A program made the translations under genes and the position numbers. Positions 1-64,000 of a DNA stretch of 64,000 nucleotides are shown one piece after another; positions within the stretch are counted from its first letter, which is position 1, and the number at the start of each line of letters is the position of its first letter. The notes under the pieces were generated by a model. That model was not told the DNA's origin and did no database searches. It saw only the letters and a program-made list of their open reading frames with translations. Source of the DNA: Streptomyces spiramyceticus (GTDB taxonomy: Bacteria > Actinomycetota > Actinomycetes > Streptomycetales > Streptomycetaceae); NCBI RefSeq assembly GCF_028807635.1, contig NZ_JARBAX010000001.1, positions 1,997,001-2,061,000 on the forward strand, in the 5' to 3' direction.

Positions 1-3000
1 TAGTTCAGCGACATCCGCATGCCCTGGGGCTTCTCCCAGAACTCCAGCGTCAGCTCGAACTGCGCGTCCTGGCGCGGCAGGTCCGATGCCGCGACCCGCA
101 GGCCCGTGGCGTCGGCGTCCTTCTGCCACGGCATCGTCTGCAGCACCATCATGGCCTGGACCAGCGGCGTACGAGCGGGGTCCCGCTCGGTGACGACCGC
201 GTCGACCACCCGGTCGAACGGCACCTCGGCGTGCGCGAAGGCGTCCAGCACGGTCTCGCGCACCGAGCCCAGCAGCTCGGCGCCGGTCGCTGCCTCGTCG
301 ATCCGGGTCCGCAGCGCCAGCGTATTGACGAAGAAGCCCAGCACATCTTCGAGTTCCGCCCGGTCACGACCGGTGGTGGCAGTGCCCAGGACCACGTCGG
401 TCTGGACGCTGTACCGGGACAGCATCAGCTGCACGGCGGCCGTCAGCCCCATGAACAGCGTCGCGCCGTGGGCCTTGCAGACCTCGGTCAGCCGGTCGAG
501 CAGGTCCGGGGAGATGTCGAAGTCGCAGGTGCTGCCGGCCCGGGTGCGCACGGCGGGACGCGGCCGGTCGGTGGGCAGGTCCAGGACGGGGGCGCCCGCC
601 AGCTGGTCGCGCCAGTACCCCAGGGCGTCGTCGAGTGCCTCGGGGGTCATCGTTTCCCGCTGCCATATCGCGTAGTCCGCGTACTGGACCGGAAGGGCGG
701 GCAATGTCTCGCCCGCGTACAGCGCTTCCAGTTCCCGCGCGATGACGTTCACCGACCAGCCGTCGGTGACGATGTGGTGCATCGAGAGGACGAGCACGTG
801 CTCGTCGGGAGCCGTCCGGAGCAGGGTGGGGCGCATCAGCGGGCCGGTGCGCAGGTCAAAGACTGTTTCGAGCTCGGCCCGCATGAAGTCGGCCACTCGG
901 TCGGACGGGCAGTCGATCAGCGGGAGTTCGACCGGGGTGGCCGGGTGGATGATCTGTACGCCCTGGCCGTCGACGGTGTCGAAGGTCGTACGCAGCGATT
1001 CGTGCCGCGCCACCAGTGCGTTCAGGGCGTCCCGCAGGGCCTGGACCTGCAACGAGCCGCGCAGCCACACCGCACCACCCGTGTTGTACTCCGTACCGCT
1101 GGGATCGAACTCGGCCGCGAACCACATCCGCTGCTGGGCGTACGACAGCGGCGACGTCTCACCCCTGCGCACCAGCACCAGCGGCGCCTCGACGGCCGCA
1201 CTGCCCAGCTCGGCAGCGGCCAGGCTTTCGACCGTGGGGTGGTCGAAGAGGGTCCGTACCGGGATCTCCAGGCCCGCCCGGCGCAGCCGGGACACCGCCT
1301 GAATGGCCAGGATCGAGTCACCACCAAGGCGGAAGAAGCCGTCGTGCACGCCGATCCGGTCCGCACCCAGAACCCCGGCGAACACCTCCGCGATCGCCTG
1401 CTCCCGCGCAGTACGCGGAGCGACATACGCCTCCCCCAGAACCGAAAGATCCGGCTCCGGAAGCGCCTTGCGGTCCACCTTCCCGTTCGCCGTCAACGGA
1501 AGAGAATCCAGCACCACACACACCGCCGGAACCATGTACTCCGGCAGCCCCGCCGCCACAAACGCCCGCAGCCCGCCCGGGTCCACATCCGTACCGGCAT
1601 CCACATCCGCATCCGCCACGACATACGCAACCAGCTGCTTCACACCACGCTGGTCCGCCCGTACCACCACCACCGCCTGCGCGACCGCCGGGTGGCCCGT
1701 CAGGACCGCCTCGACCTCACCCAACTCAATACGGAAACCACGCACCTTGACCTGATTGTCCGCACGGCCGACGAAGTCGAGCACTCCCTCGGGCAGCCAC
1801 CGCACCACGTCCCCGGTGCGGTACATCCGCTCGCCCGCGCCGCCGAAGGGAGACGCGACGAAGCGCCCCGCCGTGAGGCCCGGCCGCCGGGCGTATCCGT
1901 GGGCGAGGCCGGTGCCCGAGATGTACAGCTCTCCGGGGGTGCCGACGGGCACGGGCCGCAGCCACGCGTCCAGCACGTACAGCCGCGTGTCCGGTGCCGG
2001 GCCGCCCAGCCGCACCGGGCTCTCCGCCGAGTGCGAACCGTTGAGGACATGGGTGGAGGCGGTGATCGACGTTTCCGTCGGCCCGTACGCGTTCACCAGA
2101 CGCACGCCGGGGACTTCGTCCAGCACCTTCTGGCAGTGGCGCGGCGACAGTACGTCGCCACCCGACATCAGCATCCGGACGCCCGCGAGTATCTGCACAT
2201 CGGCGTCGACGACCTCGTGGAACAGCCCGGCCGTCAGCCACAGCGCCGTCACACCATGGGTACGCAGCAGCGCACCCAGCTCCTCCACCGACAGCATCCG
2301 CTCCGGCGAAATCGCCAGCGTGCCGCCATTGAGCAGCGCACTCCACATCTCCAGCGCACCCGCATCGAACGACAGCGTGCTCAACTGCGAGACCACATCG
2401 GCGGAGGTGAGAGCGAAGCGAGGGTCGCGGACGACGCGCAGGAAGCCCTCGTGCGGCAGCACCGTCCCCTTCGGACGGCCCGTCGAACCCGAGGTGTAGA
2501 AGATGTACGCCGCGCTCTGCGGCAGCACCCCGGCCTCGGGCGCCGACTCCGGCCGGCCGGACATCTCCTCGGCGACTTCGTCCAGCAGCAGCACATGGGC
2601 GTCCGGGAGCGCGGACACCGTGGAGGAGTCGGCCAGCACCACCGCCACACGCGAGTCGGCGACCATGAATTCCAGCCGGTCCGCCGGGTATTCGGGGTCC
2701 AGCGGTACCGCCGTACCGCCCGACTTCAGAACCGCCAGCAGCGCGACGATCGGCTCGATACCGCGCGGCAGGCACACCCCGACCGGGACCCCCAGGCCGA
2801 CGCCACGGTCTCGCAGCACATGCGCCAGCCGGTTCGCCCGTACGTCCAACTCCCCGTAGGTGAGGCTCTCTTCGCCGCAGACCAGAGCCACCGCCTCCGG
2901 CGCCCGCGCCACCTGCTCGGCGAAAACCCCCGGCAGCGTCACACCACCGAAGCCGCCGATCCCCGAAGCCCACTCCCCCAGCATCAGCCCCCGCTCGGAG

Positions 3001-3632
3001 GCCGACACCGACGGCAGCTCGGCCAGCGGCAGTTCCGTGTCCCGCGCGACCAGGTCGGCCGTCCTCCGCAACTCGCCCGCCATCGCCTCCGGCAGCGGGC
3101 CGAACGCATCGGGTCCGTACGCCAGCCGCACCTGCCGCCCGTCCACCAGAAGGTCGAACGCCGTCGGCTCCACACCTTCCGGCGCCGCGCCGTCAACCGC
3201 CCCGAAGACAACCTGCCCGTCGAACAACGACGCCTCGGCAGGCACCCCCGCCAGCTCCCGCAGCGCATCGACCGGCAGCGCCTCCTGCCGCTCGGAGGCA
3301 GCCATCTGCTCCCCGAGCCGCCGCAGCCACGCGCCCACCGGCTCACCGGGAAGCAGCAGCGCCCGCACCGGACGCACCACTCCCGCACCATCGGTCACGC
3401 CGACCAGCACATCGCGCCGCCCCCGCACATGCGAAAGCGTCAGGCACCACAGCCCGGCAGCGGCCACCTCGAACGGAACCCCGGCCCGCTCCGCGACCTC
3501 GGCAAGCGCCGGCACCTCACCGTCCACGACCGGCCCGTCCGCCCGGTCCTCCCGTACCGTCCCCGCGCCCTCGAATCCGGACAGGATCTCTTCCCAGTAC
3601 GCCACCACAGCAGCCTCATACATCCCAGACAC
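1..3632 (-). CDS. Non-ribosomal peptide synthetase, second of the pair, 3' part outside window
   Basis: About 1,210 residues are visible; the C-terminal end lies beyond position 1. Order seen: a truncated N-terminal condensation-like segment (about 1-205), adenylation domain (about 210-720, with [11 protein letters not shown] and a YRTGD motif), carrier domain with GGDSI (Ser near 772), then a condensation domain with HHIVTDG near 950. The GTG at 3632 is chosen because a GGGGGAG ribosome site lies 8 bases upstream, exactly as in the larger NRPS. The first segment resembles only the C-terminal half of a condensation domain and has no HHxxxDG motif, so this protein looks like a chain starter. 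The pocket residues I read by eye are DALWMGAIT, identical to module 1 of the large NRPS; I cannot name the substrate with confidence. The following condensation domain has the [10 protein letters not shown] signature of an LCL type, which fits the absence of an epimerase before it. Confidence 0.93.
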
Positions 3633-3893
3633 GTAAGTCACTCCCCCATACTGAGAATTCGAACCCATGCAGATCGCGGATCACAGATCACCTACGACAG
3701 ATCACCGAGAGGGCGCAAAAGGAATTGACGAAATAGACCCGTGGACTCATCGGGAATCGGATGGATTCCGTCACCAATTCCGCCCAGGGACCAGGACGAT
3801 CGCCCCTCAAGGCTAGCCAGCGGCCGATGGCGCCCACAACGAACTAAAGCCCCAGATAAAATCGCCAGGTGAAAAGGCGAACCTCATTCCGGC
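3633..3893 (-). promoter_or_regulatory. Intergenic region with candidate promoter for the second NRPS
   Basis: No gene is seen in this 261-bp gap between the two NRPS genes. On the minus strand a -35-like TTGTGG (3834-3839) and a -10-like TAGCCT (3810-3815) are separated by 18 bp. The same pair with the same spacing, inside a conserved block of about 85 bp, lies upstream of the beta-lactamase-fold gene at 24306-24335. A ribosome site GGGGGAG precedes the GTG start. The predicted 5' leader is about 170 nt. The promoter is inferred from conservation; the individual hexamers match consensus only weakly. Confidence 0.5.
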
Positions 3894-6800
3894 TCAGCTT
3901 CCGTCGATGATCTCGCTCAGTGCGGAGACGAAGTCCTCGGCGAGCGCGGTGACCGTCTCGGGGCGGTACGTGTCCGTCGCGTACATGAACTGGACCACGA
4001 GCCTGCCCGAGGAGACGATCGCCACGATGTCCAGCAGGTGGTGACGCTCCTCGGTGGCCGGGGCCGCCGGCGCGGTGTACGGGACCGGCGGGCCGTAGAA
4101 GCCCTGGGTGCTGTCCGCCGCGTCGTACTGGCCCAGGTAGTTGAAGCTGACCTGCGGTTCGGGCCCTTCCGCGATCGCACCCTTGACGTAGCGCAAAAGG
4201 CCGTATCCGATACCGCGCTGCGGGACGGCCCGCAGCTGTCGCTTCACCGTATTGATCTGCGGGCGCCATTCCCACGTGGTCGGAGCCGCGAGCCGCACCG
4301 GGAACTGCGTGGTGAACCAGCCGACCGTGCGTGACACGTCGACTCCGTCGATGATTTCCTCCCGGCCGTGGCCTTCCAGATTCACCAGGACTTCGGGCTG
4401 TCCGGACCAGTCGGTGAGCGTCCGGCCGAGAGCGGAGAGCAGTACGTCGTTGATCTGTGTCCGGTAGCGGCCGGGTACCTCCTGGAGGAGCAACTTGGTG
4501 GCGGCTTCGTCGAGTTCGGCACTGGCGACCGCACGGAAGCGGTCCAGGTTGGCGCCGTCGAGGTCGACGGGCAGGGCGGACCCTTCCGCCGGGGCGCCCG
4601 ACGCGACCTCGTTCCAGTACGCGATCTCCTCGTCCAGCGCGCCGGCTTCCGTGTGGGCGGCCAGCGCCCGGGACCAGGACTGGAAGGACGTCGTCTTGGC
4701 GCCGAGGTCGACGGCCCTGCCGCGCCGCGCCTGTTCGTAGGCGGTCGCGAGGTCGGAGAGCAGGATGCGCCAGGACACGCCGTCGACAACCAAGTGGTGG
4801 ATGGCTACGAAGAGTTGAGGCGCCCGGTCGTCGGACTCGAACAGGACGACCTTGATCATCGGCCCGTCCACCGGACTGAGCCCCGTCTGCGCCTCGGCCA
4901 CGGCCCGCGCGACCACGGCTTCGCGGTCCGTCGCACCCGACAGGTCGTGCCAGGTGAGCACGTCAAGGGACTCCTCGCCCCTGACGTACTGCCGCCAGCC
5001 GCCCTCCTCCGGTACGTACCGCATCCGCAGGGCGTCGTGCCGGCGCAGAAGTGCCGCGACCGCCGCTTCGAGTGCCGTCCGGTCGACGTCCGCGAAGCCC
5101 AGTTCGACGAACGTCGCCATGATGAGGTTCTCGGGCGCGGTGAAGCTGTCGAAGAACCAGCGCTGGATCGGCGTGAGCGGTACGTCGCCCGTCACCGGCT
5201 GCTGCACCTCGGTCTCGGACTCCTCCTCGGTGACCAGTTCGGCCAGCCCGGCGATGGTCGGGGCTTTGAACAGGTTCTTCGGAGATATCCGAAGGCCTGC
5301 CTCCCTGGCCCGTGACACCACCTGGATGCTGAGGATCGAATCCCCGCCCAGCTCGAAGAAGTTGTCGTGCACGCCGACCTGCTCCAGGCCCAGCACCTCG
5401 GCCCACACCTCGGCGAGCGCCCGCTCGCGCTGCGTGCCCGGTGCCGCGTACTCCTGGCCGGTCGCCGCCTCCATGTCCGGTTCGGGCAGTGCCTTGCGGT
5501 CCACCTTCCCGTTCGCGTTCAGCGGGAGAGCGTCCAGCACCACGAAGGCGGTCGGCATCATGTAGTCCGGCAGCGACGCGCGGACGTACTCCCGCAGACC
5601 GGCCTGGTCGACACCGGTGCCGGCCGCGTAGGCGACCAGCCGCTTCACCCCGGGGCGTATTTCCCGTACGGCGACCACGGCCTGCGCGACGTCCGGATGG
5701 CTCGCCAGGGCGATCTCGATCTCGCCCAGCTCGATGCGGAAGCCGCGGATCTTGACCTGGTTGTCCGCACGGCCCACGAAGTCCAGCTGCCCGTCGGGCA
5801 GCCATCGGACCACGTCGCCCGAGCGGTACATCCGCTCCCCCGTGAAGGGGCAGGCCACGTACCGGCTCGCGGTCAGGCCGGGGTGTCCCGCATAGCCTCG
5901 GGTCACGCCCTCACCGGCGAGATACAGCTCGCCAGCGACGCCCACCGGCACCGGGCGCAGCCAGGAGTCGAGCACATAGGCGCGGGTCCGCCCGATGGGA
6001 CGGCCGATCGGCATGGTCGGCCCCACGGTGTCGCCCTCGACGAGGTGCACCGTCGCGAAGATGCTGGTCTCCGTCGGACCGTACGCCGCAACCAACTGCA
6101 CGTCAGGGGCCTGCTCCACCACCTTCTGGAAGTGCCGGGGCGACAGCACGTCACCGCCGGTCATCACCATGCGCAGGCCCGAGAGCATCCGCACATCGGC
6201 GTCGACCACCTCGTGGAACAGGCCGGTCGTCACCCACAGCACGGTCACGCCGTGGGCCCGTACCAGCGCGCCCATCTCCTCCACGGACAGCACGCGCGCG
6301 GTGGACACCGCGAGTGTGGCCCCGTTGGCGAAGGCGCTCCAGATCTCCAGGGCGCTGGCGTCGAACGACAGCGTGGCGGTCTGGCTGATCACATCGTCCG
6401 AGGTGAAGGCGAGCCGCGCGTCCCTCGCCACCCGCAGCACACCGGCGTGCGGCACGACGATGCCCTTCGGGCGGCCCGTGGACCCCGAGGTGTAGAAGAC
6501 GTACGCCGCGTTCTGGGGCACGAGTGACACCGCGGGCGGGTCCTGACGGCCGGAGGTGGCGTCTGCCTCGCTCGCGAGATCCTCGATGAGGACGACCGGC
6601 ACGCCGGCGTCCGGCACGGCATCCACGGCCGAGGCCGTGGTGAGCAGCAGCTCGATGCCCGAGTCGGCCGCCATGAACGACAGGCGCTCGGCCGGGTATT
6701 CGGGGTCGAGCGGCACATACACACCACCTGCCTTGAACACCGCGAGCAGCACCACGATCGGCTCGACACCGCGCGGCAGACACACCCCGACCCGTACCTC

Positions 6801-9800
6801 CGGACCCACACCGTGGTCCCGCAGGGTGTGCGCGAGGCGGTTCGCCCGTACGTCCAGACCGGCGTACGTCAGACGGTCGTCGCCGCACGCCAGCGCGACG
6901 GACTCCGGGGCGCGCGCCACCTGCTCGGCGAACACCTCGGTGAGCACCGCACCGGCGGGCCCGGCGTCACCCTCGGCCCACTCGCCCAGCACCCGGTCGC
7001 GCTCCGGCGCCGAAAGCCGCGGCATCTGCGACAGCGGCCGCTCGGCGCCGTCGGCGAGGGCCTCCAGCACGATCAGCAGGTGGCCGGCCATCCGACGGAT
7101 GGTGCTCGCGTCGAACAGGTCGGTGTTGTAGACGATGTAGCCGCGCATTTCGCCCTCGACCTCACCGAAGTCCATCGTGAGGTCGAACTGCGCCGTCGTG
7201 GACCGCATGGCGTAGTCCTGCCAGCGCAGACCGGCCCGCGCCGTCTCCGGGGCGCCCGAGAGGTTCTCGTAGCTGACCGCTGCCTGGACGAGCGGGCTGC
7301 GGCTCGGGTCGCGCTCGGTGACGACCGCGTCCACGACCCGGTCGAAGGGCACGTCCGCGTGGGCGAAGGCGTCGAGGACGGTGCCCCGCACCGCGCCCAG
7401 CAGCTCGGCTCCGGTGGAGGCCTCGTCGATCCGGGTGCGCAGCGCCAGCGTGTTGACGAAGAACCCGACGACGTCCTCCAGCTCCTCGCGCTCACGGCCC
7501 GAGGTGACGGTGGCGACAACGACGTCGGACTGTCCGCTGTAGCGCGACAGCAGCAGCTGCACCGCTGCCGTGAGCCCCATGAACAGCGTGGCGCCCTGCG
7601 CCCGGCACATGTCGGCCAGCCGCTCCAGCACGTCGGCCGGGATCACCACATGCTCGCTGGCACCGGCCGTGGTCCGCTCGGCGGGACGCGGGCGGTCGGT
7701 GGGCAGCTCCAGGACGGGGGCGCCCGCCAGCTGTTCGCGCCAGTAGCCGAGTCCGCTCTCCAGTACTTCGGGCGTCAGCCGGTCGCGTTGCCATGCCGCG
7801 TAGTCGGCGTACTGGACGGGGAGTCCGGCCAGCGCCTCACCCTCATACAGCGCGCTCAGCTCGCGCTGGATCACGCCGAGCGACCAGCCGTCGGTGATGA
7901 TGTGGTGCATCGCCAGCACGAGGACGTGCGCGTCGGGAGCCACCCGGAGCAGGGTCGGCCGCAGCAGCGGGCCGGTGCGCAGGTCGTACACGTCCATGAG
8001 GAGGGTGTGCACGGCGTCGTCCAGACCGGCGGGGTCGCAGTCGACCACCGGCAGGTCGACCAGGGCGGGCGGGTGGATGACCTGTACGCCCTGGCCGTCG
8101 ACCGTGTCGAAGGTGGTACGCAGCGACTCGTGCCGGGCCACCAGCGCGTCCAGCGCGCTGCGGAGCGCGTCGGTCCGCAGCGCGCCACGCAGCCAAACCA
8201 CACGGCCCGAGTTGTACTCGGTGCTCTCCGGCGCGTGCTCGGCGGCGAACCACATGCGCCGCTGGGCGGAGGAGAGCGGCATGGCGGCTTCGCGCGGTGC
8301 GAGCGGAATGCCCTCGACGCTGCCCCCGCTGTCTCCGCTGTCTCCGCTGTCTCCGCTGCTTCCGCCTCCGCCGACCACCCGCGGGCTCAGGCCGGCGACG
8401 GTCGGGTGGTCGAAGATCTCCCGCACGGACACCTCAAGACCTGCCCGGCGCAGCCGGGACACGATCTGGATGCTGACGATCGAGTCGCCGCCCAGCTGGA
8501 AGAAGTTGTCGTGTACGCCGATGCGTTCCAGGCCGAGCACCGCGCCGAACGCGTCGGCGATCATCTGCTCCTGCGGGGTGCGTGGAGCGACGTACGTCTC
8601 GCTCAGGCCCGACAGGTCCGGGGCCGGAAGCACCCGCCGGTCCAGCTTGCCGTTCGCGTTGAGCGGCAGCGCGTCGAGCACCGTCATGGTCGCGGGCACC
8701 ATGTACTCCGGCAGCACCTCGGCGATCTCCGAGCGGACCGCGTCCACCGCCGGGGAGGCTCCGGCGGCCGGGACGATGTAGGCGGCGAGCCGCTTCACCC
8801 CGGGCTGGTCCTCGCGCGCGACCACCGCCGCCTGTGCCACGCCCGCACAGCGCGTCAACGCGGCTTCGATCTCGGCGAGTTCGATCCGGAATCCCCGGAT
8901 CTTGACCTGGTCGTCGCTGCGACCCGCGTACTCCAGTACGCCGTCGGGCCGCCAACGTACGACGTCTCCGCTGCGGTAGAGCCGCTGACCAGGGGTGAAC
9001 GGGTCGGCGACGAACCGCTCGGACGTGAGCCCGGGCCGGTTGTGGTAGCCGCGGGCCACGCCCTGGCCGCCGATGTACAGCTCGCCCCACACACCCGCTG
9101 GAACGGGCCGCAGCCACGCGTCGAGCACGCGCAGCGCCTTGCCCGCGACCGGACGCCCGATCGGCACCGAGCCCGCGGCGGGCGGCTGCTCCTGGTCGGA
9201 GAACCAGCCTGTCGCGTACACGGTCGCCTCGGTCGGACCGTAGATGTTCGCCACGACCGCGTCCGGCATGACCTCGCCGATGCGGTCGTACAGCGCGGTC
9301 GGGAACGCCTCACCGGCCAGCACCACATGCCCGGCCGAGACTCCGAGACCGTCCTCCGCGAGGACCGCGCCCAGCGCGGAAGGCACCGCAGAGATGAGAC
9401 TGCCGGACCAGCCCTGCGTACGCTCAGCCAGCTCCAGGACGTCCCGCGCGATGTCGAGGGTGCCGCCCGCCGCCAGCGCACCGAACAACTCGAAGACCGA
9501 CACGTCGAAGTTCAGCGACGTGGAGAACCACACCCGGGAGAACTTCTCCTCGCCCAGCGACACGGCCCACTGCACCAGTGAGGCCATCGCCCCGCGCGAG
9601 ACCACGACGCCCTTCGGCCGTCCCGTCGACCCGGACGTGTAGATGACGTACGCCGCCGCCTCCGGGGAGGGCTGCGGGAAGGACGGGCCGGCGGGCGCGT
9701 CGGCCTGCACCGGCATCTCGTCCAGCAGCAGCTGCCGCACACCGTCGGCGTACGGCACGCGCCCGGACAGCGAACCGTGCGTCAGCACGACTTCGATGCC

Positions 9801-12800
9801 CGAGTCCGCGACCATGAACTCCAGCCGGTCCGACGGGTACTCCGGGTCCAGCGGCACATAGGCGCCACCGGCCTTCAGCACCGCCAGCACGGCCACGACC
9901 AGGTCAACCGACCGGGGCAGACACACGCCGACCCGCGACTCCACTCCGACACCGCTTGCCGTCAGCACGCGGGCGAGCGAATCGACCCGGGCGCCGAGCT
10001 CGGCGTACGAGAGCGCCTCCTCGCCACAGACCACGGCGAGCGCGTCGGGCTGCTCGGCGACGCGCGCCGCGAACAGCTCCGTGACGGACACGCCGGCAGG
10101 CGCTGCGACCCCCTCGGACCACTCGCCCGTGACCTGCGCGAGCTCGGATTCCGAGAGCCGAGGCAGCTGCGACAGTGGACGCTCCGGGGCGTCGGCCATC
10201 GCGGCCAGGGTGGTGGCCAGGTATGCGCCGAGCCGCTCGATCGTCGTACGGGTGAAGAGCTCGGGGCTGTACGTGAGCCGCAGCGCGATGTCTGCCGCCG
10301 TGCCGCCCAGGGCAACCAACTGGCGTCCCGTGTACGCGCTCAGGGTGAGCGGGTAGTTGGTCGCGAGAGCGCCCTGGGTGTCGGTGATGGAGAGCCCGTG
10401 GCGAGCGGCGAGGTCGTCGTCGACGGGGTAGTTCTCGAAGACGAGGAGGCTCTCGAACAGGGCGGTGCCGGACGGCACTTCGGTGACCTGGTTGATCTGG
10501 GTGAGTGACAGGTATTCGTGCGGGCGGGATTCCCACTGCTCGGACTGGAGCTGCTGGAGCCACTGCACGACGGGGGCCGACGGCCGGAGGCGGGAGCGTA
10601 CGGGGACGGTGTTTATGAACAGGCCCAGCACCGCCTCGGCTTCCGGCAGGTCCGCCGGGCGGCCCGAGGTCGTCGCGCCGAACACGACGTCGGTCTGCCC
10701 CGAGTACGCGGACAGCAGCAGCGCCCACGCGCCCTGGATCACCGCGTTCACCGTCAGCCTGTTCCGCCGCGCGAACTCCCCGATGCGCGCGGACACTTCG
10801 GGGTCGAGCGGCACCTCGATGTCCTGCGGTGCCCAGGTCTGCCGGGTCGCGGAGGGGGTCGTGGGGAGGGCTACGGGCGTGTCGAAGCCGGCTAGTGCGG
10901 AGCGCCAGTACGCGAGTCCGGCCTCGTTGTCCCGGGAGGCCAGCCATTCGAGGTAGTCGCGGTAGGGGCGACGTATCTCCGGCGCTCCGCCCGCGTAACG
11001 GGTGAAGACGTCCTCCAGCAGCCTGGGCGTGCTCCAGCCATCCATGAGGAGGTGGTGGAAGGTCCATACGACCTGTATCCGGCCGCCGCCCAGGCCGGCC
11101 AGGGACAGCCGCAGGAGGGGCGCCGTATCGAGCCGGATGCCGGCCCGGTCTTCGTGCCGGCGGGCTTCGAGGCGCTCGGCGCGCTGCGCGTCGGTGAGCG
11201 CGGTCCAGTCCTCGCGGGAGACGGGGACGTCGACGCGCTGGTGCACGAGGGCGACGGGCTCGTCGACCTGCTCCCAGACGACGGATACGCTCAGGGCGTC
11301 CGAGGCGTTGATGGCTTCGCGCCAGGCCTTGGCCAGCCGCTCCGTGTCGTCCGCGCCTTCCAGCACGAACGACATCTGCTCCACGTATGCCCCCGGGTCC
11401 TCCAGGGAGTGGAAGAGCATGCCCTGCTGCATCGGCGACAGCGGATACACGTCCGCAATGCCCTCACCCGTGCCGACGACCCGGTCGACCGTCGCCCGGT
11501 CCCAGTCGACCAGCGGGAAGTCGGAGGGAGTACGGCCGCCCACACCAGGTGTCAGGCAGTACGCCACCGCTTCCCGCAGGGCGTCCCGGTACCGCTCGGC
11601 AAGGCCTCGTACTTCCTCGGTGTCGTGCAGCTCCTTCGAGTACTGCCACTGGATCTCCAGCCGACCGTCCACCACCCGGCTCAGGACGTCCAGGACGTGG
11701 GGCCGGTCTTCTTCCGGGCTGCGGTCGTTCTCCACGGGGAGCATTCCGGCGAATACGTCAGGGGCGCCGTCCGCGTCGTACCGGCCGAGGTAGTTGAAGC
11801 TGACCTGCGCGGGATCGGCCAGATCGGCGCCGCCCAGGTAGCGCAGCGCACCGAAGCCGATGCCCCGGTCCGGAATCCCGCGCAGGACTTCCTTCGTGGC
11901 GCGAATCAGCTCGCCCCAGTCGGAGCCGCCCGATTCCACCACCACGGGGTAGATGGAGGTGAACCAGCCGACCGTCCGGGACACGTCCGCGTCCAGCACG
12001 GCCTCTTCGCGGCCGTGCCCCTCGACGTCGACCCACACCCGGTCGCGGCCGGACCACTCACCCAGGACACGGCCCAGTACGGCGAGAAGCACGTCATTGA
12101 CCTGGGTCCGGAACACGCCGGGCACCTGCTGGAGCAGAGCTTCGGTGTCCTCGCGGGGCAGCACGACGGACACGAGATCCGCCGATCCCACGGTGTTCTG
12201 CCCTGCGCCCACTTCGCACAGCGGCTCGGCGTTCTCGACGACCGAGGCCCAGTACGCGGCCTGATCGGCGAATCCGCCCTGCTGCACGTACTCCGCCAGC
12301 TTGGCCGTCCACGCCGGGAACGACATCGAGACCGGGTCGAGAGTCACCTGCCTGCCGGCCCTCAACTGCCGGTAAGCGACGGCAAGGTCTTCGAGCAGGA
12401 TCCGCCAGGACACCCCGTCCACCACCATGTGGTGCACCGCCAACAGCAGCCGCACTCGGCCGCCGGTCCCGGCCTCGGAGATCACACACCGCACCAGCGG
12501 CCCGCCCTCCAGACGGAACCCCTCCTGCACCACAGGATCAAAGTCGCCCGTCACCCGCTCGACAACCACATCACCCGCCACACCGGCAAACTGCGCCCAC
12601 CCCTCCGCGCCCCGCTCGAACCGCACCCACAGACCCTCGTGATGCCGAACCACCGCCGACACCGCAGCCGCGAGCACGTCCACGTCCACATCCGGCGCCA
12701 TCTCGACACACATCGACATACCGAAGTGATCCGGAGCCACCGGATGCGTCCGTACGAACCACTCCTGCACCGGCGAAAGGACCACAGGCCCCTCCACCAC

Positions 12801-15800
12801 GCCCACAGACGCACCAGCACCGACCTCCGCGTCGCGCGCGACAGCAGCCACACCCGCCACCGTCTGCCGCACCAGCACGTCCTGCGGCGACACCACCAAC
12901 CCCGCACGCCGCAGCCGCGACACGACCTGAATGCTCAGGATCGAGTCGCCGCCCAGCTCAAAGAAGTTGTCGGACAGGCCCACACGCTCCACGCCGAGGA
13001 CATCACTCCACACCTCGGCCACCAGCCGCTCGGCCTCATTGCGCGGCGCGACGTAGTCCTTCAGCAGGGCGGCCATGTCCGGCTCGGGCAGTGCACGCCG
13101 GTCGACCTTGCCGTTCGACGTCACCGGCAGGCTGTCGAGCACCACGCACATCGCCGGAACCATGTACTCCGGCAGCGACTCGCCCACGAACTCGCGCAGC
13201 CCAGCCTGGTCCACACCCGTACCCACGACATAGCCGACCAGCCGCTTCACGCCCGGCTGGTCCTCCCGTACGACGACCACCGCCTGCTCGACCGCGGGAT
13301 GACTCGCGAGCGCCGCCTCGACCTCGCCGAGCTCGATACGGAAGCCGCGGACCTTCACCTGGTCGTCGGCGCGTCCGGCGAACTCCAGCACGCCGCCCGG
13401 CAGCCACCGCACCACGTCCCCGGTGCGGTACATCCGCTCCCCGGCGCCCCCGAACGGCGAGGCCACGAACCGCGCCGCCGTCAGGTCCTGGCGCCCCGCG
13501 TATCCCCGCGCGAGCTGCACACCGGTGACGTACAGCTCGCCCGCGACACCCACCGGCACCGGGCGCAGCCACGCGTCCAGCACGTACAGCCGGGTGTTCC
13601 ACACCGGCCGGCCGATCGGCACGGTGGCGGTGTCCGGCTCGGCGTGGAAGGACGTGACGTCGACGGCAGCTTCCGCCGGGCCGTACAGGTTGGACAGCGT
13701 GGCCTGGGGCAGCACCTCCGCGATCTGGTCGCGCAGGGCGCCCTGCAGCATTTCGCCGCCGCTGAAGACGGTCCGCAGCCCGACGCAGTCACGCGTCGCC
13801 GGTTCGGCGACCAGCGCGCGCAGCATGGAGGGGACGAAGTGCACGGTCGTGACGCCGTACTCGCGGATCGTCTCGGCCAGGTACTGCGGGTCGCGGTGCC
13901 CGTCCGGGCGGGGCAGGACGAGCCCGGCGCCCGCGACGAGAGGACCGAAGAACTCCCATACGGCGACGTCGAAGCTCGACGAGGTCTTCTGGAGCACCCG
14001 GTCCTCGGGCGTCAGCGGGTACTCGGACTGCATCCAGAGCAGCCGGTTCGAGATCGCCGCGTGCGAGACGAGCACGCCCTTGGGGCGGCCGGTCGAGCCG
14101 GAGGTGTAGATCATGTACGCCGCGTGGTCGACCCGGGTGTCGATGCGCGGGGCGGACACGGGCTGCGACTCGGTCCCGTTGCCGGCACTGGCCGGGATCA
14201 CCTCGATGTCCGTGTACGTCGCGTACGCCGACTCGTCGGCGGCGATCAGCAGGGCGGCTCCTGAGTCGGTGAGCATGTAGGTGATGCGGTCGGCCGGGTA
14301 CTCCGGGTCGACCGGAACGTACGCGCCGCCCGCCTTGACGACGGCGAGCAGGCTGACGACGAGTTCGACCGAGCGCGGCAGGCTCACGGCCACCACGACG
14401 TCGGGCGCGACACCGCGCTGTTTCAACAGGTGCGCGAACTGATTGGCGCGCTCGTCGAGTTCGCGGTACGTCAGGGACTCGCCCTCGGAGACGACCGCGA
14501 TCCCGTCCGGGGTCCTGGCGGCCTGCTCGGCGAACAGGTCGGGCAGCAGGCGGGGCGGGCAGACCTGGTCGGTGTCGTTCCACTCCTGCGTGATCCGCAT
14601 CTGCTCGTCGTCGGCGAGAAGCGGGATCTGCGCAAGAAGCTCTGCTCTGAGCATCCACTGGAGCAGTTCCCCCAACCGGCCCCCGATGCTCCGCGCGGTG
14701 CTGTCCTCGAACAGCACCGGGTCGTACGACATCCGCAGTGACACTCCGGGGTCGGTGTCTCCCACCAGCCGCCCACCGGTGTACGCGGTGAGGGACAGCG
14801 GGTAGTTGCTGCCGCCCTCGCCGTACGTGTCCTTGACGCTCAGCCCGTGGCGCGTGCCCATCTCGTCGTCGACGGGGTAGTTCTCGAAGACCAGAAGACT
14901 CTCGAACAGGCCGGTGCCGTAGGGGACTTCACTGACCGAGTTGATCCGGGTGAGTGACAGGTACTCGTGCGGGCGGGATTCCCACTGCTCGGACTGGAGG
15001 TTCTGGAGCCACTGCACGACGGGCGTGGACGGGTCGAGACGGGTCCTGACCGGAACCGTGTTGATGAACAGGCCCAGTACCGACTCCGCCTCCGGCAGGT
15101 CCGCCGGGCGGCCCGAGGTCGTCGCGCCGAACACGACGTCGGTCTGCCCCGAGTACGCGGACAGCAGCAGCGCCCACGCACCCTGGATCACCGCGTTCAC
15201 CGTCAGCCGGTGGCGTCGCGCGAACTCGCCCACGTCGGTGGACAGTGACCCCGGAAGGTCCACTTCGAGGTGCCGGGTCGCCCAGCGCTGGTGGTCGTGC
15301 GCGGGCAGGTGGTCGGTGGGGAGGGCGAGCGGGGTGTCGAAGCCGGCGAGTGCGGTACGCCAGTAGTCCAGGCCCGCTTCGGTGTCCTGGGAGGCCAGCC
15401 ATTCCAGGTAGTCGCGGTAGGGGCGGCGTACCTCCGGCCGTCCACCGGCGTACCGGGTGAAGACGTCCTCAAGCAGCTGCGGCGTGCTCCAGCCGTCCAT
15501 GAGGAGGTGGTGGAAGGTCCATACGACCTGTATTCGGCCGCCGCCCAGGTCGGCCAGGGACACGCGCAGGAGAGGCGCGGTGTCGAGCCGTACACCCACG
15601 GTGTCCGCCCGCCGGCGCTCTTCCAGACGCTCGGCGCGCTGCGCGTCGGTGAACGTGGACCAGTCCTCGCACGTCAGCGGAACTTCGACGCGCTGGTGCA
15701 CCAGGGCGACGGGCTCGTCGACCTGCTCCCAGACGATCGAAACGCGCAGGGCGTCCGAGGCGTTGATCGCCTCACGCCAGGCGTCCGCCAGCCGCTCCAT

Positions 15801-18800
15801 GTCGTCCGCGCCTTCCAGCACGAACGACATCTGCTCCACATACGCCCCACCCTCCGGGTCCTCCAGCGAGTGGAACAACATCCCCTGCTGCATCGGCGAC
15901 AGCGGATACACATCCGCGATCTCCTCGCCCCTGCCGACCACACGGTCGACCGTCTCCTGGTCCCAGTCGACCAGCGAGAAGTCGGAGGGACTACGGCCGC
16001 CCACACCAGGCGTCAGGCAGTACGCCACCGCCTCCCGCAGGAGGTCCCGGTACCGCTCGGCGAGCTGCTGGGCTTCCTCGGCGGCGTGCACAGCGGTCGA
16101 GTAGTGCACGTCCACGTGCAGGCGGCCGTCCTGGACGCGGCTGACCACGTCCCAGACGTACGGGCGCTCCTCGGCGGGGCCGTGATCCCCGGCCACGGGC
16201 AGCATTCCGGCGAATACGTCCGGGTAGCCGTCGGCGTCGTAGCGGCCGAGGTAGTTGAAGCTGACCTGCGCGGGATCGGCCAGATCGGCGCCGCCCAGGT
16301 AGCGCAGCGCACCGAAGCCGATGCCCCGGTCCGGAATCCCGCGCAGGACTTCCTTCGTCGAGCGGATCAACCGGCGCCAGCTGCCGCTCGATTCGAGCGC
16401 CACGGGATAGATGGAGGTGAACCAGCCGACCGTCCGGGACACGTCCGCGCCCAGTACGGCCTCTTCGCGGCCGTGCCCCTCGACATCGACCCACACCCGC
16501 TCATGGCCCGACTTCTCCCCCAGAACCCTGCCGAGGACGGCCAGCAGTACGTCGTTCACCTGGGTCCGGAACACGCCCGGGACACGCTGGAGCAGGGCTT
16601 CCGTGTCCTCGCGGGACAGGGCCACGGACACCACGTCGGCGGAGCCCACGGTGTTCAGGTCGGCCTCCACCTCGCACAGCGGCTCGGCGTTCTCGACGAC
16701 CGAGGCCCAGTACGCGGCCTGATCGGCGAATCCGCCCTGCTGCACGTACTCCGCCAGCTTGGCCGTCCACGCCGGAAACGACATCGAGACCGGGTCGAGA
16801 GTCACCTGCCTGCCGGCCCTCAACTGCCGATAAGCGACGGCAAGATCTTCGAGCAAGATCCGCCAGGACACCCCGTCCACCACCATGTGATGGACGGCCA
16901 ACAGCAGCCGCACTCGGCCGCCGGTCCCGGCCTCGGAGATCACACACCGCACCAGCGGCCCGCCCTCCAGACGGAACCCCTCCTGCACCACAGGATCAAA
17001 GTCGCCCGTCACTCGCTCGACGACCACATCACCCGCCACACCGGCAAACTGCGCCCACCCCTCTACGCCCCGCTCGAACCGCACCCACAGACCCTCGTGA
17101 TGCCGAACCACCGCCGACACCGCCGCCGCCAGTGCGTCCACGTCCACATCCGGCGCCATCTCGACACACATCGACATGCCGAAGTGGTCAGGCGCGACCG
17201 GGTGCGTCCGTACGAACCACTCCTGCACCGGCGAAAGGACCACAGGCCCCTCCACCACGCCCACAGACGCACCAGCACCGACCTCCGCGTCGCGCGCGAC
17301 AGCAGCCACACCCGCCACCGTCTGCCGCACCAGCACGTCCTGCGGCGACACCACCAACCCCGCACGCCGCAGCCGCGACACGACCTGAATGCTCAGGATC
17401 GAGTCGCCGCCCAGCTCGAAGAAGTTGTCGTGCACGCCGACCCGGTCCACGCCCAGCGCCGCACCCCAGGCGTCGGCCACCAGCCGCTCGACCCGCGTCC
17501 TCGGCGCCACAAAGCCGCCGTCGCGCTGGGACAGGTCCGGCTCGGGCAGCGCCCGCCGGTCGACCTTGCCGTTCGCGGTCAGCGGCAGAGTGCCCAGCAC
17601 CACGAAGGCCGCCGGAATCATGTAGTCCGGCAGAGACTTGCACACGAACTCGCGCAACCCGGCGTGATCCACACCCGACCCCACGACATAACCCACCAGC
17701 CGCTTCACCCCGGGACGCACCTCGCGCACCGAAACCACTGCCTGCGTGACGTCCGGGTGAGCCGCCAGAGCGGACTCGATCTCCCCGACCTCGATACGGA
17801 AGCCACGGACCTTCACCTGGTTGTCCGCGCGCCCCACGAACTCCAGCTGGCCGTCGGCCAGCCACCGCACCACATCGCCGGTGCGGTACATCCGCTCCCC
17901 GGCGTCACCGAACGGCGAGGCCACGAACCGCTCGGCCGTAAGTCCCGCCCGGTTCACATAGCCACGGGCCACACCGGAACCCGTGACATAGAGCTCGCCC
18001 GCGACCCCCTCCGGGACCGGGCGCAGCCACGCGTCCAGCACGTACACCCTGGCGTTCACGACGGGCTTGCCGATGGGCATGCTCTCGACGTCCGGGTCCG
18101 TCACCGGGTCGCTCGCGGTCACCGTCACGGTCGTCTCGGTCGGCCCGTAGACGTTACGCAGCCGACGGCCGGGCGCCCAGCGGGAGATGAACTCGGCGGT
18201 CATCGCTTCGCCGCCGCTCAACAGGCCTTGGAGGTCGGGGAGTTCCATGTCCGGCATCGTCATCAGGGCGGCCGGCGGAATCTCCAGGTGCGTGATCCGC
18301 TGCTCGTGCAGGACGTGTCCCAGCGCCTCGCCCGCGAGCGGGCCGGGCTCGGGCAGCACCAGGGTGGCACCGGCGTACCAGGAGACCATCACGTCGGCCA
18401 TCGCCACGTCGAAGTTGGGCGACACGCCCTGCAGCATCCGGGAGCCTGCCGTGAGGCCGAGGGCACGCTGGTGCGCGGCGGCCATGCTGACGATGCCCCG
18501 GTGGGAGACCATGACGCCCTTGGGGCGGCCGGTCGATCCGGAGGTGTAGATCACGTACGCACCGGCGTCCAACGACTGGGTGCGGTCGCGCCGTACGGGC
18601 CGTACGGGGTCGTCCGCCCCGGGCTGTGCCGCATCAGCGTCGACCCTCATCAGGGGTACGTCCCCGCCCGGGATGCGCTCCACGGAAGCCGCGTCGGTCA
18701 GGACCAGAGCCATTCCGGCGTCGGCGACCATGAAGTTCAGGCGCTCCGACGGGTACTGCGGGTCCAGCGGCACGTACACGCCGCCCGCCTTCGCCACCGC

Positions 18801-21800
18801 CAGCAGGGATGTCAGCCACTCGACGCCGCGAGGCAGGCAGACCCCCACCACGACGTCCGTGCCGACGCCGTGCAGCGTCAGGCGGTGCGCCAGCTGCTCG
18901 GCTCGCGCGTCCAGTTCGGCGTACGTCAGCGTGACGTCGCCACTGGCCACGGCCGGCATGTCGGGGCGGCGCTCGGCCTGCGCCTCGAACAGCCCCGCCA
19001 TGGTCAGCTCCGGCAGGTCCTCGCCGGTGTCGTTCCACGCCCACAGGACGCGCTCGCGGTCGTCGGCCGTCAGCATCGGGACGGCGGTGAGGGGCCGCTC
19101 GGCGGCTTCGGCCAACTCCGCGAGCACGACGACGAGATGGCTCGCGAGGCGGTCCATCGTGTCCGGGTCGAACAGGTCCGAGTTGTAGTTGATCATTCCG
19201 GCGAGTTCACCGTGGCCCTCTTCGAAGGCCACCAGCAGATCGAACTGGGCCGACTCGACGTCCAGCGGGTACTCGCGCCACTGGAGGCCGCCCCGGTCGC
19301 TGATGCCGCCCGGCATGCTCTGCAGCACCGTCATGGCCTGCACCAGCGGGCTGCGGCTGGGGTCCCGCTCGGTGACGACCGCGTCGACGACCTGGTCGAA
19401 CGGCACCTGGGCGTGCGCGAAGGCGTCCAGCACGGTCTCGCGCACCGAGGCGAGCAGCTCGGCCCCGGTCACGCTCTCGTCGATGCGGGTCCGCAGCGCC
19501 AGCGTATTGACGAAGAAACCGACCTGGCTCTCCAGTTCCAGCCGCCCGCGACCGGAGTCTGCGGTGCCGACCACCACGTCCTTCTGGCCGCTGTAGCGGG
19601 ACAGCACCAGCTGTACGGCGGCCACCAGGCCCATGAACAGCGTCACGCCCTGCGCCTCGCACATCTCCGCGAAACGCGACTGCACGGCTGCCGGGATCTC
19701 GAACCGCCGTGTGCCGCCGGCGGAGGTGCGTACGGCGGGGCGGGGACGGTCGGTGGGCAGTTCGAGAGCCGGGGCTCCGGCCAGCTGGTCGTGCCAGTAC
19801 CCCAGTCCCTCCGAGAGGGCCTGGGGCGTCATCGTCTCCCGCTGCCAGACCGCGTAATCCGCGTACTGGACCGGCAGATCGGCGAGCTTTCTCCCCTCGT
19901 ACAGCTCTCCCAGCTCACCTAGGAGTACGCCCATGGACCAGCCGTCGGTGACGATGTGGTGCATCGACAGGACGAGCAGGTGTTCCTCGTCGGAGACCCG
20001 CAGGAGGAGGGGCCGCATCAGCGGACCGATGCTCAGGTCGAAAGCCTCACCCTGGTGCGCACGCACCGTCCGGGCGACGTCGCCGGACGGGCAGTCGGTC
20101 ACTGGGAGATCCACCGGGGTGGCCGGGTGGATGATCTGTACGCCCTGGCCGTCGACGGTGTCGAAGGTCGTACGCAGCGACTCGTGCCGCGCCACCAGTG
20201 CGTCCAGGGCATCCCGCAGCGCCTGGACCTGCAACGAGCCGCGCAGCCACACGCCGCCACCGGTGTTGTACTCCGTACCGCTCGGGTCGATCTGGGCCGC
20301 GAACCACACGCGCTGCTGGGCGTACGACAGGGGCAGCACCTCGCCCCGGGCCACCGGCACCAGCGGCGCCTCGACGGCCGCACTGCCCAGCTCGGCAGCT
20401 GCGAGACTCTCGACGGTGGGGTGGTCGAAGAGGGTCCGTACCGGGATCTCCAGGCCCGTCCGGCGCAGCCGGGACACCGCCTGAATGGCCAGGATCGAGT
20501 CACCACCCAGGCGGAAGAAGCCGTCGTGCACGCCGATCCGGTCCGCACCCAGAACCTCGGCGAAGACGTCGGCAATGGCCTGCTCCCGCGCAGTACGCGG
20601 AGCGACATACTCCTCCCCCAGAACCGAAAGATCCGGCTCCGGAAGCGCCTTACGATCCACCTTCCCGTTCGCCGTCAACGGAAGAGAATCCAGCACCACA
20701 CACACCGCCGGAACCATGTACTCCGGCAGCCCCGCCGCCACAAACGCCCGCAGCTCCGCCGCGTCCGTATCCGCCTCCGCCACGACGTACGCAACCAGCT
20801 GCTTCACACCGCGCTGGTCCGCCCGTACCACCGCCACCGCCTGCGCGACCGCCGGGTGGCCCGTCAGGACCGCCTCGACCTCGCCCAACTCAATACGGAA
20901 ACCACGCACCTTGACCTGGTTGTCCGCACGGCCGACAAAGTCCAGTACACCGTCCGGAAGCCAGCGCACCACATCGCCGGTGCGATACATCCGCTCCCCG
21001 GCGCCACCGAACGGGCACGCCACAAAACGCCCCGCCGTAAGCCCGGAACGCCCCGCATAGCCATGAGCCAGGCCGATACCCGCGACATAGAGCTCTCCCG
21101 GAGTACCCACGGGAACGGGCCGCAGCCACGCGTCCAGGACCATCACCCCGGTGTCCGGCGCGGGCCCGCCGAGACGTACCGGATTTTCTTCGGCAGGGGA
21201 GCCATTCAGTACGTGCGTGGAAGCGGTAATCGATACTTCCGTCGGCCCATAGGCATTGACCAAACGCACACCGGGTGCTTCCTCAAGTACCTTCTGGCAA
21301 TGCTTCGGTGACAGAGCATCACCGCCCGACATCACCATGCGCAGCCCGGAAAGCAGCCGTACGTCGGCGTCGACGACCTCGTGGAACAGCCCGGCCGTCA
21401 GCCACAGCGCCGTCACACCATGGGTACGCAACAACGCACCCAGCTCCTCCACCGACAGCATCCGCTCCGGCGAAATCGCCAGCGTGCCGCCATTGAGCAG
21501 CGCACTCCACATCTCCAGCGCACCCGCATCGAACGACAGCGTGCTCAACTGCGAGACCACATCGGCAGAGGTGAGAGCGAAGCTGGGGTCGCGCGCCACG
21601 CGCAGGAAGCCCTCGTGCGGCAGCACCGTCCCCTTCGGACGGCCCGTCGAACCCGAGGTGTAGAAGATGTACGCCGCGCTCTGCGGCAGCAGCGGCACCT
21701 CCAGCGCGGGGGCGGACTCCGGCCGGCCGGACATCTCCTCGGACGCCTCGTCCACGAGCAGCACATGGGTGTCGGGCAGCGCCGAAACGGTCGAAGCCTC

Positions 21801-22748
21801 AGCCAGCACCACGGCCAGGCCCGAGTCGGCGACCATGAATTCCAGCCGTTCTGCCGGGTACGCGGGGTCCAGCGGTACCGCCACGCCACCCGACTTCAGG
21901 ACCGCCAGCAGCGCAACGATCGGCTCAACACCGCGCGGCAGGCACACCCCCACAGGGACGCCGAGACCGACGCCACGGTCTCGCAGCACATGGGCCAGCC
22001 GGTTCGCCCGTACGTCCAACTCCCCGTACGTGAGGCTCTCTTCGCCGCAGACCAGAGCCACCGCCTCCGGTGCCCGCGCCACCTGCTCGGCAAATACCCC
22101 CGGCAGCGTCACACCACCGAAGCCGCGCTCGGCAAAAGCCCACTCGTCCAGAATCAGGGCTCGCTCGGCGTCGGACAGGGACGGCAAACCGGCCAACGGC
22201 AGTTCCACATCGGCCGCCACCGCCTCCGCCAGCCGGCCCATCTCCGCCGTCAGCGCTTCGTCGAACTCGTCAGCAAAAGCAGTAAGCCGCGCAGTACGCC
22301 GCGCTCCGTCAACCGCCGCAAAGGAAATCTCCCCGTCGAACAGCGCCGCGTCCGCAGGCACCCCCGCCAGCTCCCGCAGCGCCTCAACGGTCAGCGCCTC
22401 CCGAGCCCCGGAGGCGGCCATCTGCTCCTCAAGTCCCCGCAGCCACGCGCCCACCGGCTCGCCGGGAAGCAGCAGCGCCCGCACCGGACGCCGCGCCCCA
22501 TCGCCACCGGTCACGCCGACCAGCACATCGCGCCGCCCGCGCGCGTGCGAAAGCGCCAGCGACCACACCCCGGTGACCGCGGCCTCGAACGAAACCCGCG
22601 CCCGCTCCGCAACCTCGGCAAACGCCGGCACATCGCAACTCAGCTCGCGCCCGGCCCCCCGGCCCGACGGCGCCGTCCCCTCGCTCTCGTACCCGGACAG
22701 GATCTCTTCCCAGTACGCCACGACAGCAGCCTCATACATCCCAGACAC
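3894..22748 (-). CDS. Five-module non-ribosomal peptide synthetase ending in an epimerisation domain
   Basis: 6,284 residues. Domain order read from the translation: truncated C (1-200)-A1-T1 (Ser about 751); C2 (HHIVTDG, about 929)-A2-T2 (about 1782)-E (HHMVVDG, about 1952); C3 (HHLLMDG, about 2412)-A3-T3 (about 3268)-E (about 3438); C4 (about 3896)-A4-T4 (about 4754); C5 (HHIITDG, about 4946)-A5-T5 (about 5802)-E (about 5982) and stop. C3 and C4, which follow epimerases, share [12 protein letters not shown] (DCL-like). C2 and C5, which follow plain T domains, carry [10 protein letters not shown] or [10 protein letters not shown] (LCL-like), so stereochemistry is coherent: residues 2, 3 and 5 would be D. 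Pocket codes read by eye: A1 DALWMGAIT, A2 DVAELGVVT, A3 DVWHFGLVD (close to serine), A4 DVFSVAIVY, A5 DALWMGAIF. There is no thioesterase or reductase domain. The GTG start has GGGGGAG 8 bases upstream. It probably makes a peptide released by the neighbouring PBP-fold hydrolase. Confidence 0.97.
8320..8360 (-). repeat. 9-bp tandem repeat in the module 4 to 5 linker
   Basis: The unit CTGTCTCCG is repeated three to four times and encodes a Gly-Ser-Asp linker ([12 protein letters not shown]) between carrier domain 4 and condensation domain 5. It looks like a slippage-prone flexible linker and is not known to have another role. Confidence 0.75.
12215..12965 (-). repeat. Near-identical copy of carrier/epimerase DNA (module 3)
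   Basis: This stretch of T3-E3 coding DNA is nearly identical to 16673-17423 (T2-E2), at a constant offset of 4,458 bp. I checked the offset at three points: 11955 versus 16413, 12241 versus 16699, and the GCGAAAGG near 12780 versus 17238. The lack of indels suggests recent duplication or gene conversion. Confidence 0.8.
16673..17423 (-). repeat. Near-identical copy of carrier/epimerase DNA (module 2)
   Basis: Partner of 12215-12965 in the same NRPS gene, collinear at 4,458 bp (1,486 codons, one module period). The flanking adenylation regions are clearly more divergent, so homogenisation appears restricted to the carrier and epimerase part. Exact ends were estimated by eye. Confidence 0.8.
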
Positions 22749-22826
22749 CTAATTCACTCCCCCATACTGAGAATTCGAACCCATCAAGATCACCGAGAGG
22801 ACGGAAAGAGAACCCGCCGAAATGCA

Positions 22827-24230
22827 TCAGCCCAGCAGGCCGATACCCTCCCTCACCTGCAAACGCCCCCCACTCAAATACATACCGCCGACCCGGCCCG
22901 ACCCGGAATCGCGGACGAAGCAGTAAAGGTCCTTGGATTCGTCACTGCCATATCCGCCTTCCGGTGCGGAAAGGCTCTTCAAGCGGAAGGCGAGGTCGGA
23001 ATAGAGTTCCAGACGAACCGGAACCAATTGGGCCCGTTCCATCAGCACACCTGCATCGGCCGCCCAGCGCACGGTGACGGTGTCCGGACCCGCGCGATAC
23101 ACCCCGCACACCTCGTCGGCGGCAATCCGCAGCTCTTCCCCCGAAAGCGGCTTTCCCAGGTCCGGCTCCTGATTGCGGCCCACGTCCCAGCCGAGCGAGG
23201 AAAGTTCCTCGAAGAACTGGTTTCCCATCTGGCGGCCCGAGGTGGCGTTCGTCATCAGCACCATGGCAATGCCGCGCTCGGGGTCCATGCGCATCGCGCA
23301 CGTCGCGCCACCCGTGTTGCCCTCGTGCCCCAGCCACATCCGGCCGGCGCCGTCCGCATAGGCGGCAAGCCCGAGTCCCCAGCCGTCGGCCAGGCCGAAG
23401 GCGTGCGAGCCCTTCACCGGGCGGCGCATCTCCTCCAGCTGCTCCCGCTCCAGTACGCCGTGCCCGCCCGTCCCCACATGCAGCGCCGCGATGCGCAGCA
23501 GATCGGACGCGCTGGTCATCAGCGCCCCCGCCGGAACCAGCGCACGCGGCAGCCCCGGCTCTTCGACGACATGCACGGTGGCCGTCGGCAGGTGCACCGC
23601 GTGCTGGCCGGCGACCGCGAGGCCGGGCGCGGCACTGCCGAGGAATCCCGGCTCGACCCCGAGCGGATTCAGTACGAACGAGCGCGCCGCTTCCCACCAC
23701 GTCATGAGGGTGACGGCCTCCAGCACCCGGCCCGCAAGGACGTAACCCAGGTTTGAGTACGAGAAGACCTGGCCGGGCTCGCACAGCGGCCGGGCGCCCG
23801 CCGACGCGGCCACGCACTCACGCAGGGGCAGGTCACCCTCGACGTCGGGCATGTCGGGCAGACCGGCGGTGTGGCTCAGCAGGCCGCGCACCGTCGCCGT
23901 GTACAGCGGGCTCGACGGCGTGCCCGCCAGCTCCGGCAGCAACGGGCCGACGGGCGCGTCGAGGTCCACGTCACCGTCGCTGACGAGCTGCATCAGCAGC
24001 GTCGCGGTGACGAACTTCGTCACGGAACCGAGCGGGAAGAGCGTGGACGGTCCGACCCGCGTCCCCGACCCGTGGACCTCTTCGCCGTGCGTGTACGACG
24101 TCACCTCGCCCCGGTCGTACACAGCGAACTGCACCCCGGGAATCAGGTATTCGCGCGCGAGCTTCTGCAACAGACCGGCCACATCACCCGGTGCGGGCAG
24201 TTCTCCGTGAAAGGAAACGGATTCCGTCAT
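22827..24230 (-). CDS. Beta-lactamase/PBP-fold serine hydrolase, likely stand-alone peptide cyclase (PBP-type thioesterase)
   Basis: 467 residues from the ATG at 24230; an in-frame GTG at 24239 is the alternative. The class C beta-lactamase/DD-peptidase motifs are all present: SVTK (Ser69, Lys72), YSN (Tyr158) and HEG (His302). No signal peptide is obvious, which points to a cytoplasmic enzyme and not a secreted beta-lactamase. It lies immediately upstream of, and in the same direction as, a TE-less NRPS that ends in an epimerase. Members of this family such as SurE act as trans-acting thioesterases that release and macrocyclise NRPS peptides carrying a C-terminal D-residue. That role here is inference from family, context and length. 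The alternative is a resistance esterase or peptidase. The gap to the NRPS start is only 78 bp, so they are probably cotranscribed from the promoter near 24306. Confidence 0.85.
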   Translation of the reverse strand: MTESVSFHGELPAPGDVAGLLQKLAREYLIPGVQFAVYDRGEVTSYTHGEEVHGSGTRVGPSTLFPLGSVTKFVTATLLMQLVSDGDVDLDAPVGPLLPELAGTPSSPLYTATVRGLLSHTAGLPDMPDVEGDLPLRECVAASAGARPLCEPGQVFSYSNLGYVLAGRVLEAVTLMTWWEAARSFVLNPLGVEPGFLGSAAPGLAVAGQHAVHLPTATVHVVEEPGLPRALVPAGALMTSASDLLRIAALHVGTGGHGVLEREQLEEMRRPVKGSHAFGLADGWGLGLAAYADGAGRMWLGHEGNTGGATCAMRMDPERGIAMVLMTNATSGRQMGNQFFEELSSLGWDVGRNQEPDLGKPLSGEELRIAADEVCGVYRAGPDTVTVRWAADAGVLMERAQLVPVRLELYSDLAFRLKSLSAPEGGYGSDESKDLYCFVRDSGSGRVGGMYLSGGRLQVREGIGLLG

Positions 24231-24474
24231 CAAGTCCACCCAAGTCTATGAACCCGCCCGATCCAATACGGCCACTGAACCGACGACCAGGACGATCGAA
24301 CTGCAAGGCTATCCAGCACCCGTTGACACCCACAACGAACTAAAGCCCCAGATTAAATCGCCTGGTGAACGAAGGTATAGCCAGCCATACCTTGAATGCG
24401 GCACACAGGGGGTTCGCCGTACGCCGATGCTTCCCATACTGTGGTTCCGCTAACGACGGGAAGGGGCAAGAAGA
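24231..24474. promoter_or_regulatory. Divergent promoter region between the PBP-fold hydrolase and the ABC exporter
   Basis: On the minus strand TTGTGG (24330-24335) and TAGCCT (24306-24311) are 18 bp apart, within about 85 bp that are duplicated in front of the second NRPS (3790-3875). The plus-strand half should drive the ABC exporter operon, whose ATG at 24475 follows a GGGAAGGGG stretch. No open reading frame of interest is seen here. Confidence 0.5.
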
Positions 24475-25245
24475 ATGACATCGGTATGGGACCGGTCCGC
24501 GGCCACCACCGGCACGGTGTCGCCTGCTATGCGGTTGGAGTCGGTGACCAAGACGTACGGCAAGGGCGACAACGCCGTCACCGCTCTGAGAGGCGTCTCC
24601 ATCAGCGTGCCGCGCGGTACTTTCACCGCTGTCATGGGGCCGTCGGGCTCCGGCAAGAGCACGTTCCTGCACTGCATCGCGGGTCTCGACCGCCCGACGT
24701 CAGGCCAGGTCTTCCTCGGTGACACCGAACTGTCCGGCCTCAAGGAAGCCCCGCTGACCGCGGTTCGCCGCGAACGGATCGGCTATGTTTTCCAGGCGTA
24801 CAACCTCATGTCGGCGCTGACCGTCGAGCAGAACGTGACACTGGTGCCCCGGCTTGCCAACACCCCTGTCGACAAGGCGTGGTTGCGGGAGGTCCTCGAA
24901 CGCGTGGGGATGAGCGAGCACGTCAACCGCCGCCCGAACCAGCTGTCCGGCGGCCAGCAGCAGCGGGTGGCCATCGCCCGCGCGCTGGTGACCCGCCCCG
25001 ACGCGCTGCTGGCCGACGAACCGACCGGCGCCCTGGACACCCGTACCAGCCAGGAAGTCCTGAAGCTGTTCCGGCAGATCGTCGACGAGACGGGCCAGAC
25101 CGTGCTGATGGTGACCCACGACCCGGTAGCCGCGTCGTACGCGGACTCGGTGGTGTTCCTGGCGGACGGTGAGCTGGCGGGCCGGCTCGACCAGCCGACG
25201 CCCGAGCAGGTGGCCGACCGTATGACGCACCTCGGTAACTGGTGA
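24475..25245 (+). CDS. ABC transporter ATP-binding protein (MacB/LolD type)
   Basis: 256 residues, the usual length for this family. Walker A GPSGSGKS (55-62), Q-loop Gln107, signature LSGGQ (157-161), Walker B ending ADEP (about 180-183) and a switch histidine in VTHDP are all visible, so it should be active. It energises the large FtsX-type permease encoded 8 bp downstream. Position beside the NRPS, with a two-component pair following, suggests peptide export or removal of a cell-envelope antibiotic from the membrane. The specific substrate is not evident from sequence. Confidence 0.95.
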   Translation: MTSVWDRSAATTGTVSPAMRLESVTKTYGKGDNAVTALRGVSISVPRGTFTAVMGPSGSGKSTFLHCIAGLDRPTSGQVFLGDTELSGLKEAPLTAVRRERIGYVFQAYNLMSALTVEQNVTLVPRLANTPVDKAWLREVLERVGMSEHVNRRPNQLSGGQQQRVAIARALVTRPDALLADEPTGALDTRTSQEVLKLFRQIVDETGQTVLMVTHDPVAASYADSVVFLADGELAGRLDQPTPEQVADRMTHLGNW

Positions 25246-25253
25246 GGTGAGCC

Positions 25254-27818
25254 ATGTTCGACATCGCGTGGAGCACCATCAAGAACCGCAAGGGCGGTTT
25301 CATCGCAGCGTTCATCGCGCTGTTCTGCGGATCCGCGGTCGTCACGGCCTGCGGTGTCCTGTTCGTGTCCGGGCTGGAGTCCGGCGTATCGCCCGAGCGT
25401 TACGCGGCCGCGACCGTGATGGTCGGCGGCAAGCAGTCCAAGGACGTGCGGGAGAACTTCGACCCGCACTACGCGGAGCGGGTCACCCTGCCCGCCGGCC
25501 TGACCGGCACGGTCGCCAAGGTCCCGGGCGTCAAGACGGTGGTCGCCGACCGCTCGGTCGAAATGAGCATCGCGGACACCAAGGGCCGTACGGTCGCCCT
25601 GGACAATCCGCTGTACGGGCACGGGTGGTCGTCGGCTCCGCTGGCGCCGTTCCGGCTGGCCGAGGGGCGTGAGCCGCGCAGCGCCCAAGAGGCCGTACTG
25701 GACGGCGAGTTGGCCCGCCGGTCAGGTCTCGGGCTCGGAGACACGGCGCGCATCGCTACCGGCACAACTCCCGCCTCGTACAAGGTCGTCGGCATCGCCT
25801 CGCCCCCGCCGTCGGGCCTGGACCGGCAGTCGGCCGCTTTCTTCACCGACCAGCGGGCCGCGGAGCTCTCCCAGCGTCCCGACCGGCTCACGACGATCGG
25901 CGTCATCGGGGAGCCCGGCACGAGCGCCGGTGACCTGGCCGGGCGTATCGACGAGGCGCTGTCCGGCGCCAAGGACGGCACCGAGGTCGCCGTCTACACC
26001 GGTACGCAGATCGGTGACGTGGAGTTCCTCGACATGGGGCAGTCGCGCGGCTTCCTCATCGGCCTTTCCGCGTCCTTCGGCGGTACCGCGCTCGCCGTCG
26101 TGATCTTCGTGGTGTCGTCCACGCTGGGCCTCGCGATCCACCAGCGCCGGCGCGAGCTCGCGATGCTCCGCGCCATCGCGGCCACCCCGCGGCAGATCCA
26201 CTCCCTCATCGGCAGCGAGATCCTGCTGGTCGCCACGGTCGGCGCCGTTCTCGGTGCCGCGCCCGGTTTTCTGGTGGCGGGCGAGCTGCGCGACGCGTTC
26301 GCCAAGATCGGTGTGCTGCCTCCGGACTTCGAGCTGTCGCTCAAGCCGTATCCGGCCATCGCTTCGGTGATTCTGTGCGTGCTCGGTGCGCGTCTGGCCG
26401 GATTCATCGCGGCGTACCGCACGGCCAGGATCAAGCCGGTGGAGGCACTGAGCGAGTCCCAGGTCGAGCCTCCGGCGCTCGGCCGCGTACGGATGAACAT
26501 CGGCCGGGGCCTGATCCTTCTCGGCCTCTGCGCGGCCATCGTGACGCCGATGACCATCCCCGGTCAGCTGGCGATCGCGGGCGCCGCCGGTTCGCTGCTG
26601 ATCCTGATGGTCGGCATGGCGCTGCTCGGGCCGAAGCTGGTGCAGCTCGCCACGGCCGTCATGAGCCCGGTCCTCAGATGGTCGCGGGTGAGCGGCTACC
26701 TGGCCGCCGCCAACACCAACGCGAACTCGCGCCGGCTCAGCAGCGCGGTCGTCCCGCTGGCCCTCGGCGCCGCCATGGCGCTGATGCAGCTGTCCACCCT
26801 GTCCACGGTCGAGGCCACCGCGAAGCAGCAGGCGGCGACCGGGGTTGTCTCGGACTACGTGCTGACCAGCGATGCGACGGGGCTCTCCCCGCAGCTCACC
26901 GCTTCGGTGCGCGAAGTGCCCGAGGTCGGGACGGCCACTCCGGTGGTGCGCTCGCAGGTGCTGATCAACCACATCGAGGTCGACAAGCCCGCGGCCGCAC
27001 CCTTCGCCGCGCAGGGCGTCGACGCGTTGGATCTCGGCCGGACGCTCGATCTGGACGTACAGGAAGGCAGCCTGAACGAGCTGCGCGGCGACACGGTGGC
27101 ACTCAGCTGGATGGCCGCCGGTACGGCGGGCCTCGGCGTCGGCGACAGTACGGAGATCAACCTGGGTGACGGGACGCTGAAGAAGTTCACGGTGGTGGCG
27201 ATCTACGGAAACGGCCTGGGCTTCGGCGACGTCACACTGCCCCACGACGTCCTGTCCCGGCACACCACCAACCAGCTCGACACCGCGCTCCTGGTGACCG
27301 CCAAGAACCCGGGTGCGCGGGCACAGGTGCAGTCGGCCCTGGACAAGCTGGCCAAGGAGACACCGACGCTCCAGGTGCAGAGCCCGTCCGACTTCGCCGC
27401 CGTACAGCAGGGCCAGTTCGCCAAGCAGTCGTGGACGAACCTGATTGCCAACGCGCTGCTGCTCCTGTACGTGCTGATCGCCGTCGTGAACACGCTGGTG
27501 ATGGCGACGACGGCGCGCAGCAGGGAGTTCGCCATGCTGCGGCTGATCGGAACGAGCAAGCGGCAGACCCGGCGGATGATGTTCATGGAGTCCTGGGTCG
27601 TGGTGGTCACTGCGATCGTCGTGGGCGCCATCATCGCCATTCCGCCCACGATCGGCAGCAGCCTGGCGATGACGGGCCAGCCCGTGCCCGCGCTCACCAC
27701 GCTGCACTGGGTCGGCATCGCCGCCTTCACCGCGGTCCTGGGGTGGCTGTCCATCAGCATCCCCACCCGTTCTGCACTGCGTACCCGCCCGATCGAAGCG
27801 GTGTACACGGGTGAATGA
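25254..27818 (+). CDS. FtsX-family ABC transporter permease, two FtsX domains
   Basis: 854 residues. An N-terminal transmembrane anchor (about 12-40) and a long extracytoplasmic region precede a first FtsX domain (about 255-400). Further membrane segments, a second extracytoplasmic region and a second FtsX domain at the C-terminus (about 720-854) follow. This tandem arrangement is typical of actinobacterial MacB-like permeases paired with one ATPase. The start ATG follows GGTGAGGTGAG. The stop overlaps the start of the histidine kinase (ATGA), so exporter and sensor are translationally coupled. It is a likely self-resistance or export component for the NRPS product, by inference from position. 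Confidence 0.94.
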   Translation: MFDIAWSTIKNRKGGFIAAFIALFCGSAVVTACGVLFVSGLESGVSPERYAAATVMVGGKQSKDVRENFDPHYAERVTLPAGLTGTVAKVPGVKTVVADRSVEMSIADTKGRTVALDNPLYGHGWSSAPLAPFRLAEGREPRSAQEAVLDGELARRSGLGLGDTARIATGTTPASYKVVGIASPPPSGLDRQSAAFFTDQRAAELSQRPDRLTTIGVIGEPGTSAGDLAGRIDEALSGAKDGTEVAVYTGTQIGDVEFLDMGQSRGFLIGLSASFGGTALAVVIFVVSSTLGLAIHQRRRELAMLRAIAATPRQIHSLIGSEILLVATVGAVLGAAPGFLVAGELRDAFAKIGVLPPDFELSLKPYPAIASVILCVLGARLAGFIAAYRTARIKPVEALSESQVEPPALGRVRMNIGRGLILLGLCAAIVTPMTIPGQLAIAGAAGSLLILMVGMALLGPKLVQLATAVMSPVLRWSRVSGYLAAANTNANSRRLSSAVVPLALGAAMALMQLSTLSTVEATAKQQAATGVVSDYVLTSDATGLSPQLTASVREVPEVGTATPVVRSQVLINHIEVDKPAAAPFAAQGVDALDLGRTLDLDVQEGSLNELRGDTVALSWMAAGTAGLGVGDSTEINLGDGTLKKFTVVAIYGNGLGFGDVTLPHDVLSRHTTNQLDTALLVTAKNPGARAQVQSALDKLAKETPTLQVQSPSDFAAVQQGQFAKQSWTNLIANALLLLYVLIAVVNTLVMATTARSREFAMLRLIGTSKRQTRRMMFMESWVVVVTAIVVGAIIAIPPTIGSSLAMTGQPVPALTTLHWVGIAAFTAVLGWLSISIPTRSALRTRPIEAVYTGE

Positions 27819-29131
27819 CGATGAATAACCTCGCGCCGGGCGGGAAGGCTGGGGCCGACATGAGCACGCCCAACGTCGCCCCGGAAGACGACCGGTACCC
27901 GTGGCTCAGGAAGCTGTTCGACGGGTACCGGTATCTGTTCATCGGCGGCGCCACCGGCATCGCGTCCCTGCTGACCGGTCTTGCCTGGCTCCTGGTGTGC
28001 ATCGCGACCGTGCCCAAGCTGGGCCTGGCGGCGTGGAAGCCGCTGGCCGACTGGACCAAGCGGCTCACCGCGCACGAACGCGAGCGGGCCGGCGCCCTCC
28101 TCGGTGAGCCGGTCCAGGGGGCGTTCGACCCGGTCACCGACGGCGGGCGGATGTACCGGTTCCGGCTGAACTTCACCAGCCCGGGATTCCGGCGCACCCT
28201 AGCGTGGCTTCCCGCTCACGGCTTCGCCGCGCCCATCACCCTGATGCTGACGGCGGGGCATCCGTGGAGCACCCTGTGGTCGGTGGTGCTGTCGGTCAAG
28301 TGGCTGTTCACGGACGGCGGCGAGCCCTACAGCTCGTCGTTCTTCTACACGGTCGACTCGGCGCCGCTGGCGATCACCACGATCGTCCTGACGCTCGCGG
28401 TCACCGCCGTCATCGTGGCGGCGGTGCCGTGGTTCGCCCGGCTGCAGGCCCGGCTGACGAAGGTGCTGCTGTCCCCCCTCTCCTCGCCACGGCTGGCTCA
28501 GCGCGTGGTCGAACTGACCGCGACGAGAGCCGCCGCACTGGAGGCGCACGGCGCGGAACTGCGGCGCATCGAGCGGGACTTGCACGACGGTACGCAGGCG
28601 CGGATGGTCGCCGTGGTGATGCAGCTGGGCATCGCGGAACGCTCCATGCACAGCGACCCCACCCGTGCCCTGGAGCTGATCCGGCAGGCCAGGGACTCGG
28701 CGACCAGCTCGATCTCCGAACTGCGTGAGGTCGTACGCAGCATCTATCCGCCCATCCTGGACGACCGCGGCCTGGACGGCGCGGTGTCCGCCCTGGCCGC
28801 CCGCTGCCCCATCCCGTGCACCGTGCAGGTCGACGACATCCGGCGGGCCCCCGCAGCGGTCGAGGCGGCGGCGTACTTCGTCATCGCGGAATCCCTGACC
28901 AACGCGGCGAAGCACAGCTCCGCCAACGAGGTCCACGTACGCCTGCGCACCGAGAACGGCTCGCTGCTGATCGAGATCAGCGACGACGGCAAGGGCGGTG
29001 CGGAGGAGGGCGCGGGCACGGGGCTCATGGGGATCCGGCGTCGCGCCGAAGCGTTCGACGGGCGCGTCCACCTGTCCAGCCCGGTCGGCGGACCGACCAC
29101 GATCACCACGGAGCTGCCATGCGAGTCGTAA
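27815..29131 (+). CDS. Membrane sensor histidine kinase (NarL/DesK-type, HisKA_3)
   Basis: 438 residues. Hydrophobic segments near 38-70, 128-152 and 192-208 form a membrane sensor region. The dimerisation/phosphoacceptor motif RDLHDGTQAR places the phosphorylated histidine at about 257, followed by a GHKL ATPase domain with DDGKGG and GLMGIRRR. The ATG at 27815 overlaps the permease stop; an internal ATG at 27860 (MSTPN) is possible. The gene overlaps its response regulator by 13 bp. Genes of this kind next to FtsX-type exporters usually sense envelope-active compounds and induce the transporter. Confidence 0.92.
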   Translation: MTMNNLAPGGKAGADMSTPNVAPEDDRYPWLRKLFDGYRYLFIGGATGIASLLTGLAWLLVCIATVPKLGLAAWKPLADWTKRLTAHERERAGALLGEPVQGAFDPVTDGGRMYRFRLNFTSPGFRRTLAWLPAHGFAAPITLMLTAGHPWSTLWSVVLSVKWLFTDGGEPYSSSFFYTVDSAPLAITTIVLTLAVTAVIVAAVPWFARLQARLTKVLLSPLSSPRLAQRVVELTATRAAALEAHGAELRRIERDLHDGTQARMVAVVMQLGIAERSMHSDPTRALELIRQARDSATSSISELREVVRSIYPPILDDRGLDGAVSALAARCPIPCTVQVDDIRRAPAAVEAAAYFVIAESLTNAAKHSSANEVHVRLRTENGSLLIEISDDGKGGAEEGAGTGLMGIRRRAEAFDGRVHLSSPVGGPTTITTELPCES

Positions 29132-29772
29132 TCGTCGAGGACGATGCCCTCCTGCGCCAGGGACTCGTACTCCTGCTGGAGACCGAGGGCATCGAGGTGC
29201 TCGCCGCGGTCGACAACGCGGACGACTTCCTCGCGGCCATCAGTGACGTACGCCCCGACGTGGCGGTGATGGACGTCCGGCTGCCCCCCACTTTCCGGCA
29301 CGAGGGGCTGCGCGCGGCGGTCGAGGCACGCAGGCTGTACGAGAACCTGCCGATCCTCGTCATCTCGTCGTACGTCGAGGACAGTTACGCCTCGGAGCTG
29401 CTGTCCGACGGCAGCGGGGCCATCGGTTACCTCCTGAAGGAGCGCGTCGGGAAGGTCGAGGACTTCATGGACGCGCTGCGCCGGGTGGCCGACGGCGGGA
29501 CGGCGATGGACCCGGAGGTCATCGCGCAGTTGCTGGTACGGCGCAAGGCGAACGACCCGCTGCGGACCCTCACCGCCCGGGAGAAGGAAGTGCTGGGGCT
29601 GATGGCGGAGGGCCACAGCAACGGGACGATCGCGGAGCTGTGCTTCATCACCGAAACGGCGGTCAGCAAGCACATCCGCAACATCTTCAACAAGCTGGAT
29701 CTGCCGCCCGCCGACACCGGACACCGGCGGGTCCTCGCCGTCCTCGCGCACCTGCGCAAACACGAGTCCTGA
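29119..29772 (+). CDS. LuxR/NarL-type response regulator
   Basis: 217 residues. The receiver domain has acidic residues Asp8/Asp9, the phosphoacceptor Asp52 in VMDVRLP, and a conserved Lys in LLKE. The C-terminal LuxR-type helix-turn-helix begins at LTAREKEVLGLMAEG and includes SKHIRNIFNKL. It is cognate to the kinase it overlaps and probably activates the exporter genes. It is the last gene of the exporter operon and is followed by a strong hairpin. Confidence 0.94.
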   Translation: MRVVIVEDDALLRQGLVLLLETEGIEVLAAVDNADDFLAAISDVRPDVAVMDVRLPPTFRHEGLRAAVEARRLYENLPILVISSYVEDSYASELLSDGSGAIGYLLKERVGKVEDFMDALRRVADGGTAMDPEVIAQLLVRRKANDPLRTLTAREKEVLGLMAEGHSNGTIAELCFITETAVSKHIRNIFNKLDLPPADTGHRRVLAVLAHLRKHES

Positions 29773-29800
29773 CGCGCCGCACCCTCCCGGAGTGTGAAGC

Positions 29801-29838
29801 ACCTGGCCGCCCCCGCGAAGACGCGGGGGCGGCCAGGT
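29801..29838. terminator. Bidirectional hairpin terminator between convergent genes
   Basis: A perfect 17-bp stem (29801-29817 with 29822-29838) and a four-base loop lie between the response regulator stop and the malonyltransferase stop, so it can serve both convergent units. T-rich sequence (TCCGTTCTTGT) follows on the plus strand. Confidence 0.85.
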
Positions 29839-29864
29839 CCGTTCTTGTGTGCGTGCTGCCCCTG

Positions 29865-30803
29865 TCAGGCCGCGGCGGCCATCTCCGTCAGCGGGTCCGA
29901 GAACGTCGTACGCGTCACCGCAGGGACCGTCGCCTTGGCCAGTCCGGTCAGCGTCTTGCCCGGGCCGATCTCCAGCAGATGATCACAGGCCAGGTCCGCG
30001 GTGAGCGTCCGGAGGCTGTCCGACCAGCGGACCGGGGCGGTGATCTGCCGGCGCAGCAACGACGCCCACTCCGGGCCGCCCCGGTGGGCCGTGGCATCCA
30101 CATTGGAGACGACCGGGGTACGTCCGGGCATGAAGCGGACCGAGGCGAGCGCCTCCTCGAAGCGTTCGGCCGCCGGGATCATCAGCGGGGTGTGGAAGGC
30201 CCCGCCGACCGGCAGCCGCACCACCTTTGCCGCACCCGCCCGTTCCGCCGCCTCGGCGCAGCGCTCCAGGCCCTGCTCCTCTCCGGCGATCACGGTCTGC
30301 TGCGGCGAGTTGACGTTGGCGACCCAGACGCGGGCGCCCGAGGCGCGGAGCCCGACGGCCAGTTCCTCCAGGCGTCCGGCATCGAGGCCGAGCACGGCGG
30401 CCATGGCTCCCGGTGACTGGACGCAGGCGGCGTGCATGGCCTCGCCGCGCGCCACGATCAGGCGTACGGCGTCCTCCGTGTCGAGGATTCCGGCGGCCAC
30501 GAGCGCGGTGTACTCGCCCAGGCTGTGTCCGGCGCAAGCGCCGGGGAACGTGGCCAGCGGGTATGCGGTACGCAGTTCCGTGAGCGCCACCAGCGCGAGG
30601 GCGAACGTGGCGAGCTGCGCGTTGTCGGTACGCCGCAGCGTCGCCGCGTCGGCGTCGAGGAGCAGGGTGGCGATGTCGCGGCCTGCCGCCTCCGAGGTCT
30701 GTTCCACGACCGCCCACCCCGGGCGGCGCACCCAGGGCAGTCCCATTCCCGGGCGCTGACTCCCCTGTCCCGGGAACATCAGGGCCAATCGGGGACTTGT
30801 CAT
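29865..30803 (-). CDS. Malonyl-CoA:ACP transacylase (FabD family)
   Basis: 312 residues, standard length. GQGSQ near the N-terminus, the nucleophile motif GHSLGEY (Ser94), the carboxylate-binding Arg in VARGEAM (about 119) and GAFHTP (His204) are present. The last fits malonyl specificity. It loads extender units onto a carrier protein, most likely the ACP encoded at 33441. It is the last gene of the four-gene minus-strand operon with the AfsA-like, HAD and ketoreductase genes. It has its own AAAGGAG ribosome site, 28 bp after the ketoreductase. Confidence 0.94.
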   Translation of the reverse strand: MTSPRLALMFPGQGSQRPGMGLPWVRRPGWAVVEQTSEAAGRDIATLLLDADAATLRRTDNAQLATFALALVALTELRTAYPLATFPGACAGHSLGEYTALVAAGILDTEDAVRLIVARGEAMHAACVQSPGAMAAVLGLDAGRLEELAVGLRASGARVWVANVNSPQQTVIAGEEQGLERCAEAAERAGAAKVVRLPVGGAFHTPLMIPAAERFEEALASVRFMPGRTPVVSNVDATAHRGGPEWASLLRRQITAPVRWSDSLRTLTADLACDHLLEIGPGKTLTGLAKATVPAVTRTTFSDPLTEMAAAA

Positions 30804-30831
30804 CTGGTCTCTTCTCCTTTCTTCGCTGTTC

Positions 30832-31536
30832 TCAGCAGCCGACGCCGCCGCCGCCGGTCACCGGGACATTGGCGCCGGTGACGTAGCTCGACCCGTCGCT
30901 CGCCAGGAAGCGCACCACCGCGGCGACCTCCTCCGGGGTGCCGACCCGCTTGAGGGAGGTCTCGCTGAGGAGCTGGTCCATCCGGTTGCCGGTGACGCCC
31001 TCGGCCATGTCGGTGGCGATGATCCCGGGGGAGACGGCGTTCGCGGTGATGTTGCGGGGTCCGAGCTCCTTGGCGAGCGAACGAGCAAGGCCGATCAGAG
31101 CGGCCTTGGAGGCCGCGTAGTTGGTCTGCCCCGGCGCTCCCGCCGTGCCGGTGGTGGAGGAAATGAAGATCAGCCGGCCCCAGCGGGCCTTCAGCATCCC
31201 GGGGATCACCTGCTGGGCGACGCGTACGGCGCCGAGCAGATTGGTGTCGATGACGGAGCTGAAGTCCTCCTCCGCCATGGAGAGCAGCAGACCGTCCCGG
31301 GTGATGCCGGCGTTGGAGACCAGCACCTCGACCGGGCCCTGCTGGACGGCGACCTCCTCGACGGCGGCGGCGACCGCGGCCGAGTCGGTGACGTCGCAGC
31401 GTACGCCGAAGAGACCTGCGGGCGGCTCGCCGGAGCGGTAGGTGACGGCGACCTTGTCGCCGGCCTCGGCGAGGGCGCGGGCGACGGCGAGGCCGATTCC
31501 GCGGTTGCCACCGGTGACCAGTACGGAGCGACTCAT
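30832..31536 (-). CDS. 3-oxoacyl-ACP reductase (FabG-like SDR)
   Basis: 234 residues. The Rossmann motif TGGNRGIG (8-15), NAG (75-77), catalytic Ser127, Tyr140 and Lys144 (YAASK) are present, as is the FabG-like DGLLLSM segment. It would reduce a beta-ketoacyl-ACP with NADPH during chain building, or reduce the butenolide intermediate in lactone synthesis. Its ATG overlaps the HAD stop (ATGA). The C-terminus ends in a glycine-rich stretch and is otherwise normal. Confidence 0.94.
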   Translation of the reverse strand: MSRSVLVTGGNRGIGLAVARALAEAGDKVAVTYRSGEPPAGLFGVRCDVTDSAAVAAAVEEVAVQQGPVEVLVSNAGITRDGLLLSMAEEDFSSVIDTNLLGAVRVAQQVIPGMLKARWGRLIFISSTTGTAGAPGQTNYAASKAALIGLARSLAKELGPRNITANAVSPGIIATDMAEGVTGNRMDQLLSETSLKRVGTPEEVAAVVRFLASDGSSYVTGANVPVTGGGGVGC

Positions 31537-32198
31537 GCGAACTCCCTTGTAGGGCTTGCGGAGAGGGGTGCGATCAGGGCGTCCAGGCGTGCGCTCGCCT
31601 CGGCCGTGTCGGTGAAGTGAATGGCCTGCCAGCCGGCGGCCCGGGCGCCGGCGCAGTTGACCTCGATGTCGTCGACGAGCAGGCAGTGCTCGGCGGGGAC
31701 TCCCGCACGGGCCGCGGCCAGTTCGAACATGGCGGCCGACGGCTTGCGGTGACCGACTTCGAAGGAGAGCAGTACGTCGTCGAAGAGTTCGTCCGGGTCG
31801 GTCATCCGGCGCCAGTGGGTGTCCCAGGTGGGCACCATGTTGGAGATCAGGCCGACGAAGACGCCCCGGCGGCGTGCGCCGAGTAGGGCCCGTACCCAGT
31901 CGTGGTTGGTCTCACGGCCGTCGAACCAGTCGTCGGCGAGGGTGGTCAGGCCGAGTGCGATGCCGTACTCCTGGGTGAGGACGGCGTCGATCCGGCGCAG
32001 CCACTCCGCCTCGGTGATCAGCGGGGTGTCGATGGGCTCCATGACGTCGTCGGTGCCGAAGGACGCGGTGACCTTGCCGATGGCGTGGCTCAGCCGGTCG
32101 ACGGCGATGCCCTTGCGTGCGCAGAAAGAGCTGAGGGTGTGGCTGATCGGCGGTGTGAGCACGCCGCCGAAGTCTGTCCAGACGGCTCGTACGGTCAT
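31533..32198 (-). CDS. HAD-superfamily hydrolase, probable phosphatase of lactone biosynthesis
   Basis: 221 residues. The motif I nucleophile is Asp9 in WTDFGGVL, with Gly where phosphatases of the subfamily usually have a second Asp. Motif II is LISN, motif III the Lys of HRKP, and motif IV the VDD pair. In A-factor biosynthesis the AfsA product is a phosphorylated ester that must lose phosphate, and this gene is translationally coupled to an AfsA-like gene (ATGA overlap), which suggests that role. Substrate is not proven; a haloacid-dehalogenase-like role is less likely in this context. Confidence 0.85.
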   Translation of the reverse strand: MTVRAVWTDFGGVLTPPISHTLSSFCARKGIAVDRLSHAIGKVTASFGTDDVMEPIDTPLITEAEWLRRIDAVLTQEYGIALGLTTLADDWFDGRETNHDWVRALLGARRRGVFVGLISNMVPTWDTHWRRMTDPDELFDDVLLSFEVGHRKPSAAMFELAAARAGVPAEHCLLVDDIEVNCAGARAAGWQAIHFTDTAEASARLDALIAPLSASPTREFA

Positions 32199-33205
32199 CG
32201 GGTCTCCTCCGCTGCGTGCAGGGTGGTGGCGATCTGCGCGACAGGTGAACCGCCCTGCGAGAAGGCGACGTCCACCATCTGTGCGTCGACCTGTGTCGCG
32301 GTGGCGGTCAGTGGCTCGTCGAGCTCGGCGTACCGCTGGAAGGAGGCGTCGATACCGACGAGCCGGGTCGTCTCGGGGCGCTTCGCCAGGGTGAGCAGGG
32401 CCAGTTGGTGCGCGGCCTCGGTGAGCAGCATGGCCGGGAGGTGGTCGTAGGCGTGGTCGAAGAGCGAGCGGTTGCCGAAGCGCGGGGTGACCTGGGCGCA
32501 GACGCTGTCCTCGGCTCGTACGGGCTGGGAGAGCAGTACGTTCAACGGGTGCACGCGGCCCACCGATCCGGGTTCGACCTGCTGGCTGTCGGGGGTGTCG
32601 GCGCAGTCGGCGCTGGACGGCGCGGGGGTGCCGCGCTGGGCGTGCCGGAGCGCCTCGTGGGAGTGGTGGGTGAGAAAGGCGGCGTACATGGTGTGTGTGC
32701 CGACGTGCTCGCCGCCGAGGTGGAAGTCCTGGGTGACACTGCCGCGGCGCCAGACGCCGGTGCGGGTGGGACGCCCCTCGAAGCGGCTGTCGATCACCAG
32801 CTCGCCGGGGCGGTCCCCGACCAGCAGGGCCGCCGAATCGGTCAGCTCCAGACGGAAGTTGTCCACGATCATCGCGGTGTCGGACCGCACGCCCAGATGG
32901 GTGTGGGAGCCGTGGATCGCGGCCTGCCGTGCCGCTTCGAGCAGCAGAAGCGGGTCGTGCCGGGCGGGCTTGTGGGTGTGGTCGTTGTAGTAGGCGTGCG
33001 AGAGCGGCAACTGGGCCGCGGCGAGCACCCGCTTCAGCCCCAGGGGGCGTACGTCCGTGAGGAACACCTCGGAGACGGCGGCGCGGTGCACGAGGGAACG
33101 CTCCACCGTGCGCCCGAAATCGAGTTCTGTGCCTCCTGCGTGGTCTGCGAGTTCTACGGGTTCTACGGGTTCTTCAAGGGCGACATCTTCCACGTCTGCC
33201 CGCAT
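32195..33205 (-). CDS. AfsA-family gamma-butyrolactone biosynthesis protein
   Basis: 336 residues. Two hot-dog repeats typical of AfsA are visible. The first carries a DPLLLLEAARQA motif after a His-rich segment, and the second carries a DHLPAMLLTEAAHQ motif. The family joins a beta-ketoacyl group from an acyl carrier to dihydroxyacetone phosphate, the first committed step to A-factor-type hormones. The ATG at 33205 has a GGGGAGGA ribosome site six bases upstream; a longer frame extends upstream without one. It heads a four-gene operon and faces an ACP-KS-CLF operon across a 235-bp gap. No TetR-family lactone receptor gene, a common AfsA neighbour, is found in this window. Confidence 0.93.
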   Translation of the reverse strand: MRADVEDVALEEPVEPVELADHAGGTELDFGRTVERSLVHRAAVSEVFLTDVRPLGLKRVLAAAQLPLSHAYYNDHTHKPARHDPLLLLEAARQAAIHGSHTHLGVRSDTAMIVDNFRLELTDSAALLVGDRPGELVIDSRFEGRPTRTGVWRRGSVTQDFHLGGEHVGTHTMYAAFLTHHSHEALRHAQRGTPAPSSADCADTPDSQQVEPGSVGRVHPLNVLLSQPVRAEDSVCAQVTPRFGNRSLFDHAYDHLPAMLLTEAAHQLALLTLAKRPETTRLVGIDASFQRYAELDEPLTATATQVDAQMVDVAFSQGGSPVAQIATTLHAAEETR

Positions 33206-33298
33206 AAGCCATCCTCCCCGTTCTGATTTCCGGAATCGGGTTTCGATCCGGACCCTGCCAGCGATGAAAACACCAGAAGTGCCGGAAAGAGCAGGAAC

Positions 33299-33357
33299 AT
33301 TGCACGTCAGTGGTGCTCCGATACGCCTTTGGAAAGGGGGCGTACCCCTTTCGTGCA
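33299..33357. promoter_or_regulatory. Palindromic operator-like site between the AfsA-like and ACP genes
   Basis: Arms GAAAGGGG (33332-33339) and CCCCTTTC (33345-33352) are perfect with a five-base centre. Outside them lie TGCACG (33301-33306) and CGTGCA (33352-33357), a second dyad. The site is in the 235-bp divergent gap (33206-33440), which otherwise holds no gene, and could control both operons. Which protein binds it is unknown. Confidence 0.5.
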
Positions 33358-33440
33358 TTCCCCCTTGTTGCCCGGCGCGAGCCCTGCCTACGTTTACGCC
33401 GGGCCACCGAACGTGGCGCAACCAGAAGGGGATTCAGGAA

Positions 33441-33725
33441 ATGACGCAGCAGCAGAACGCCGGTTACGACGCTTCGTACTACGAGGAGAAGATCTCCGAG
33501 ATCGTCACCGAGGAGCTGGAGCTGGAGCCCGGCGACCTGACCGTCTCCGGGGAGTTCATAGAGGACTACGACAGCGACTCGCTCGCCCTCATCACCGTCG
33601 TTTCCCGGATCGAGAAGGAGCTGGGCGTTGCGCTGCCCAAGGAGGGCCTGGAGGAGCTGAAGACCCTCGGTGACCTCCTCGCCGCGGTGCACACCAAGCT
33701 CACGGAGGCACTGCAGGATGCCTGA
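33441..33725 (+). CDS. Acyl carrier protein
   Basis: 94 residues, acidic. The 4'-phosphopantetheine attachment serine is Ser47 in DSDSL, preceded by a typical helix-1 region (KISEIVTEELEL). The ribosome site AGAAGGGG precedes the ATG. It carries the growing acyl chain for the ketosynthase pair encoded next and is the likely acyl donor for the AfsA-like enzyme. The phosphopantetheinyl transferase at 37605 could activate it. The stop overlaps the ketosynthase start by 8 bp. Confidence 0.95.
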   Translation: MTQQQNAGYDASYYEEKISEIVTEELELEPGDLTVSGEFIEDYDSDSLALITVVSRIEKELGVALPKEGLEELKTLGDLLAAVHTKLTEALQDA

Positions 33726-34944
33726 GCGAAGCCCTGGGCGCCGAGTCGTCATCACCGGCCTGGGCGCCGTGAGCAGTGTCGGCATCGGGGTGGAGGCGTT
33801 CACCGCCGCCATCAGGGCCGGCGCGAGTGGCATCAGTCCCATCCAGTCCTTCGACACCACCGGCTTCCCGTACGTACGGGCGGGTGAGGTCCACGACTTC
33901 GAGCCCCGGGACATCCTGCTCAACCTCGACCCGGGGCAGTGGGGGCGCAGCAGTCTGCTGGCCGCCGCCGCGTCCCGGCTGGCTGTGCGGGACGCGGGGA
34001 TCGACCCGGCCGTGCTGGCCCGCAGCCGGGCCGGGTCGGTCATGGGCACCACCAGCGGTGAGTCGGTCGTACTGCAGGAGCTGAGCGAACAGTGGGTCGG
34101 TGACGGGCTGAAGAGCCTCGACCCTTCGCTGGTGGCGCAGCTGCCCGCGAGCCGCATCGCGGCCGCCGTCAACAGCGAACTGCTGCTGACCGGTGACGCG
34201 TTGACCATTCCGACGGCCTGTTCGGCGAGCAATTACGCACTGGGCCACGCCTTCGACCTGGTGCGCAGCGGCGAGGCGGACGTCATGCTCGCGGGCGGCG
34301 CCGACGCCGTGAACCGGCTGACACACGCCGGCTTCTACCAGCTGGGCGCGATGGCCGAGGAGACTCCGCGGCCGTTCGACACCAACCGAGAGGGCATCCT
34401 CGCGGGCGAGGGCGGCGCCGCGCTGCTGCTCGAACCGCTGGACGACGCCCTGGACCGGGGGGCCCGTATCTATGCCGAGGTGCTCGGTTCGTGGGCCAAC
34501 TGCGATGCGCACCACATGGTTCACCCCGACTCGGGCTCCATCGCCGAGTGCATCAGGGCGGCTCACGAGGCGGCGGGTGTGACGCCCGGGCAGATCGACT
34601 ACGTCTGCGCGCACGGCACCGGCACCCCGACCAATGACGCGACCGAGGTACAGGCCGTGCGAGAGGTCTTCGGGGACCGGCTGCCGCCCGTCAGCTCCAT
34701 CAAGTCGATGATCGGCCACACCATGGGCGCGGCCAGCGGCTTCGGCGCGGTCATCTGCTGCAAGGCCATCGAGGAGGGCTTTCTGCCGCCGACCGCCAAT
34801 GTGGTCGAGGTGGATCCCGCTCTCGGGCCCGGCCTCGACCCCGTACCGGGGAAGGCCCGTCCGGCGCGCGTGGACATCGTGCAGAACCACGGGTTCGCGT
34901 TCGGCGGCAACAACGTCATCACCATCCTGGGGAGGGTCTCGTGA
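33718..34944 (+). CDS. Beta-ketoacyl-ACP synthase, KS-alpha/FabF type
   Basis: 408 residues. The complete condensing triad is visible: Cys168 in TACSAS, His299 in HGTGT and His334 in GHTMGA. It performs decarboxylative Claisen condensation of malonyl-ACP with the growing chain. The ATG at 33718 overlaps the ACP stop; a longer upstream frame runs inside the ACP gene and is rejected. Its stop overlaps the next gene as GTGA. It forms the catalytic half of a probable heterodimer with the product of 34941-36113. Confidence 0.95.
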   Translation: MPERSPGRRVVITGLGAVSSVGIGVEAFTAAIRAGASGISPIQSFDTTGFPYVRAGEVHDFEPRDILLNLDPGQWGRSSLLAAAASRLAVRDAGIDPAVLARSRAGSVMGTTSGESVVLQELSEQWVGDGLKSLDPSLVAQLPASRIAAAVNSELLLTGDALTIPTACSASNYALGHAFDLVRSGEADVMLAGGADAVNRLTHAGFYQLGAMAEETPRPFDTNREGILAGEGGAALLLEPLDDALDRGARIYAEVLGSWANCDAHHMVHPDSGSIAECIRAAHEAAGVTPGQIDYVCAHGTGTPTNDATEVQAVREVFGDRLPPVSSIKSMIGHTMGAASGFGAVICCKAIEEGFLPPTANVVEVDPALGPGLDPVPGKARPARVDIVQNHGFAFGGNNVITILGRVS

Positions 34945-36113
34945 CGACAGCGCAGGCACCGGCGCAGCCACTCGCGCGGGCGGCCACCGCCGTACGGCCG
35001 CTGGTGATCACCGGCCATGGTGTGGTGTCGGCGGCCGGACTCGGCCTGGGCCCGCTCGGCGAGCTGCTGGCCGCCGGCGGACCGGGCCATACGGGACCGC
35101 AGGGCGACGACGCGGCGGACTACCCGCCGCGCGCGGTGCGTACGGTGCCCGATTTCAAGGCTGCCGACCATCTCGGGCGCAAGGGCACCCGCCATCTCGA
35201 CCGGCTCACCGGCCTCGGCCTGGTGGCCTGCAAGCAGGCGCTGGACGGCCTCGGCGCATCCGGCGCCGCGGTCACCGATGCGGACAGCAGGCGTACGGGT
35301 GTGGTGATGGCGACCAGCACAGGGTCGATCCAGAGCCTGAGCGAACTGGCCAGGGACACCCTGGTGCAGGACGCGCCGTACATGGTCAACCCCAGCCGCT
35401 TTCCCAATACGGTGATGAACTGCTGCGCGGGCCAGATCGCCATCCGCAACGGACTGCGCGGCCTGAACGCCACCGTCGCCGGCGGCCGTCTTTCGGGGCT
35501 CTTCGCCTTCCGGCACGCCAGGGTCGCCCTCTCCCAGGGGCGCGCGGAGCGGCTCCTTGTCGGAGGTACGGAGGAACTGAGCGCCCCCGCCGCCTGGGCC
35601 TGGCACCGTACGGGCGTACTGCGGGAGCAGGCCGCCGTCGGTGAAGGCAGCGCCGTCTTCATGGTCGAGGACGCCGAGCGCGCGGCGGGACGCGGGCACA
35701 CCGCGCTCGCCGAACTGCTGGCCTGCGAGGTCGGGTTCTACGGTGCGACGGCCGAGCGGCACAGCCTCGCCACCGGCCTCGCCGAGTGTGTGGAGCGTGC
35801 GCTGGTACGCAGCCGGGTGGCCGTGGAGGAGATCACCACGGTGGCTCTGGGCGCCACCCATCACGTCGGCCTGGACCGCGTCGAGGAGCTGGCAGTGGAA
35901 TCGGCGCTCGGCGGGCTGCCGGGGGCGGTACGGATCGCCGAGGCGCTCGGAGAGACGTACAGCGCGGCCGGTGCCTTCCAGGTCGCGGCGGTGCTCGCCC
36001 AGTGGCACCGCGATCCGGCGCCTTCCGGGTCCGTACGTACCGCTCTGATCACCTCGGTCGGCCAGGACGGCAACGCGGGCGCCCTGGTGCTCCGCGACGT
36101 CGCGGGCCACTGA
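34941..36113 (+). CDS. Chain-length-factor-like ketosynthase partner (degenerate KS)
   Basis: 390 residues, thiolase fold by alignment with the preceding gene. At the position of the catalytic cysteine motif it reads NCCAGQ, with Gln in place of the usual Ser/Cys region. HGTGT is replaced by an ATHHVG segment and GHTMGA by GETYSA. The catalytic histidines are therefore not conserved in their normal contexts and condensation activity is unlikely. This is the expected pattern for a KS-beta/CLF subunit that sets chain length in a heterodimer with KS-alpha. GTG start, GTGA overlap with KS-alpha. Other possibility: a divergent priming or acyltransferase-type KS using one of the two cysteines. Confidence 0.88.
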   Translation: MTTAQAPAQPLARAATAVRPLVITGHGVVSAAGLGLGPLGELLAAGGPGHTGPQGDDAADYPPRAVRTVPDFKAADHLGRKGTRHLDRLTGLGLVACKQALDGLGASGAAVTDADSRRTGVVMATSTGSIQSLSELARDTLVQDAPYMVNPSRFPNTVMNCCAGQIAIRNGLRGLNATVAGGRLSGLFAFRHARVALSQGRAERLLVGGTEELSAPAAWAWHRTGVLREQAAVGEGSAVFMVEDAERAAGRGHTALAELLACEVGFYGATAERHSLATGLAECVERALVRSRVAVEEITTVALGATHHVGLDRVEELAVESALGGLPGAVRIAEALGETYSAAGAFQVAAVLAQWHRDPAPSGSVRTALITSVGQDGNAGALVLRDVAGH

Positions 36114-36183
36114 GGCCTACGGGCCGACGCTCCCCACAGACGTGCCTCCGGCCGAATCCCCCGCGGGCCGGGGCACAACAGGA

Positions 36184-36218
36184 GGCCGGCCGGTCAGCTC
36201 CCCCGCGACCGGCCGGCC
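36184..36218. terminator. Hairpin between convergent CLF-like and prenyltransferase genes
   Basis: A 12-bp perfect stem (36184-36195 with 36207-36218) and an 11-base loop lie between two convergent genes. No T-tract follows, so it may act as a transcription barrier more than a classical terminator. Confidence 0.6.
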
Positions 36219-36228
36219 GACTGGCTCC

Positions 36229-36303
36229 CTCGACACACAGAACCTCGACACACAGAACCTCGACACACAGAGCCTCGACGCTCAGAACCGCGACGCTCAG
36301 AAC
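36229..36303. repeat. Five tandem 15-bp repeats at the 3' end of the prenyltransferase gene
   Basis: Units start at 36229, 36244, 36259, 36274 and 36289. The consensus is CTCGACACACAGAAC, the last two units having GCTCAG in place of ACACAG. The final unit contains the stop codon of the minus-strand UbiA-type gene. A short plus-strand frame would read LDTQN repeats, but nothing else supports it as a gene. Confidence 0.85.
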
Positions 36304-37313
36304 GCCGTCTGGCCGAGCAGCGAGACATGAGCGAGGTGCTGGGTGACCATGAACATCCGGTACGGGCGACGGCGTACCGCACGCGAGGCGCCCGGCCGCT
36401 GCCCGAGGGTCACCACGGCAACCCCCGCGCCGCCCACCAGCACCACCACGGCAGCCGGAGCCAGATCCGGTGCCCACAGCGCGGCCGCAGCGGCGAACCC
36501 GCAGCCGACGGCGAGAGCTCCGGCCGCGATCAGCGCACGGGTGCGCCTCTCGCCCAGCGTGACGGCCCAGGTGCGGCGGCCGACCGCGGCGTCTCCGGCG
36601 ATGTCGGAGAGGTCCTTGGCGACCGCGCCGACGAGTGCCATCCACAGGGACATGGCCACGCTGAGGACGATCAGGTCGGCCGGGCGGCCCGTGGCGCCGA
36701 GCGCCACCGGGCCCGCGCAATAGGTGAGGATGCCGGAGACGAGCACCACGGCCATCGCCGCGGACGTGCGGTTCTTCAGGGCGAGGCCCGGCGCGGAATA
36801 GGCATGTCCGAGCAACAGCAGCGCGGAGACGAGCAGCAGCATGCCCTGGCCGACCAGTGCGCCCGCCAGCAGCGCGACGCCGAATGAACAACGGGCGATG
36901 AAGAGCGCCGTACGCTCCGGGAGCGCTCCGACGGCTATGGGCCGGAGCGAACCGTTGAGCCGGTCCTCGCGGGAATCCGTACAGCCGTTGTAGAGATACG
37001 TGTAGAAGATCGCGCAGAACCATGCGAGTGTGCCGAGACCGACCGTCCCTAAAAGCTGCGTACCGCTGAAGGAAACAGTGGAAGCCGCAAGCCCGACCCC
37101 CGCCAGAAAACGCAGCTGAAATGCTGCCTGAACTGCTGGACGCGATTCTTTGAGACTCAGCAGGAGGAGTCGAGGCGCGCTCTTTTCGGGAGAACCGGCG
37201 GGGACAGTACCAGTGGACGGAATTACGGACCGAGATCGCGTCGTCACATTCGGCATGTCCGGATTGTAGGCAGGCTCAACCGGCACTGGCTGCACTGCCA
37301 ATGAGTCACTCAT
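36297..37313 (-). CDS. UbiA-family membrane prenyltransferase
   Basis: 338 residues with about eight hydrophobic helices. The first aspartate-rich motif is in the NGCTDSREDRLNG segment and the second in KDLSDIAGD, the pair that binds prenyl diphosphate through magnesium. The enzyme should transfer an isoprenoid to an aromatic or lipid acceptor in the membrane. The acceptor and prenyl donor are not evident, as no prenyl diphosphate synthase gene lies in the window. The ATG at 37313 has a poor ribosome site; the frame remains open far upstream but that part reads antisense to the phosphopantetheinyl transferase. Divergent from the phosphopantetheinyl transferase gene. Confidence 0.88.
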   Translation of the reverse strand: MSDSLAVQPVPVEPAYNPDMPNVTTRSRSVIPSTGTVPAGSPEKSAPRLLLLSLKESRPAVQAAFQLRFLAGVGLAASTVSFSGTQLLGTVGLGTLAWFCAIFYTYLYNGCTDSREDRLNGSLRPIAVGALPERTALFIARCSFGVALLAGALVGQGMLLLVSALLLLGHAYSAPGLALKNRTSAAMAVVLVSGILTYCAGPVALGATGRPADLIVLSVAMSLWMALVGAVAKDLSDIAGDAAVGRRTWAVTLGERRTRALIAAGALAVGCGFAAAAALWAPDLAPAAVVVLVGGAGVAVVTLGQRPGASRAVRRRPYRMFMVTQHLAHVSLLGQTAF

Positions 37314-37604
37314 GGCACTAAAGGAGTATGGAAAAAGGGGCGGTTGAGCCCCATGGGGCCGCTGGGCCGCCGTCCGCCTCGAATCGGCGCGACGGCGGCC
37401 CTTTTCGCGTGGCACGTGGCCTGGTCCGTAGCGCGTTACGCCGCCCGGCCGGTCGCGTGGTACGTCGCACCGCGCCCCAAGTGGACCACTGCCCCGGGCC
37501 CCCTCTGCGATTGAGTTTCCGCAGGCGGGCGCCGCTTCCGGCACCCCGCTTCCCGTGAAGGGCCGTTGGCAGCCCTGGTCCGTTTCCGACCTCCGGGAAG
37601 CCTC
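37314..37604. promoter_or_regulatory. Divergent 291-bp gap with a terminator-like hairpin
   Basis: No convincing gene. A stem made of 37365-37375 and 37392-37402 (GGGCCGCCGTC with its complement), extended by an inner CGCC/GGCG pair, is followed directly by TTTT on the plus strand. It lies in the leader of the phosphopantetheinyl transferase gene, so it could limit read-through or attenuate that gene. Promoters for both divergent genes should lie here but I cannot place them. Confidence 0.4.
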
Positions 37605-38294
37605 ATGCGCACCCCTGTCCTGGATCCTGAAGAGATCCATGTCTGGTTCGTGGCCCTCGACCGCATACGCGTCACCGAGGCCACCGACATCCTCGACGAC
37701 TCCGAGCTCCGCCGGGCGACGGGCATCCGTCACCGGGCCGGCCGGTTCCGCTATCTCTCCGCGCACCTCGCGCTGCGCACCCTGCTCGCCGGGTATCTCG
37801 GCGTCGCCCCACAGCTCCCGCGCTTCGAGCGCCGCTGCCCCGACCCGGACGAGTGCGGCGGGTGCGGCACCGGCAAACCCGCGCTGCGGGCAGGCCCTTG
37901 GCCCGAGTTCGACATCAACCTCTCGCACTCCGGCTCCGCCGCCCTGCTGGCGCTGTGCCGTGCGCCCGGCGCGGTCGGTGTGGACATCGAACGGATACGC
38001 AGCCACTTCGACTGGAGCCGGGTGCCGGCGGTCGGACCGAGTGCCCGGGTGGCCGGATTCCGTACCTGGACCGGGATCGAGGCGGTCGGCAAAGCCGCCG
38101 GTACGGGACTGCGCGACATGGCCGCCATCGGCCCGCCCGGGCCCGGTGGAATTCGGCGGGCCCGCCTCCCCGGCGACGTATCCGACTGGTACGTGTCCGA
38201 GGTCGAATGCCCGGACGGATATGTCGGTTCTCTCGCAACCAATCGACCCGGAGTAACCGTGAGGACATACCACTGGCCGCCCATTGATCCATAG
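37605..38294 (+). CDS. 4'-phosphopantetheinyl transferase (Sfp-like)
   Basis: 229 residues. NLSHSG, the magnesium-binding VGVDIERI and a WTGIEAVGKAAG block (variant of WxxKEAxxKxxG) are in the expected order. It converts apo carrier domains to the holo form using CoA, and in this locus would serve the NRPS carrier domains and the ACP at 33441. The ATG at 37605 follows GGGAAG; an in-frame upstream ATG at 37566 lacks a ribosome site. A Cys-rich patch (CGGCGTG region, about 85-95) is a small oddity. Confidence 0.9.
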   Translation: MRTPVLDPEEIHVWFVALDRIRVTEATDILDDSELRRATGIRHRAGRFRYLSAHLALRTLLAGYLGVAPQLPRFERRCPDPDECGGCGTGKPALRAGPWPEFDINLSHSGSAALLALCRAPGAVGVDIERIRSHFDWSRVPAVGPSARVAGFRTWTGIEAVGKAAGTGLRDMAAIGPPGPGGIRRARLPGDVSDWYVSEVECPDGYVGSLATNRPGVTVRTYHWPPIDP

Positions 38295-38418
38295 GCGTAT
38301 ACGAACAGCCACGCACGGTAGTTCAATATGTGGGACATCGGGCTCATCGCGTTGACACTGGTCACAGACCCGGCCATGATCCCCGAGGACGAGCTCGGGG
38401 GGAGTGGGGTGAGCTCCG

Positions 38419-39546
38419 ATGACACACCAAATAGATGCCACGGATGCAACGTTCGGACCGACAGCGTCGACGGCCGAAAAGTTCTTGAGCCGTAAACCAC
38501 AATTGCTGAAGCAGTACCGGCTCCGGCTGGAGCAGATCAAGAGCCCGCTGGTGACCGACGAAGGCGCTTGGAAAGGCTGTGCGCTGCAGGCCGAGCGGAT
38601 CATCACCGACTGCGCGGACAGCCTTCTGCACGACAAGGCGCAGGTTCGCGGTTCCCTGATCCAGCAGGTGCAGGGACTGGGGATGGAACGCGCCACCCAG
38701 GGTATTTACGGCGTCCATTCCATCCGAGCGGGCGTCATCCTCTTCGAACTCGCCTTTGACGCACTGGCCGAGGTCGTCACGGACAGTCCCGGTGACCTCG
38801 GGCGGTTCGGCGCGGCGGTCCGGTCCCTGCAAATGGGCATCGGAGAGCGGCTGGAGGCCGGGGCTCTCGGCCACGACATCTACCTGCTCAATACCGTACG
38901 AGAGGTGAATGCGGCCGGACACCGGCAGCTCGCCCGCGAGATCCACGACCATCTCGGCAACAACGTCAGCCTCGCGCTGCGGCAGTTGGAGCTGTACGAG
39001 ATCGCCAGGGACAAGCGGCCCGAGCACACCGAAGCCCGCATCGCCGCAGTCAAGGCCACTCTTACCGAATCGCTCGGCATCATCCGCGATCTCGTCGGAC
39101 AGCTGCGCAGATCGGAGAGCGAGGGCACGCTGCAAGGTGCCTTCACCGCCTTCCTGGAGTCCATGGCGATCACCCGTCCCGAGGTGCGCGTCCAGGTCAA
39201 CGGCAGCGAGGAGTGGGCCCCGCAGCAGGTGCTCGACGAGATCTTCCTCGTGGTACGGGAGTGCCTGCGCAACGCACTCGCCCACGCGGACGCGCAGCAG
39301 GTCCTCGCGGTCGTCGACATCGCGCCGTTCGGCGTGCACGCGCTGATCGAGGACGACGGGTGCGGCTTCGACCTCGCGGCGGTCGGGGACGCCGGCCTTG
39401 CCAACGGCATCACGTCGGCCACCGAGCGGGTCGAACTCCTCGGCGGAACCATCCTGATCTCCAGCAATCCCAGGGCCGGCGGAACCCGCGTCACGGTCTC
39501 CATCCCACTGTCGGAGCACTCAGGTGACACTGAATCCGGGTCCTGA
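38419..39546 (+). CDS. Soluble histidine kinase (HisKA_3/NarL-type)
   Basis: 375 residues with no transmembrane segment. An uncharacterised N-terminal input region of about 160 residues is followed by REIHDHLGNN (phosphorylated His about 176) and a GHKL ATPase domain with the N-box RECLRNALAH and DDGCGFD. It probably senses a cytoplasmic signal. The ATG follows a purine-rich GGGGGGAGTGGGG stretch. It overlaps the following response regulator by 23 bp. Target genes are unknown; position between the carrier-activation gene and block 4 makes a cluster-situated regulator plausible. Confidence 0.9.
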   Translation: MTHQIDATDATFGPTASTAEKFLSRKPQLLKQYRLRLEQIKSPLVTDEGAWKGCALQAERIITDCADSLLHDKAQVRGSLIQQVQGLGMERATQGIYGVHSIRAGVILFELAFDALAEVVTDSPGDLGRFGAAVRSLQMGIGERLEAGALGHDIYLLNTVREVNAAGHRQLAREIHDHLGNNVSLALRQLELYEIARDKRPEHTEARIAAVKATLTESLGIIRDLVGQLRRSESEGTLQGAFTAFLESMAITRPEVRVQVNGSEEWAPQQVLDEIFLVVRECLRNALAHADAQQVLAVVDIAPFGVHALIEDDGCGFDLAAVGDAGLANGITSATERVELLGGTILISSNPRAGGTRVTVSIPLSEHSGDTESGS

Positions 39547-40204
39547 AACGATCCGCATACTCGCCGCGGACGACCACACACTGTTGCGTACGGCGCTGTG
39601 CGAACTGCTGCGGGCCGAGGACGACTTCGAGGTGGTCGCGGAGGCGAGCAGCGGCCGTGACCTCCTCGCACTCGTCGAGAAGAACCGGCCGCATGTGGTG
39701 CTTCTCGATGTCGAGATGCCGCACAACCATCCCAAGACGACGGTCCGCAGACTGCTGGAGCACTTCCCCGACCTGCGCGTCATCATCCTGTCGATGTTCG
39801 ACGACCCGCCCCTGGTCCAGGAGTTGCTCCAACTGGGGGCGCGCGGCTTTCTGCACAAGAGCGTGCCGCGCGAGGCGCTCCTGTCAGCCATCCGCAATGC
39901 CGCCCAGGACGACCAGCAGGTCACCATCTCCGTCTCCCGGCAGAGCTTCACCGGGGGCGTGGAGCGGGGCCGGGAGCACTCGTCCGGGGCGGTGTCGCCG
40001 CGCGAGCGCGAGGTGCTGGTCTGCGTCTCGGAGGCGCTGAGCAACCGGCAGATCGCGGTAAGGCTGGGCATCACCGAGGGTACGGTCAAGCGCCACCTGC
40101 GCAATATCTTCGACAAGCTGGGCGCGGTCTCCAGGATCGACGCCGTGAACAAGGCGATGGCTCTGTCGCTGATCGCCGCGCCGCGGGGCCGTTCCGTGCG
40201 CTAG
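39524..40204 (+). CDS. LuxR/NarL-type response regulator, stop codon inside a mobile repeat
   Basis: 226 residues. The receiver has Asp16/Asp17 and phosphoacceptor Asp62 (LLDVEMP), plus the conserved Lys of LHKS. The LuxR-type helix-turn-helix begins at VSPREREVLVCVSEA with GTVKRHLRNIFDKL. The GTG start lies within the kinase gene. The stop TAG is part of the CTAG that bounds the 205-bp repeat element at 40201, so the element may have changed the original C-terminus by a few residues. All functional motifs are intact. Confidence 0.92.
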   Translation: MTLNPGPETIRILAADDHTLLRTALCELLRAEDDFEVVAEASSGRDLLALVEKNRPHVVLLDVEMPHNHPKTTVRRLLEHFPDLRVIILSMFDDPPLVQELLQLGARGFLHKSVPREALLSAIRNAAQDDQQVTISVSRQSFTGGVERGREHSSGAVSPREREVLVCVSEALSNRQIAVRLGITEGTVKRHLRNIFDKLGAVSRIDAVNKAMALSLIAAPRGRSVR

Positions 40205-40405
40205 GGGGTGTCCGGTCGATCTCCGTGGGAGAAGGAGCGGGGCTTGGTGCGTGCAGCTGCAAGGCGGAGGAGGGAGTCGACGCGATGGGGGTCCCCCCTG
40301 TTCGAGCGCAGTCGAGAACTTGGGGGAGTCAGCGACCGACGACAACGCCGCAGATGTGCGTGCCAAGCCCCGCGACGCCGCGGAGATCGACCGGACACCC
40401 CCTAG
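40201..40405. mobile_element. Small non-autonomous element with perfect 24-bp inverted ends (MITE-like)
   Basis: Positions 40201-40224 and 40382-40405 are exact reverse complements, beginning CTAGGGGGTGTCC, with about 157 bp between. CTAG at both ends could be a target duplication. Inside is a shorter dyad of the GGGTCCCCCC...CTTGGGGGAG kind that I recognise as a common Streptomyces intergenic repeat. No transposase is encoded. It could alternatively act as a transcription stop between the response regulator and the convergent MocR gene. Confidence 0.75.
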
Positions 40406-40454
40406 GCGCCTGCGACCGAACGCCCCGCCCCGCCCGGGGCCCGTGCCGGCCGCC

Positions 40455-41849
40455 TCAGCGCAGTTCGTCGTACGCCTCGCCGATCGCGGCGACGGCCTCC
40501 GAGATCCCGCTCAGCGGCAGTGATCCGTAACCCAGCAGCAGGGCGGGGCGGCCGGCCGGGCCGCCGAACCTGAACTGCTGGCCGCCGCGCACCAGTACCG
40601 ACCGGCGCAACGCCCCCTGTACCAGGGCCGCTTCGTCGGTGCCCTGCGGCAGCAGCGCATAGCTGTGCAGACCGGCCGCCGAACCGCTCATCCTGGCGTC
40701 CGGCAGATGCTCCCGTACGGCCGCGGCCATCGCCTCGCTGCGGGAGCGGTACCGGGAGCGGACCCGGCGCAGGTGGCGGTCGAGCAGGCCGCCGTGCATC
40801 AGGTCGGCGAACGCCAGCTGGGTGAGGGTGTCCGAGCCCTGGTCCTGGCGGGAACGGACCCGGTCCATCAGCGGGAACAGCTTGGGCGGGATCGCCAGCC
40901 AGCCGAGCCGCAGGCCTGGCACCAGCACCTTGCTGGTGGTCCCGGCGTAGATGACGCGCTCCGGGTCGCCGTCCTGCACCGCGGGCGGTCTGGCCTGGCG
41001 GTCGAACCAGAACTCGCCGTCGTAGTCGTCCTCGATGATCCAGCCGTCCACCTCCTCCGCCCAGCGCAGCAGCTCCTCCTTGCGCTTGGCCGACATGGTG
41101 ACGCCCGTCGGGAACTGATGGGCCGGGGTGACGAGGACGGCCCGTACACCGGTACGGGCCAGTTCCTCGACGACCAGGCCCTCCTCGTCGACCGGCACCG
41201 GGAGCGGGCGTATGCCGGTGTCCAGGATGAAGCGGCGCTGGCTGTTGTGGCCCGGCTCCTCGATGGCCAGCTCGTGGATGCCCAGATGCTGGAACGAGGA
41301 GCAGAGCAGAGCGAGGCCCTGGGCGAAGCCCGCCGTCACCATCACATGGGCCGGCTCGGTACGGACCGAACGCACCCGCCCCAGGTAGCCGGAGAGTTCA
41401 TTGCGCAGCTCGGGGATGCCTGCGACCGGCGGATAGTCCACGCCTTCGCGGCCCACGTTCTGCAGCACCTTCGTATAGGAGCTGAGCCACTCCTGCCGTG
41501 GGAAGTTGGACAGGTTGGCGATGCCGACGCGCAGATCCCAGCGGACCGCCGGGGCCGGCCGGGGGTCCAGGAGCGAGGGCGAACCGGCGCCCTCGGGCAG
41601 CTGGCGGGTGACATGGGTGCCCGATCCGCGTACCGCGTCGAGATACCCCTCGGCGATCAGCTGCTCGTACGCCTCGACCACCACGCTGCGGGAAAGCCCC
41701 AGGTCCTGGGCGAGCTGACGGCTCGAAGGCAGCCGGGTGCCGGGGTGCAGCACCCGGTCCTCGACCATGCCCTTGATGGCGTCCTGGAGCTGCGTCGTGA
41801 GCGACACCGCCGAGTCCCGGTCCACTTGGACCGCCAAGTGCCAAGCCAT
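40455..41849 (-). CDS. MocR/PdxR-type transcriptional regulator (GntR helix-turn-helix fused to aminotransferase fold)
   Basis: 464 residues. The N-terminal winged helix is of GntR type (TRLPSSRQLAQDLGLSR). The C-terminal part is a class I aminotransferase-like PLP domain with EDDYDGEF and the PLP lysine in GTTSKVLVPG. MocR proteins use PLP or an amino-compound aldimine as effector and often act on a divergent gene, here the nucleotide-sugar dehydrogenase operon. I chose ATG 41849 over GTG 41870 because GGAG lies eight bases upstream. That choice also leaves the direct repeat at 41851-41881 outside the coding sequence. Confidence 0.9.
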   Translation of the reverse strand: MAWHLAVQVDRDSAVSLTTQLQDAIKGMVEDRVLHPGTRLPSSRQLAQDLGLSRSVVVEAYEQLIAEGYLDAVRGSGTHVTRQLPEGAGSPSLLDPRPAPAVRWDLRVGIANLSNFPRQEWLSSYTKVLQNVGREGVDYPPVAGIPELRNELSGYLGRVRSVRTEPAHVMVTAGFAQGLALLCSSFQHLGIHELAIEEPGHNSQRRFILDTGIRPLPVPVDEEGLVVEELARTGVRAVLVTPAHQFPTGVTMSAKRKEELLRWAEEVDGWIIEDDYDGEFWFDRQARPPAVQDGDPERVIYAGTTSKVLVPGLRLGWLAIPPKLFPLMDRVRSRQDQGSDTLTQLAFADLMHGGLLDRHLRRVRSRYRSRSEAMAAAVREHLPDARMSGSAAGLHSYALLPQGTDEAALVQGALRRSVLVRGGQQFRFGGPAGRPALLLGYGSLPLSGISEAVAAIGEAYDELR

Positions 41850-41850
41850 C

Positions 41851-41881
41851 TGGTCTGCTCCATCCCCCACTTAGTGGTCTG
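41851..41881. promoter_or_regulatory. Candidate MocR operator: direct repeat TGGTCTG, 24-bp spacing
   Basis: TGGTCTG occurs at 41851-41857 and 41875-41881, with starts exactly 24 bp apart, in the short divergent region between the MocR gene and the dehydrogenase operon. A related CTGGCCTAC follows at 41900-41908. The same repeat with the same spacing occurs at 54779-54809. Binding is inferred. Confidence 0.6.
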
Positions 41882-41957
41882 GGTGCTCCCCCTTGCCGAC
41901 TGGCCTACTTGATCACGCCAACGGCCCTTATTTATAGCAACTTGAGGGGAGAACACG

Positions 41958-43289
41958 ATGACTGACGTACTCGTTCCCGCACTGGTCCGCCGGCCCGGTA
42001 CCGACACCTTCGACGGCCTGGTGGAGAGCCGAACGCTGCGGGTGGGGATCGTCGGACTCGGCTACACCGGGCTGCCGCTCGGCCTCGGTTTCGCCGCCGC
42101 CGGATTCCCGGTGCGCGGTCTGGACACGGACGCGGCCCGTGCGGCGCAGGTGATGCGCGGCGAGTCGTACCTGCCGGATGTGAGCGACGCCGAACTGGCC
42201 TCGGTCAACAGCCGGCTGAGCGCCACCACCGAGCCCGGCGAGCTGGCCGGTTCGGACGTACTGATGATCTGCGTGCCCACCCCGGTCACCGGCTCCCAGC
42301 AGGCGAACCTCGACTACGTCGACGCCGCGCTCGCCTCGGTGGCGCCGCTGCTGCGCCGCGGGATGCTGCTGGTCGTCCAGTCCACGGTGCCGCCGGGCGC
42401 GACGGCGGCCGCTGTCGCGGCGGCCGTGGCCGGCACCGGCCTGGAGCCGGGCATCGACTTCCATGTGGCGATGGCGCCGGAGCGCGTCGACCCGGCCAAC
42501 ACCGACGGCTGGAACCTCGCCAACACCCCGAAGGTGGTCGGCGGGCTCACCCCCGAGTGCACCCGGCGCGCGGCCCTGCTGTTCGGGCAGGTCTGCCGGA
42601 CGGTGGTGCCGGTGTCCAGCCTGGAGGTCGCCGAGCTGGCCAAGGTCTTCGAGAACACCTTCCGGCTGGTCAACATCGGCCTGACCCTCGAACTCTCCGA
42701 CCTCTGCCAGGAGCTGGGGATTCCGGTACGGGAGGTCATCGACGCCGCCGCCACCAAGCCGTACGGCTTCCTCGCCCACTACCCCGGCCCGGGCGTCGGC
42801 GGCGAGTGCATACCGGTCGACCCGCTCTTCCTGCGCGAGGCCGCGGCCCGCGCCGGTACGGACATGGAACTGGTCGCCGCCGCCCACCGGCGCATCGAGC
42901 AGCGGCCGCAGCAGGTCGTCGAGCGCCTCGGCGCTCTGCTCGACCGGCGCGGGCGGTCTCTGCGGGGCGCGAAGGTGCTGCTCGTCGGGGTGAGTTACAA
43001 GACCGGCGTCGCCGATCTGCGCAACGCCCCCGCCCTGGACATCGTGCGCGGACTGCGCGCGGCCGGCGCCCAGGTCTCGTACCACGACCCGCTGGTGCCC
43101 GAGCTGGAGATCGACGGCGCGGCGGTGCCCGCGGCCGGCTGGACGGCTGTCGAGCTGGCGCAGCAGGACGCTGCGGTCCTCGTCACGCCGGTGCGCGGGC
43201 TTGAGGACGATGTGCTGTGGGGTGTGCCGCCGGTGGTCCTGGACACCCACAACCGGCTCTCCGCCGCGAGCAATGTGGCGGTGCTCTGA
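41958..43289 (+). CDS. Nucleotide-sugar 6-dehydrogenase (UDP-GlcNAc/UDP-ManNAc dehydrogenase family)
   Basis: 443 residues. N-terminal NAD-binding GLGYTGLPLG (33-42), the central Lys/Asn helix (about 229-233) and the catalytic Cys284 in GGECIPVDP are all present, followed by the C-terminal UDP-binding domain. The family oxidises C6 of a UDP-hexose or UDP-HexNAc to the uronic acid in two NAD-dependent steps. RBS GAGGGGA precedes the ATG. It opens the long plus-strand operon; its stop overlaps the TrpD start by one base. No nucleotidyltransferase or glycosyltransferase is seen nearby, so the usual sugar-polymer role is doubtful. Confidence 0.92.
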   Translation: MTDVLVPALVRRPGTDTFDGLVESRTLRVGIVGLGYTGLPLGLGFAAAGFPVRGLDTDAARAAQVMRGESYLPDVSDAELASVNSRLSATTEPGELAGSDVLMICVPTPVTGSQQANLDYVDAALASVAPLLRRGMLLVVQSTVPPGATAAAVAAAVAGTGLEPGIDFHVAMAPERVDPANTDGWNLANTPKVVGGLTPECTRRAALLFGQVCRTVVPVSSLEVAELAKVFENTFRLVNIGLTLELSDLCQELGIPVREVIDAAATKPYGFLAHYPGPGVGGECIPVDPLFLREAAARAGTDMELVAAAHRRIEQRPQQVVERLGALLDRRGRSLRGAKVLLVGVSYKTGVADLRNAPALDIVRGLRAAGAQVSYHDPLVPELEIDGAAVPAAGWTAVELAQQDAAVLVTPVRGLEDDVLWGVPPVVLDTHNRLSAASNVAVL

Positions 43290-44332
43290 TGGGCACCGGG
43301 GTGCTGACCGCCGCGACGCGTGACGTCGTCGCGGGCCGGGAGCTGCCGGAGGAGGCAGCCACGCAAGCGGTCGCCGCGCTGCTCGACGCGTCGACGGACC
43401 CGGTCGACGCGGCGGCCTTCCTCACCGCGCTGGCGACCGGCGGCGTCTCCGCCCAGCTGGTGGCGGCAGCGGTACGGGCCGTGGTCGCGGCTGCCCGGCC
43501 GGTCGCCTGGAGCGGGCCCGCCGTCGACGTGGTCGGCACCGGCGGGGACGGCAGCAACTCGGTGAACATCTCGACGCTGGCCGGGCTGATCGCCGCCGCC
43601 GCCGGGGCCACGGTCGCCAAGACCGGCAACCGGGCCGCGACCTCGCGGTGCGGCAGCGCGGATCTGCTGGAGGCACTCGGCATCGACATCGACGCCGGCG
43701 AGCGCATCCCCGCGCTGCTGGCCGAGCACCGCTTCGCCTTCCTCTTCGCGCCGTCGATGCACCCGGCGCTGCGCCGCATCGCACCGCTGCGCCGCCGGCT
43801 GGGATTCCGCACCCTGTTCAACCTGTCGGGGCCGCTCGCCAGCCCCGTACCGCTGAACGGCCGGCTGATCGGCACCGCCGACCGGCGCGACCAGGAAGTC
43901 CTGGCCGAGGCGGCGTCCCTGCTCGGGTACCGGAAGACCTGGGTCGTCCTGGGCGCCGAAGGACTGGACGAGCTGACGACCCGGGGCGCGAGCAGCGTAC
44001 TCGCGGTCGACGACGGCCGGGTCGCCTCCTTCGACGTCGACCCCGCCCACCTGCTGGTCCGCCCCGCAGGACGCACCGACTTGGCAGGCGGCGACCCGCG
44101 CCGCAACGAGACACTCGCCCGCCAGGTCCTGGCAGGCGCGGCAGCGGGCCCCCTGCTCGACACGGTCCTGCTCAACGCGGCTGCGGCGCTCCATCTGGCC
44201 GGTCGGGCCGAGGACTTGGGCGCCGGCCTGACCCTGGCCCGCGAGGCCGTCTCGGACGGCAGGGCGCAGGCCCTGGCGACGCGCCTGGCAGCGGCAACGA
44301 CAGCGGGCCGCCTTCAGCCGGCGGCGCTGTAA
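43289..44332 (+). CDS. trpD: Anthranilate phosphoribosyltransferase
   Basis: 347 residues, standard size. The PRPP-binding GTGGDGSNSVNIST motif and the anthranilate-site KTGNRAATSRCGSADLLEALG region (K-GNR-S) are recognisable. It attaches phosphoribose from PRPP to anthranilate. The ATG at 43289 shares a base with the dehydrogenase stop (TGATG). Followed after 58 bp by the indole-3-glycerol phosphate synthase gene, which has its own ribosome site. Part of a complete tryptophan set in this locus. Confidence 0.93.
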   Translation: MGTGVLTAATRDVVAGRELPEEAATQAVAALLDASTDPVDAAAFLTALATGGVSAQLVAAAVRAVVAAARPVAWSGPAVDVVGTGGDGSNSVNISTLAGLIAAAAGATVAKTGNRAATSRCGSADLLEALGIDIDAGERIPALLAEHRFAFLFAPSMHPALRRIAPLRRRLGFRTLFNLSGPLASPVPLNGRLIGTADRRDQEVLAEAASLLGYRKTWVVLGAEGLDELTTRGASSVLAVDDGRVASFDVDPAHLLVRPAGRTDLAGGDPRRNETLARQVLAGAAAGPLLDTVLLNAAAALHLAGRAEDLGAGLTLAREAVSDGRAQALATRLAAATTAGRLQPAAL

Positions 44333-44390
44333 CCCGCACGCCCACACGCCCGTACGCCCCGAACCACCGCAACTGAAAGGAGTGACCACC

Positions 44391-45178
44391 ATGCACCTCG
44401 ACGAGATCATCACCGCCAAGCGCGCCGCCTGGAGCGCCCCCCGGGCCGCCGATGCCGCCGCGCGCGGCCGCCGCCACGCCGTCGAGCCCGGCAGCTTCGC
44501 CGCCGCGCTGAGCGGCCCGGACGTGTCGGTCATCGCCGAGATCAAGCCCAAGTCCCCGTCCAAGGGAGACCTGCTGGATCCGGTACTGGCTGTCCCGACC
44601 GCCCGGCAGTACGTCGCCGGGGGCGCCGCCGCCGTCTCCGTGCTCGCCGACACCCCCTACTTCGGCGGCTCGCCAGAGCTGGTCCGTACCGTCGCCGAAC
44701 ACCCCGACGTCACGGTCCCCGTCCTCTTCAAGGACTTCCTGGTCGACATCCGCCAGGTCCAGCTCGCCCACGACAGCGGCGCGGACGCCGTCCTCGTCAT
44801 CGTCAGGGCCGTCGACGACGCCCTGCTGCGCGACCTCGTACAGACCGCCCACGGCCTCGGCCTCGGCGCCCTCGTCGAGACCTTCACCCAGCACGAGGTG
44901 GACCGCGCGCTGAGCGCCGGTGCCCGGATCGTCGGGATCAACAACCGCGATCTGGCGACCTTCTCGGTCGACCTCGACAACTCCGCGCGGCTGCGCCGCG
45001 ACATCCCCCGCGGTGTCCTCACCGTCAGCGAGAGCGGCCTCTCGGGCCGCCCCGACATCGAACGCATCGCCGCCCACGGCTTCGACGCCGCACTGATCGG
45101 CGAATCCCTGCTCAGCAGCCCGACCCCCGCCCGCCAGGTGCGGTCCTACACCGGGGTTCCCATTCTGGAGGTGGCATC

Positions 45179-45182
<4 letters not shown>
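44391..45182 (+). CDS. trpC: Indole-3-glycerol-phosphate synthase
   Basis: 263 residues. [10 protein letters not shown], the VLFKDFLVD segment, the Glu of [10 protein letters not shown] and the INNRDLATF block are typical of TrpC and include its catalytic Lys and Glu residues. It closes carboxyphenylamino-deoxyribulose phosphate to indole-3-glycerol phosphate. AAAGGAG lies eight bases before ATG 44391, so this start is preferred to the in-frame GTG nine bases upstream. The stop overlaps TrpB (GTGA). Confidence 0.94.
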
Positions 45183-46361
<1,179 letters not shown>

Positions 46362-46375
<14 letters not shown>

Positions 46376-47159
46376 GCAGACCTTCGCGGACAACCGCATC
46401 AAGGGCGAGACCACCCTGGTCGCCTATCTGACCTCCGGCTACCCGAACCTCGGCGAGACGGTCGGCCTGATCTCCGCGGCCGCCGAGGCCGGCGCCGATG
46501 TGATCGAGCTGGGTGTGCCGTTCTCGGACCCGCTGGGCGACGGCCCGGTCATCCAGGCGACCGGACAGATCGCGCTGGACACCGGCACGACCGCCGCCGC
46601 CACACTCGACATCGTCGCCGAGGCCCGCGCCGCGGGTGTCGAGGTGCCGATCGTGCTGATGGGCTACTGCAACCCCTTCCTGCGCTACGGACTGGCGCAG
46701 CTGTACGACGACGCCAAGTCCGCCGGGGCCGACGGCTTCGTCGTCCCCGACCTGCCGGCCCGCGAGGGCGCGGAGTGGGTGAAGAACGCCGAGGCCGCCG
46801 AGCTGGGCCAGGTCTTCTTCGCGGCGCCCGGCAGCTCCACCGAGCGGATCGCCGAGTCCGCCGCCGCCTCCCGCGGCTTCCTGTACGTACTGGCCGCCAA
46901 CGGCGTCACGGGCGTACGGGCCGAACTCGATCCGGGCGTGCCCGCCTATCTGGACCGGGTCAGGTCGGTGTGCGAGGTCCCGATGGCCGTCGGTTTCGGC
47001 ATCTCCCGCCCCGAGCACGTCGCCGCGCTGCACGGCAGGGCCGACGGCGTGATCGTCGGCAGCGCGCTGCTGCAGCGGATCGGCGAGGCGAAGGATGCCG
47101 CGGGGCGGCTCCGGGCCACCACCGGGCTGATCGCGTCCCTGAAGGCGGCCACCCGATGA
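46362..47159 (+). CDS. trpA: Tryptophan synthase alpha chain
   Basis: 265 residues. Catalytic Glu49 ([10 protein letters not shown]) and Asp60 (GDGP) fall at the same numbers as in Escherichia coli TrpA, and the GVTGVR and GSALLQ phosphate-site loops are present. It releases indole from indole-3-glycerol phosphate for TrpB. ATG 46362 lies within the TrpB end, preceded by GTGAGGAG. Its stop overlaps the first DegT aminotransferase (ATGA), tying tryptophan synthesis to the sugar-type enzymes in one transcript. Confidence 0.96.
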
Positions 47160-48301
47160 ATGCCACGACCGCCCCCATCCCCTTCTTCAGCGGCGCACAG
47201 TCGGTACGCCGCGACTGGCCCCGGCTTGAGGCCCGGATCCGCGAGGTCGCCGCATCGGGACAGTTCACGTCGGGCCCGGTGACGGCGGAGCTGGAGGCCG
47301 CCGTCGCGGAGCGGACCGGCGCACGGCACGCGATCGCCGTCGCCAACGGCACGGACGCCCTGGTGATCCTGCTCAGGGCGGCGGGGATCGGCCCCGGCGA
47401 CGAGGTGATCGTTCCGGCGTACACCTTCTTCGCGACCGCGTCCGCGGTGCTGCACGTGGGTGCCGAGCCGGTACTGGTCGACGTACTGCCCGGGTCGTAC
47501 GCCATGGACCCGGAGCGCGCCGAGGCCGCCGTCACCGAGCGCACCAAGGCGATCATGCCGGTGCATCTCTTCTCGCAGATGGCCGACATGGAGACGCTGC
47601 GGGAGCTCTCCGACCGCCGCGGTCTGCTGCTCCTGGAGGACAGCGCCGAGGGCATCGACATGCGGGCCGGCGGCATCCACGCGGGGCTGTGGGGAAGCGG
47701 GGGCGTGCTCTCCTTCTTCCCGACCAAGACACTGGGCTCGCTCGGCGACGCCGGGATGCTGCTGACGAACGACGACGACATCGCGGGGCACGCACGCCGG
47801 CTGCGGTGCCACGGGCAGGACACTGACGGCGAGTACCTCTACCACGAGATCGGCTACAACAGCCGCTGCGACGAGCTCCAGTCGGCGTTCCTGCTGCACA
47901 GGCTGGAGCGGCTGAGCGAGGAGATCGAGCGGCGCTCGGAGCTGGCCGCCCGTTACGACCGGGCGCTCGCCCCGCTCGCACCGCAGGTGACGACGCCCTG
48001 GATGGCGCCCGCCAAGACCCCGAGCAACCAGGTCTATTACGTCTATCTCATCGAGTGCGACCGGCGCGACGAGCTGGTGGCCTTCCTGGACGCGCACGGG
48101 GTGGGCACCGAGGCGTACTACCCGCGCCCGCTCACCGAGCAGCCCGTACTCGCCCCCCTGGACGGCGCCCGCCACCCGGTCCCGGTGGCGGCCGCCGCGA
48201 GCCGGCGGGCCCTGGCCCTGCCGCTCTACCCGGACCTGGCCGACGAGCAGGCCGACCGGGTCTGCGCACTCCTTCACGCCTTCTACGGAGACCAGTCGTG
48301 A
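47156..48301 (+). CDS. DegT/DnrJ/EryC1/StrS-family aminotransferase (first copy)
   Basis: 381 residues. The NGTDAL segment, the EDSAEG motif with the PLP-ring Asp, and Lys191 in FFPTKTLGSLGDAG mark an active PLP enzyme of the sugar-aminotransferase family. Such enzymes aminate a keto-sugar, usually nucleotide-linked. Together with the 6-dehydrogenase at 41958 and the Gfo/Idh enzyme at 52766 it recalls the WbpA-WbpB-WbpE route to 3-amino-uronic acids. That is a family-level analogy only. Start coupled to TrpA. Confidence 0.93.
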   Translation: MNATTAPIPFFSGAQSVRRDWPRLEARIREVAASGQFTSGPVTAELEAAVAERTGARHAIAVANGTDALVILLRAAGIGPGDEVIVPAYTFFATASAVLHVGAEPVLVDVLPGSYAMDPERAEAAVTERTKAIMPVHLFSQMADMETLRELSDRRGLLLLEDSAEGIDMRAGGIHAGLWGSGGVLSFFPTKTLGSLGDAGMLLTNDDDIAGHARRLRCHGQDTDGEYLYHEIGYNSRCDELQSAFLLHRLERLSEEIERRSELAARYDRALAPLAPQVTTPWMAPAKTPSNQVYYVYLIECDRRDELVAFLDAHGVGTEAYYPRPLTEQPVLAPLDGARHPVPVAAAASRRALALPLYPDLADEQADRVCALLHAFYGDQS

Positions 48302-49434
48302 CCGCCAACTCAGCCCAGACCGTCCCCTACTTCGACTGGTCGTCCCGGTTCGACAACTGGGCCGACGACATCGTCGAGGTGTTCCGCGAGGTCGCCGAGA
48401 GCGACGAGTTCATCCTCAAGTCCCGGGTGGAAGAGCTGGAGACCCTGGTCGCGCGCCGCACCGGAGCGGCCCACGCCGTCGCCGTCGCCAGCGGCACCGG
48501 CGCCCTGACGGTGATCCTCACCGCGATGGGAATCGGCGCCGGCGACGAGGTCGTCACCCCGGCCTTCTCCTTCATCTCCACCGCTTCCACCGTCGCCCTG
48601 CGCGGCGCCACTCCGGTCTTCGCCGATGTGGACTACGAGACCGGGCTGCTCGACGCGGCCGCCGCCGAGGCCGCCGTCACGGACCGCACCCGGGCCCTGC
48701 TGCCCGCGTACCTCTTCGCCAACTCCCCCGAGATGGCCGCCTTCACGGAGCTGGCCGGCCGCCGCGGTCTGCGCGTGGTCGAGGACAGTGCCGTCGCCCT
48801 CGGCGCGAGCGTCGACGGCCGACCGGCCGGCCGCCACGGAGACGCCGGTGTCTACTCCTTCTTCCCCGCCAAGCCGTCGGGCGGCATCGGTGACGCCGGA
48901 ATGATCGTCACGGACGACGACGAGCTCGCCCGCACCGCCCGGATGCTCCGCAACCACGGCCAGCCCGCCGGCAAGCGCTTCTACCACGAGCTGGTCGGCT
49001 TCAACTGCCGGATGGACGAGCTCACGGCCGGCTTCCTGCTGCGCAAGCTGCCGCACCTCGACCGCCTCCAGGCCGAGCGCCGCCGCATCGCCGACATCTA
49101 CGAGGCCGGTCTGCGGCCGCTGGCTCCCGCGCTGCTGCCGCCGCCCGCCGGATTCGACGGCCGCTCCGTCTATACGTACGTCGTCCGCGCCCAGGAGCGC
49201 GACGCGCTCCGCGCCCACCTCGCCGCCGAGGGCATCGAGACCACCGTCTACTACCCGCGCCCGCTCCACCTCCAGCCCGCCTTCGCCCACCTCGGCCACG
49301 GCCCCGGCGACTTCCCGGTCGCCGAACGCCTGAGCCGCGAAGCCCTGGCCCTGCCGCTGCACCCCGAGATGGCGCCCGGCGCGGCCGAGCGGGTCGTGGA
49401 CGCGGTCACCCGGTTCTACGCGGCCGGGCGGTGA
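48298..49434 (+). CDS. DegT/DnrJ/EryC1/StrS-family aminotransferase (second copy)
   Basis: 378 residues. PLP lysine Lys192 in FFPAKPSGGIGDAG, EDSAVALG for the PLP ring, and an NCRMDEL segment. It resembles the first copy over its whole length but differs strongly in sequence, so they likely act on different keto groups. GTG start overlapping the previous stop (GTGA). The N-terminus YFDWSS is unlike that of the first copy. Confidence 0.93.
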   Translation: MTANSAQTVPYFDWSSRFDNWADDIVEVFREVAESDEFILKSRVEELETLVARRTGAAHAVAVASGTGALTVILTAMGIGAGDEVVTPAFSFISTASTVALRGATPVFADVDYETGLLDAAAAEAAVTDRTRALLPAYLFANSPEMAAFTELAGRRGLRVVEDSAVALGASVDGRPAGRHGDAGVYSFFPAKPSGGIGDAGMIVTDDDELARTARMLRNHGQPAGKRFYHELVGFNCRMDELTAGFLLRKLPHLDRLQAERRRIADIYEAGLRPLAPALLPPPAGFDGRSVYTYVVRAQERDALRAHLAAEGIETTVYYPRPLHLQPAFAHLGHGPGDFPVAERLSREALALPLHPEMAPGAAERVVDAVTRFYAAGR

Positions 49435-50315
49435 GCGCCGTGACCACCGGGACTGTCGAGTACGCCCGGCTGTGCGGCATCGGCGACGAGGCCGCCCCCG
49501 GCCTCACCGAGCAGCTCACCATCCACCACGAACTCGGCCTGACCGGGCTTGAGCTGCGTACCGTCGACGGCGGTCGCGCACTGCACGAGCTGCCGCCGGG
49601 CGAGGCCGCCGACGTGGCCCGCAGGACCATCGTCGCCGGGCTGACGGTGCCGGTCGTGGACACCCCGGTCGGCAGCTGGTCCACGACCGTCGCCACCTCC
49701 CTGGATGCCGAACTGGCCGTGCTCGAAGGCTCGGCGCACGCCGCCGCCCTCCTCGGGTGCGACCGGCTGCGCGTGATGTCGTACCCGAGTGACGGGCGCC
49801 CCGCCGCCGAGTGGCGTGCGGAGTCGCTGCGCCGGATGCGGGTCCTCGCCCGCGAGGCCGAGCGCCTCGGGGTGACTTTGCTGCACGAGAACTGCCAGGG
49901 CTGGGCGGGCCAGGGCGCCGAGGAGACCGTACAGATGCTGGAGGAGGTCGGCAGCCCGCGGCTGCGGCTGCTCTTCGACACCGGCAATGGTCTGGCGTAC
50001 GGCTACGACGCGGTGGAATTCCTGGAGCGGGTGCTGCCCTGGGTGGACCACGTGCACATCAAGGACGGGTTCGTACGGGCGGACGGCGCCGCCGAGTTCA
50101 CCCTGCCCGGCCGGGGCACGGTCCGGCTCACCGAGTGCGTACGGCTGCTGGAGGAGTACGGCTACCGCGGCTGGTACAGCCTCGAACCCCATCTGGCCCG
50201 CATTCCGCACCTCGGCGTGGCCGGCGACCCGGCCGAACTGGCCGCCGGATACCGGGCCTACGCCCGGGCCCTCACCCAGCTCCTCGGAATTCAGAAGGAG
50301 GCTTCCCATGTCTGA
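49431..50315 (+). CDS. TIM-barrel sugar isomerase/epimerase-like protein (AP endonuclease 2 family)
   Basis: 294 residues. Metal-site residues typical of the xylose isomerase-like family appear in order: Glu in LLHENCQGW, Asp in FDTGNG, His in HVHIKD and Glu in YSLEPH. It likely isomerises or epimerises a sugar, sugar acid or keto compound. It is translationally coupled at both ends (GTGA with the aminotransferase, 8-bp overlap with the M20 gene). The exact substrate cannot be read from sequence. Confidence 0.85.
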   Translation: MSAVTTGTVEYARLCGIGDEAAPGLTEQLTIHHELGLTGLELRTVDGGRALHELPPGEAADVARRTIVAGLTVPVVDTPVGSWSTTVATSLDAELAVLEGSAHAAALLGCDRLRVMSYPSDGRPAAEWRAESLRRMRVLAREAERLGVTLLHENCQGWAGQGAEETVQMLEEVGSPRLRLLFDTGNGLAYGYDAVEFLERVLPWVDHVHIKDGFVRADGAAEFTLPGRGTVRLTECVRLLEEYGYRGWYSLEPHLARIPHLGVAGDPAELAAGYRAYARALTQLLGIQKEASHV

Positions 50316-51615
50316 GCGGACCAGGGCCGCCGAGCCCGCCACCACTCTCACCCGGGACGACCTGGGGTGGCTGACCGAGCTGATGGACGTCGACTCCGTC
50401 TCCCCGCTGGAGGGCGGTCCGCTCGACGGCGCGGCCCGCGCCCAGCGGGTGTTCGTGGCGGGCGCCGAGGCCCGCGGTTTCAAGGCCGTGCTCCACGAGG
50501 CCCCGCAGCCCGAGCTCCTGGAGCGCCCCGAGGTGCCCGCACCGGTGCGCGAGGCGGCCCGCAGGGATCTGGCGGGCTTCCTGGCCGGCCAGCCGTCGGC
50601 CGTCGTGGCGCTCGGAGCCCCGCAGCCCGAGGAGCGCCGGCTCGTCATCAACTTCCACATGGACACCGTAGGACCGCACGTGGCACCCCGTCTGGACGGC
50701 CGGGTGCTGTACGGCCGGGGCGCCGTCGACGACAAGGGGCCCGGCATCGCGGCGCTGGCCGGAGTCGCCGCCGCCTTCGCCGAGGACCCGTCGCTGGCCC
50801 ACCGGATCGAGGTGCAGATCGCCTCGGTGCCCGGCGAGGAGGGCGGGGCGATGGGAACGTACGGCACCCGCGCCCTGGTCGACGCCGGATACACCGGGCG
50901 GCTGATGGTCTTCGCCGAGCCCACCGGCGGCCGCTTCATGGACGCGTGCACGGCGGCGATGACGCCTCGGATCACCGTGACGGGCGAGGACTCCACCGAC
51001 GACCACCCGGGCGACGGCCACAACGCCACCGTGGCTCTCGGCTTCCTCGCGGACTTCCTGGCCCGCAGGCTCGGCCCGCTGGCGCACGGCATGGGCGCGA
51101 AGCTGTGCGTCGCGGGTCTGCACACCGGCCATGCGCACAACCGGGTGTACGGCGGCGGGGAGCTGCTCCTCAACATCGCCTACCCCTCCGCCGAACAGGC
51201 CGAGCTGCTCGCCGCCTCGCTGGAGGTGCTGCTGGAGGAGGCGCGCAGCGAGTTCACCGCCGCCCACGCCCAGGACCCGTTCAACCGGCGCACGGTACGG
51301 GACTGGCGGCGGACGGTACGGCTGGACTGGCTCAAGCGGGGCCTGCCGACCCTCGACAACCGTGACGCCGAGGCCGAACTCCTGCTGGGCCGGGCCGGGT
51401 TCGTACGCCACGACGGGATGGCCGACGGTTCTGCCTTCACCTGCGACGCCATCTGGGCCCCGGCGCCCGGCCGTTACGTGGCGGTGTGCGGCCCCGGGCG
51501 GCTCGACGCGAACGGCGCGCACACCCCCGGCGAGCACGTCCACCTCGACGACCTCGACGACTACGCACACCGCATCAAAGCGCTGGTCCACGCCTTCGCG
51601 ACCAGCACTGACTGA
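50308..51615 (+). CDS. M20-family metallohydrolase (ArgE/DapE/ACY1-like)
   Basis: 435 residues. Zinc-site motifs are in place: NFHMDTV, GAVDDKG, the catalytic PGEEGG, an AEPT segment and a C-terminal GEHVHLDD. Family members remove acyl groups from N-acyl amino acids or cleave small peptides, so a protecting-group removal step late in a biosynthetic route is a reasonable guess. ATG 50308 has AGAAGGAGG nine bases upstream. No signal peptide, so it is cytoplasmic. Confidence 0.9.
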   Translation: MSERTRAAEPATTLTRDDLGWLTELMDVDSVSPLEGGPLDGAARAQRVFVAGAEARGFKAVLHEAPQPELLERPEVPAPVREAARRDLAGFLAGQPSAVVALGAPQPEERRLVINFHMDTVGPHVAPRLDGRVLYGRGAVDDKGPGIAALAGVAAAFAEDPSLAHRIEVQIASVPGEEGGAMGTYGTRALVDAGYTGRLMVFAEPTGGRFMDACTAAMTPRITVTGEDSTDDHPGDGHNATVALGFLADFLARRLGPLAHGMGAKLCVAGLHTGHAHNRVYGGGELLLNIAYPSAEQAELLAASLEVLLEEARSEFTAAHAQDPFNRRTVRDWRRTVRLDWLKRGLPTLDNRDAEAELLLGRAGFVRHDGMADGSAFTCDAIWAPAPGRYVAVCGPGRLDANGAHTPGEHVHLDDLDDYAHRIKALVHAFATSTD

Positions 51616-51656
51616 CGGACTGACCGACACCATCGAACGAGAGAGAAGGACCGACC

Positions 51657-52769
51657 ATGACTGTCACCGTTCCGCTCACCGACCTCACCGAGTTCGTCCA
51701 GCAGATACTCCTGGAGTGCGGACTCGACGGGGACTCCGCCCGTACGGCAGCCGACGTCATCACCTACGCCGACGCGAACGGCTTCACCACACACGGCACG
51801 AACGGGCTGGTGAACATCTACGCGCCACGCCTCCTCGACGGCCGTATCTCCGCCTCCGCAGAGCCCCGCATCGTCCGGGAGACCGCCGCGACCGCCCTCC
51901 TCGACGGCGACCGCGGACTCGGCCTGGTCACCATGGACCGGGCCATGGACATCGCCATGGACAAGGCCCGCCAGACCGGCATCGGCATGGTCGCCGTGCG
52001 CAACAGCACCCACTTCGGCAGCGCCGGCTACTACACGCAGCGGGCCGCGGCCGCCGGGCTGATCGGTATCGCCATGACCAACTGCGGGGCGCAAGGCGTC
52101 GCACCGCCACTGGGCGGCACCGTCAGGATGCTGGGTACGAACCCACTCAGCGCGGCGGTCCCCGTCACGCACGGTGCGCCCTTCGTACTGGACATGAGCA
52201 CCACGGTGGTCGCCACCGGCAAAATCAAGGCAGCCCACAAGCAGGGCCGTCCGGTGCCCGAGGAATGGCTGGTACGCCACGACGGCACCCCGACAACCGA
52301 TCCCGGTGCCTTCATGGACGAGGAGGCGGACGTCGCCTGGCTGGGCGGCCCCGCCGCCACCGGTGGGGCCAAGGGCTTCGGGCTGGCGCTGCTGGTCGAC
52401 CTGCTGTGCGGGCCGCTGTCGGGGGCATCGTACGGACCGCGCCCGGGGGTGCTCAACGGCGAGCCGGCGGGCGACGACAACGTGGGCCACACGGCGATCG
52501 TGATCGACCCGGCCGCCTTCGGGTCGGCCCCGCACATCGCCGCCGAGAACCGCACGCTGCTCGACACGGTGGCCAACTCACCCGTAGCGGCGTACGCGAA
52601 CGGCGTCACCTATCCGGGTGCGCCGGAGGCCGCCCGCTACGAGCGCTCCGTCCTGCACGGAGTCGAACTGCCCGACCCGGTCGCCGAAGGCCTCGTGAGG
52701 CTGGCCGAGCAGCTGTCCACCGAGGCCCCCGTCGAGCTGACCGAGCGTGTCCTGGAGGTGGCGGCATGA
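51657..52769 (+). CDS. Ldh2-family NAD(P)-dependent oxidoreductase (malate/ureidoglycolate/imine reductase type)
   Basis: 370 residues. The family signature NSTHFGSAGYY, the MTNCGA and LGTNPLSAAVP region and the GAKGFGLAL cofactor loop are clear. The family, which lacks a classical Rossmann fold, reduces 2-keto acids or cyclic imino acids such as piperideine-2-carboxylate. In this context it may reduce a keto or imino acid intermediate. RBS AGAGAAGGA before ATG 51657. A 41-bp gap separates it from the M20 gene, and its stop overlaps the Gfo/Idh start. Confidence 0.9.
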   Translation: MTVTVPLTDLTEFVQQILLECGLDGDSARTAADVITYADANGFTTHGTNGLVNIYAPRLLDGRISASAEPRIVRETAATALLDGDRGLGLVTMDRAMDIAMDKARQTGIGMVAVRNSTHFGSAGYYTQRAAAAGLIGIAMTNCGAQGVAPPLGGTVRMLGTNPLSAAVPVTHGAPFVLDMSTTVVATGKIKAAHKQGRPVPEEWLVRHDGTPTTDPGAFMDEEADVAWLGGPAATGGAKGFGLALLVDLLCGPLSGASYGPRPGVLNGEPAGDDNVGHTAIVIDPAAFGSAPHIAAENRTLLDTVANSPVAAYANGVTYPGAPEAARYERSVLHGVELPDPVAEGLVRLAEQLSTEAPVELTERVLEVAA

Positions 52770-54097
52770 GCACCGTGCGACCCATGCGTATCGGAGTGAT
52801 CGGTCTGGGTGTGATCGCGCCATTCTTCTACCGGGCTGTCGACGACGACCCCTCGCTGACCCTGACGGCGGTCTGCGACCTCGACACCGCCAAGCTCGAC
52901 GGCTTCGCCCCCGGCGTCGCCACCTTCACCGACCACCGCGAGCTGCTCGCATCGGGCCTGGTGGACGGTGTGGTGGTCACTTTGCCCAACCATGCGCACG
53001 CGCCGGTCGTCGCCGACGTCCTGCGGGCCGGCATCCATGTCTGCTGCGAGAAGCCGCTCACGGTCGCGTCCAGCGACGCCCGCGAACTGACGGCGCTCGC
53101 CGAGGAGTACGGCGCGACCCTCTTCACCGCGTTCCACCGCCGCTACAACTCCCACGTGCGGCGGCTGGCCGCCGAACTGCCCGACCCGGCCGGGATCGAG
53201 CGCGTCACCAGCCGCTATCAGGAGCGCATCGAGGAGCACACGGGCAGCGACCGCTGGTATCTCGACATCGACCGCTGCGGCGGCGGCTGCATCATCGACA
53301 ACGGACCCAACGCACTGGACGCCCTGGAGACCGTGCTCGGCCCGCTGACGCTGCTGGACGCGACGATCGGGGACGTACGGGCGGGAGTGGAGTTCTGCGC
53401 CACCCTGGAGCTGGCCACCGCCGACGGCATTCCGGTCGGTGTGGACCTCGACTGGGCGCTGGAGACCGGGGAGCGGAAGGACATCACCGTCCATCTCAAG
53501 GACGGGCGTGTGCTGCACGCCGACATGCTCGACGGCTACACGGCGTTCAAGTCGTCCCTCGACCACGAGTACGCGGGCATCATGGCCGACTTCTTCGCGA
53601 CGGTACGCGGTGGCAGGGACGAGCCGGACCGGGGCCCGCACATCGTGGACCTGGTCGAGGAGGCGTACGCCGTCGGGCGCACCAAGGAGAGCCGGATGCG
53701 GATGGCCGCGAAGGATCCCGTGACGGCCCGGATGGTGAAGCTGCTCTTCCACCGCAGGACCGACCGTGGCATGACGCTCTCCCCGTGGCAGTCGCGCTGT
53801 GTGCGCGCCGGCGACGTTCATGAACTGGTGACCACCACCAACCGTCCGGCCACTCCCGGCGACCGGGTCGACCGGGTCGGCTTCCTCGGCTTCGCCGAGT
53901 TCCCGGTGGGCGCGGTGATCGAACGCGGCGACCGCGTCCACGGACCGGACGGCCTGATCGGAGTGGTGGCCGGATTCGACGAGAGCCACGCGCCCAACCA
54001 CTACAACATCCTTGTCGACACAGACCGGGTCGTCTCCGCGGAGGATCTCGACCTGCGGACCACCGACCGGCTCACCTTCTCCGGAGGCACCCAGTGA
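52766..54097 (+). CDS. Gfo/Idh/MocA oxidoreductase fused to an extra C-terminal domain
   Basis: 443 residues. Residues about 1-315 form a Gfo/Idh enzyme: IGVIGLGVIAPFF Rossmann start, the CCEKPL motif with catalytic Lys, and the GGGCIIDNGPNALD helix. From about 322 on there is a further domain of about 110 residues (region LLFHRRTDRG to NHYNILVDTD) not found in ordinary family members. I recall a similar stand-alone domain of unknown function (DUF6917) in actinobacteria, but could not check this. It may oxidise or reduce a sugar or amino-sugar hydroxyl. Start ATGA-coupled to the Ldh2 gene, end GTGA-coupled to the B3/B4 gene. Confidence 0.87.
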   Translation: MSTVRPMRIGVIGLGVIAPFFYRAVDDDPSLTLTAVCDLDTAKLDGFAPGVATFTDHRELLASGLVDGVVVTLPNHAHAPVVADVLRAGIHVCCEKPLTVASSDARELTALAEEYGATLFTAFHRRYNSHVRRLAAELPDPAGIERVTSRYQERIEEHTGSDRWYLDIDRCGGGCIIDNGPNALDALETVLGPLTLLDATIGDVRAGVEFCATLELATADGIPVGVDLDWALETGERKDITVHLKDGRVLHADMLDGYTAFKSSLDHEYAGIMADFFATVRGGRDEPDRGPHIVDLVEEAYAVGRTKESRMRMAAKDPVTARMVKLLFHRRTDRGMTLSPWQSRCVRAGDVHELVTTTNRPATPGDRVDRVGFLGFAEFPVGAVIERGDRVHGPDGLIGVVAGFDESHAPNHYNILVDTDRVVSAEDLDLRTTDRLTFSGGTQ

Positions 54098-54777
54098 CCA
54101 CGACTCCCCCAGGCACCACCTTCCGCCGCATCACGGTGTCGCCCGCCGCCCGTGACCTGATGCCGGGCGTCGAAGTACTGACTCTGGCGGCCGACATCAC
54201 CGCCGGCACCGCGTCGCTGGCCGCCTCCACCGAGCGGCTGTGGAGCGAGGCGCACGCCGTATGGCACCGGGCGAGCCGCAGCGAGGTCAGGAACGCCCCG
54301 CACACCGCCGCCTACCGCGACCTCTCCCGGATGCTGGGCGCCCACCCCGACAAGCAGCCCCCGTCCGTCCAGGCCCTGGTCGACCGGGGACTGCGCGGCA
54401 AGCCGCTGGGCGCCTGGCCTCGGATCAACCCGGCGGTCGACGCGGTGAATGCCGTGGCGGTCAGCTCTCTGGTGGCGCTCGGCGTCTTCGACCGGGACAA
54501 GCTGGACGGGGACGTGCGGCTCGAACTGACCGTAGGGGACGAGGAGTTCACGGCCCTGGGCGCGGACGGTCCCGTGCCCCTGGAAGCGGGACGCCCCGTC
54601 CTCGCCGACGACGGGCGTGTCCTCTCCCTCTTCGCCCACCGCGACGGCGTGCACCAGGCCGTCACAGCGGAGACCAGGCGGGTGCTGCTGCTGGCCTGCT
54701 CGGTCCCGGGCGTGGACGCGGACACCTGCAGGGACGCCCTGGTGGCGGCGCAGCGGCTGCTCACCGGCCAGGAGTAA
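54094..54777 (+). CDS. Stand-alone B3/B4 (phenylalanyl-tRNA synthetase editing-type) domain protein
   Basis: 227 residues. The block from about 70 to 155 matches the B3/B4 domain of PheRS beta chains: YRDLSRMLG, the PSVQALVDRGLRGK helix, WPRINPAVDAVNAVAVSS and a GDVRLELTVGDEEF strand. In PheRS this domain hydrolyses tyrosine wrongly attached to tRNA-Phe. Free-standing copies could deacylate mischarged tRNA, and here might protect the producer from an unusual amino acid made by the locus. Such copies could also have another, unknown small-molecule role. GTG start coupled to the previous gene; last gene before the internal promoter region. Confidence 0.82.
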   Translation: MTTTPPGTTFRRITVSPAARDLMPGVEVLTLAADITAGTASLAASTERLWSEAHAVWHRASRSEVRNAPHTAAYRDLSRMLGAHPDKQPPSVQALVDRGLRGKPLGAWPRINPAVDAVNAVAVSSLVALGVFDRDKLDGDVRLELTVGDEEFTALGADGPVPLEAGRPVLADDGRVLSLFAHRDGVHQAVTAETRRVLLLACSVPGVDADTCRDALVAAQRLLTGQE

Positions 54778-54778
54778 G

Positions 54779-54809
54779 TGGTCCGGCCGTCACACCGGTT
54801 GGTGGTCTG
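54779..54809. promoter_or_regulatory. Second candidate MocR operator: TGGTCCG and TGGTCTG, 24-bp spacing
   Basis: TGGTCCG at 54779-54785 and TGGTCTG at 54803-54809 start exactly 24 bp apart, repeating the arrangement at 41851-41881. They sit at the head of the 125-bp gap (54778-54902) before trpE, so trpE-trpG-reductase probably has its own promoter under the same regulator. Confidence 0.6.
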
Positions 54810-54902
54810 GGCCGGGTACGGGCGTCGTTGATTGGCTTGCGGTACGCCGCCGGTCGAGGTGCGGCGACATACCGATCCGTACCGGAAGAAGGACCACCGA
54901 CG

Positions 54903-56378
54903 ATGACCGTGACTGCCCCGGCTCCGGCCCCGGCGCCGGCCGCCACGCTGATGCGGGTGCGCGTGGCACGTGACGAACTGCCGCCGCACGAACCGCTCGC
55001 GCTCTATGCGGATCTGCGCGAACGCCTAGGCTCCGACCAGGTGTTCCTCTTCGAGAGCCTCGCCGGACCGGACCAGGACTGCCGCGCCGCGGTGGTCGGC
55101 GCGGACGTGCTGGCACGGATCACCGTGCGGGACGGGCGGGTCTCCTTCGACGGGCTGCCGGAGCTGGTGCGGCACCTGGAGACGGTGGCGGCCCAGCACC
55201 CGGACGTGTGGGATCTACTGCGGGCCGTCGACGCCTCCTTCGCGGTGGAGAGCGAGGTGGGCCCCGGGACGTACGCCTTCGGTTTCCTGGCCACTTTCGG
55301 CTATGAGGCCGCCTGGTACATGGAGGAGCTGCCGCCGCGCAGACCCGGCGCGGCGCCCGAGATCACACTGACGGCCTTCCGGCACACCGTCTGGTACGAC
55401 GTGCTGGGCGGCGGCGCCCGCCATCTGCGGGCGGAGGCGGCGGAGTTCGGTGGCAGCGGCCCGCTCGGCAGCGGACTGGACGTCCTGGTACGGGGGCTGC
55501 CCGCCCGCCGGTACGCCGCCGTGCCGACCGCGCCGCGCCCTCGCGCCGTGCGCCGCACCGTCGGCCGGAAGACCTTCGCCCAGCGGGTGAAGCGATGCCT
55601 CGCGCACATCAGGGCCGGTGACGTCTACCAGATCCAGATCGGCCACCGCATCGAGGTGCGCACCCCGCTGGGGGTCCTCGACGCCTACCGCCGGCTGCGG
55701 CACCGCAATCCGTCGCCGTACATGTACCTCGCGCCGTGGGCGGGCCGTACCCTGATCGGCGCCAGCCCCGAGCTGCTGTTCCGCATCGAGGACGGCAGGC
55801 TCACCATGCGGCCCATCGCGGGCACGGCGGCCCGGTCCTCGGACGGGGGAGAGGAAGACGCCCGGCGCGTCGAGGCACTGCGCGCCAGCGAGAAGGAGCG
55901 CGCCGAGCACGTCATGCTCGTCGACCTGTGCCGCAACGACGTGGCGAGGGTGACACGGCCCGGCACACTCTCGGTCGATTCGATGATGAGCGTCGAGGCC
56001 TTCTCCCATGTGCACCACCTGGTCTCCACGGTCGGCGGACAGCTGGCACAGGGCGAGGACGTCTGGTCCGCACTGCGTGCCGTCTTCCCCGCCGGGACCA
56101 TGACCGGTGCGCCGAAACTGCGGGCGATGGAGCTGATCGACGAGATCGAGCGGCAACCACGCGGCGCCTACGCCGGGGCCATCGGACTGATCGATGTGCG
56201 GGGCTTCGCGGTGCTCGCGCTGTGCATCCGTACCGCCGTGCACGAGGGCGACACCTACGCGCTCCAGGCCTCCGCCGGGATCGTCGCCGACTCGTCGGCG
56301 GACGGCGAGTGGCGCGAGACGCTGATCAAGATGAGTGCGGTGTACGGCGCCGTGACCGGTGAGGAGCTCACCGCATGA
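54903..56378 (+). CDS. trpE: Anthranilate synthase component I
   Basis: 491 residues. The chorismate-binding domain carries IAGTAARSS, EKERAEHVMLVDLCRND, SHVHHLVSTVGG and TMTGAPKLRAMELI. PIAGT (304-308) has Ala where PabB-type aminodeoxychorismate synthases have Lys (PIKGT), so anthranilate is the expected product. It starts the local tryptophan or anthranilate route from chorismate. ATG 54903 follows a long leader with the putative MocR repeats. The N-terminus (alanine/proline-rich) lacks an obvious LLES-type tryptophan feedback motif, which would fit a biosynthetic copy free of feedback; this is tentative. The stop overlaps trpG. Confidence 0.94.
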   Translation: MTVTAPAPAPAPAATLMRVRVARDELPPHEPLALYADLRERLGSDQVFLFESLAGPDQDCRAAVVGADVLARITVRDGRVSFDGLPELVRHLETVAAQHPDVWDLLRAVDASFAVESEVGPGTYAFGFLATFGYEAAWYMEELPPRRPGAAPEITLTAFRHTVWYDVLGGGARHLRAEAAEFGGSGPLGSGLDVLVRGLPARRYAAVPTAPRPRAVRRTVGRKTFAQRVKRCLAHIRAGDVYQIQIGHRIEVRTPLGVLDAYRRLRHRNPSPYMYLAPWAGRTLIGASPELLFRIEDGRLTMRPIAGTAARSSDGGEEDARRVEALRASEKERAEHVMLVDLCRNDVARVTRPGTLSVDSMMSVEAFSHVHHLVSTVGGQLAQGEDVWSALRAVFPAGTMTGAPKLRAMELIDEIERQPRGAYAGAIGLIDVRGFAVLALCIRTAVHEGDTYALQASAGIVADSSADGEWRETLIKMSAVYGAVTGEELTA

Positions 56379-56986
56379 AGGTCCTGCTCATCGACGCGTA
56401 CGACAGCTTCGTCCACATCATCGACCACTATTTGCGGCAGCAGGGCGCCGAGACCGAGGTCGTCAGGTCACGCACCCGCACCCCGGCCGAGCTGGCCGCG
56501 GCCCGCCCCGATGCGCTGGTGCTCGGCCCGGGGCCCGGTCACCCGGCCGACTCGGGCCACGTCGAGCTCGTACGCCGCTTCGCCGGCCGGGTGCCCATCC
56601 TGGGCGTCTGCCTGGGTCATCAGGCCATCGGCCTGGCGTACGGCGGGCGCATCGAGACGGCGGCCCGGACCGTGCACGGCAAGACCAGCCGGATCGATCA
56701 CGACTCCACGGGCGTCTTCGCCGGGCTGCCGGACGGGGCGGAAGTCACCCGGTACCACTCGCTGGCCGTCTCCGAGCCGCTCCCCGACGGGCTCACCGTG
56801 ACTGCGCGGGCGCGCGAGGACGGCTGTGTGATGGGTCTGCGCCACCGCGAACTGCCCGTCGAGGGCGTGCAGTTCCACCCCGAAAGCATCACGACGCAGC
56901 ACGGGCTGCGCTTCATCGACAACTTCCTTGGAGGTACGAAGAGATGGACAGAAACGGCGACAGCCCCGGCCACTGGGCGACGATAG
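56375..56986 (+). CDS. trpG: Anthranilate synthase component II (glutamine amidotransferase)
   Basis: 203 residues. The class I amidotransferase triad is Cys79 (GVCLGHQAIG), His168 and Glu170 (QFHPES). It supplies ammonia to TrpE. ATGA overlap with trpE, and its last 43 bases overlap the following reductase gene, so the C-terminal tail (about 15 residues) is probably not critical. PabA is the closest alternative, but pairing with a PIAGT-type TrpE favours anthranilate synthase. Confidence 0.94.
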   Translation: MKVLLIDAYDSFVHIIDHYLRQQGAETEVVRSRTRTPAELAAARPDALVLGPGPGHPADSGHVELVRRFAGRVPILGVCLGHQAIGLAYGGRIETAARTVHGKTSRIDHDSTGVFAGLPDGAEVTRYHSLAVSEPLPDGLTVTARAREDGCVMGLRHRELPVEGVQFHPESITTQHGLRFIDNFLGGTKRWTETATAPATGRR

Positions 56987-57627
56987 CGGCGCTGAACGGA
57001 TCGGAGCGCCCGGACGGACTGACCGCCCGCGTGCTGCGGATGCTCGGCGAGGCGGCGGCCGAGCACGGGGTGCATCTGGACGTGATCCCGCTCCGGGAGT
57101 ACGAGATCACCCCCTGCGGGCCCTGCGGGGACTGCAACATCCGTCCGGTCCCGTGCGGGATGCCGGACGACACGGCCTCCCTGGTGGACCGGCTGATCCG
57201 GGCGGACGGGGTGCTGTACGCGGCGCCCGTGCACGGCTTCGGGCTCTCCAGCGTGATGCAGACCTTCATCGAGCGGGCCGGGGTGGGCCACCTGCGCTTC
57301 GAGCGGCCGCTCGCCAACAAGGTGGCGGGGGTGGTGGTCACGGGCCGCCGCTACAGCCACGACCGGGTGTACGGGCAGCTGGTCGACAATGTGCTGCTCA
57401 ACCGGATGATCCTGGCGGGCAGCGGCTTCCCCGCCTTTGTGCACGACCAGTTCGCGCCGGAGGAGGACCGGGAGGGGCTGGCGGCGGCGCGCGGCCTGAT
57501 CGACCGGATGATCGACATGCTCCGGGTCCTGCTGCTCCCCCACGGCGGACGCGAGGACACAGCCCGTCTGCTGGCCTCGCTCCCCCGTAACGAACGCGCC
57601 GCCCTCCTCACCCCGGCGGCGGCCTGA
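56944..57627 (+). CDS. NADPH-dependent FMN reductase/flavodoxin-fold protein with cysteine cluster
   Basis: 227 residues. The N-terminal ALNGSERPDGLT phosphate loop and the AAPVHGFGLSS segment fit the flavodoxin-like FMN reductase family. Cys58, Cys61, Cys64 and Cys71 (CGPCGDC and a later C) form a cluster often seen in the iron-sulfur flavoprotein branch. It may supply reduced flavin or carry out a reduction. ATG 56944 lies inside trpG, preceded by GGAGG. It is the last gene of the trpE unit; only 28 bp separate it from the convergent amidohydrolase. Confidence 0.86.
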   Translation: MDRNGDSPGHWATIAALNGSERPDGLTARVLRMLGEAAAEHGVHLDVIPLREYEITPCGPCGDCNIRPVPCGMPDDTASLVDRLIRADGVLYAAPVHGFGLSSVMQTFIERAGVGHLRFERPLANKVAGVVVTGRRYSHDRVYGQLVDNVLLNRMILAGSGFPAFVHDQFAPEEDREGLAAARGLIDRMIDMLRVLLLPHGGREDTARLLASLPRNERAALLTPAAA

Positions 57628-57655
57628 GCCGTCCCCGGGCCCCGGGCCCCGCGCG

Positions 57656-58951
57656 TCAGGCGGTGGGCGGGGCCGCCGGGCCCGCCACGTGGCGGCCGCC
57701 CAGCAGGACCGTGCGCAGCGCCGTGCGGTCCTGGAGGACCGTGAGATCGGCGGCCGGGTCGCGGTCCAGGACGACCAGGTCGGCGAGGCGCCCCGGCTCG
57801 ACCGTGCCCGCGTCGTCGCCACGCCCCGCGAGGGCGGCCCCGTTCGCGCAGGCCCACTTGAGGACCGTCGCGGGGGAGATGCCGGCCCGCTCGACGTACA
57901 TCACCAGCTCGTCGGCGTACGTGCCGTGCGGGGTCCAGGCGAAGCCGAAGTCGTCGCCCGGCACGATCCGCAGGCCCAGCTCCTCCGCCTTCGGCAGGAA
58001 GCGCAGGGTGTTGGCGATCTCGTCCTTGAAGTCGAGCGCCTCCAGGTAGTCGGGGGCCTTGCCGAACTTCTCGCCCAGTTCGAGGAGCTGGGTGGGCTGG
58101 AAGAGGCTCGGCACGACGAAGATCCCTCGCTCGGCGATCTGATCGAGAGCGGCGTCGTCGGCGTACGTCGCGTGATCGATGACGTCGACCCCCGCGGCCA
58201 GTGCGTTGCGGATGCCGCCGAGGCCGCGCGAGTGGGCCCGTACCCGCGCACCGCGGGCATGGGCGACGCGTACGACCGTCGCCAGCTCCTCCCGGGTGAA
58301 GAGGAGTTCTTCGGAGCGGGCGTTGGGGAAGGTGTCGTCGCCGGACGAGAAGACCTTGATGATCTCCGCGCCCTGGTCGATCTCCTCCTCCGTGTACGTC
58401 ACCAGATCCCCCAGCTCGTCCACGACCGGCATCAGCTCGCGCGGCATGCGCTGCTTGAGCCCGGGATTGCGGCGGCCCTCGGGCCCCGACACCATCAGAT
58501 CGCGGCTGCACGGGGTGACGCGGGGCCCGGCGATGACCCCGGCCTCGATGGCATTCTTGAGCGCCATGTCGATTCCGGCCACCGAACCGGCCCCGACGAA
58601 GGCGGTGTAGCCGCAGGTGAGCAGGTCGGCCGCGTGCCGGGCGGCGTGCAGCGCAACCTCGGGGACGCGGTACTTGAAGAGCGTCTCGCGGCCGTTGGTG
58701 ACGTTGACGTACGCGATGTGGGTGTGGCCGAGGGTCATGCCCGGCATGACCGTGGCACCGCCTTTGCCGCCACCTTCGCCCGGTTCCCAGCGGACGAAGT
58801 CGCCCTCCACCGGGGCCTCGGCGGCCGGCAGTACGGCTTCGATACGGTCCCCGTCGATCAGCACCGATCGCGCGGGCAGGGAGGCATACCCCTTGCCCTC
58901 CTGGACCGTGACGTCGTGCAGCAGCAGACGGGGTCGGTGGGCGGTGGTCAC
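57656..58951 (-). CDS. Metal-dependent amidohydrolase
   Basis: 431 residues. The metal ligands of the amidohydrolase superfamily are in order: GHTH (His76, His78), a Lys in IIKVFSSGDD, His in RAHSRG, His in IDHATYAD and Asp in GDDFGF. The C-terminal GRLADLVVLDRDP strand is typical of imidazolonepropionase-like or prolidase-like members. It hydrolyses an amide, cyclic amide or related bond; the substrate is unknown. GTG start overlaps the stop of the preceding prephenate-dehydratase-fold gene, so both belong to one minus-strand operon running from beyond 64000. Confidence 0.9.
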   Translation of the reverse strand: MTTAHRPRLLLHDVTVQEGKGYASLPARSVLIDGDRIEAVLPAAEAPVEGDFVRWEPGEGGGKGGATVMPGMTLGHTHIAYVNVTNGRETLFKYRVPEVALHAARHAADLLTCGYTAFVGAGSVAGIDMALKNAIEAGVIAGPRVTPCSRDLMVSGPEGRRNPGLKQRMPRELMPVVDELGDLVTYTEEEIDQGAEIIKVFSSGDDTFPNARSEELLFTREELATVVRVAHARGARVRAHSRGLGGIRNALAAGVDVIDHATYADDAALDQIAERGIFVVPSLFQPTQLLELGEKFGKAPDYLEALDFKDEIANTLRFLPKAEELGLRIVPGDDFGFAWTPHGTYADELVMYVERAGISPATVLKWACANGAALAGRGDDAGTVEPGRLADLVVLDRDPAADLTVLQDRTALRTVLLGGRHVAGPAAPPTA

Positions 58952-59646
58952 TGGTGCGCTCCTGTCGGTCGTGCGTGGGCGGCGGGGCCGAAGATCATCC
59001 AGACCATGGGGACCCCAGGTCTGGACACGTGGAACCTCAACCGGTACGTCGCGCGCCCCGGTTCATTGGTGATGGCAGCGTCCGCGCGCCCCGCAGCCGC
59101 GAGCTGCGCCGCGTGCATCGTCGACTCGGCGGGGACCCAGTCGATGTCGTAGCCGTCCCTGCCGCCCGCAGTCCCGTCGAGCAGCTCGGCAAGGCGCTGC
59201 GTCTCGTGCAGTGTGGCGAGCCGCAGCCGCCCCTCGGGCAGCCGGGGCGCGCGCGAGGCGATCCCGTACTCCGGTGTGGGTGTGGAGAAGGATGCCTCCA
59301 GACGCAGCTCGGGCGACCAGAAGAAGCGGGTGGCGCACTCGGCTGCGCCCGGTACGAGCGCGTACGACGGGCCACCGCGCCGGCCGACCGCTGCGAGGAG
59401 CTCCTCGAAGGAGTCGCAGGGCACCGGCCGTACGTCCGGTCCGCCCAGATGTGCCAGCCGGTGCCCGAGCCGCTCCAGGGCGACCATCGATGTGGTGCCG
59501 CCGGGGCCGAGCGTGCCGATGCGCATCGTGCCGGGCCGCAGCAGTGGCGATCCCGGTATGCGGTCGGGCTCCCAGAGCAGCGGAAACGGCGTCGGGTCGA
59601 CCTCGGCCGTACCGGCCGCCGGTGTGTGCAGCAGGCTCTCGGTCAT
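58948..59646 (-). CDS. Prephenate-dehydratase-fold protein
   Basis: 232 residues. LGPGGTTS (about 46-53), CATRFF (Thr106-Arg107-Phe108) and a late AESTMHAAQLAAAGRADAAI block match prephenate dehydratases (GPxGT, TRF, ST-AA). The classical ESR-containing regulatory ACT domain is absent. In secondary metabolism this fold also includes prephenate decarboxylases (BacA, SalX, AerD families), which start non-aromatic tyrosine-like amino acids. Which of these it is cannot be decided by eye. Coupled by ATGA to the PaaK-type ligase upstream. Confidence 0.75.
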   Translation of the reverse strand: MTESLLHTPAAGTAEVDPTPFPLLWEPDRIPGSPLLRPGTMRIGTLGPGGTTSMVALERLGHRLAHLGGPDVRPVPCDSFEELLAAVGRRGGPSYALVPGAAECATRFFWSPELRLEASFSTPTPEYGIASRAPRLPEGRLRLATLHETQRLAELLDGTAGGRDGYDIDWVPAESTMHAAQLAAAGRADAAITNEPGRATYRLRFHVSRPGVPMVWMIFGPAAHARPTGAHQ

Positions 59647-61055
59647 GACTGGTGCCCCCGGGCTCCGGCGAGACGGCGGGCCGCCTCGGTCTCGTGGTCG
59701 GCGGCGGTGCGCCGGTCGTGGATGCGGGCGGCCTTCCAGCTGACGAAGGCGCCGGTGGTGGTCACCGGGTCGAGCTCGTCGAGGAACTCGACGTCGCAGC
59801 GCACGCCGAGGGCCGCCGCGACCCGCCCCGCATGGGCCTGCCGGAGCTCCCGGCCGGGCTCGCCCGGCAGGTCGAGCCGTACGGTCACCCGGTCCTCGCC
59901 GGCCTCGTCGCAGTCGATGACGACCTGGTATCCGAGGCTTCCGTCGATGCCCCGCAGTACGGCCTGCTCGATCTCCCAGGCCTGGAACGAGCGTCCGCCG
60001 AGCCGCAGCCGGTCGCGGGTCCGCCCGACGACCTTGAGCACCGGGCCCTGGATGCCGCAGCCGCAGTCGTTGCGGCGCAGATCCACCAGATCGCCGGTGC
60101 GGTAGCGGATGAGCGGCTTGATCCCGTCGATCAGCATGGTGATGACGAGTTCACCGGTGCCGTACCGACCGAGCTCCTCGCCCGTGTCCGGATCGACCAC
60201 CTGGGCCGCATAGTTGGGCCGCGCCAGATGCAGTTGCCCACGGGCGCAGGCGGATGCGATGACCAGCGACTCCTGTGCTCCGTACAGCGCGTTGTAGGTA
60301 CGTACTCCCCAGGCCTGGTCGATCTGCCTCGCCAGGTCGGGGGTACACATCTCGCCGGTGACGAGGAAGACCTTGACGGCGAAGTCCCGGCGCGGGTCGA
60401 GGCCCTGGGCGCGGGCGGCCTTGGCGAGGGAGAGCGCCACGTTGGGCGTGCAGAACACCACGTCCAGGGCGAGGTCGCGCATCAGCTGGAGCGCCTTCGG
60501 GAAGCCGATGACCGGGGAGTACGGCCAGATCTTGGCGACGGCGGAGCCCAGGTTGCGGGCCACGTCGCCCAGTGTGTCGCCGAGCGAGTGCACCTCGGTG
60601 GGCCCCATGATGCCGACGCGCGGGGACCGCTCGGGGAAGTGCTCGGCGAAGATGTTCCGCCAGCCCTCCGTGACATGGGCGTTGGAGGCGATCACCTCGC
60701 GCTGGTCGCGCGGGCAGGGTGTGGCGGGCCCGGTCGTTCCCGTCGTCTCGTAGAAGAAGCACGCCTCGTCGAGATCACGGCTGAGGATGGCGTGCATGGC
60801 CTCCCGGAGGTCGTTCTTCGTGGTGAAGGGGAGGTCCGGGAGGGCGGCGAGGGTGAGCGATGCGGGGTCGACCCCTTCGAGGCGGCGGGCGTAGAAGGGC
60901 GAGCCGGACTGCGCGAGCGCGACGACGCGCCGCAGCTGCCCCTCAGCCCACAACTCCCATTCGCCCTCGGTGAGTTCACCGGCGACATAACGGGCATGGA
61001 GTGGCAGGTACCGGTCCAGGAACTCTCGGTACTTCTCGGATGTGGGCAGCCACAT
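59643..61055 (-). CDS. PaaK-type acyl-adenylate/CoA ligase
   Basis: 470 residues. ANL-superfamily motifs: ETTGTTGP (103-110) as phosphate loop, YGAQES, RYRTGD and a C-terminal hinge with LKVVGRTRDRL. Phenylacetate-CoA ligase relatives activate aryl or acyl acids as adenylates. Anthranilate or another aromatic acid is a natural candidate here but unproven. ATG 61055 follows GGAGG. A 95-bp gap separates it from trpF upstream. No carrier protein is encoded next to it, so CoA or an amine is the likely acceptor. Confidence 0.88.
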   Translation of the reverse strand: MWLPTSEKYREFLDRYLPLHARYVAGELTEGEWELWAEGQLRRVVALAQSGSPFYARRLEGVDPASLTLAALPDLPFTTKNDLREAMHAILSRDLDEACFFYETTGTTGPATPCPRDQREVIASNAHVTEGWRNIFAEHFPERSPRVGIMGPTEVHSLGDTLGDVARNLGSAVAKIWPYSPVIGFPKALQLMRDLALDVVFCTPNVALSLAKAARAQGLDPRRDFAVKVFLVTGEMCTPDLARQIDQAWGVRTYNALYGAQESLVIASACARGQLHLARPNYAAQVVDPDTGEELGRYGTGELVITMLIDGIKPLIRYRTGDLVDLRRNDCGCGIQGPVLKVVGRTRDRLRLGGRSFQAWEIEQAVLRGIDGSLGYQVVIDCDEAGEDRVTVRLDLPGEPGRELRQAHAGRVAAALGVRCDVEFLDELDPVTTTGAFVSWKAARIHDRRTAADHETEAARRLAGARGHQS

Positions 61056-61150
61056 GGATCCTCCACGACGTATCGGGTGCGAGTGCGCAGTGCGCCCGTA
61101 CGTGTCCGGGCACCGGGCAGTCCGATGCTGCTATCCGCCCGGTGGCCGCC

Positions 61151-61774
61151 TCAATCCGCCTTTGGAGGCAGGGGGCCTGTTCCCTTCGCGGCAGCGATGA
61201 ACCTTTCGATCAACCCGATGTCCTTCACGCCCCGGCTGATCTCCACCCCGCTGGACACATCCACGCCCCAGGGCCGCAGGCCGGTGACGGCGTCGGCGAC
61301 ATTGTCCGGGGCGAGCCCGCCGGCGAGCATCCAGGAGCCGGTGGGGCGGGTGCCGAGCGCGGCCGGGTCCCACCGCTCGCCGGAGCCGGGCCGGGGCGAG
61401 TCGACGATGAGCAGGTCCTCGCCGTACGCACCGGTCTCCAGCGGAGCGCCGGTCGCGGGCGAGGTGGCGCGGATCAGCCGCAGCCCCTCGGCGCGGAGGG
61501 CCGCGAAGGCCTCCGGCTCCTCCTCGCCGTGCAGCTGGACGGTGTCGACGCCGGCCAGGGCCGTCGCGCGGCGCACCTCGTCCAGCGGCTCACCGCGGAA
61601 GACGGCGACGGTCGCGGCGGTTCCGGACGGGACCAGGGCAGCGAGTTCGCGGACCGCCTGCGGGGTCAGCTGCCGGGGGCTGGGGGTCAGTACGAAACCG
61701 ATGGCGTCGGCTCCGGCGGCGACCGCCGCCTCCACCTCGGCGGCCTTCCGTAGACCGCAGACCTTGACGTACAC
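61151..61774 (-). CDS. trpF: Phosphoribosylanthranilate isomerase
   Basis: 207 residues from the GTG at 61774, chosen because GAGGAG lies just upstream and the product then starts directly at VYVKVCGLRK. The longer frame runs into a repetitive spacer. The catalytic Cys in KVCG, Pro-Arg in SPRQLT, QLHG and the Asp in VDVSSGVE are present. It converts phosphoribosylanthranilate to the TrpC substrate. It is separated from trpEG and trpDCBA on the opposite strand but completes the pathway. Confidence 0.93.
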   Translation of the reverse strand: MYVKVCGLRKAAEVEAAVAAGADAIGFVLTPSPRQLTPQAVRELAALVPSGTAATVAVFRGEPLDEVRRATALAGVDTVQLHGEEEPEAFAALRAEGLRLIRATSPATGAPLETGAYGEDLLIVDSPRPGSGERWDPAALGTRPTGSWMLAGGLAPDNVADAVTGLRPWGVDVSSGVEISRGVKDIGLIERFIAAAKGTGPLPPKAD

Positions 61775-61780
61775 ACGTAC

Positions 61781-61855
61781 TCCTCGGGAACTCGGGGACT
61801 CGAAAACTCGGGGACTCGGGGGACTCGGGGACTCGGGGACTCGGGGGACTTGGTG
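61781..61855. repeat. Low-complexity direct repeats of the CTCGGGGGA type before trpF
   Basis: About seven imperfect 8-10-bp units (GGGACTCG) fill the spacer between the MFS gene stop and the trpF start. No gene fits here. Confidence 0.8.
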
Positions 61856-61856
61856 A

Positions 61857-63107
61857 TCAGGACTGCTTGGCGGTGCGCGACAGTACGAAGGCAACCGCGC
61901 CCACGCCCAGTCCGACGCCCGTCACCAGCAGCGCCGTGCGCGGCCCGAAGACCGTCGCCAGGAGACCGCCGAGCAGCCCGCCCGCCGGGATCACCGCCCA
62001 GGTGACGAACCGGAAGGTCGCGCTGACCCGGCCGATGAGATGGCCGGGGACGGTCGCCTGGCGCAGCGTAATGGAGTGGATGTTGAAGACGGCGATACCG
62101 AAGCCGTTCAGCACATAGCCGGCGACGAGTACGGCGATCCCGGTGGCGCCCGGCCCCGGCGCGAGCGGCAGCAGCAGGGTCGCCGCCGAGGCCACCGCCA
62201 TCCCGGACACCATCGCCCGCCCGACTCCGAGCCTCGCCCCGAGGCGGCCGGCGGCAAGTGAACCGCCCAGAGCGCCGATGCTGCCCGCCGCGACGACCCC
62301 GCCGAGGCCTGCCGGGCCCAGGCCCAGGACCCGGATCCCGTACAGCGGGAAGACGACGAGCACCACGTCCCACAGCAGGTTGTACCAGGAGGCATGGAAC
62401 ATGATCACGCGCAGCAGTCTGCTGCGCAGTGTCACCCGCAGCCCCTCCGCCACGTCTTTGCGGACCGAGGTGCGCCCCGCCCTGACCGGACGTACCTCCG
62501 GAGTACGGATCCGCAGCAGCGCCGCGGCCGCGACCAGATACCCGAGACAGTCGACCAGGATCGCGACGGGCGCGGTGAGCCACTGGATCAACGCCCCGCC
62601 GAGCCCCTGCCCGGCGGTCTCGGCCACCGAACGGCTGGCCTGGAGCTTGCTGTTGCCCTCGACCAGCTGTTCCTTGGGGACGAGGGCGGGCAGGTACGCC
62701 TGGTACGCGACGTCGAACTGCGCGGTGAGCACGCCCGTGAGGAAGGCGATGACGCACAGCGCGCCGATGCTGAGCCCCTGGGTCCAGGCGAGCAGCGGTA
62801 CGAGTGTCAGTACGGCGGCCCGGCCCAGATTGGCGCCGATGAGCAGCGGCCTGCGGCGGGCCCGGTCCGCGATCACCCCGGCCAGCAGGGTGACGCAGAG
62901 CACCGGCAGATACTGCGCGGCGTTGAGGAGTCCGAGCTGCGCCGGGGAGGCGTCGAGCAGCACGATCGCGGTGAGCGGCAGGGCGAGTTCGGTGACCCGG
63001 GAGCCGAGCAGGGAGACGGTCTGGCCGCCCCACAGCCTGCGGAAGTCCCGGTTGCGCCACAGGCCGGGGACTTCCTCGGCCTTGGTCAGCAGGTCAGACG
63101 AGGACAT
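61857..63107 (-). CDS. MFS exporter (MFS_3/enterobactin exporter-like, about 12 helices)
   Basis: 416 residues. It starts with FRRLWGGQTVSLLGSRVTELALPL, a hallmark of actinobacterial MFS exporters, and contains the intracellular loop motif ADRARRRPLL. About 12 hydrophobic helices are visible. ATG 63107 has GGGAGGA a few bases upstream and overlaps the ATP-grasp stop by 14 bp, so the longer upstream frame is rejected. Likely exports the product of block 4 and may contribute to self-resistance. Confidence 0.92.
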   Translation of the reverse strand: MSSSDLLTKAEEVPGLWRNRDFRRLWGGQTVSLLGSRVTELALPLTAIVLLDASPAQLGLLNAAQYLPVLCVTLLAGVIADRARRRPLLIGANLGRAAVLTLVPLLAWTQGLSIGALCVIAFLTGVLTAQFDVAYQAYLPALVPKEQLVEGNSKLQASRSVAETAGQGLGGALIQWLTAPVAILVDCLGYLVAAAALLRIRTPEVRPVRAGRTSVRKDVAEGLRVTLRSRLLRVIMFHASWYNLLWDVVLVVFPLYGIRVLGLGPAGLGGVVAAGSIGALGGSLAAGRLGARLGVGRAMVSGMAVASAATLLLPLAPGPGATGIAVLVAGYVLNGFGIAVFNIHSITLRQATVPGHLIGRVSATFRFVTWAVIPAGGLLGGLLATVFGPRTALLVTGVGLGVGAVAFVLSRTAKQS

Positions 63108-64000
63108 CGTGGTCCTCCCTGAGCGGACTCCACTCGATGCGGTACGCGGCGAGGGTCTGCCGGATCGCGGTCTCGACCAGCTCCGCACCGGTCGCGCTGA
63201 AGCGGAAGGTTCCCGCAGTGTGGACGGCACCGCCGTGGCCCTGGAGGACCGTGCCGCGCGGCGGCAGCGTCTCGGCGTACATCGCCGGAATCCGTGCCAC
63301 CAGCGACTCCACGCTGTCGACGACACAGGGCCGTACCGGCGGCTCGGGCATCATCAGATAGCCGGCGACAGGGCCGTTCAGGTCCATCGGCTCGATCTTC
63401 GGTACGTCGCCGAGCTGGACCTGTGCGGATGCGGCGACCAGGTCGACTCCGTACACCTCTTCCCAGACGAAACGGACCTGGCCGCCGCCCGCACGGGCGC
63501 CGATCTCCAGGAAGACAATGTCGTCGTCGGCGGGGTCCGCCGTGCGGAACACCTCCAGGTGGAAGACGTCGTCGGTGATCCCGAGTGCCTCGCAGACCCG
63601 TTCGGCGAAGACCGTGACGCGGCGCTCGAAGTCCGGGTCGTCATTGGCGACGGAGCTGAAGGCGGTGCCGGTGGCGAAGTCCAGGCAGTTGCCGCCGCAC
63701 CGCCAGCTGCGTACGACGAGCAGCTTTCCGCGGGCCATCACCCCGTCGACCTGGTACAGCGTCCCGTCGATGAACTCCTCGCACTGCGCCTCGCTCAGGT
63801 CGGCCCCGTTCAGCAGCGCCTCCAGCTGCCCGGCGCCGCGCACCACATGCACGCCCTGGCTGTCGGCGCCGGCCCGCGGCTTCAGTACGAACGGGAAGCC
63901 CGACCCGGCGGCGAAGGCCCGGACGTCCGTTGCGGTGGGAGTGGCCCGGAAGCCGGGCACCCGCAGACCGGCATCGGCGACCTTGCCCTTCATCACCACC
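63094..64000 (-). CDS. ATP-grasp ligase, N-terminus outside window
   Basis: At least 301 residues are visible and the frame runs off the end of the window. FVLKPRAGADSQGV (ATP-binding Lys), EEFIDGTLYQVDGV, FLEIGARAGGG (metal-binding Glu) and the surrounding ATP-grasp layout are clear. Carboxylate-amine ligases of this kind join an amino acid or acid to an amine through an acyl phosphate, as in dipeptide antibiotics. It heads the visible part of the minus-strand operon with the exporter, trpF, PaaK-type ligase, dehydratase-fold and amidohydrolase genes. An apparent ATG at 63999 is probably internal. Confidence 0.88.
   Translation of the reverse strand, partial: VVMKGKVADAGLRVPGFRATPTATDVRAFAAGSGFPFVLKPRAGADSQGVHVVRGAGQLEALLNGADLSEAQCEEFIDGTLYQVDGVMARGKLLVVRSWRCGGNCLDFATGTAFSSVANDDPDFERRVTVFAERVCEALGITDDVFHLEVFRTADPADDDIVFLEIGARAGGGQVRFVWEEVYGVDLVAASAQVQLGDVPKIEPMDLNGPVAGYLMMPEPPVRPCVVDSVESLVARIPAMYAETLPPRGTVLQGHGGAVHTAGTFRFSATGAELVETAIRQTLAAYRIEWSPLREDHDVLV

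What the first reader, a model, noticed from the sequence alone, without database searches (positions are those of the whole stretch)
40455..64000. Possible undescribed MocR-regulated pathway joining full tryptophan synthesis with amino-sugar-type and ligase enzymes
Seen: TrpE, G, D, C, B, A and F are all within 19 kb, interleaved by coupled starts with a nucleotide-sugar dehydrogenase, two StrS-type aminotransferases, a Gfo/Idh fusion, an Ldh2 reductase, a TIM-barrel isomerase and an M20 hydrolase. A PaaK ligase, ATP-grasp ligase, amidohydrolase and MFS exporter accompany them. There is no glycosyltransferase, PKS or NRPS inside the block. Inference: it builds a small conjugate of an indole or anthranilate unit with an amino-sugar-acid or amino acid, joined by ATP-dependent ligation and exported. 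I cannot match it to a described cluster.
Basis: partly seen in the sequence, partly recalled or inferred. Interest (0 to 1): 0.75.

Follow-up and report, generated by a model that had tools for sequence, protein, structure and literature searches.

The report
Amino-sugar and tryptophan-enzyme operon
Several unrelated bacteria share an undescribed operon that joins an amino-sugar module to its own set of tryptophan-making enzymes and to a relative of a tRNA-cleaning protein, which suggests that it makes and safely handles a tryptophan look-alike.

Summary
The trp genes are extra copies: the genome has other TrpB, TrpA, TrpC, TrpE and TrpD. The block is not a one-off. Its core (NDP-sugar dehydrogenase, two DegT aminotransferases, two Gfo/Idh, IolE-like TIM barrel, M20, Ldh2, DUF6917) recurs with and without trp. 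Of the best 80 loci found through DUF6917, 22 hold TrpB and TrpA, and the same 22 a standalone B3/4 protein; 58 have neither TrpB nor B3/4. The 22 span Streptomyces, Micromonospora, Bacillus/Paenibacillus, Halalkalibacter and Algicola. TrpE is not near the operon in 13 of 13 genomes outside the Streptomyces-type clusters. Cluster TrpB forms one clade apart from 17 housekeeping copies. The B3/4 protein's best solved relative is canavanyl-tRNA deacylase. Best reading: a tryptophan-like non-protein amino acid made by dedicated Trp enzymes from a sugar-derived precursor, with B3/4 clearing mischarged tRNA. The smallest operons lack ligases; actinobacterial and five Paenibacillus versions add ATP-grasp ligases, so conjugation is common but not universal. 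Product and sugar chemistry are inferred; substrate-pocket evidence is weak. No description was found in the papers searched.

The parts
40455..41870 (-). MocR/PdxR-type regulator (GntR + aminotransferase fold), divergent from the operon
   Evidence: NCBIfam PdxR above cut-off; 83-89% identical homologue at the same place in S. noursei and S. abyssomicinicus; a MocR gene beside the operon in G106-G111
41958..43289 (+). NDP-sugar 6-dehydrogenase (core)
   Evidence: TIGR03026 above cut-off; UDP-HexNAc dehydrogenase models outscore UDP-Glc ones, all under their own cut-offs
43289..44332 (+). TrpD, extra copy (start ATG 43289)
   Evidence: TIGR01245 above cut-off; start; 36% to the own housekeeping copy
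44382..45182 (+). TrpC, extra copy
   Evidence: PF00218; cluster copies one group, SH-aLRT 98, quick tree
45179..46375 (+). TrpB, extra copy
   Evidence: TIGR00263 above cut-off; cluster clade 100/97
46362..47159 (+). TrpA, extra copy
   Evidence: TIGR00262 above cut-off; ELG..PFSDP..DGP motif present (roles of its Glu and Asp recalled)
47156..48301 (+). DegT/StrS aminotransferase AT1, WbpE-like (core)
   Evidence: PF01041; best solved relative WbpE, E 4e-75
48298..49434 (+). DegT/StrS aminotransferase AT2 (core)
   Evidence: PF01041
49431..50315 (+). TIM-barrel protein, nearest IolE-type dehydratases (core)
   Evidence: PF01261; best NCBIfam iolE, under cut-off; best PDB hit IolE, E 1e-5
50308..51615 (+). 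M20 hydrolase (core)
   Evidence: PF01546; best PDB hit LysW-lysine hydrolase, E 8e-7
51657..52769 (+). Ldh2-type oxidoreductase (core)
   Evidence: PF02615, E 8e-107
52766..54097 (+). Gfo/Idh oxidoreductase (GfoB) fused to DUF6917 (DUF part from 53696); separate genes in G106-G109, Algicola and the seven same-genus trp-less loci (core)
   Evidence: PF01408 and PF21891; split genes
54094..54777 (+). Standalone B3/4 protein, candidate trans-editing tRNA deacylase
   Evidence: PF03483; best PDB hit CtdA canavanyl-tRNA deacylase, E 3e-10; in 22 of 22 loci with TrpB, 0 of 58 without
54903..56378 (+). TrpE (Streptomyces-type clusters only)
   Evidence: PF00425, PDB anthranilate synthase; no hit near the operon in 13 of 13 other genomes
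56375..56986 (+). TrpG (Streptomyces-type clusters only)
   Evidence: TIGR00566 above cut-off
56944..57627 (+). NADPH-dependent FMN reductase (Streptomyces-type)
   Evidence: PF03358; 8 of 80 loci
57656..58951 (-). Amidohydrolase (Streptomyces-type)
   Evidence: PF01979; 8 of 80 loci
58948..59646 (-). Protein with a weak prephenate-dehydratase match (Streptomyces-type)
   Evidence: PF00800 E 5e-4, under gathering; 8 of 80 loci
59643..61055 (-). PaaK/BagE-FevW-like adenylating enzyme (Streptomyces-type)
   Evidence: PF00501; NF041217 under cut-off
61151..61774 (-). TrpF (likely GTG start 61774)
   Evidence: PF00697 over cut-off, only copy in the genome; start
61857..63107 (-). MFS exporter (start ATG 63107)
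   Evidence: PF07690; start; homologues in G110 and G111
63094..64000 (-). ATP-grasp ligase (cut by the window edge); a second ATP-grasp and the second Gfo/Idh (GfoA, core) follow at C1:2061362-2063676
   Evidence: PF13535; L037 362-1585 and 1582-2676
29865..36113 (.). Left accessory module: FabD-like AT, FabG-like KR, HAD, AfsA-like, KS and CLF-like KS
   Evidence: Pfam/NCBIfam; homologues near the cluster in S. noursei and S. abyssomicinicus
36297..40204 (.). UbiA protein (36297-38696 -) and sensor kinase + LuxR-type response regulator (38419-40204 +)
   Evidence: homologues in the same two species

Best explanation
A conserved operon for a tryptophan-like, non-proteinogenic amino acid, in many lineages further joined to other units. 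SHOWN: (i) the core enzymes recur together with and without trp genes; (ii) with them come extra TrpB and TrpA, and mostly TrpC, TrpF and TrpD; TrpB copies form their own clade; (iii) a standalone B3/4 protein occurs exactly where TrpB does; (iv) the smallest operons read hold an EamA exporter-type gene but no anthranilate synthase and no recognised ligase, while actinobacterial and five Paenibacillus versions add two ATP-grasp ligases. INFERRED: the core oxidises UDP-GlcNAc at C6 (dehydrogenase), oxidises and transaminates it at C3 (Gfo/Idh + WbpE-like AT), deacetylates it (M20) and, through Ldh2, the second aminotransferase, the IolE-like protein and DUF6917, turns it into a six-carbon anthranilate-like amino acid, possibly heteroaromatic (an aminopyridine or aminopyrrole carboxylate). 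TrpD-F-C-A-B convert this to an indole-like ring carrying alanine. Because host synthetases would charge it onto tRNA, the B3/4 protein deacylates the product in trans; an exporter releases it. MocR controls the operon. Where present, ATP-grasp ligases turn it into a small peptide, as bacilysin-type ligases do with anticapsin (recalled); in this Streptomyces-type cluster TrpE/G, PaaK and a small polyketide set add more.
For: TrpB and B3/4: 22 loci with both, 58 with neither, of 80 (loci). B3/4 best PDB relative is CtdA, E 3e-10; CtdA deacylates canavanyl-tRNA(Arg) and is encoded beside canavanine genes (PMC10018355, abstract and passages). B3/4 over 70% identical in 3 of 295 same-genus genomes including this one; the other listed matches are 42% or less, and 194 of 295 genomes have some match. 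Same gene order in G106-G109 (Bacillus, Paenibacillus), similar sets in G110, G111 and Algicola. No TrpE hit within 100 kb on the operon's contig in 13 of 13 genomes (G100-G111, G113; positions; some contigs are shorter). Cluster TrpB one clade, 14 rows, 100/97; TrpC 98 and TrpA 87 in quick trees with long-branch warnings. 14 of 14 trp-type genomes keep a second, housekeeping-type TrpB. TrpB Glu motif kept in 16 of 16 and Lys motif in 15 of 16 cluster rows, the sixteenth being a fragment. AT1 WbpE-like. EamA protein of L103 matches YddG, E 2e-11, below cut-off; relatives of it or of the Micromonospora one in 12 of 17 trp-type sets. TIM barrel IolE-like.
Against: No product is known and no enzyme was tested. 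Positions that separate cluster from housekeeping Trp enzymes are not enriched near catalytic motifs (P 0.20-0.50). The TrpD His replaced in the cluster (His in 15 of 15 housekeeping rows, 0 of 10 cluster rows) corresponds to one reported dispensable in the Sulfolobus enzyme (PMC10520873, passages). No TrpD hit near the operon in 4 of 15 genomes (G100, G101, G102, G113), so a TrpD step with its own enzyme is not universal. No dehydrogenase (NSDH) was found within the 60 kb read of G107 and G108, so the sugar route is not complete everywhere. ATP-grasp ligases are more widespread than I first thought (15 of 22 loci), which favours a conjugate as end product in many lineages. Algicola TrpB falls outside the cluster clade and its TrpA has the housekeeping-type residue. 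No enzyme that removes UDP was recognised. TrpE/G in Streptomyces-type clusters would supply ordinary anthranilate. DUF6917 has no convincing fold match. The B3/4 tRNA target is unknown. The YddG likeness was tested for one exporter only.
Confidence: 0.46

Rival explanations
1. Ordinary tryptophan is made by the extra TrpD-F-C-A-B from host anthranilate and is then modified by, or fused to, the sugar-derived amino unit, giving a non-protein amino acid or tryptophan conjugate that B3/4 guards against.
For: TrpB catalytic motifs are kept; Streptomyces-type clusters carry TrpE/G; the TrpD residue change is of a residue reported dispensable; B3/4 would also fit.
Against: No recognised enzyme in the smallest operons would join the two parts; extra Trp enzymes without the committed TrpE/G step would not be expected to raise tryptophan supply in the other operons.
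Confidence: 0.26
2. One reading: a small conjugate of an indole, anthranilate or tryptophan unit with an amino-sugar acid or amino acid, joined by ATP-dependent ligation and exported.
For: Two ATP-grasp ligases in this cluster, G110, G111, S. noursei, S. abyssomicinicus and five Paenibacillus loci; they resemble DdaF and BacD models below cut-offs; PaaK in 8 Streptomyces loci.
Against: No ATP-grasp found in G104, G106, G109 (about 60 kb each) nor in the stretches of L085 and L072; does not by itself explain the 22/58 coupling of B3/4 with TrpB.
Confidence: 0.2
3. Two neighbouring, unrelated functions: a spare tryptophan operon and an amino-sugar cluster side by side.
For: The core exists without TrpB in 58 of 80 loci.
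Against: Interleaved, overlapping genes and the same joint gene set in three phyla; separate TrpB clade.
Confidence: 0.04

Closest known systems
CtdA, canavanyl-tRNA(Arg) deacylase (PMC10018355; PDB 9f7e)
   Same: Standalone B3/4 protein of about 230 aa encoded beside genes that handle one non-protein amino acid; sequence match E 3e-10
   Different: CtdA sits with canavanine degradation genes (passages); here the gene sits in an operon with Trp synthesis genes, and the tRNA target is unknown
WbpA/WbpB/WbpE pathway to UDP-GlcNAc3NAcA (pathway recalled; WbpE structure hits)
   Same: NDP-sugar 6-dehydrogenase, Gfo/Idh and a WbpE-like aminotransferase
   Different: No WbpD-type acetyltransferase among the block genes scanned; instead a second aminotransferase, M20, Ldh2, TIM barrel and DUF6917
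Bacilysin and dapdiamide clusters (recalled; BacD and DdaF models)
   Same: Suspected non-protein amino acid plus ATP-grasp ligase and exporter in actinobacterial and some Paenibacillus versions
   Different: Precursor genes are of an amino-sugar type plus Trp enzymes; ligases missing in the smallest versions
trpE2/G2/D2/C2 supply genes of CDA-type lipopeptide clusters (recalled)
   Same: Extra trp genes in a specialised-metabolite cluster; such an E/G/D/C set lies in this genome at C1:1974-1978 kb
   Different: The block has D, C, B, A, F, with E/G only in the Streptomyces type, interleaved with sugar genes

Membership tests
Housekeeping tryptophan operon | Only set of trp genes in the genome | tested here: not met
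   Second TrpB (57%), TrpA, TrpC, TrpE in L039; TrpD at two other places
Housekeeping tryptophan operon | Copies group with housekeeping enzymes by descent | tested here: not met
   TrpB cluster clade 100/97; TrpC 98, TrpA 87 in quick trees. TrpD inconclusive, AU p 0.10
CtdA-type standalone editing protein | Free-standing B3/4 domain protein | tested here: met
   227 aa, PF03483 over cut-off, CtdA best PDB hit
CtdA-type standalone editing protein | Deacylates a mischarged tRNA | not testable with these tools
   needs an assay
WbpA-B-E-D diaminouronate pathway | Dehydrogenase, Gfo/Idh and WbpE-like aminotransferase together | tested here: met
   in this block; no dehydrogenase found in G107 and G108
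WbpA-B-E-D diaminouronate pathway | N-acetyltransferase WbpD | tested here: not met
   No acetyltransferase family among the block genes scanned
Bacilysin/dapdiamide-type ligase cluster | ATP-grasp amino-acid ligase in all members | tested here: not met
   Found in 15 of 22 trp-type loci; not found in G104, G106, G109 over about 60 kb, nor in the stretches of L085 and L072; L065 and L066 not read far enough
Anthranilate-analogue to tryptophan-analogue pathway | Trp enzymes act on a non-anthranilate substrate | tested here: inconclusive
   Consistent substitutions but no enrichment near catalytic motifs

The most novel reading that the evidence does not exclude
Bacteria of three phyla make a heteroaromatic tryptophan analogue (for example an aza- or pyrrolo-pyrrole tryptophan) whose ring comes from UDP-GlcNAc rather than chorismate, by recruiting TrpD-F-C-A-B to a sugar-derived anthranilate analogue, and protect themselves with a dedicated tRNA deacylase. 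It would be a second biological route to an indole-like amino acid.
Probability: 0.32. Interest if true: 0.92.

Novelty: new variant of a known kind. Interest (0 to 1): 0.72.

Why it matters
If right, it predicts a widespread natural tryptophan antimetabolite with built-in self-protection, new chemistry from amino sugars to aromatic-type amino acids, Trp enzymes that could be useful for making non-canonical tryptophans, and a role for DUF6917 (874 proteins found; none of the 120 listed bears a functional name). The TrpB + B3/4 + DUF6917 signature makes it directly testable in a Bacillus-type operon of about 17 genes.

Tried and rejected

Rows dropped: Algicola and short or fragment rows in the TrpD tree (24 rows kept); L070/G112 left out of the TrpE/TrpD position counts because that locus shows only a partial DUF6917, a B3/4 and a TrpF match. 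Loci L040-L053 were fetched but not analysed.


Full report
WHAT IS THERE. The window lies at C1:1997001-2061000 of a 7.08 Mb, two-contig genome. The nearest named relative seen is Streptomyces sp. ISL-98 (block proteins 96-100% identical). Beyond the right edge follow a second ATP-grasp and a second Gfo/Idh (GfoA).

THE TRP GENES ARE EXTRA. The same genome has a second TrpB at C1:1222028 (57%) with TrpA, TrpC and TrpE around it, TrpD at C1:1339708, and a TrpE/G/D/C set at C1:1974-1978 kb. TrpF occurs once, in the block.

A MODULE IN TWO SETTINGS. A close Gfo/Idh with an adjacent DUF6917 occurs in seven of the 60 other same-genus genomes among the 100 searched. All seven lie beside the TIM barrel, M20 and Ldh2; in the 20 kb read, aminotransferases are in six and the dehydrogenase in five; none showed trp genes there. 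A scan of genome contigs with DUF6917 gave 234 relatives, of which the best 80 were kept. Among these 80, TIM is in 78, GfoB in 78, M20 in 76, AT1 in 75, AT2 in 75, Ldh2 in 75, GfoA in 63 and NSDH in 46 within about 10 kb. TrpB is in 22; B3/4 is in the same 22 and in none of the 58 others at the thresholds used. One locus without TrpB, L070, shows a partial B3/4 and a TrpF match at a looser threshold. In a clustering of 87 loci (these 80 and the seven, some the same places) an EF-hand protein is in 41 trp-less loci, a UbiA protein in 31 and a DXS-like protein in seven.

THE TRP SETTING IS CONSERVED ACROSS PHYLA. In four Firmicutes read over about 60 kb (G106-G109) the order is MocR, trpD, C, B, A, F, GfoA, AT1, AT2, TIM, M20, Ldh2, GfoB, DUF6917, B3/4, then NSDH or MFS, then an EamA gene. 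Streptomyces NBC_00083 (G110) and Micromonospora (G111) have the same set with GfoA, two ATP-grasp genes, MFS, TrpF, MocR and NSDH in front and an EamA gene on one side. Algicola sagamiensis (Gammaproteobacteria) has TrpC, the core, B3/4, TrpB, TrpA, TrpF and EamA, then glyQ/glyS by eye. GfoA is found in 15 of 17 trp-type sets examined; the two others (L065, L066) were read over 20 kb only. TrpE gave no hit within 100 kb on the operon's contig in 13 of 13 genomes outside the Streptomyces type, but lies in the cluster in the two Streptomyces-type genomes checked (some contigs are short). TrpD has no hit near the operon in 4 of 15 genomes, and NSDH none in G107 and G108. Seven Streptomyces loci besides ISL-98 (L055-L061) share the block from TrpD to ATP-grasp at about 62-93% identity; only these and ISL-98 have the amidohydrolase, the prephenate-dehydratase-like gene and the FMN reductase (8 of 80).

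LIGASES. Within about 10 kb, ATP-grasp genes are in 13 of the 22 trp-type loci; with wider flanks also in L062 and L064, so 15 of 22. They were not found in two Bacillus clusters and Paenibacillus aquistagni (about 60 kb each) nor in the 19-20 kb of Halalkalibacter and Algicola; L065 and L066 were not read far enough. A D-Ala-D-Ala-ligase-like gene lies some 6 kb downstream of the P. aquistagni operon (by eye). Conjugation is thus common, but the shared product must exist without it.

SEPARATE ENZYMES. A tree of 32 TrpB proteins puts the 14 cluster copies of Actinobacteria and Firmicutes in one clade (100/97), apart from 17 copies that I labelled housekeeping by their place outside the operon; the Algicola copy lies alone on a long branch. 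TrpC copies are one group (SH-aLRT 98), TrpA 87, both in quick trees with long-branch warnings. TrpD is unresolved (two groups in the best tree, AU p 0.10). Fixed differences exist, for example TrpC Phe/Tyr before the catalytic Lys (13 of 13, against Arg in 13 of 14), TrpA Gly for Thr (16 of 16, against Thr in 13 of 15) and TrpD Ala/Cys/Thr for His in KHGNR, but they are not enriched near catalytic motifs (P 0.20 to 0.50), and that TrpD His was reported dispensable in the Sulfolobus enzyme (PMC10520873, passages). A changed substrate is plausible, not shown.

THE B3/4 PROTEIN. Its best relative of known structure is CtdA, canavanyl-tRNA deacylase (E 3e-10), then another B3/4 protein and PheRS beta chains. 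CtdA removes a non-protein amino acid from tRNA(Arg) and is encoded next to canavanine genes (PMC10018355, abstract and passages). Among 295 same-genus genomes, this one included, three have a B3/4 protein over 70% identical; the other listed matches are 42% or less, though 194 genomes have some match. The exact coupling to TrpB suggests that the product gets charged onto tRNA, as expected of a tryptophan-like amino acid. The EamA protein of L103 matches the aromatic amino-acid exporter YddG below its cut-off; relatives of it, or of the Micromonospora one, occur in 12 of 17 trp-type sets, not in the Streptomyces type nor in L071 and L074.

HOW IT MOST LIKELY WORKS. From family knowledge (inference): dehydrogenase, Gfo/Idh and a WbpE-like aminotransferase (AT1 best PDB hit WbpE, E 4e-75) would make a 3-amino-UDP-GlcNAcA; M20 could deacetylate it; Ldh2, AT2, the IolE-like TIM barrel and DUF6917 could finish an anthranilate-like amino acid of six carbons, which TrpD-F-C-A-B extend to a tryptophan analogue. 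That the core also occurs without trp, often beside a UbiA protein, suggests that it makes a free building block. DUF6917 models with high confidence as an all-beta protein (pLDDT 95) but matches no solved fold convincingly. In the Streptomyces version, TrpE/G, PaaK, two ATP-grasp ligases (DdaF/BacD-like, below cut-offs) and a left-hand ketosynthase/AfsA/KR/FabD-like set with homologues near the cluster in S. noursei and S. abyssomicinicus would elaborate it.

COMPARISON AND NOVELTY. Ten literature searches showed no description in the listings seen, and none of the 120 listed DUF6917 proteins has a functional name; a report in a subscription journal cannot be excluded. Parts resemble known things (CtdA, Wbp enzymes, bacilysin-type ligases), but the combination is, as far as I could find, new. 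I class it as a new variant of amino-acid antimetabolite clusters; if the ring does come from UDP-GlcNAc it would be categorically new.

Noticed in passing
window 3-22748 and C1:1977001-1997000 (L036): Very long minus-strand open frames (1221 and 6284 aa in the window, 4617 aa in L036); NRPS domains were tested only for 3-3668. A TrpE/G/D/C set lies upstream, with a DAHP-synthase-like protein by eye: it looks like a CDA-type Trp supply, separate from the block.
   Followed up: partly
window 29865-38696: FabD-like AT, FabG-like KR, HAD, AfsA-like protein, KS and CLF-like KS, and a UbiA protein; homologues lie near the cluster in S. noursei and S. abyssomicinicus, partly rearranged in the latter.
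   Followed up: partly
L028-L034, L073-L133 (trp-less relatives): The same sugar core without trp genes recurs in many actinobacteria beside a UbiA protein, an EF-hand protein and an FAD oxidoreductase; product unknown.
   Followed up: partly
L029 11107-13455: DUF6917 reads in frame into a DXS-like protein (by eye); DXS-like genes near the core in seven loci by clustering.
   Followed up: no
DUF6917 part of window 53696-54097: Confident all-beta model (pLDDT 95) without a convincing match among solved structures; many invariant His, Arg, Glu and Asn residues in 44 sequences.
   Followed up: partly
L072: Algicola sagamiensis carries the operon with a different trp order and a TrpB outside the cluster clade, a possible independent recruitment.
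   Followed up: partly
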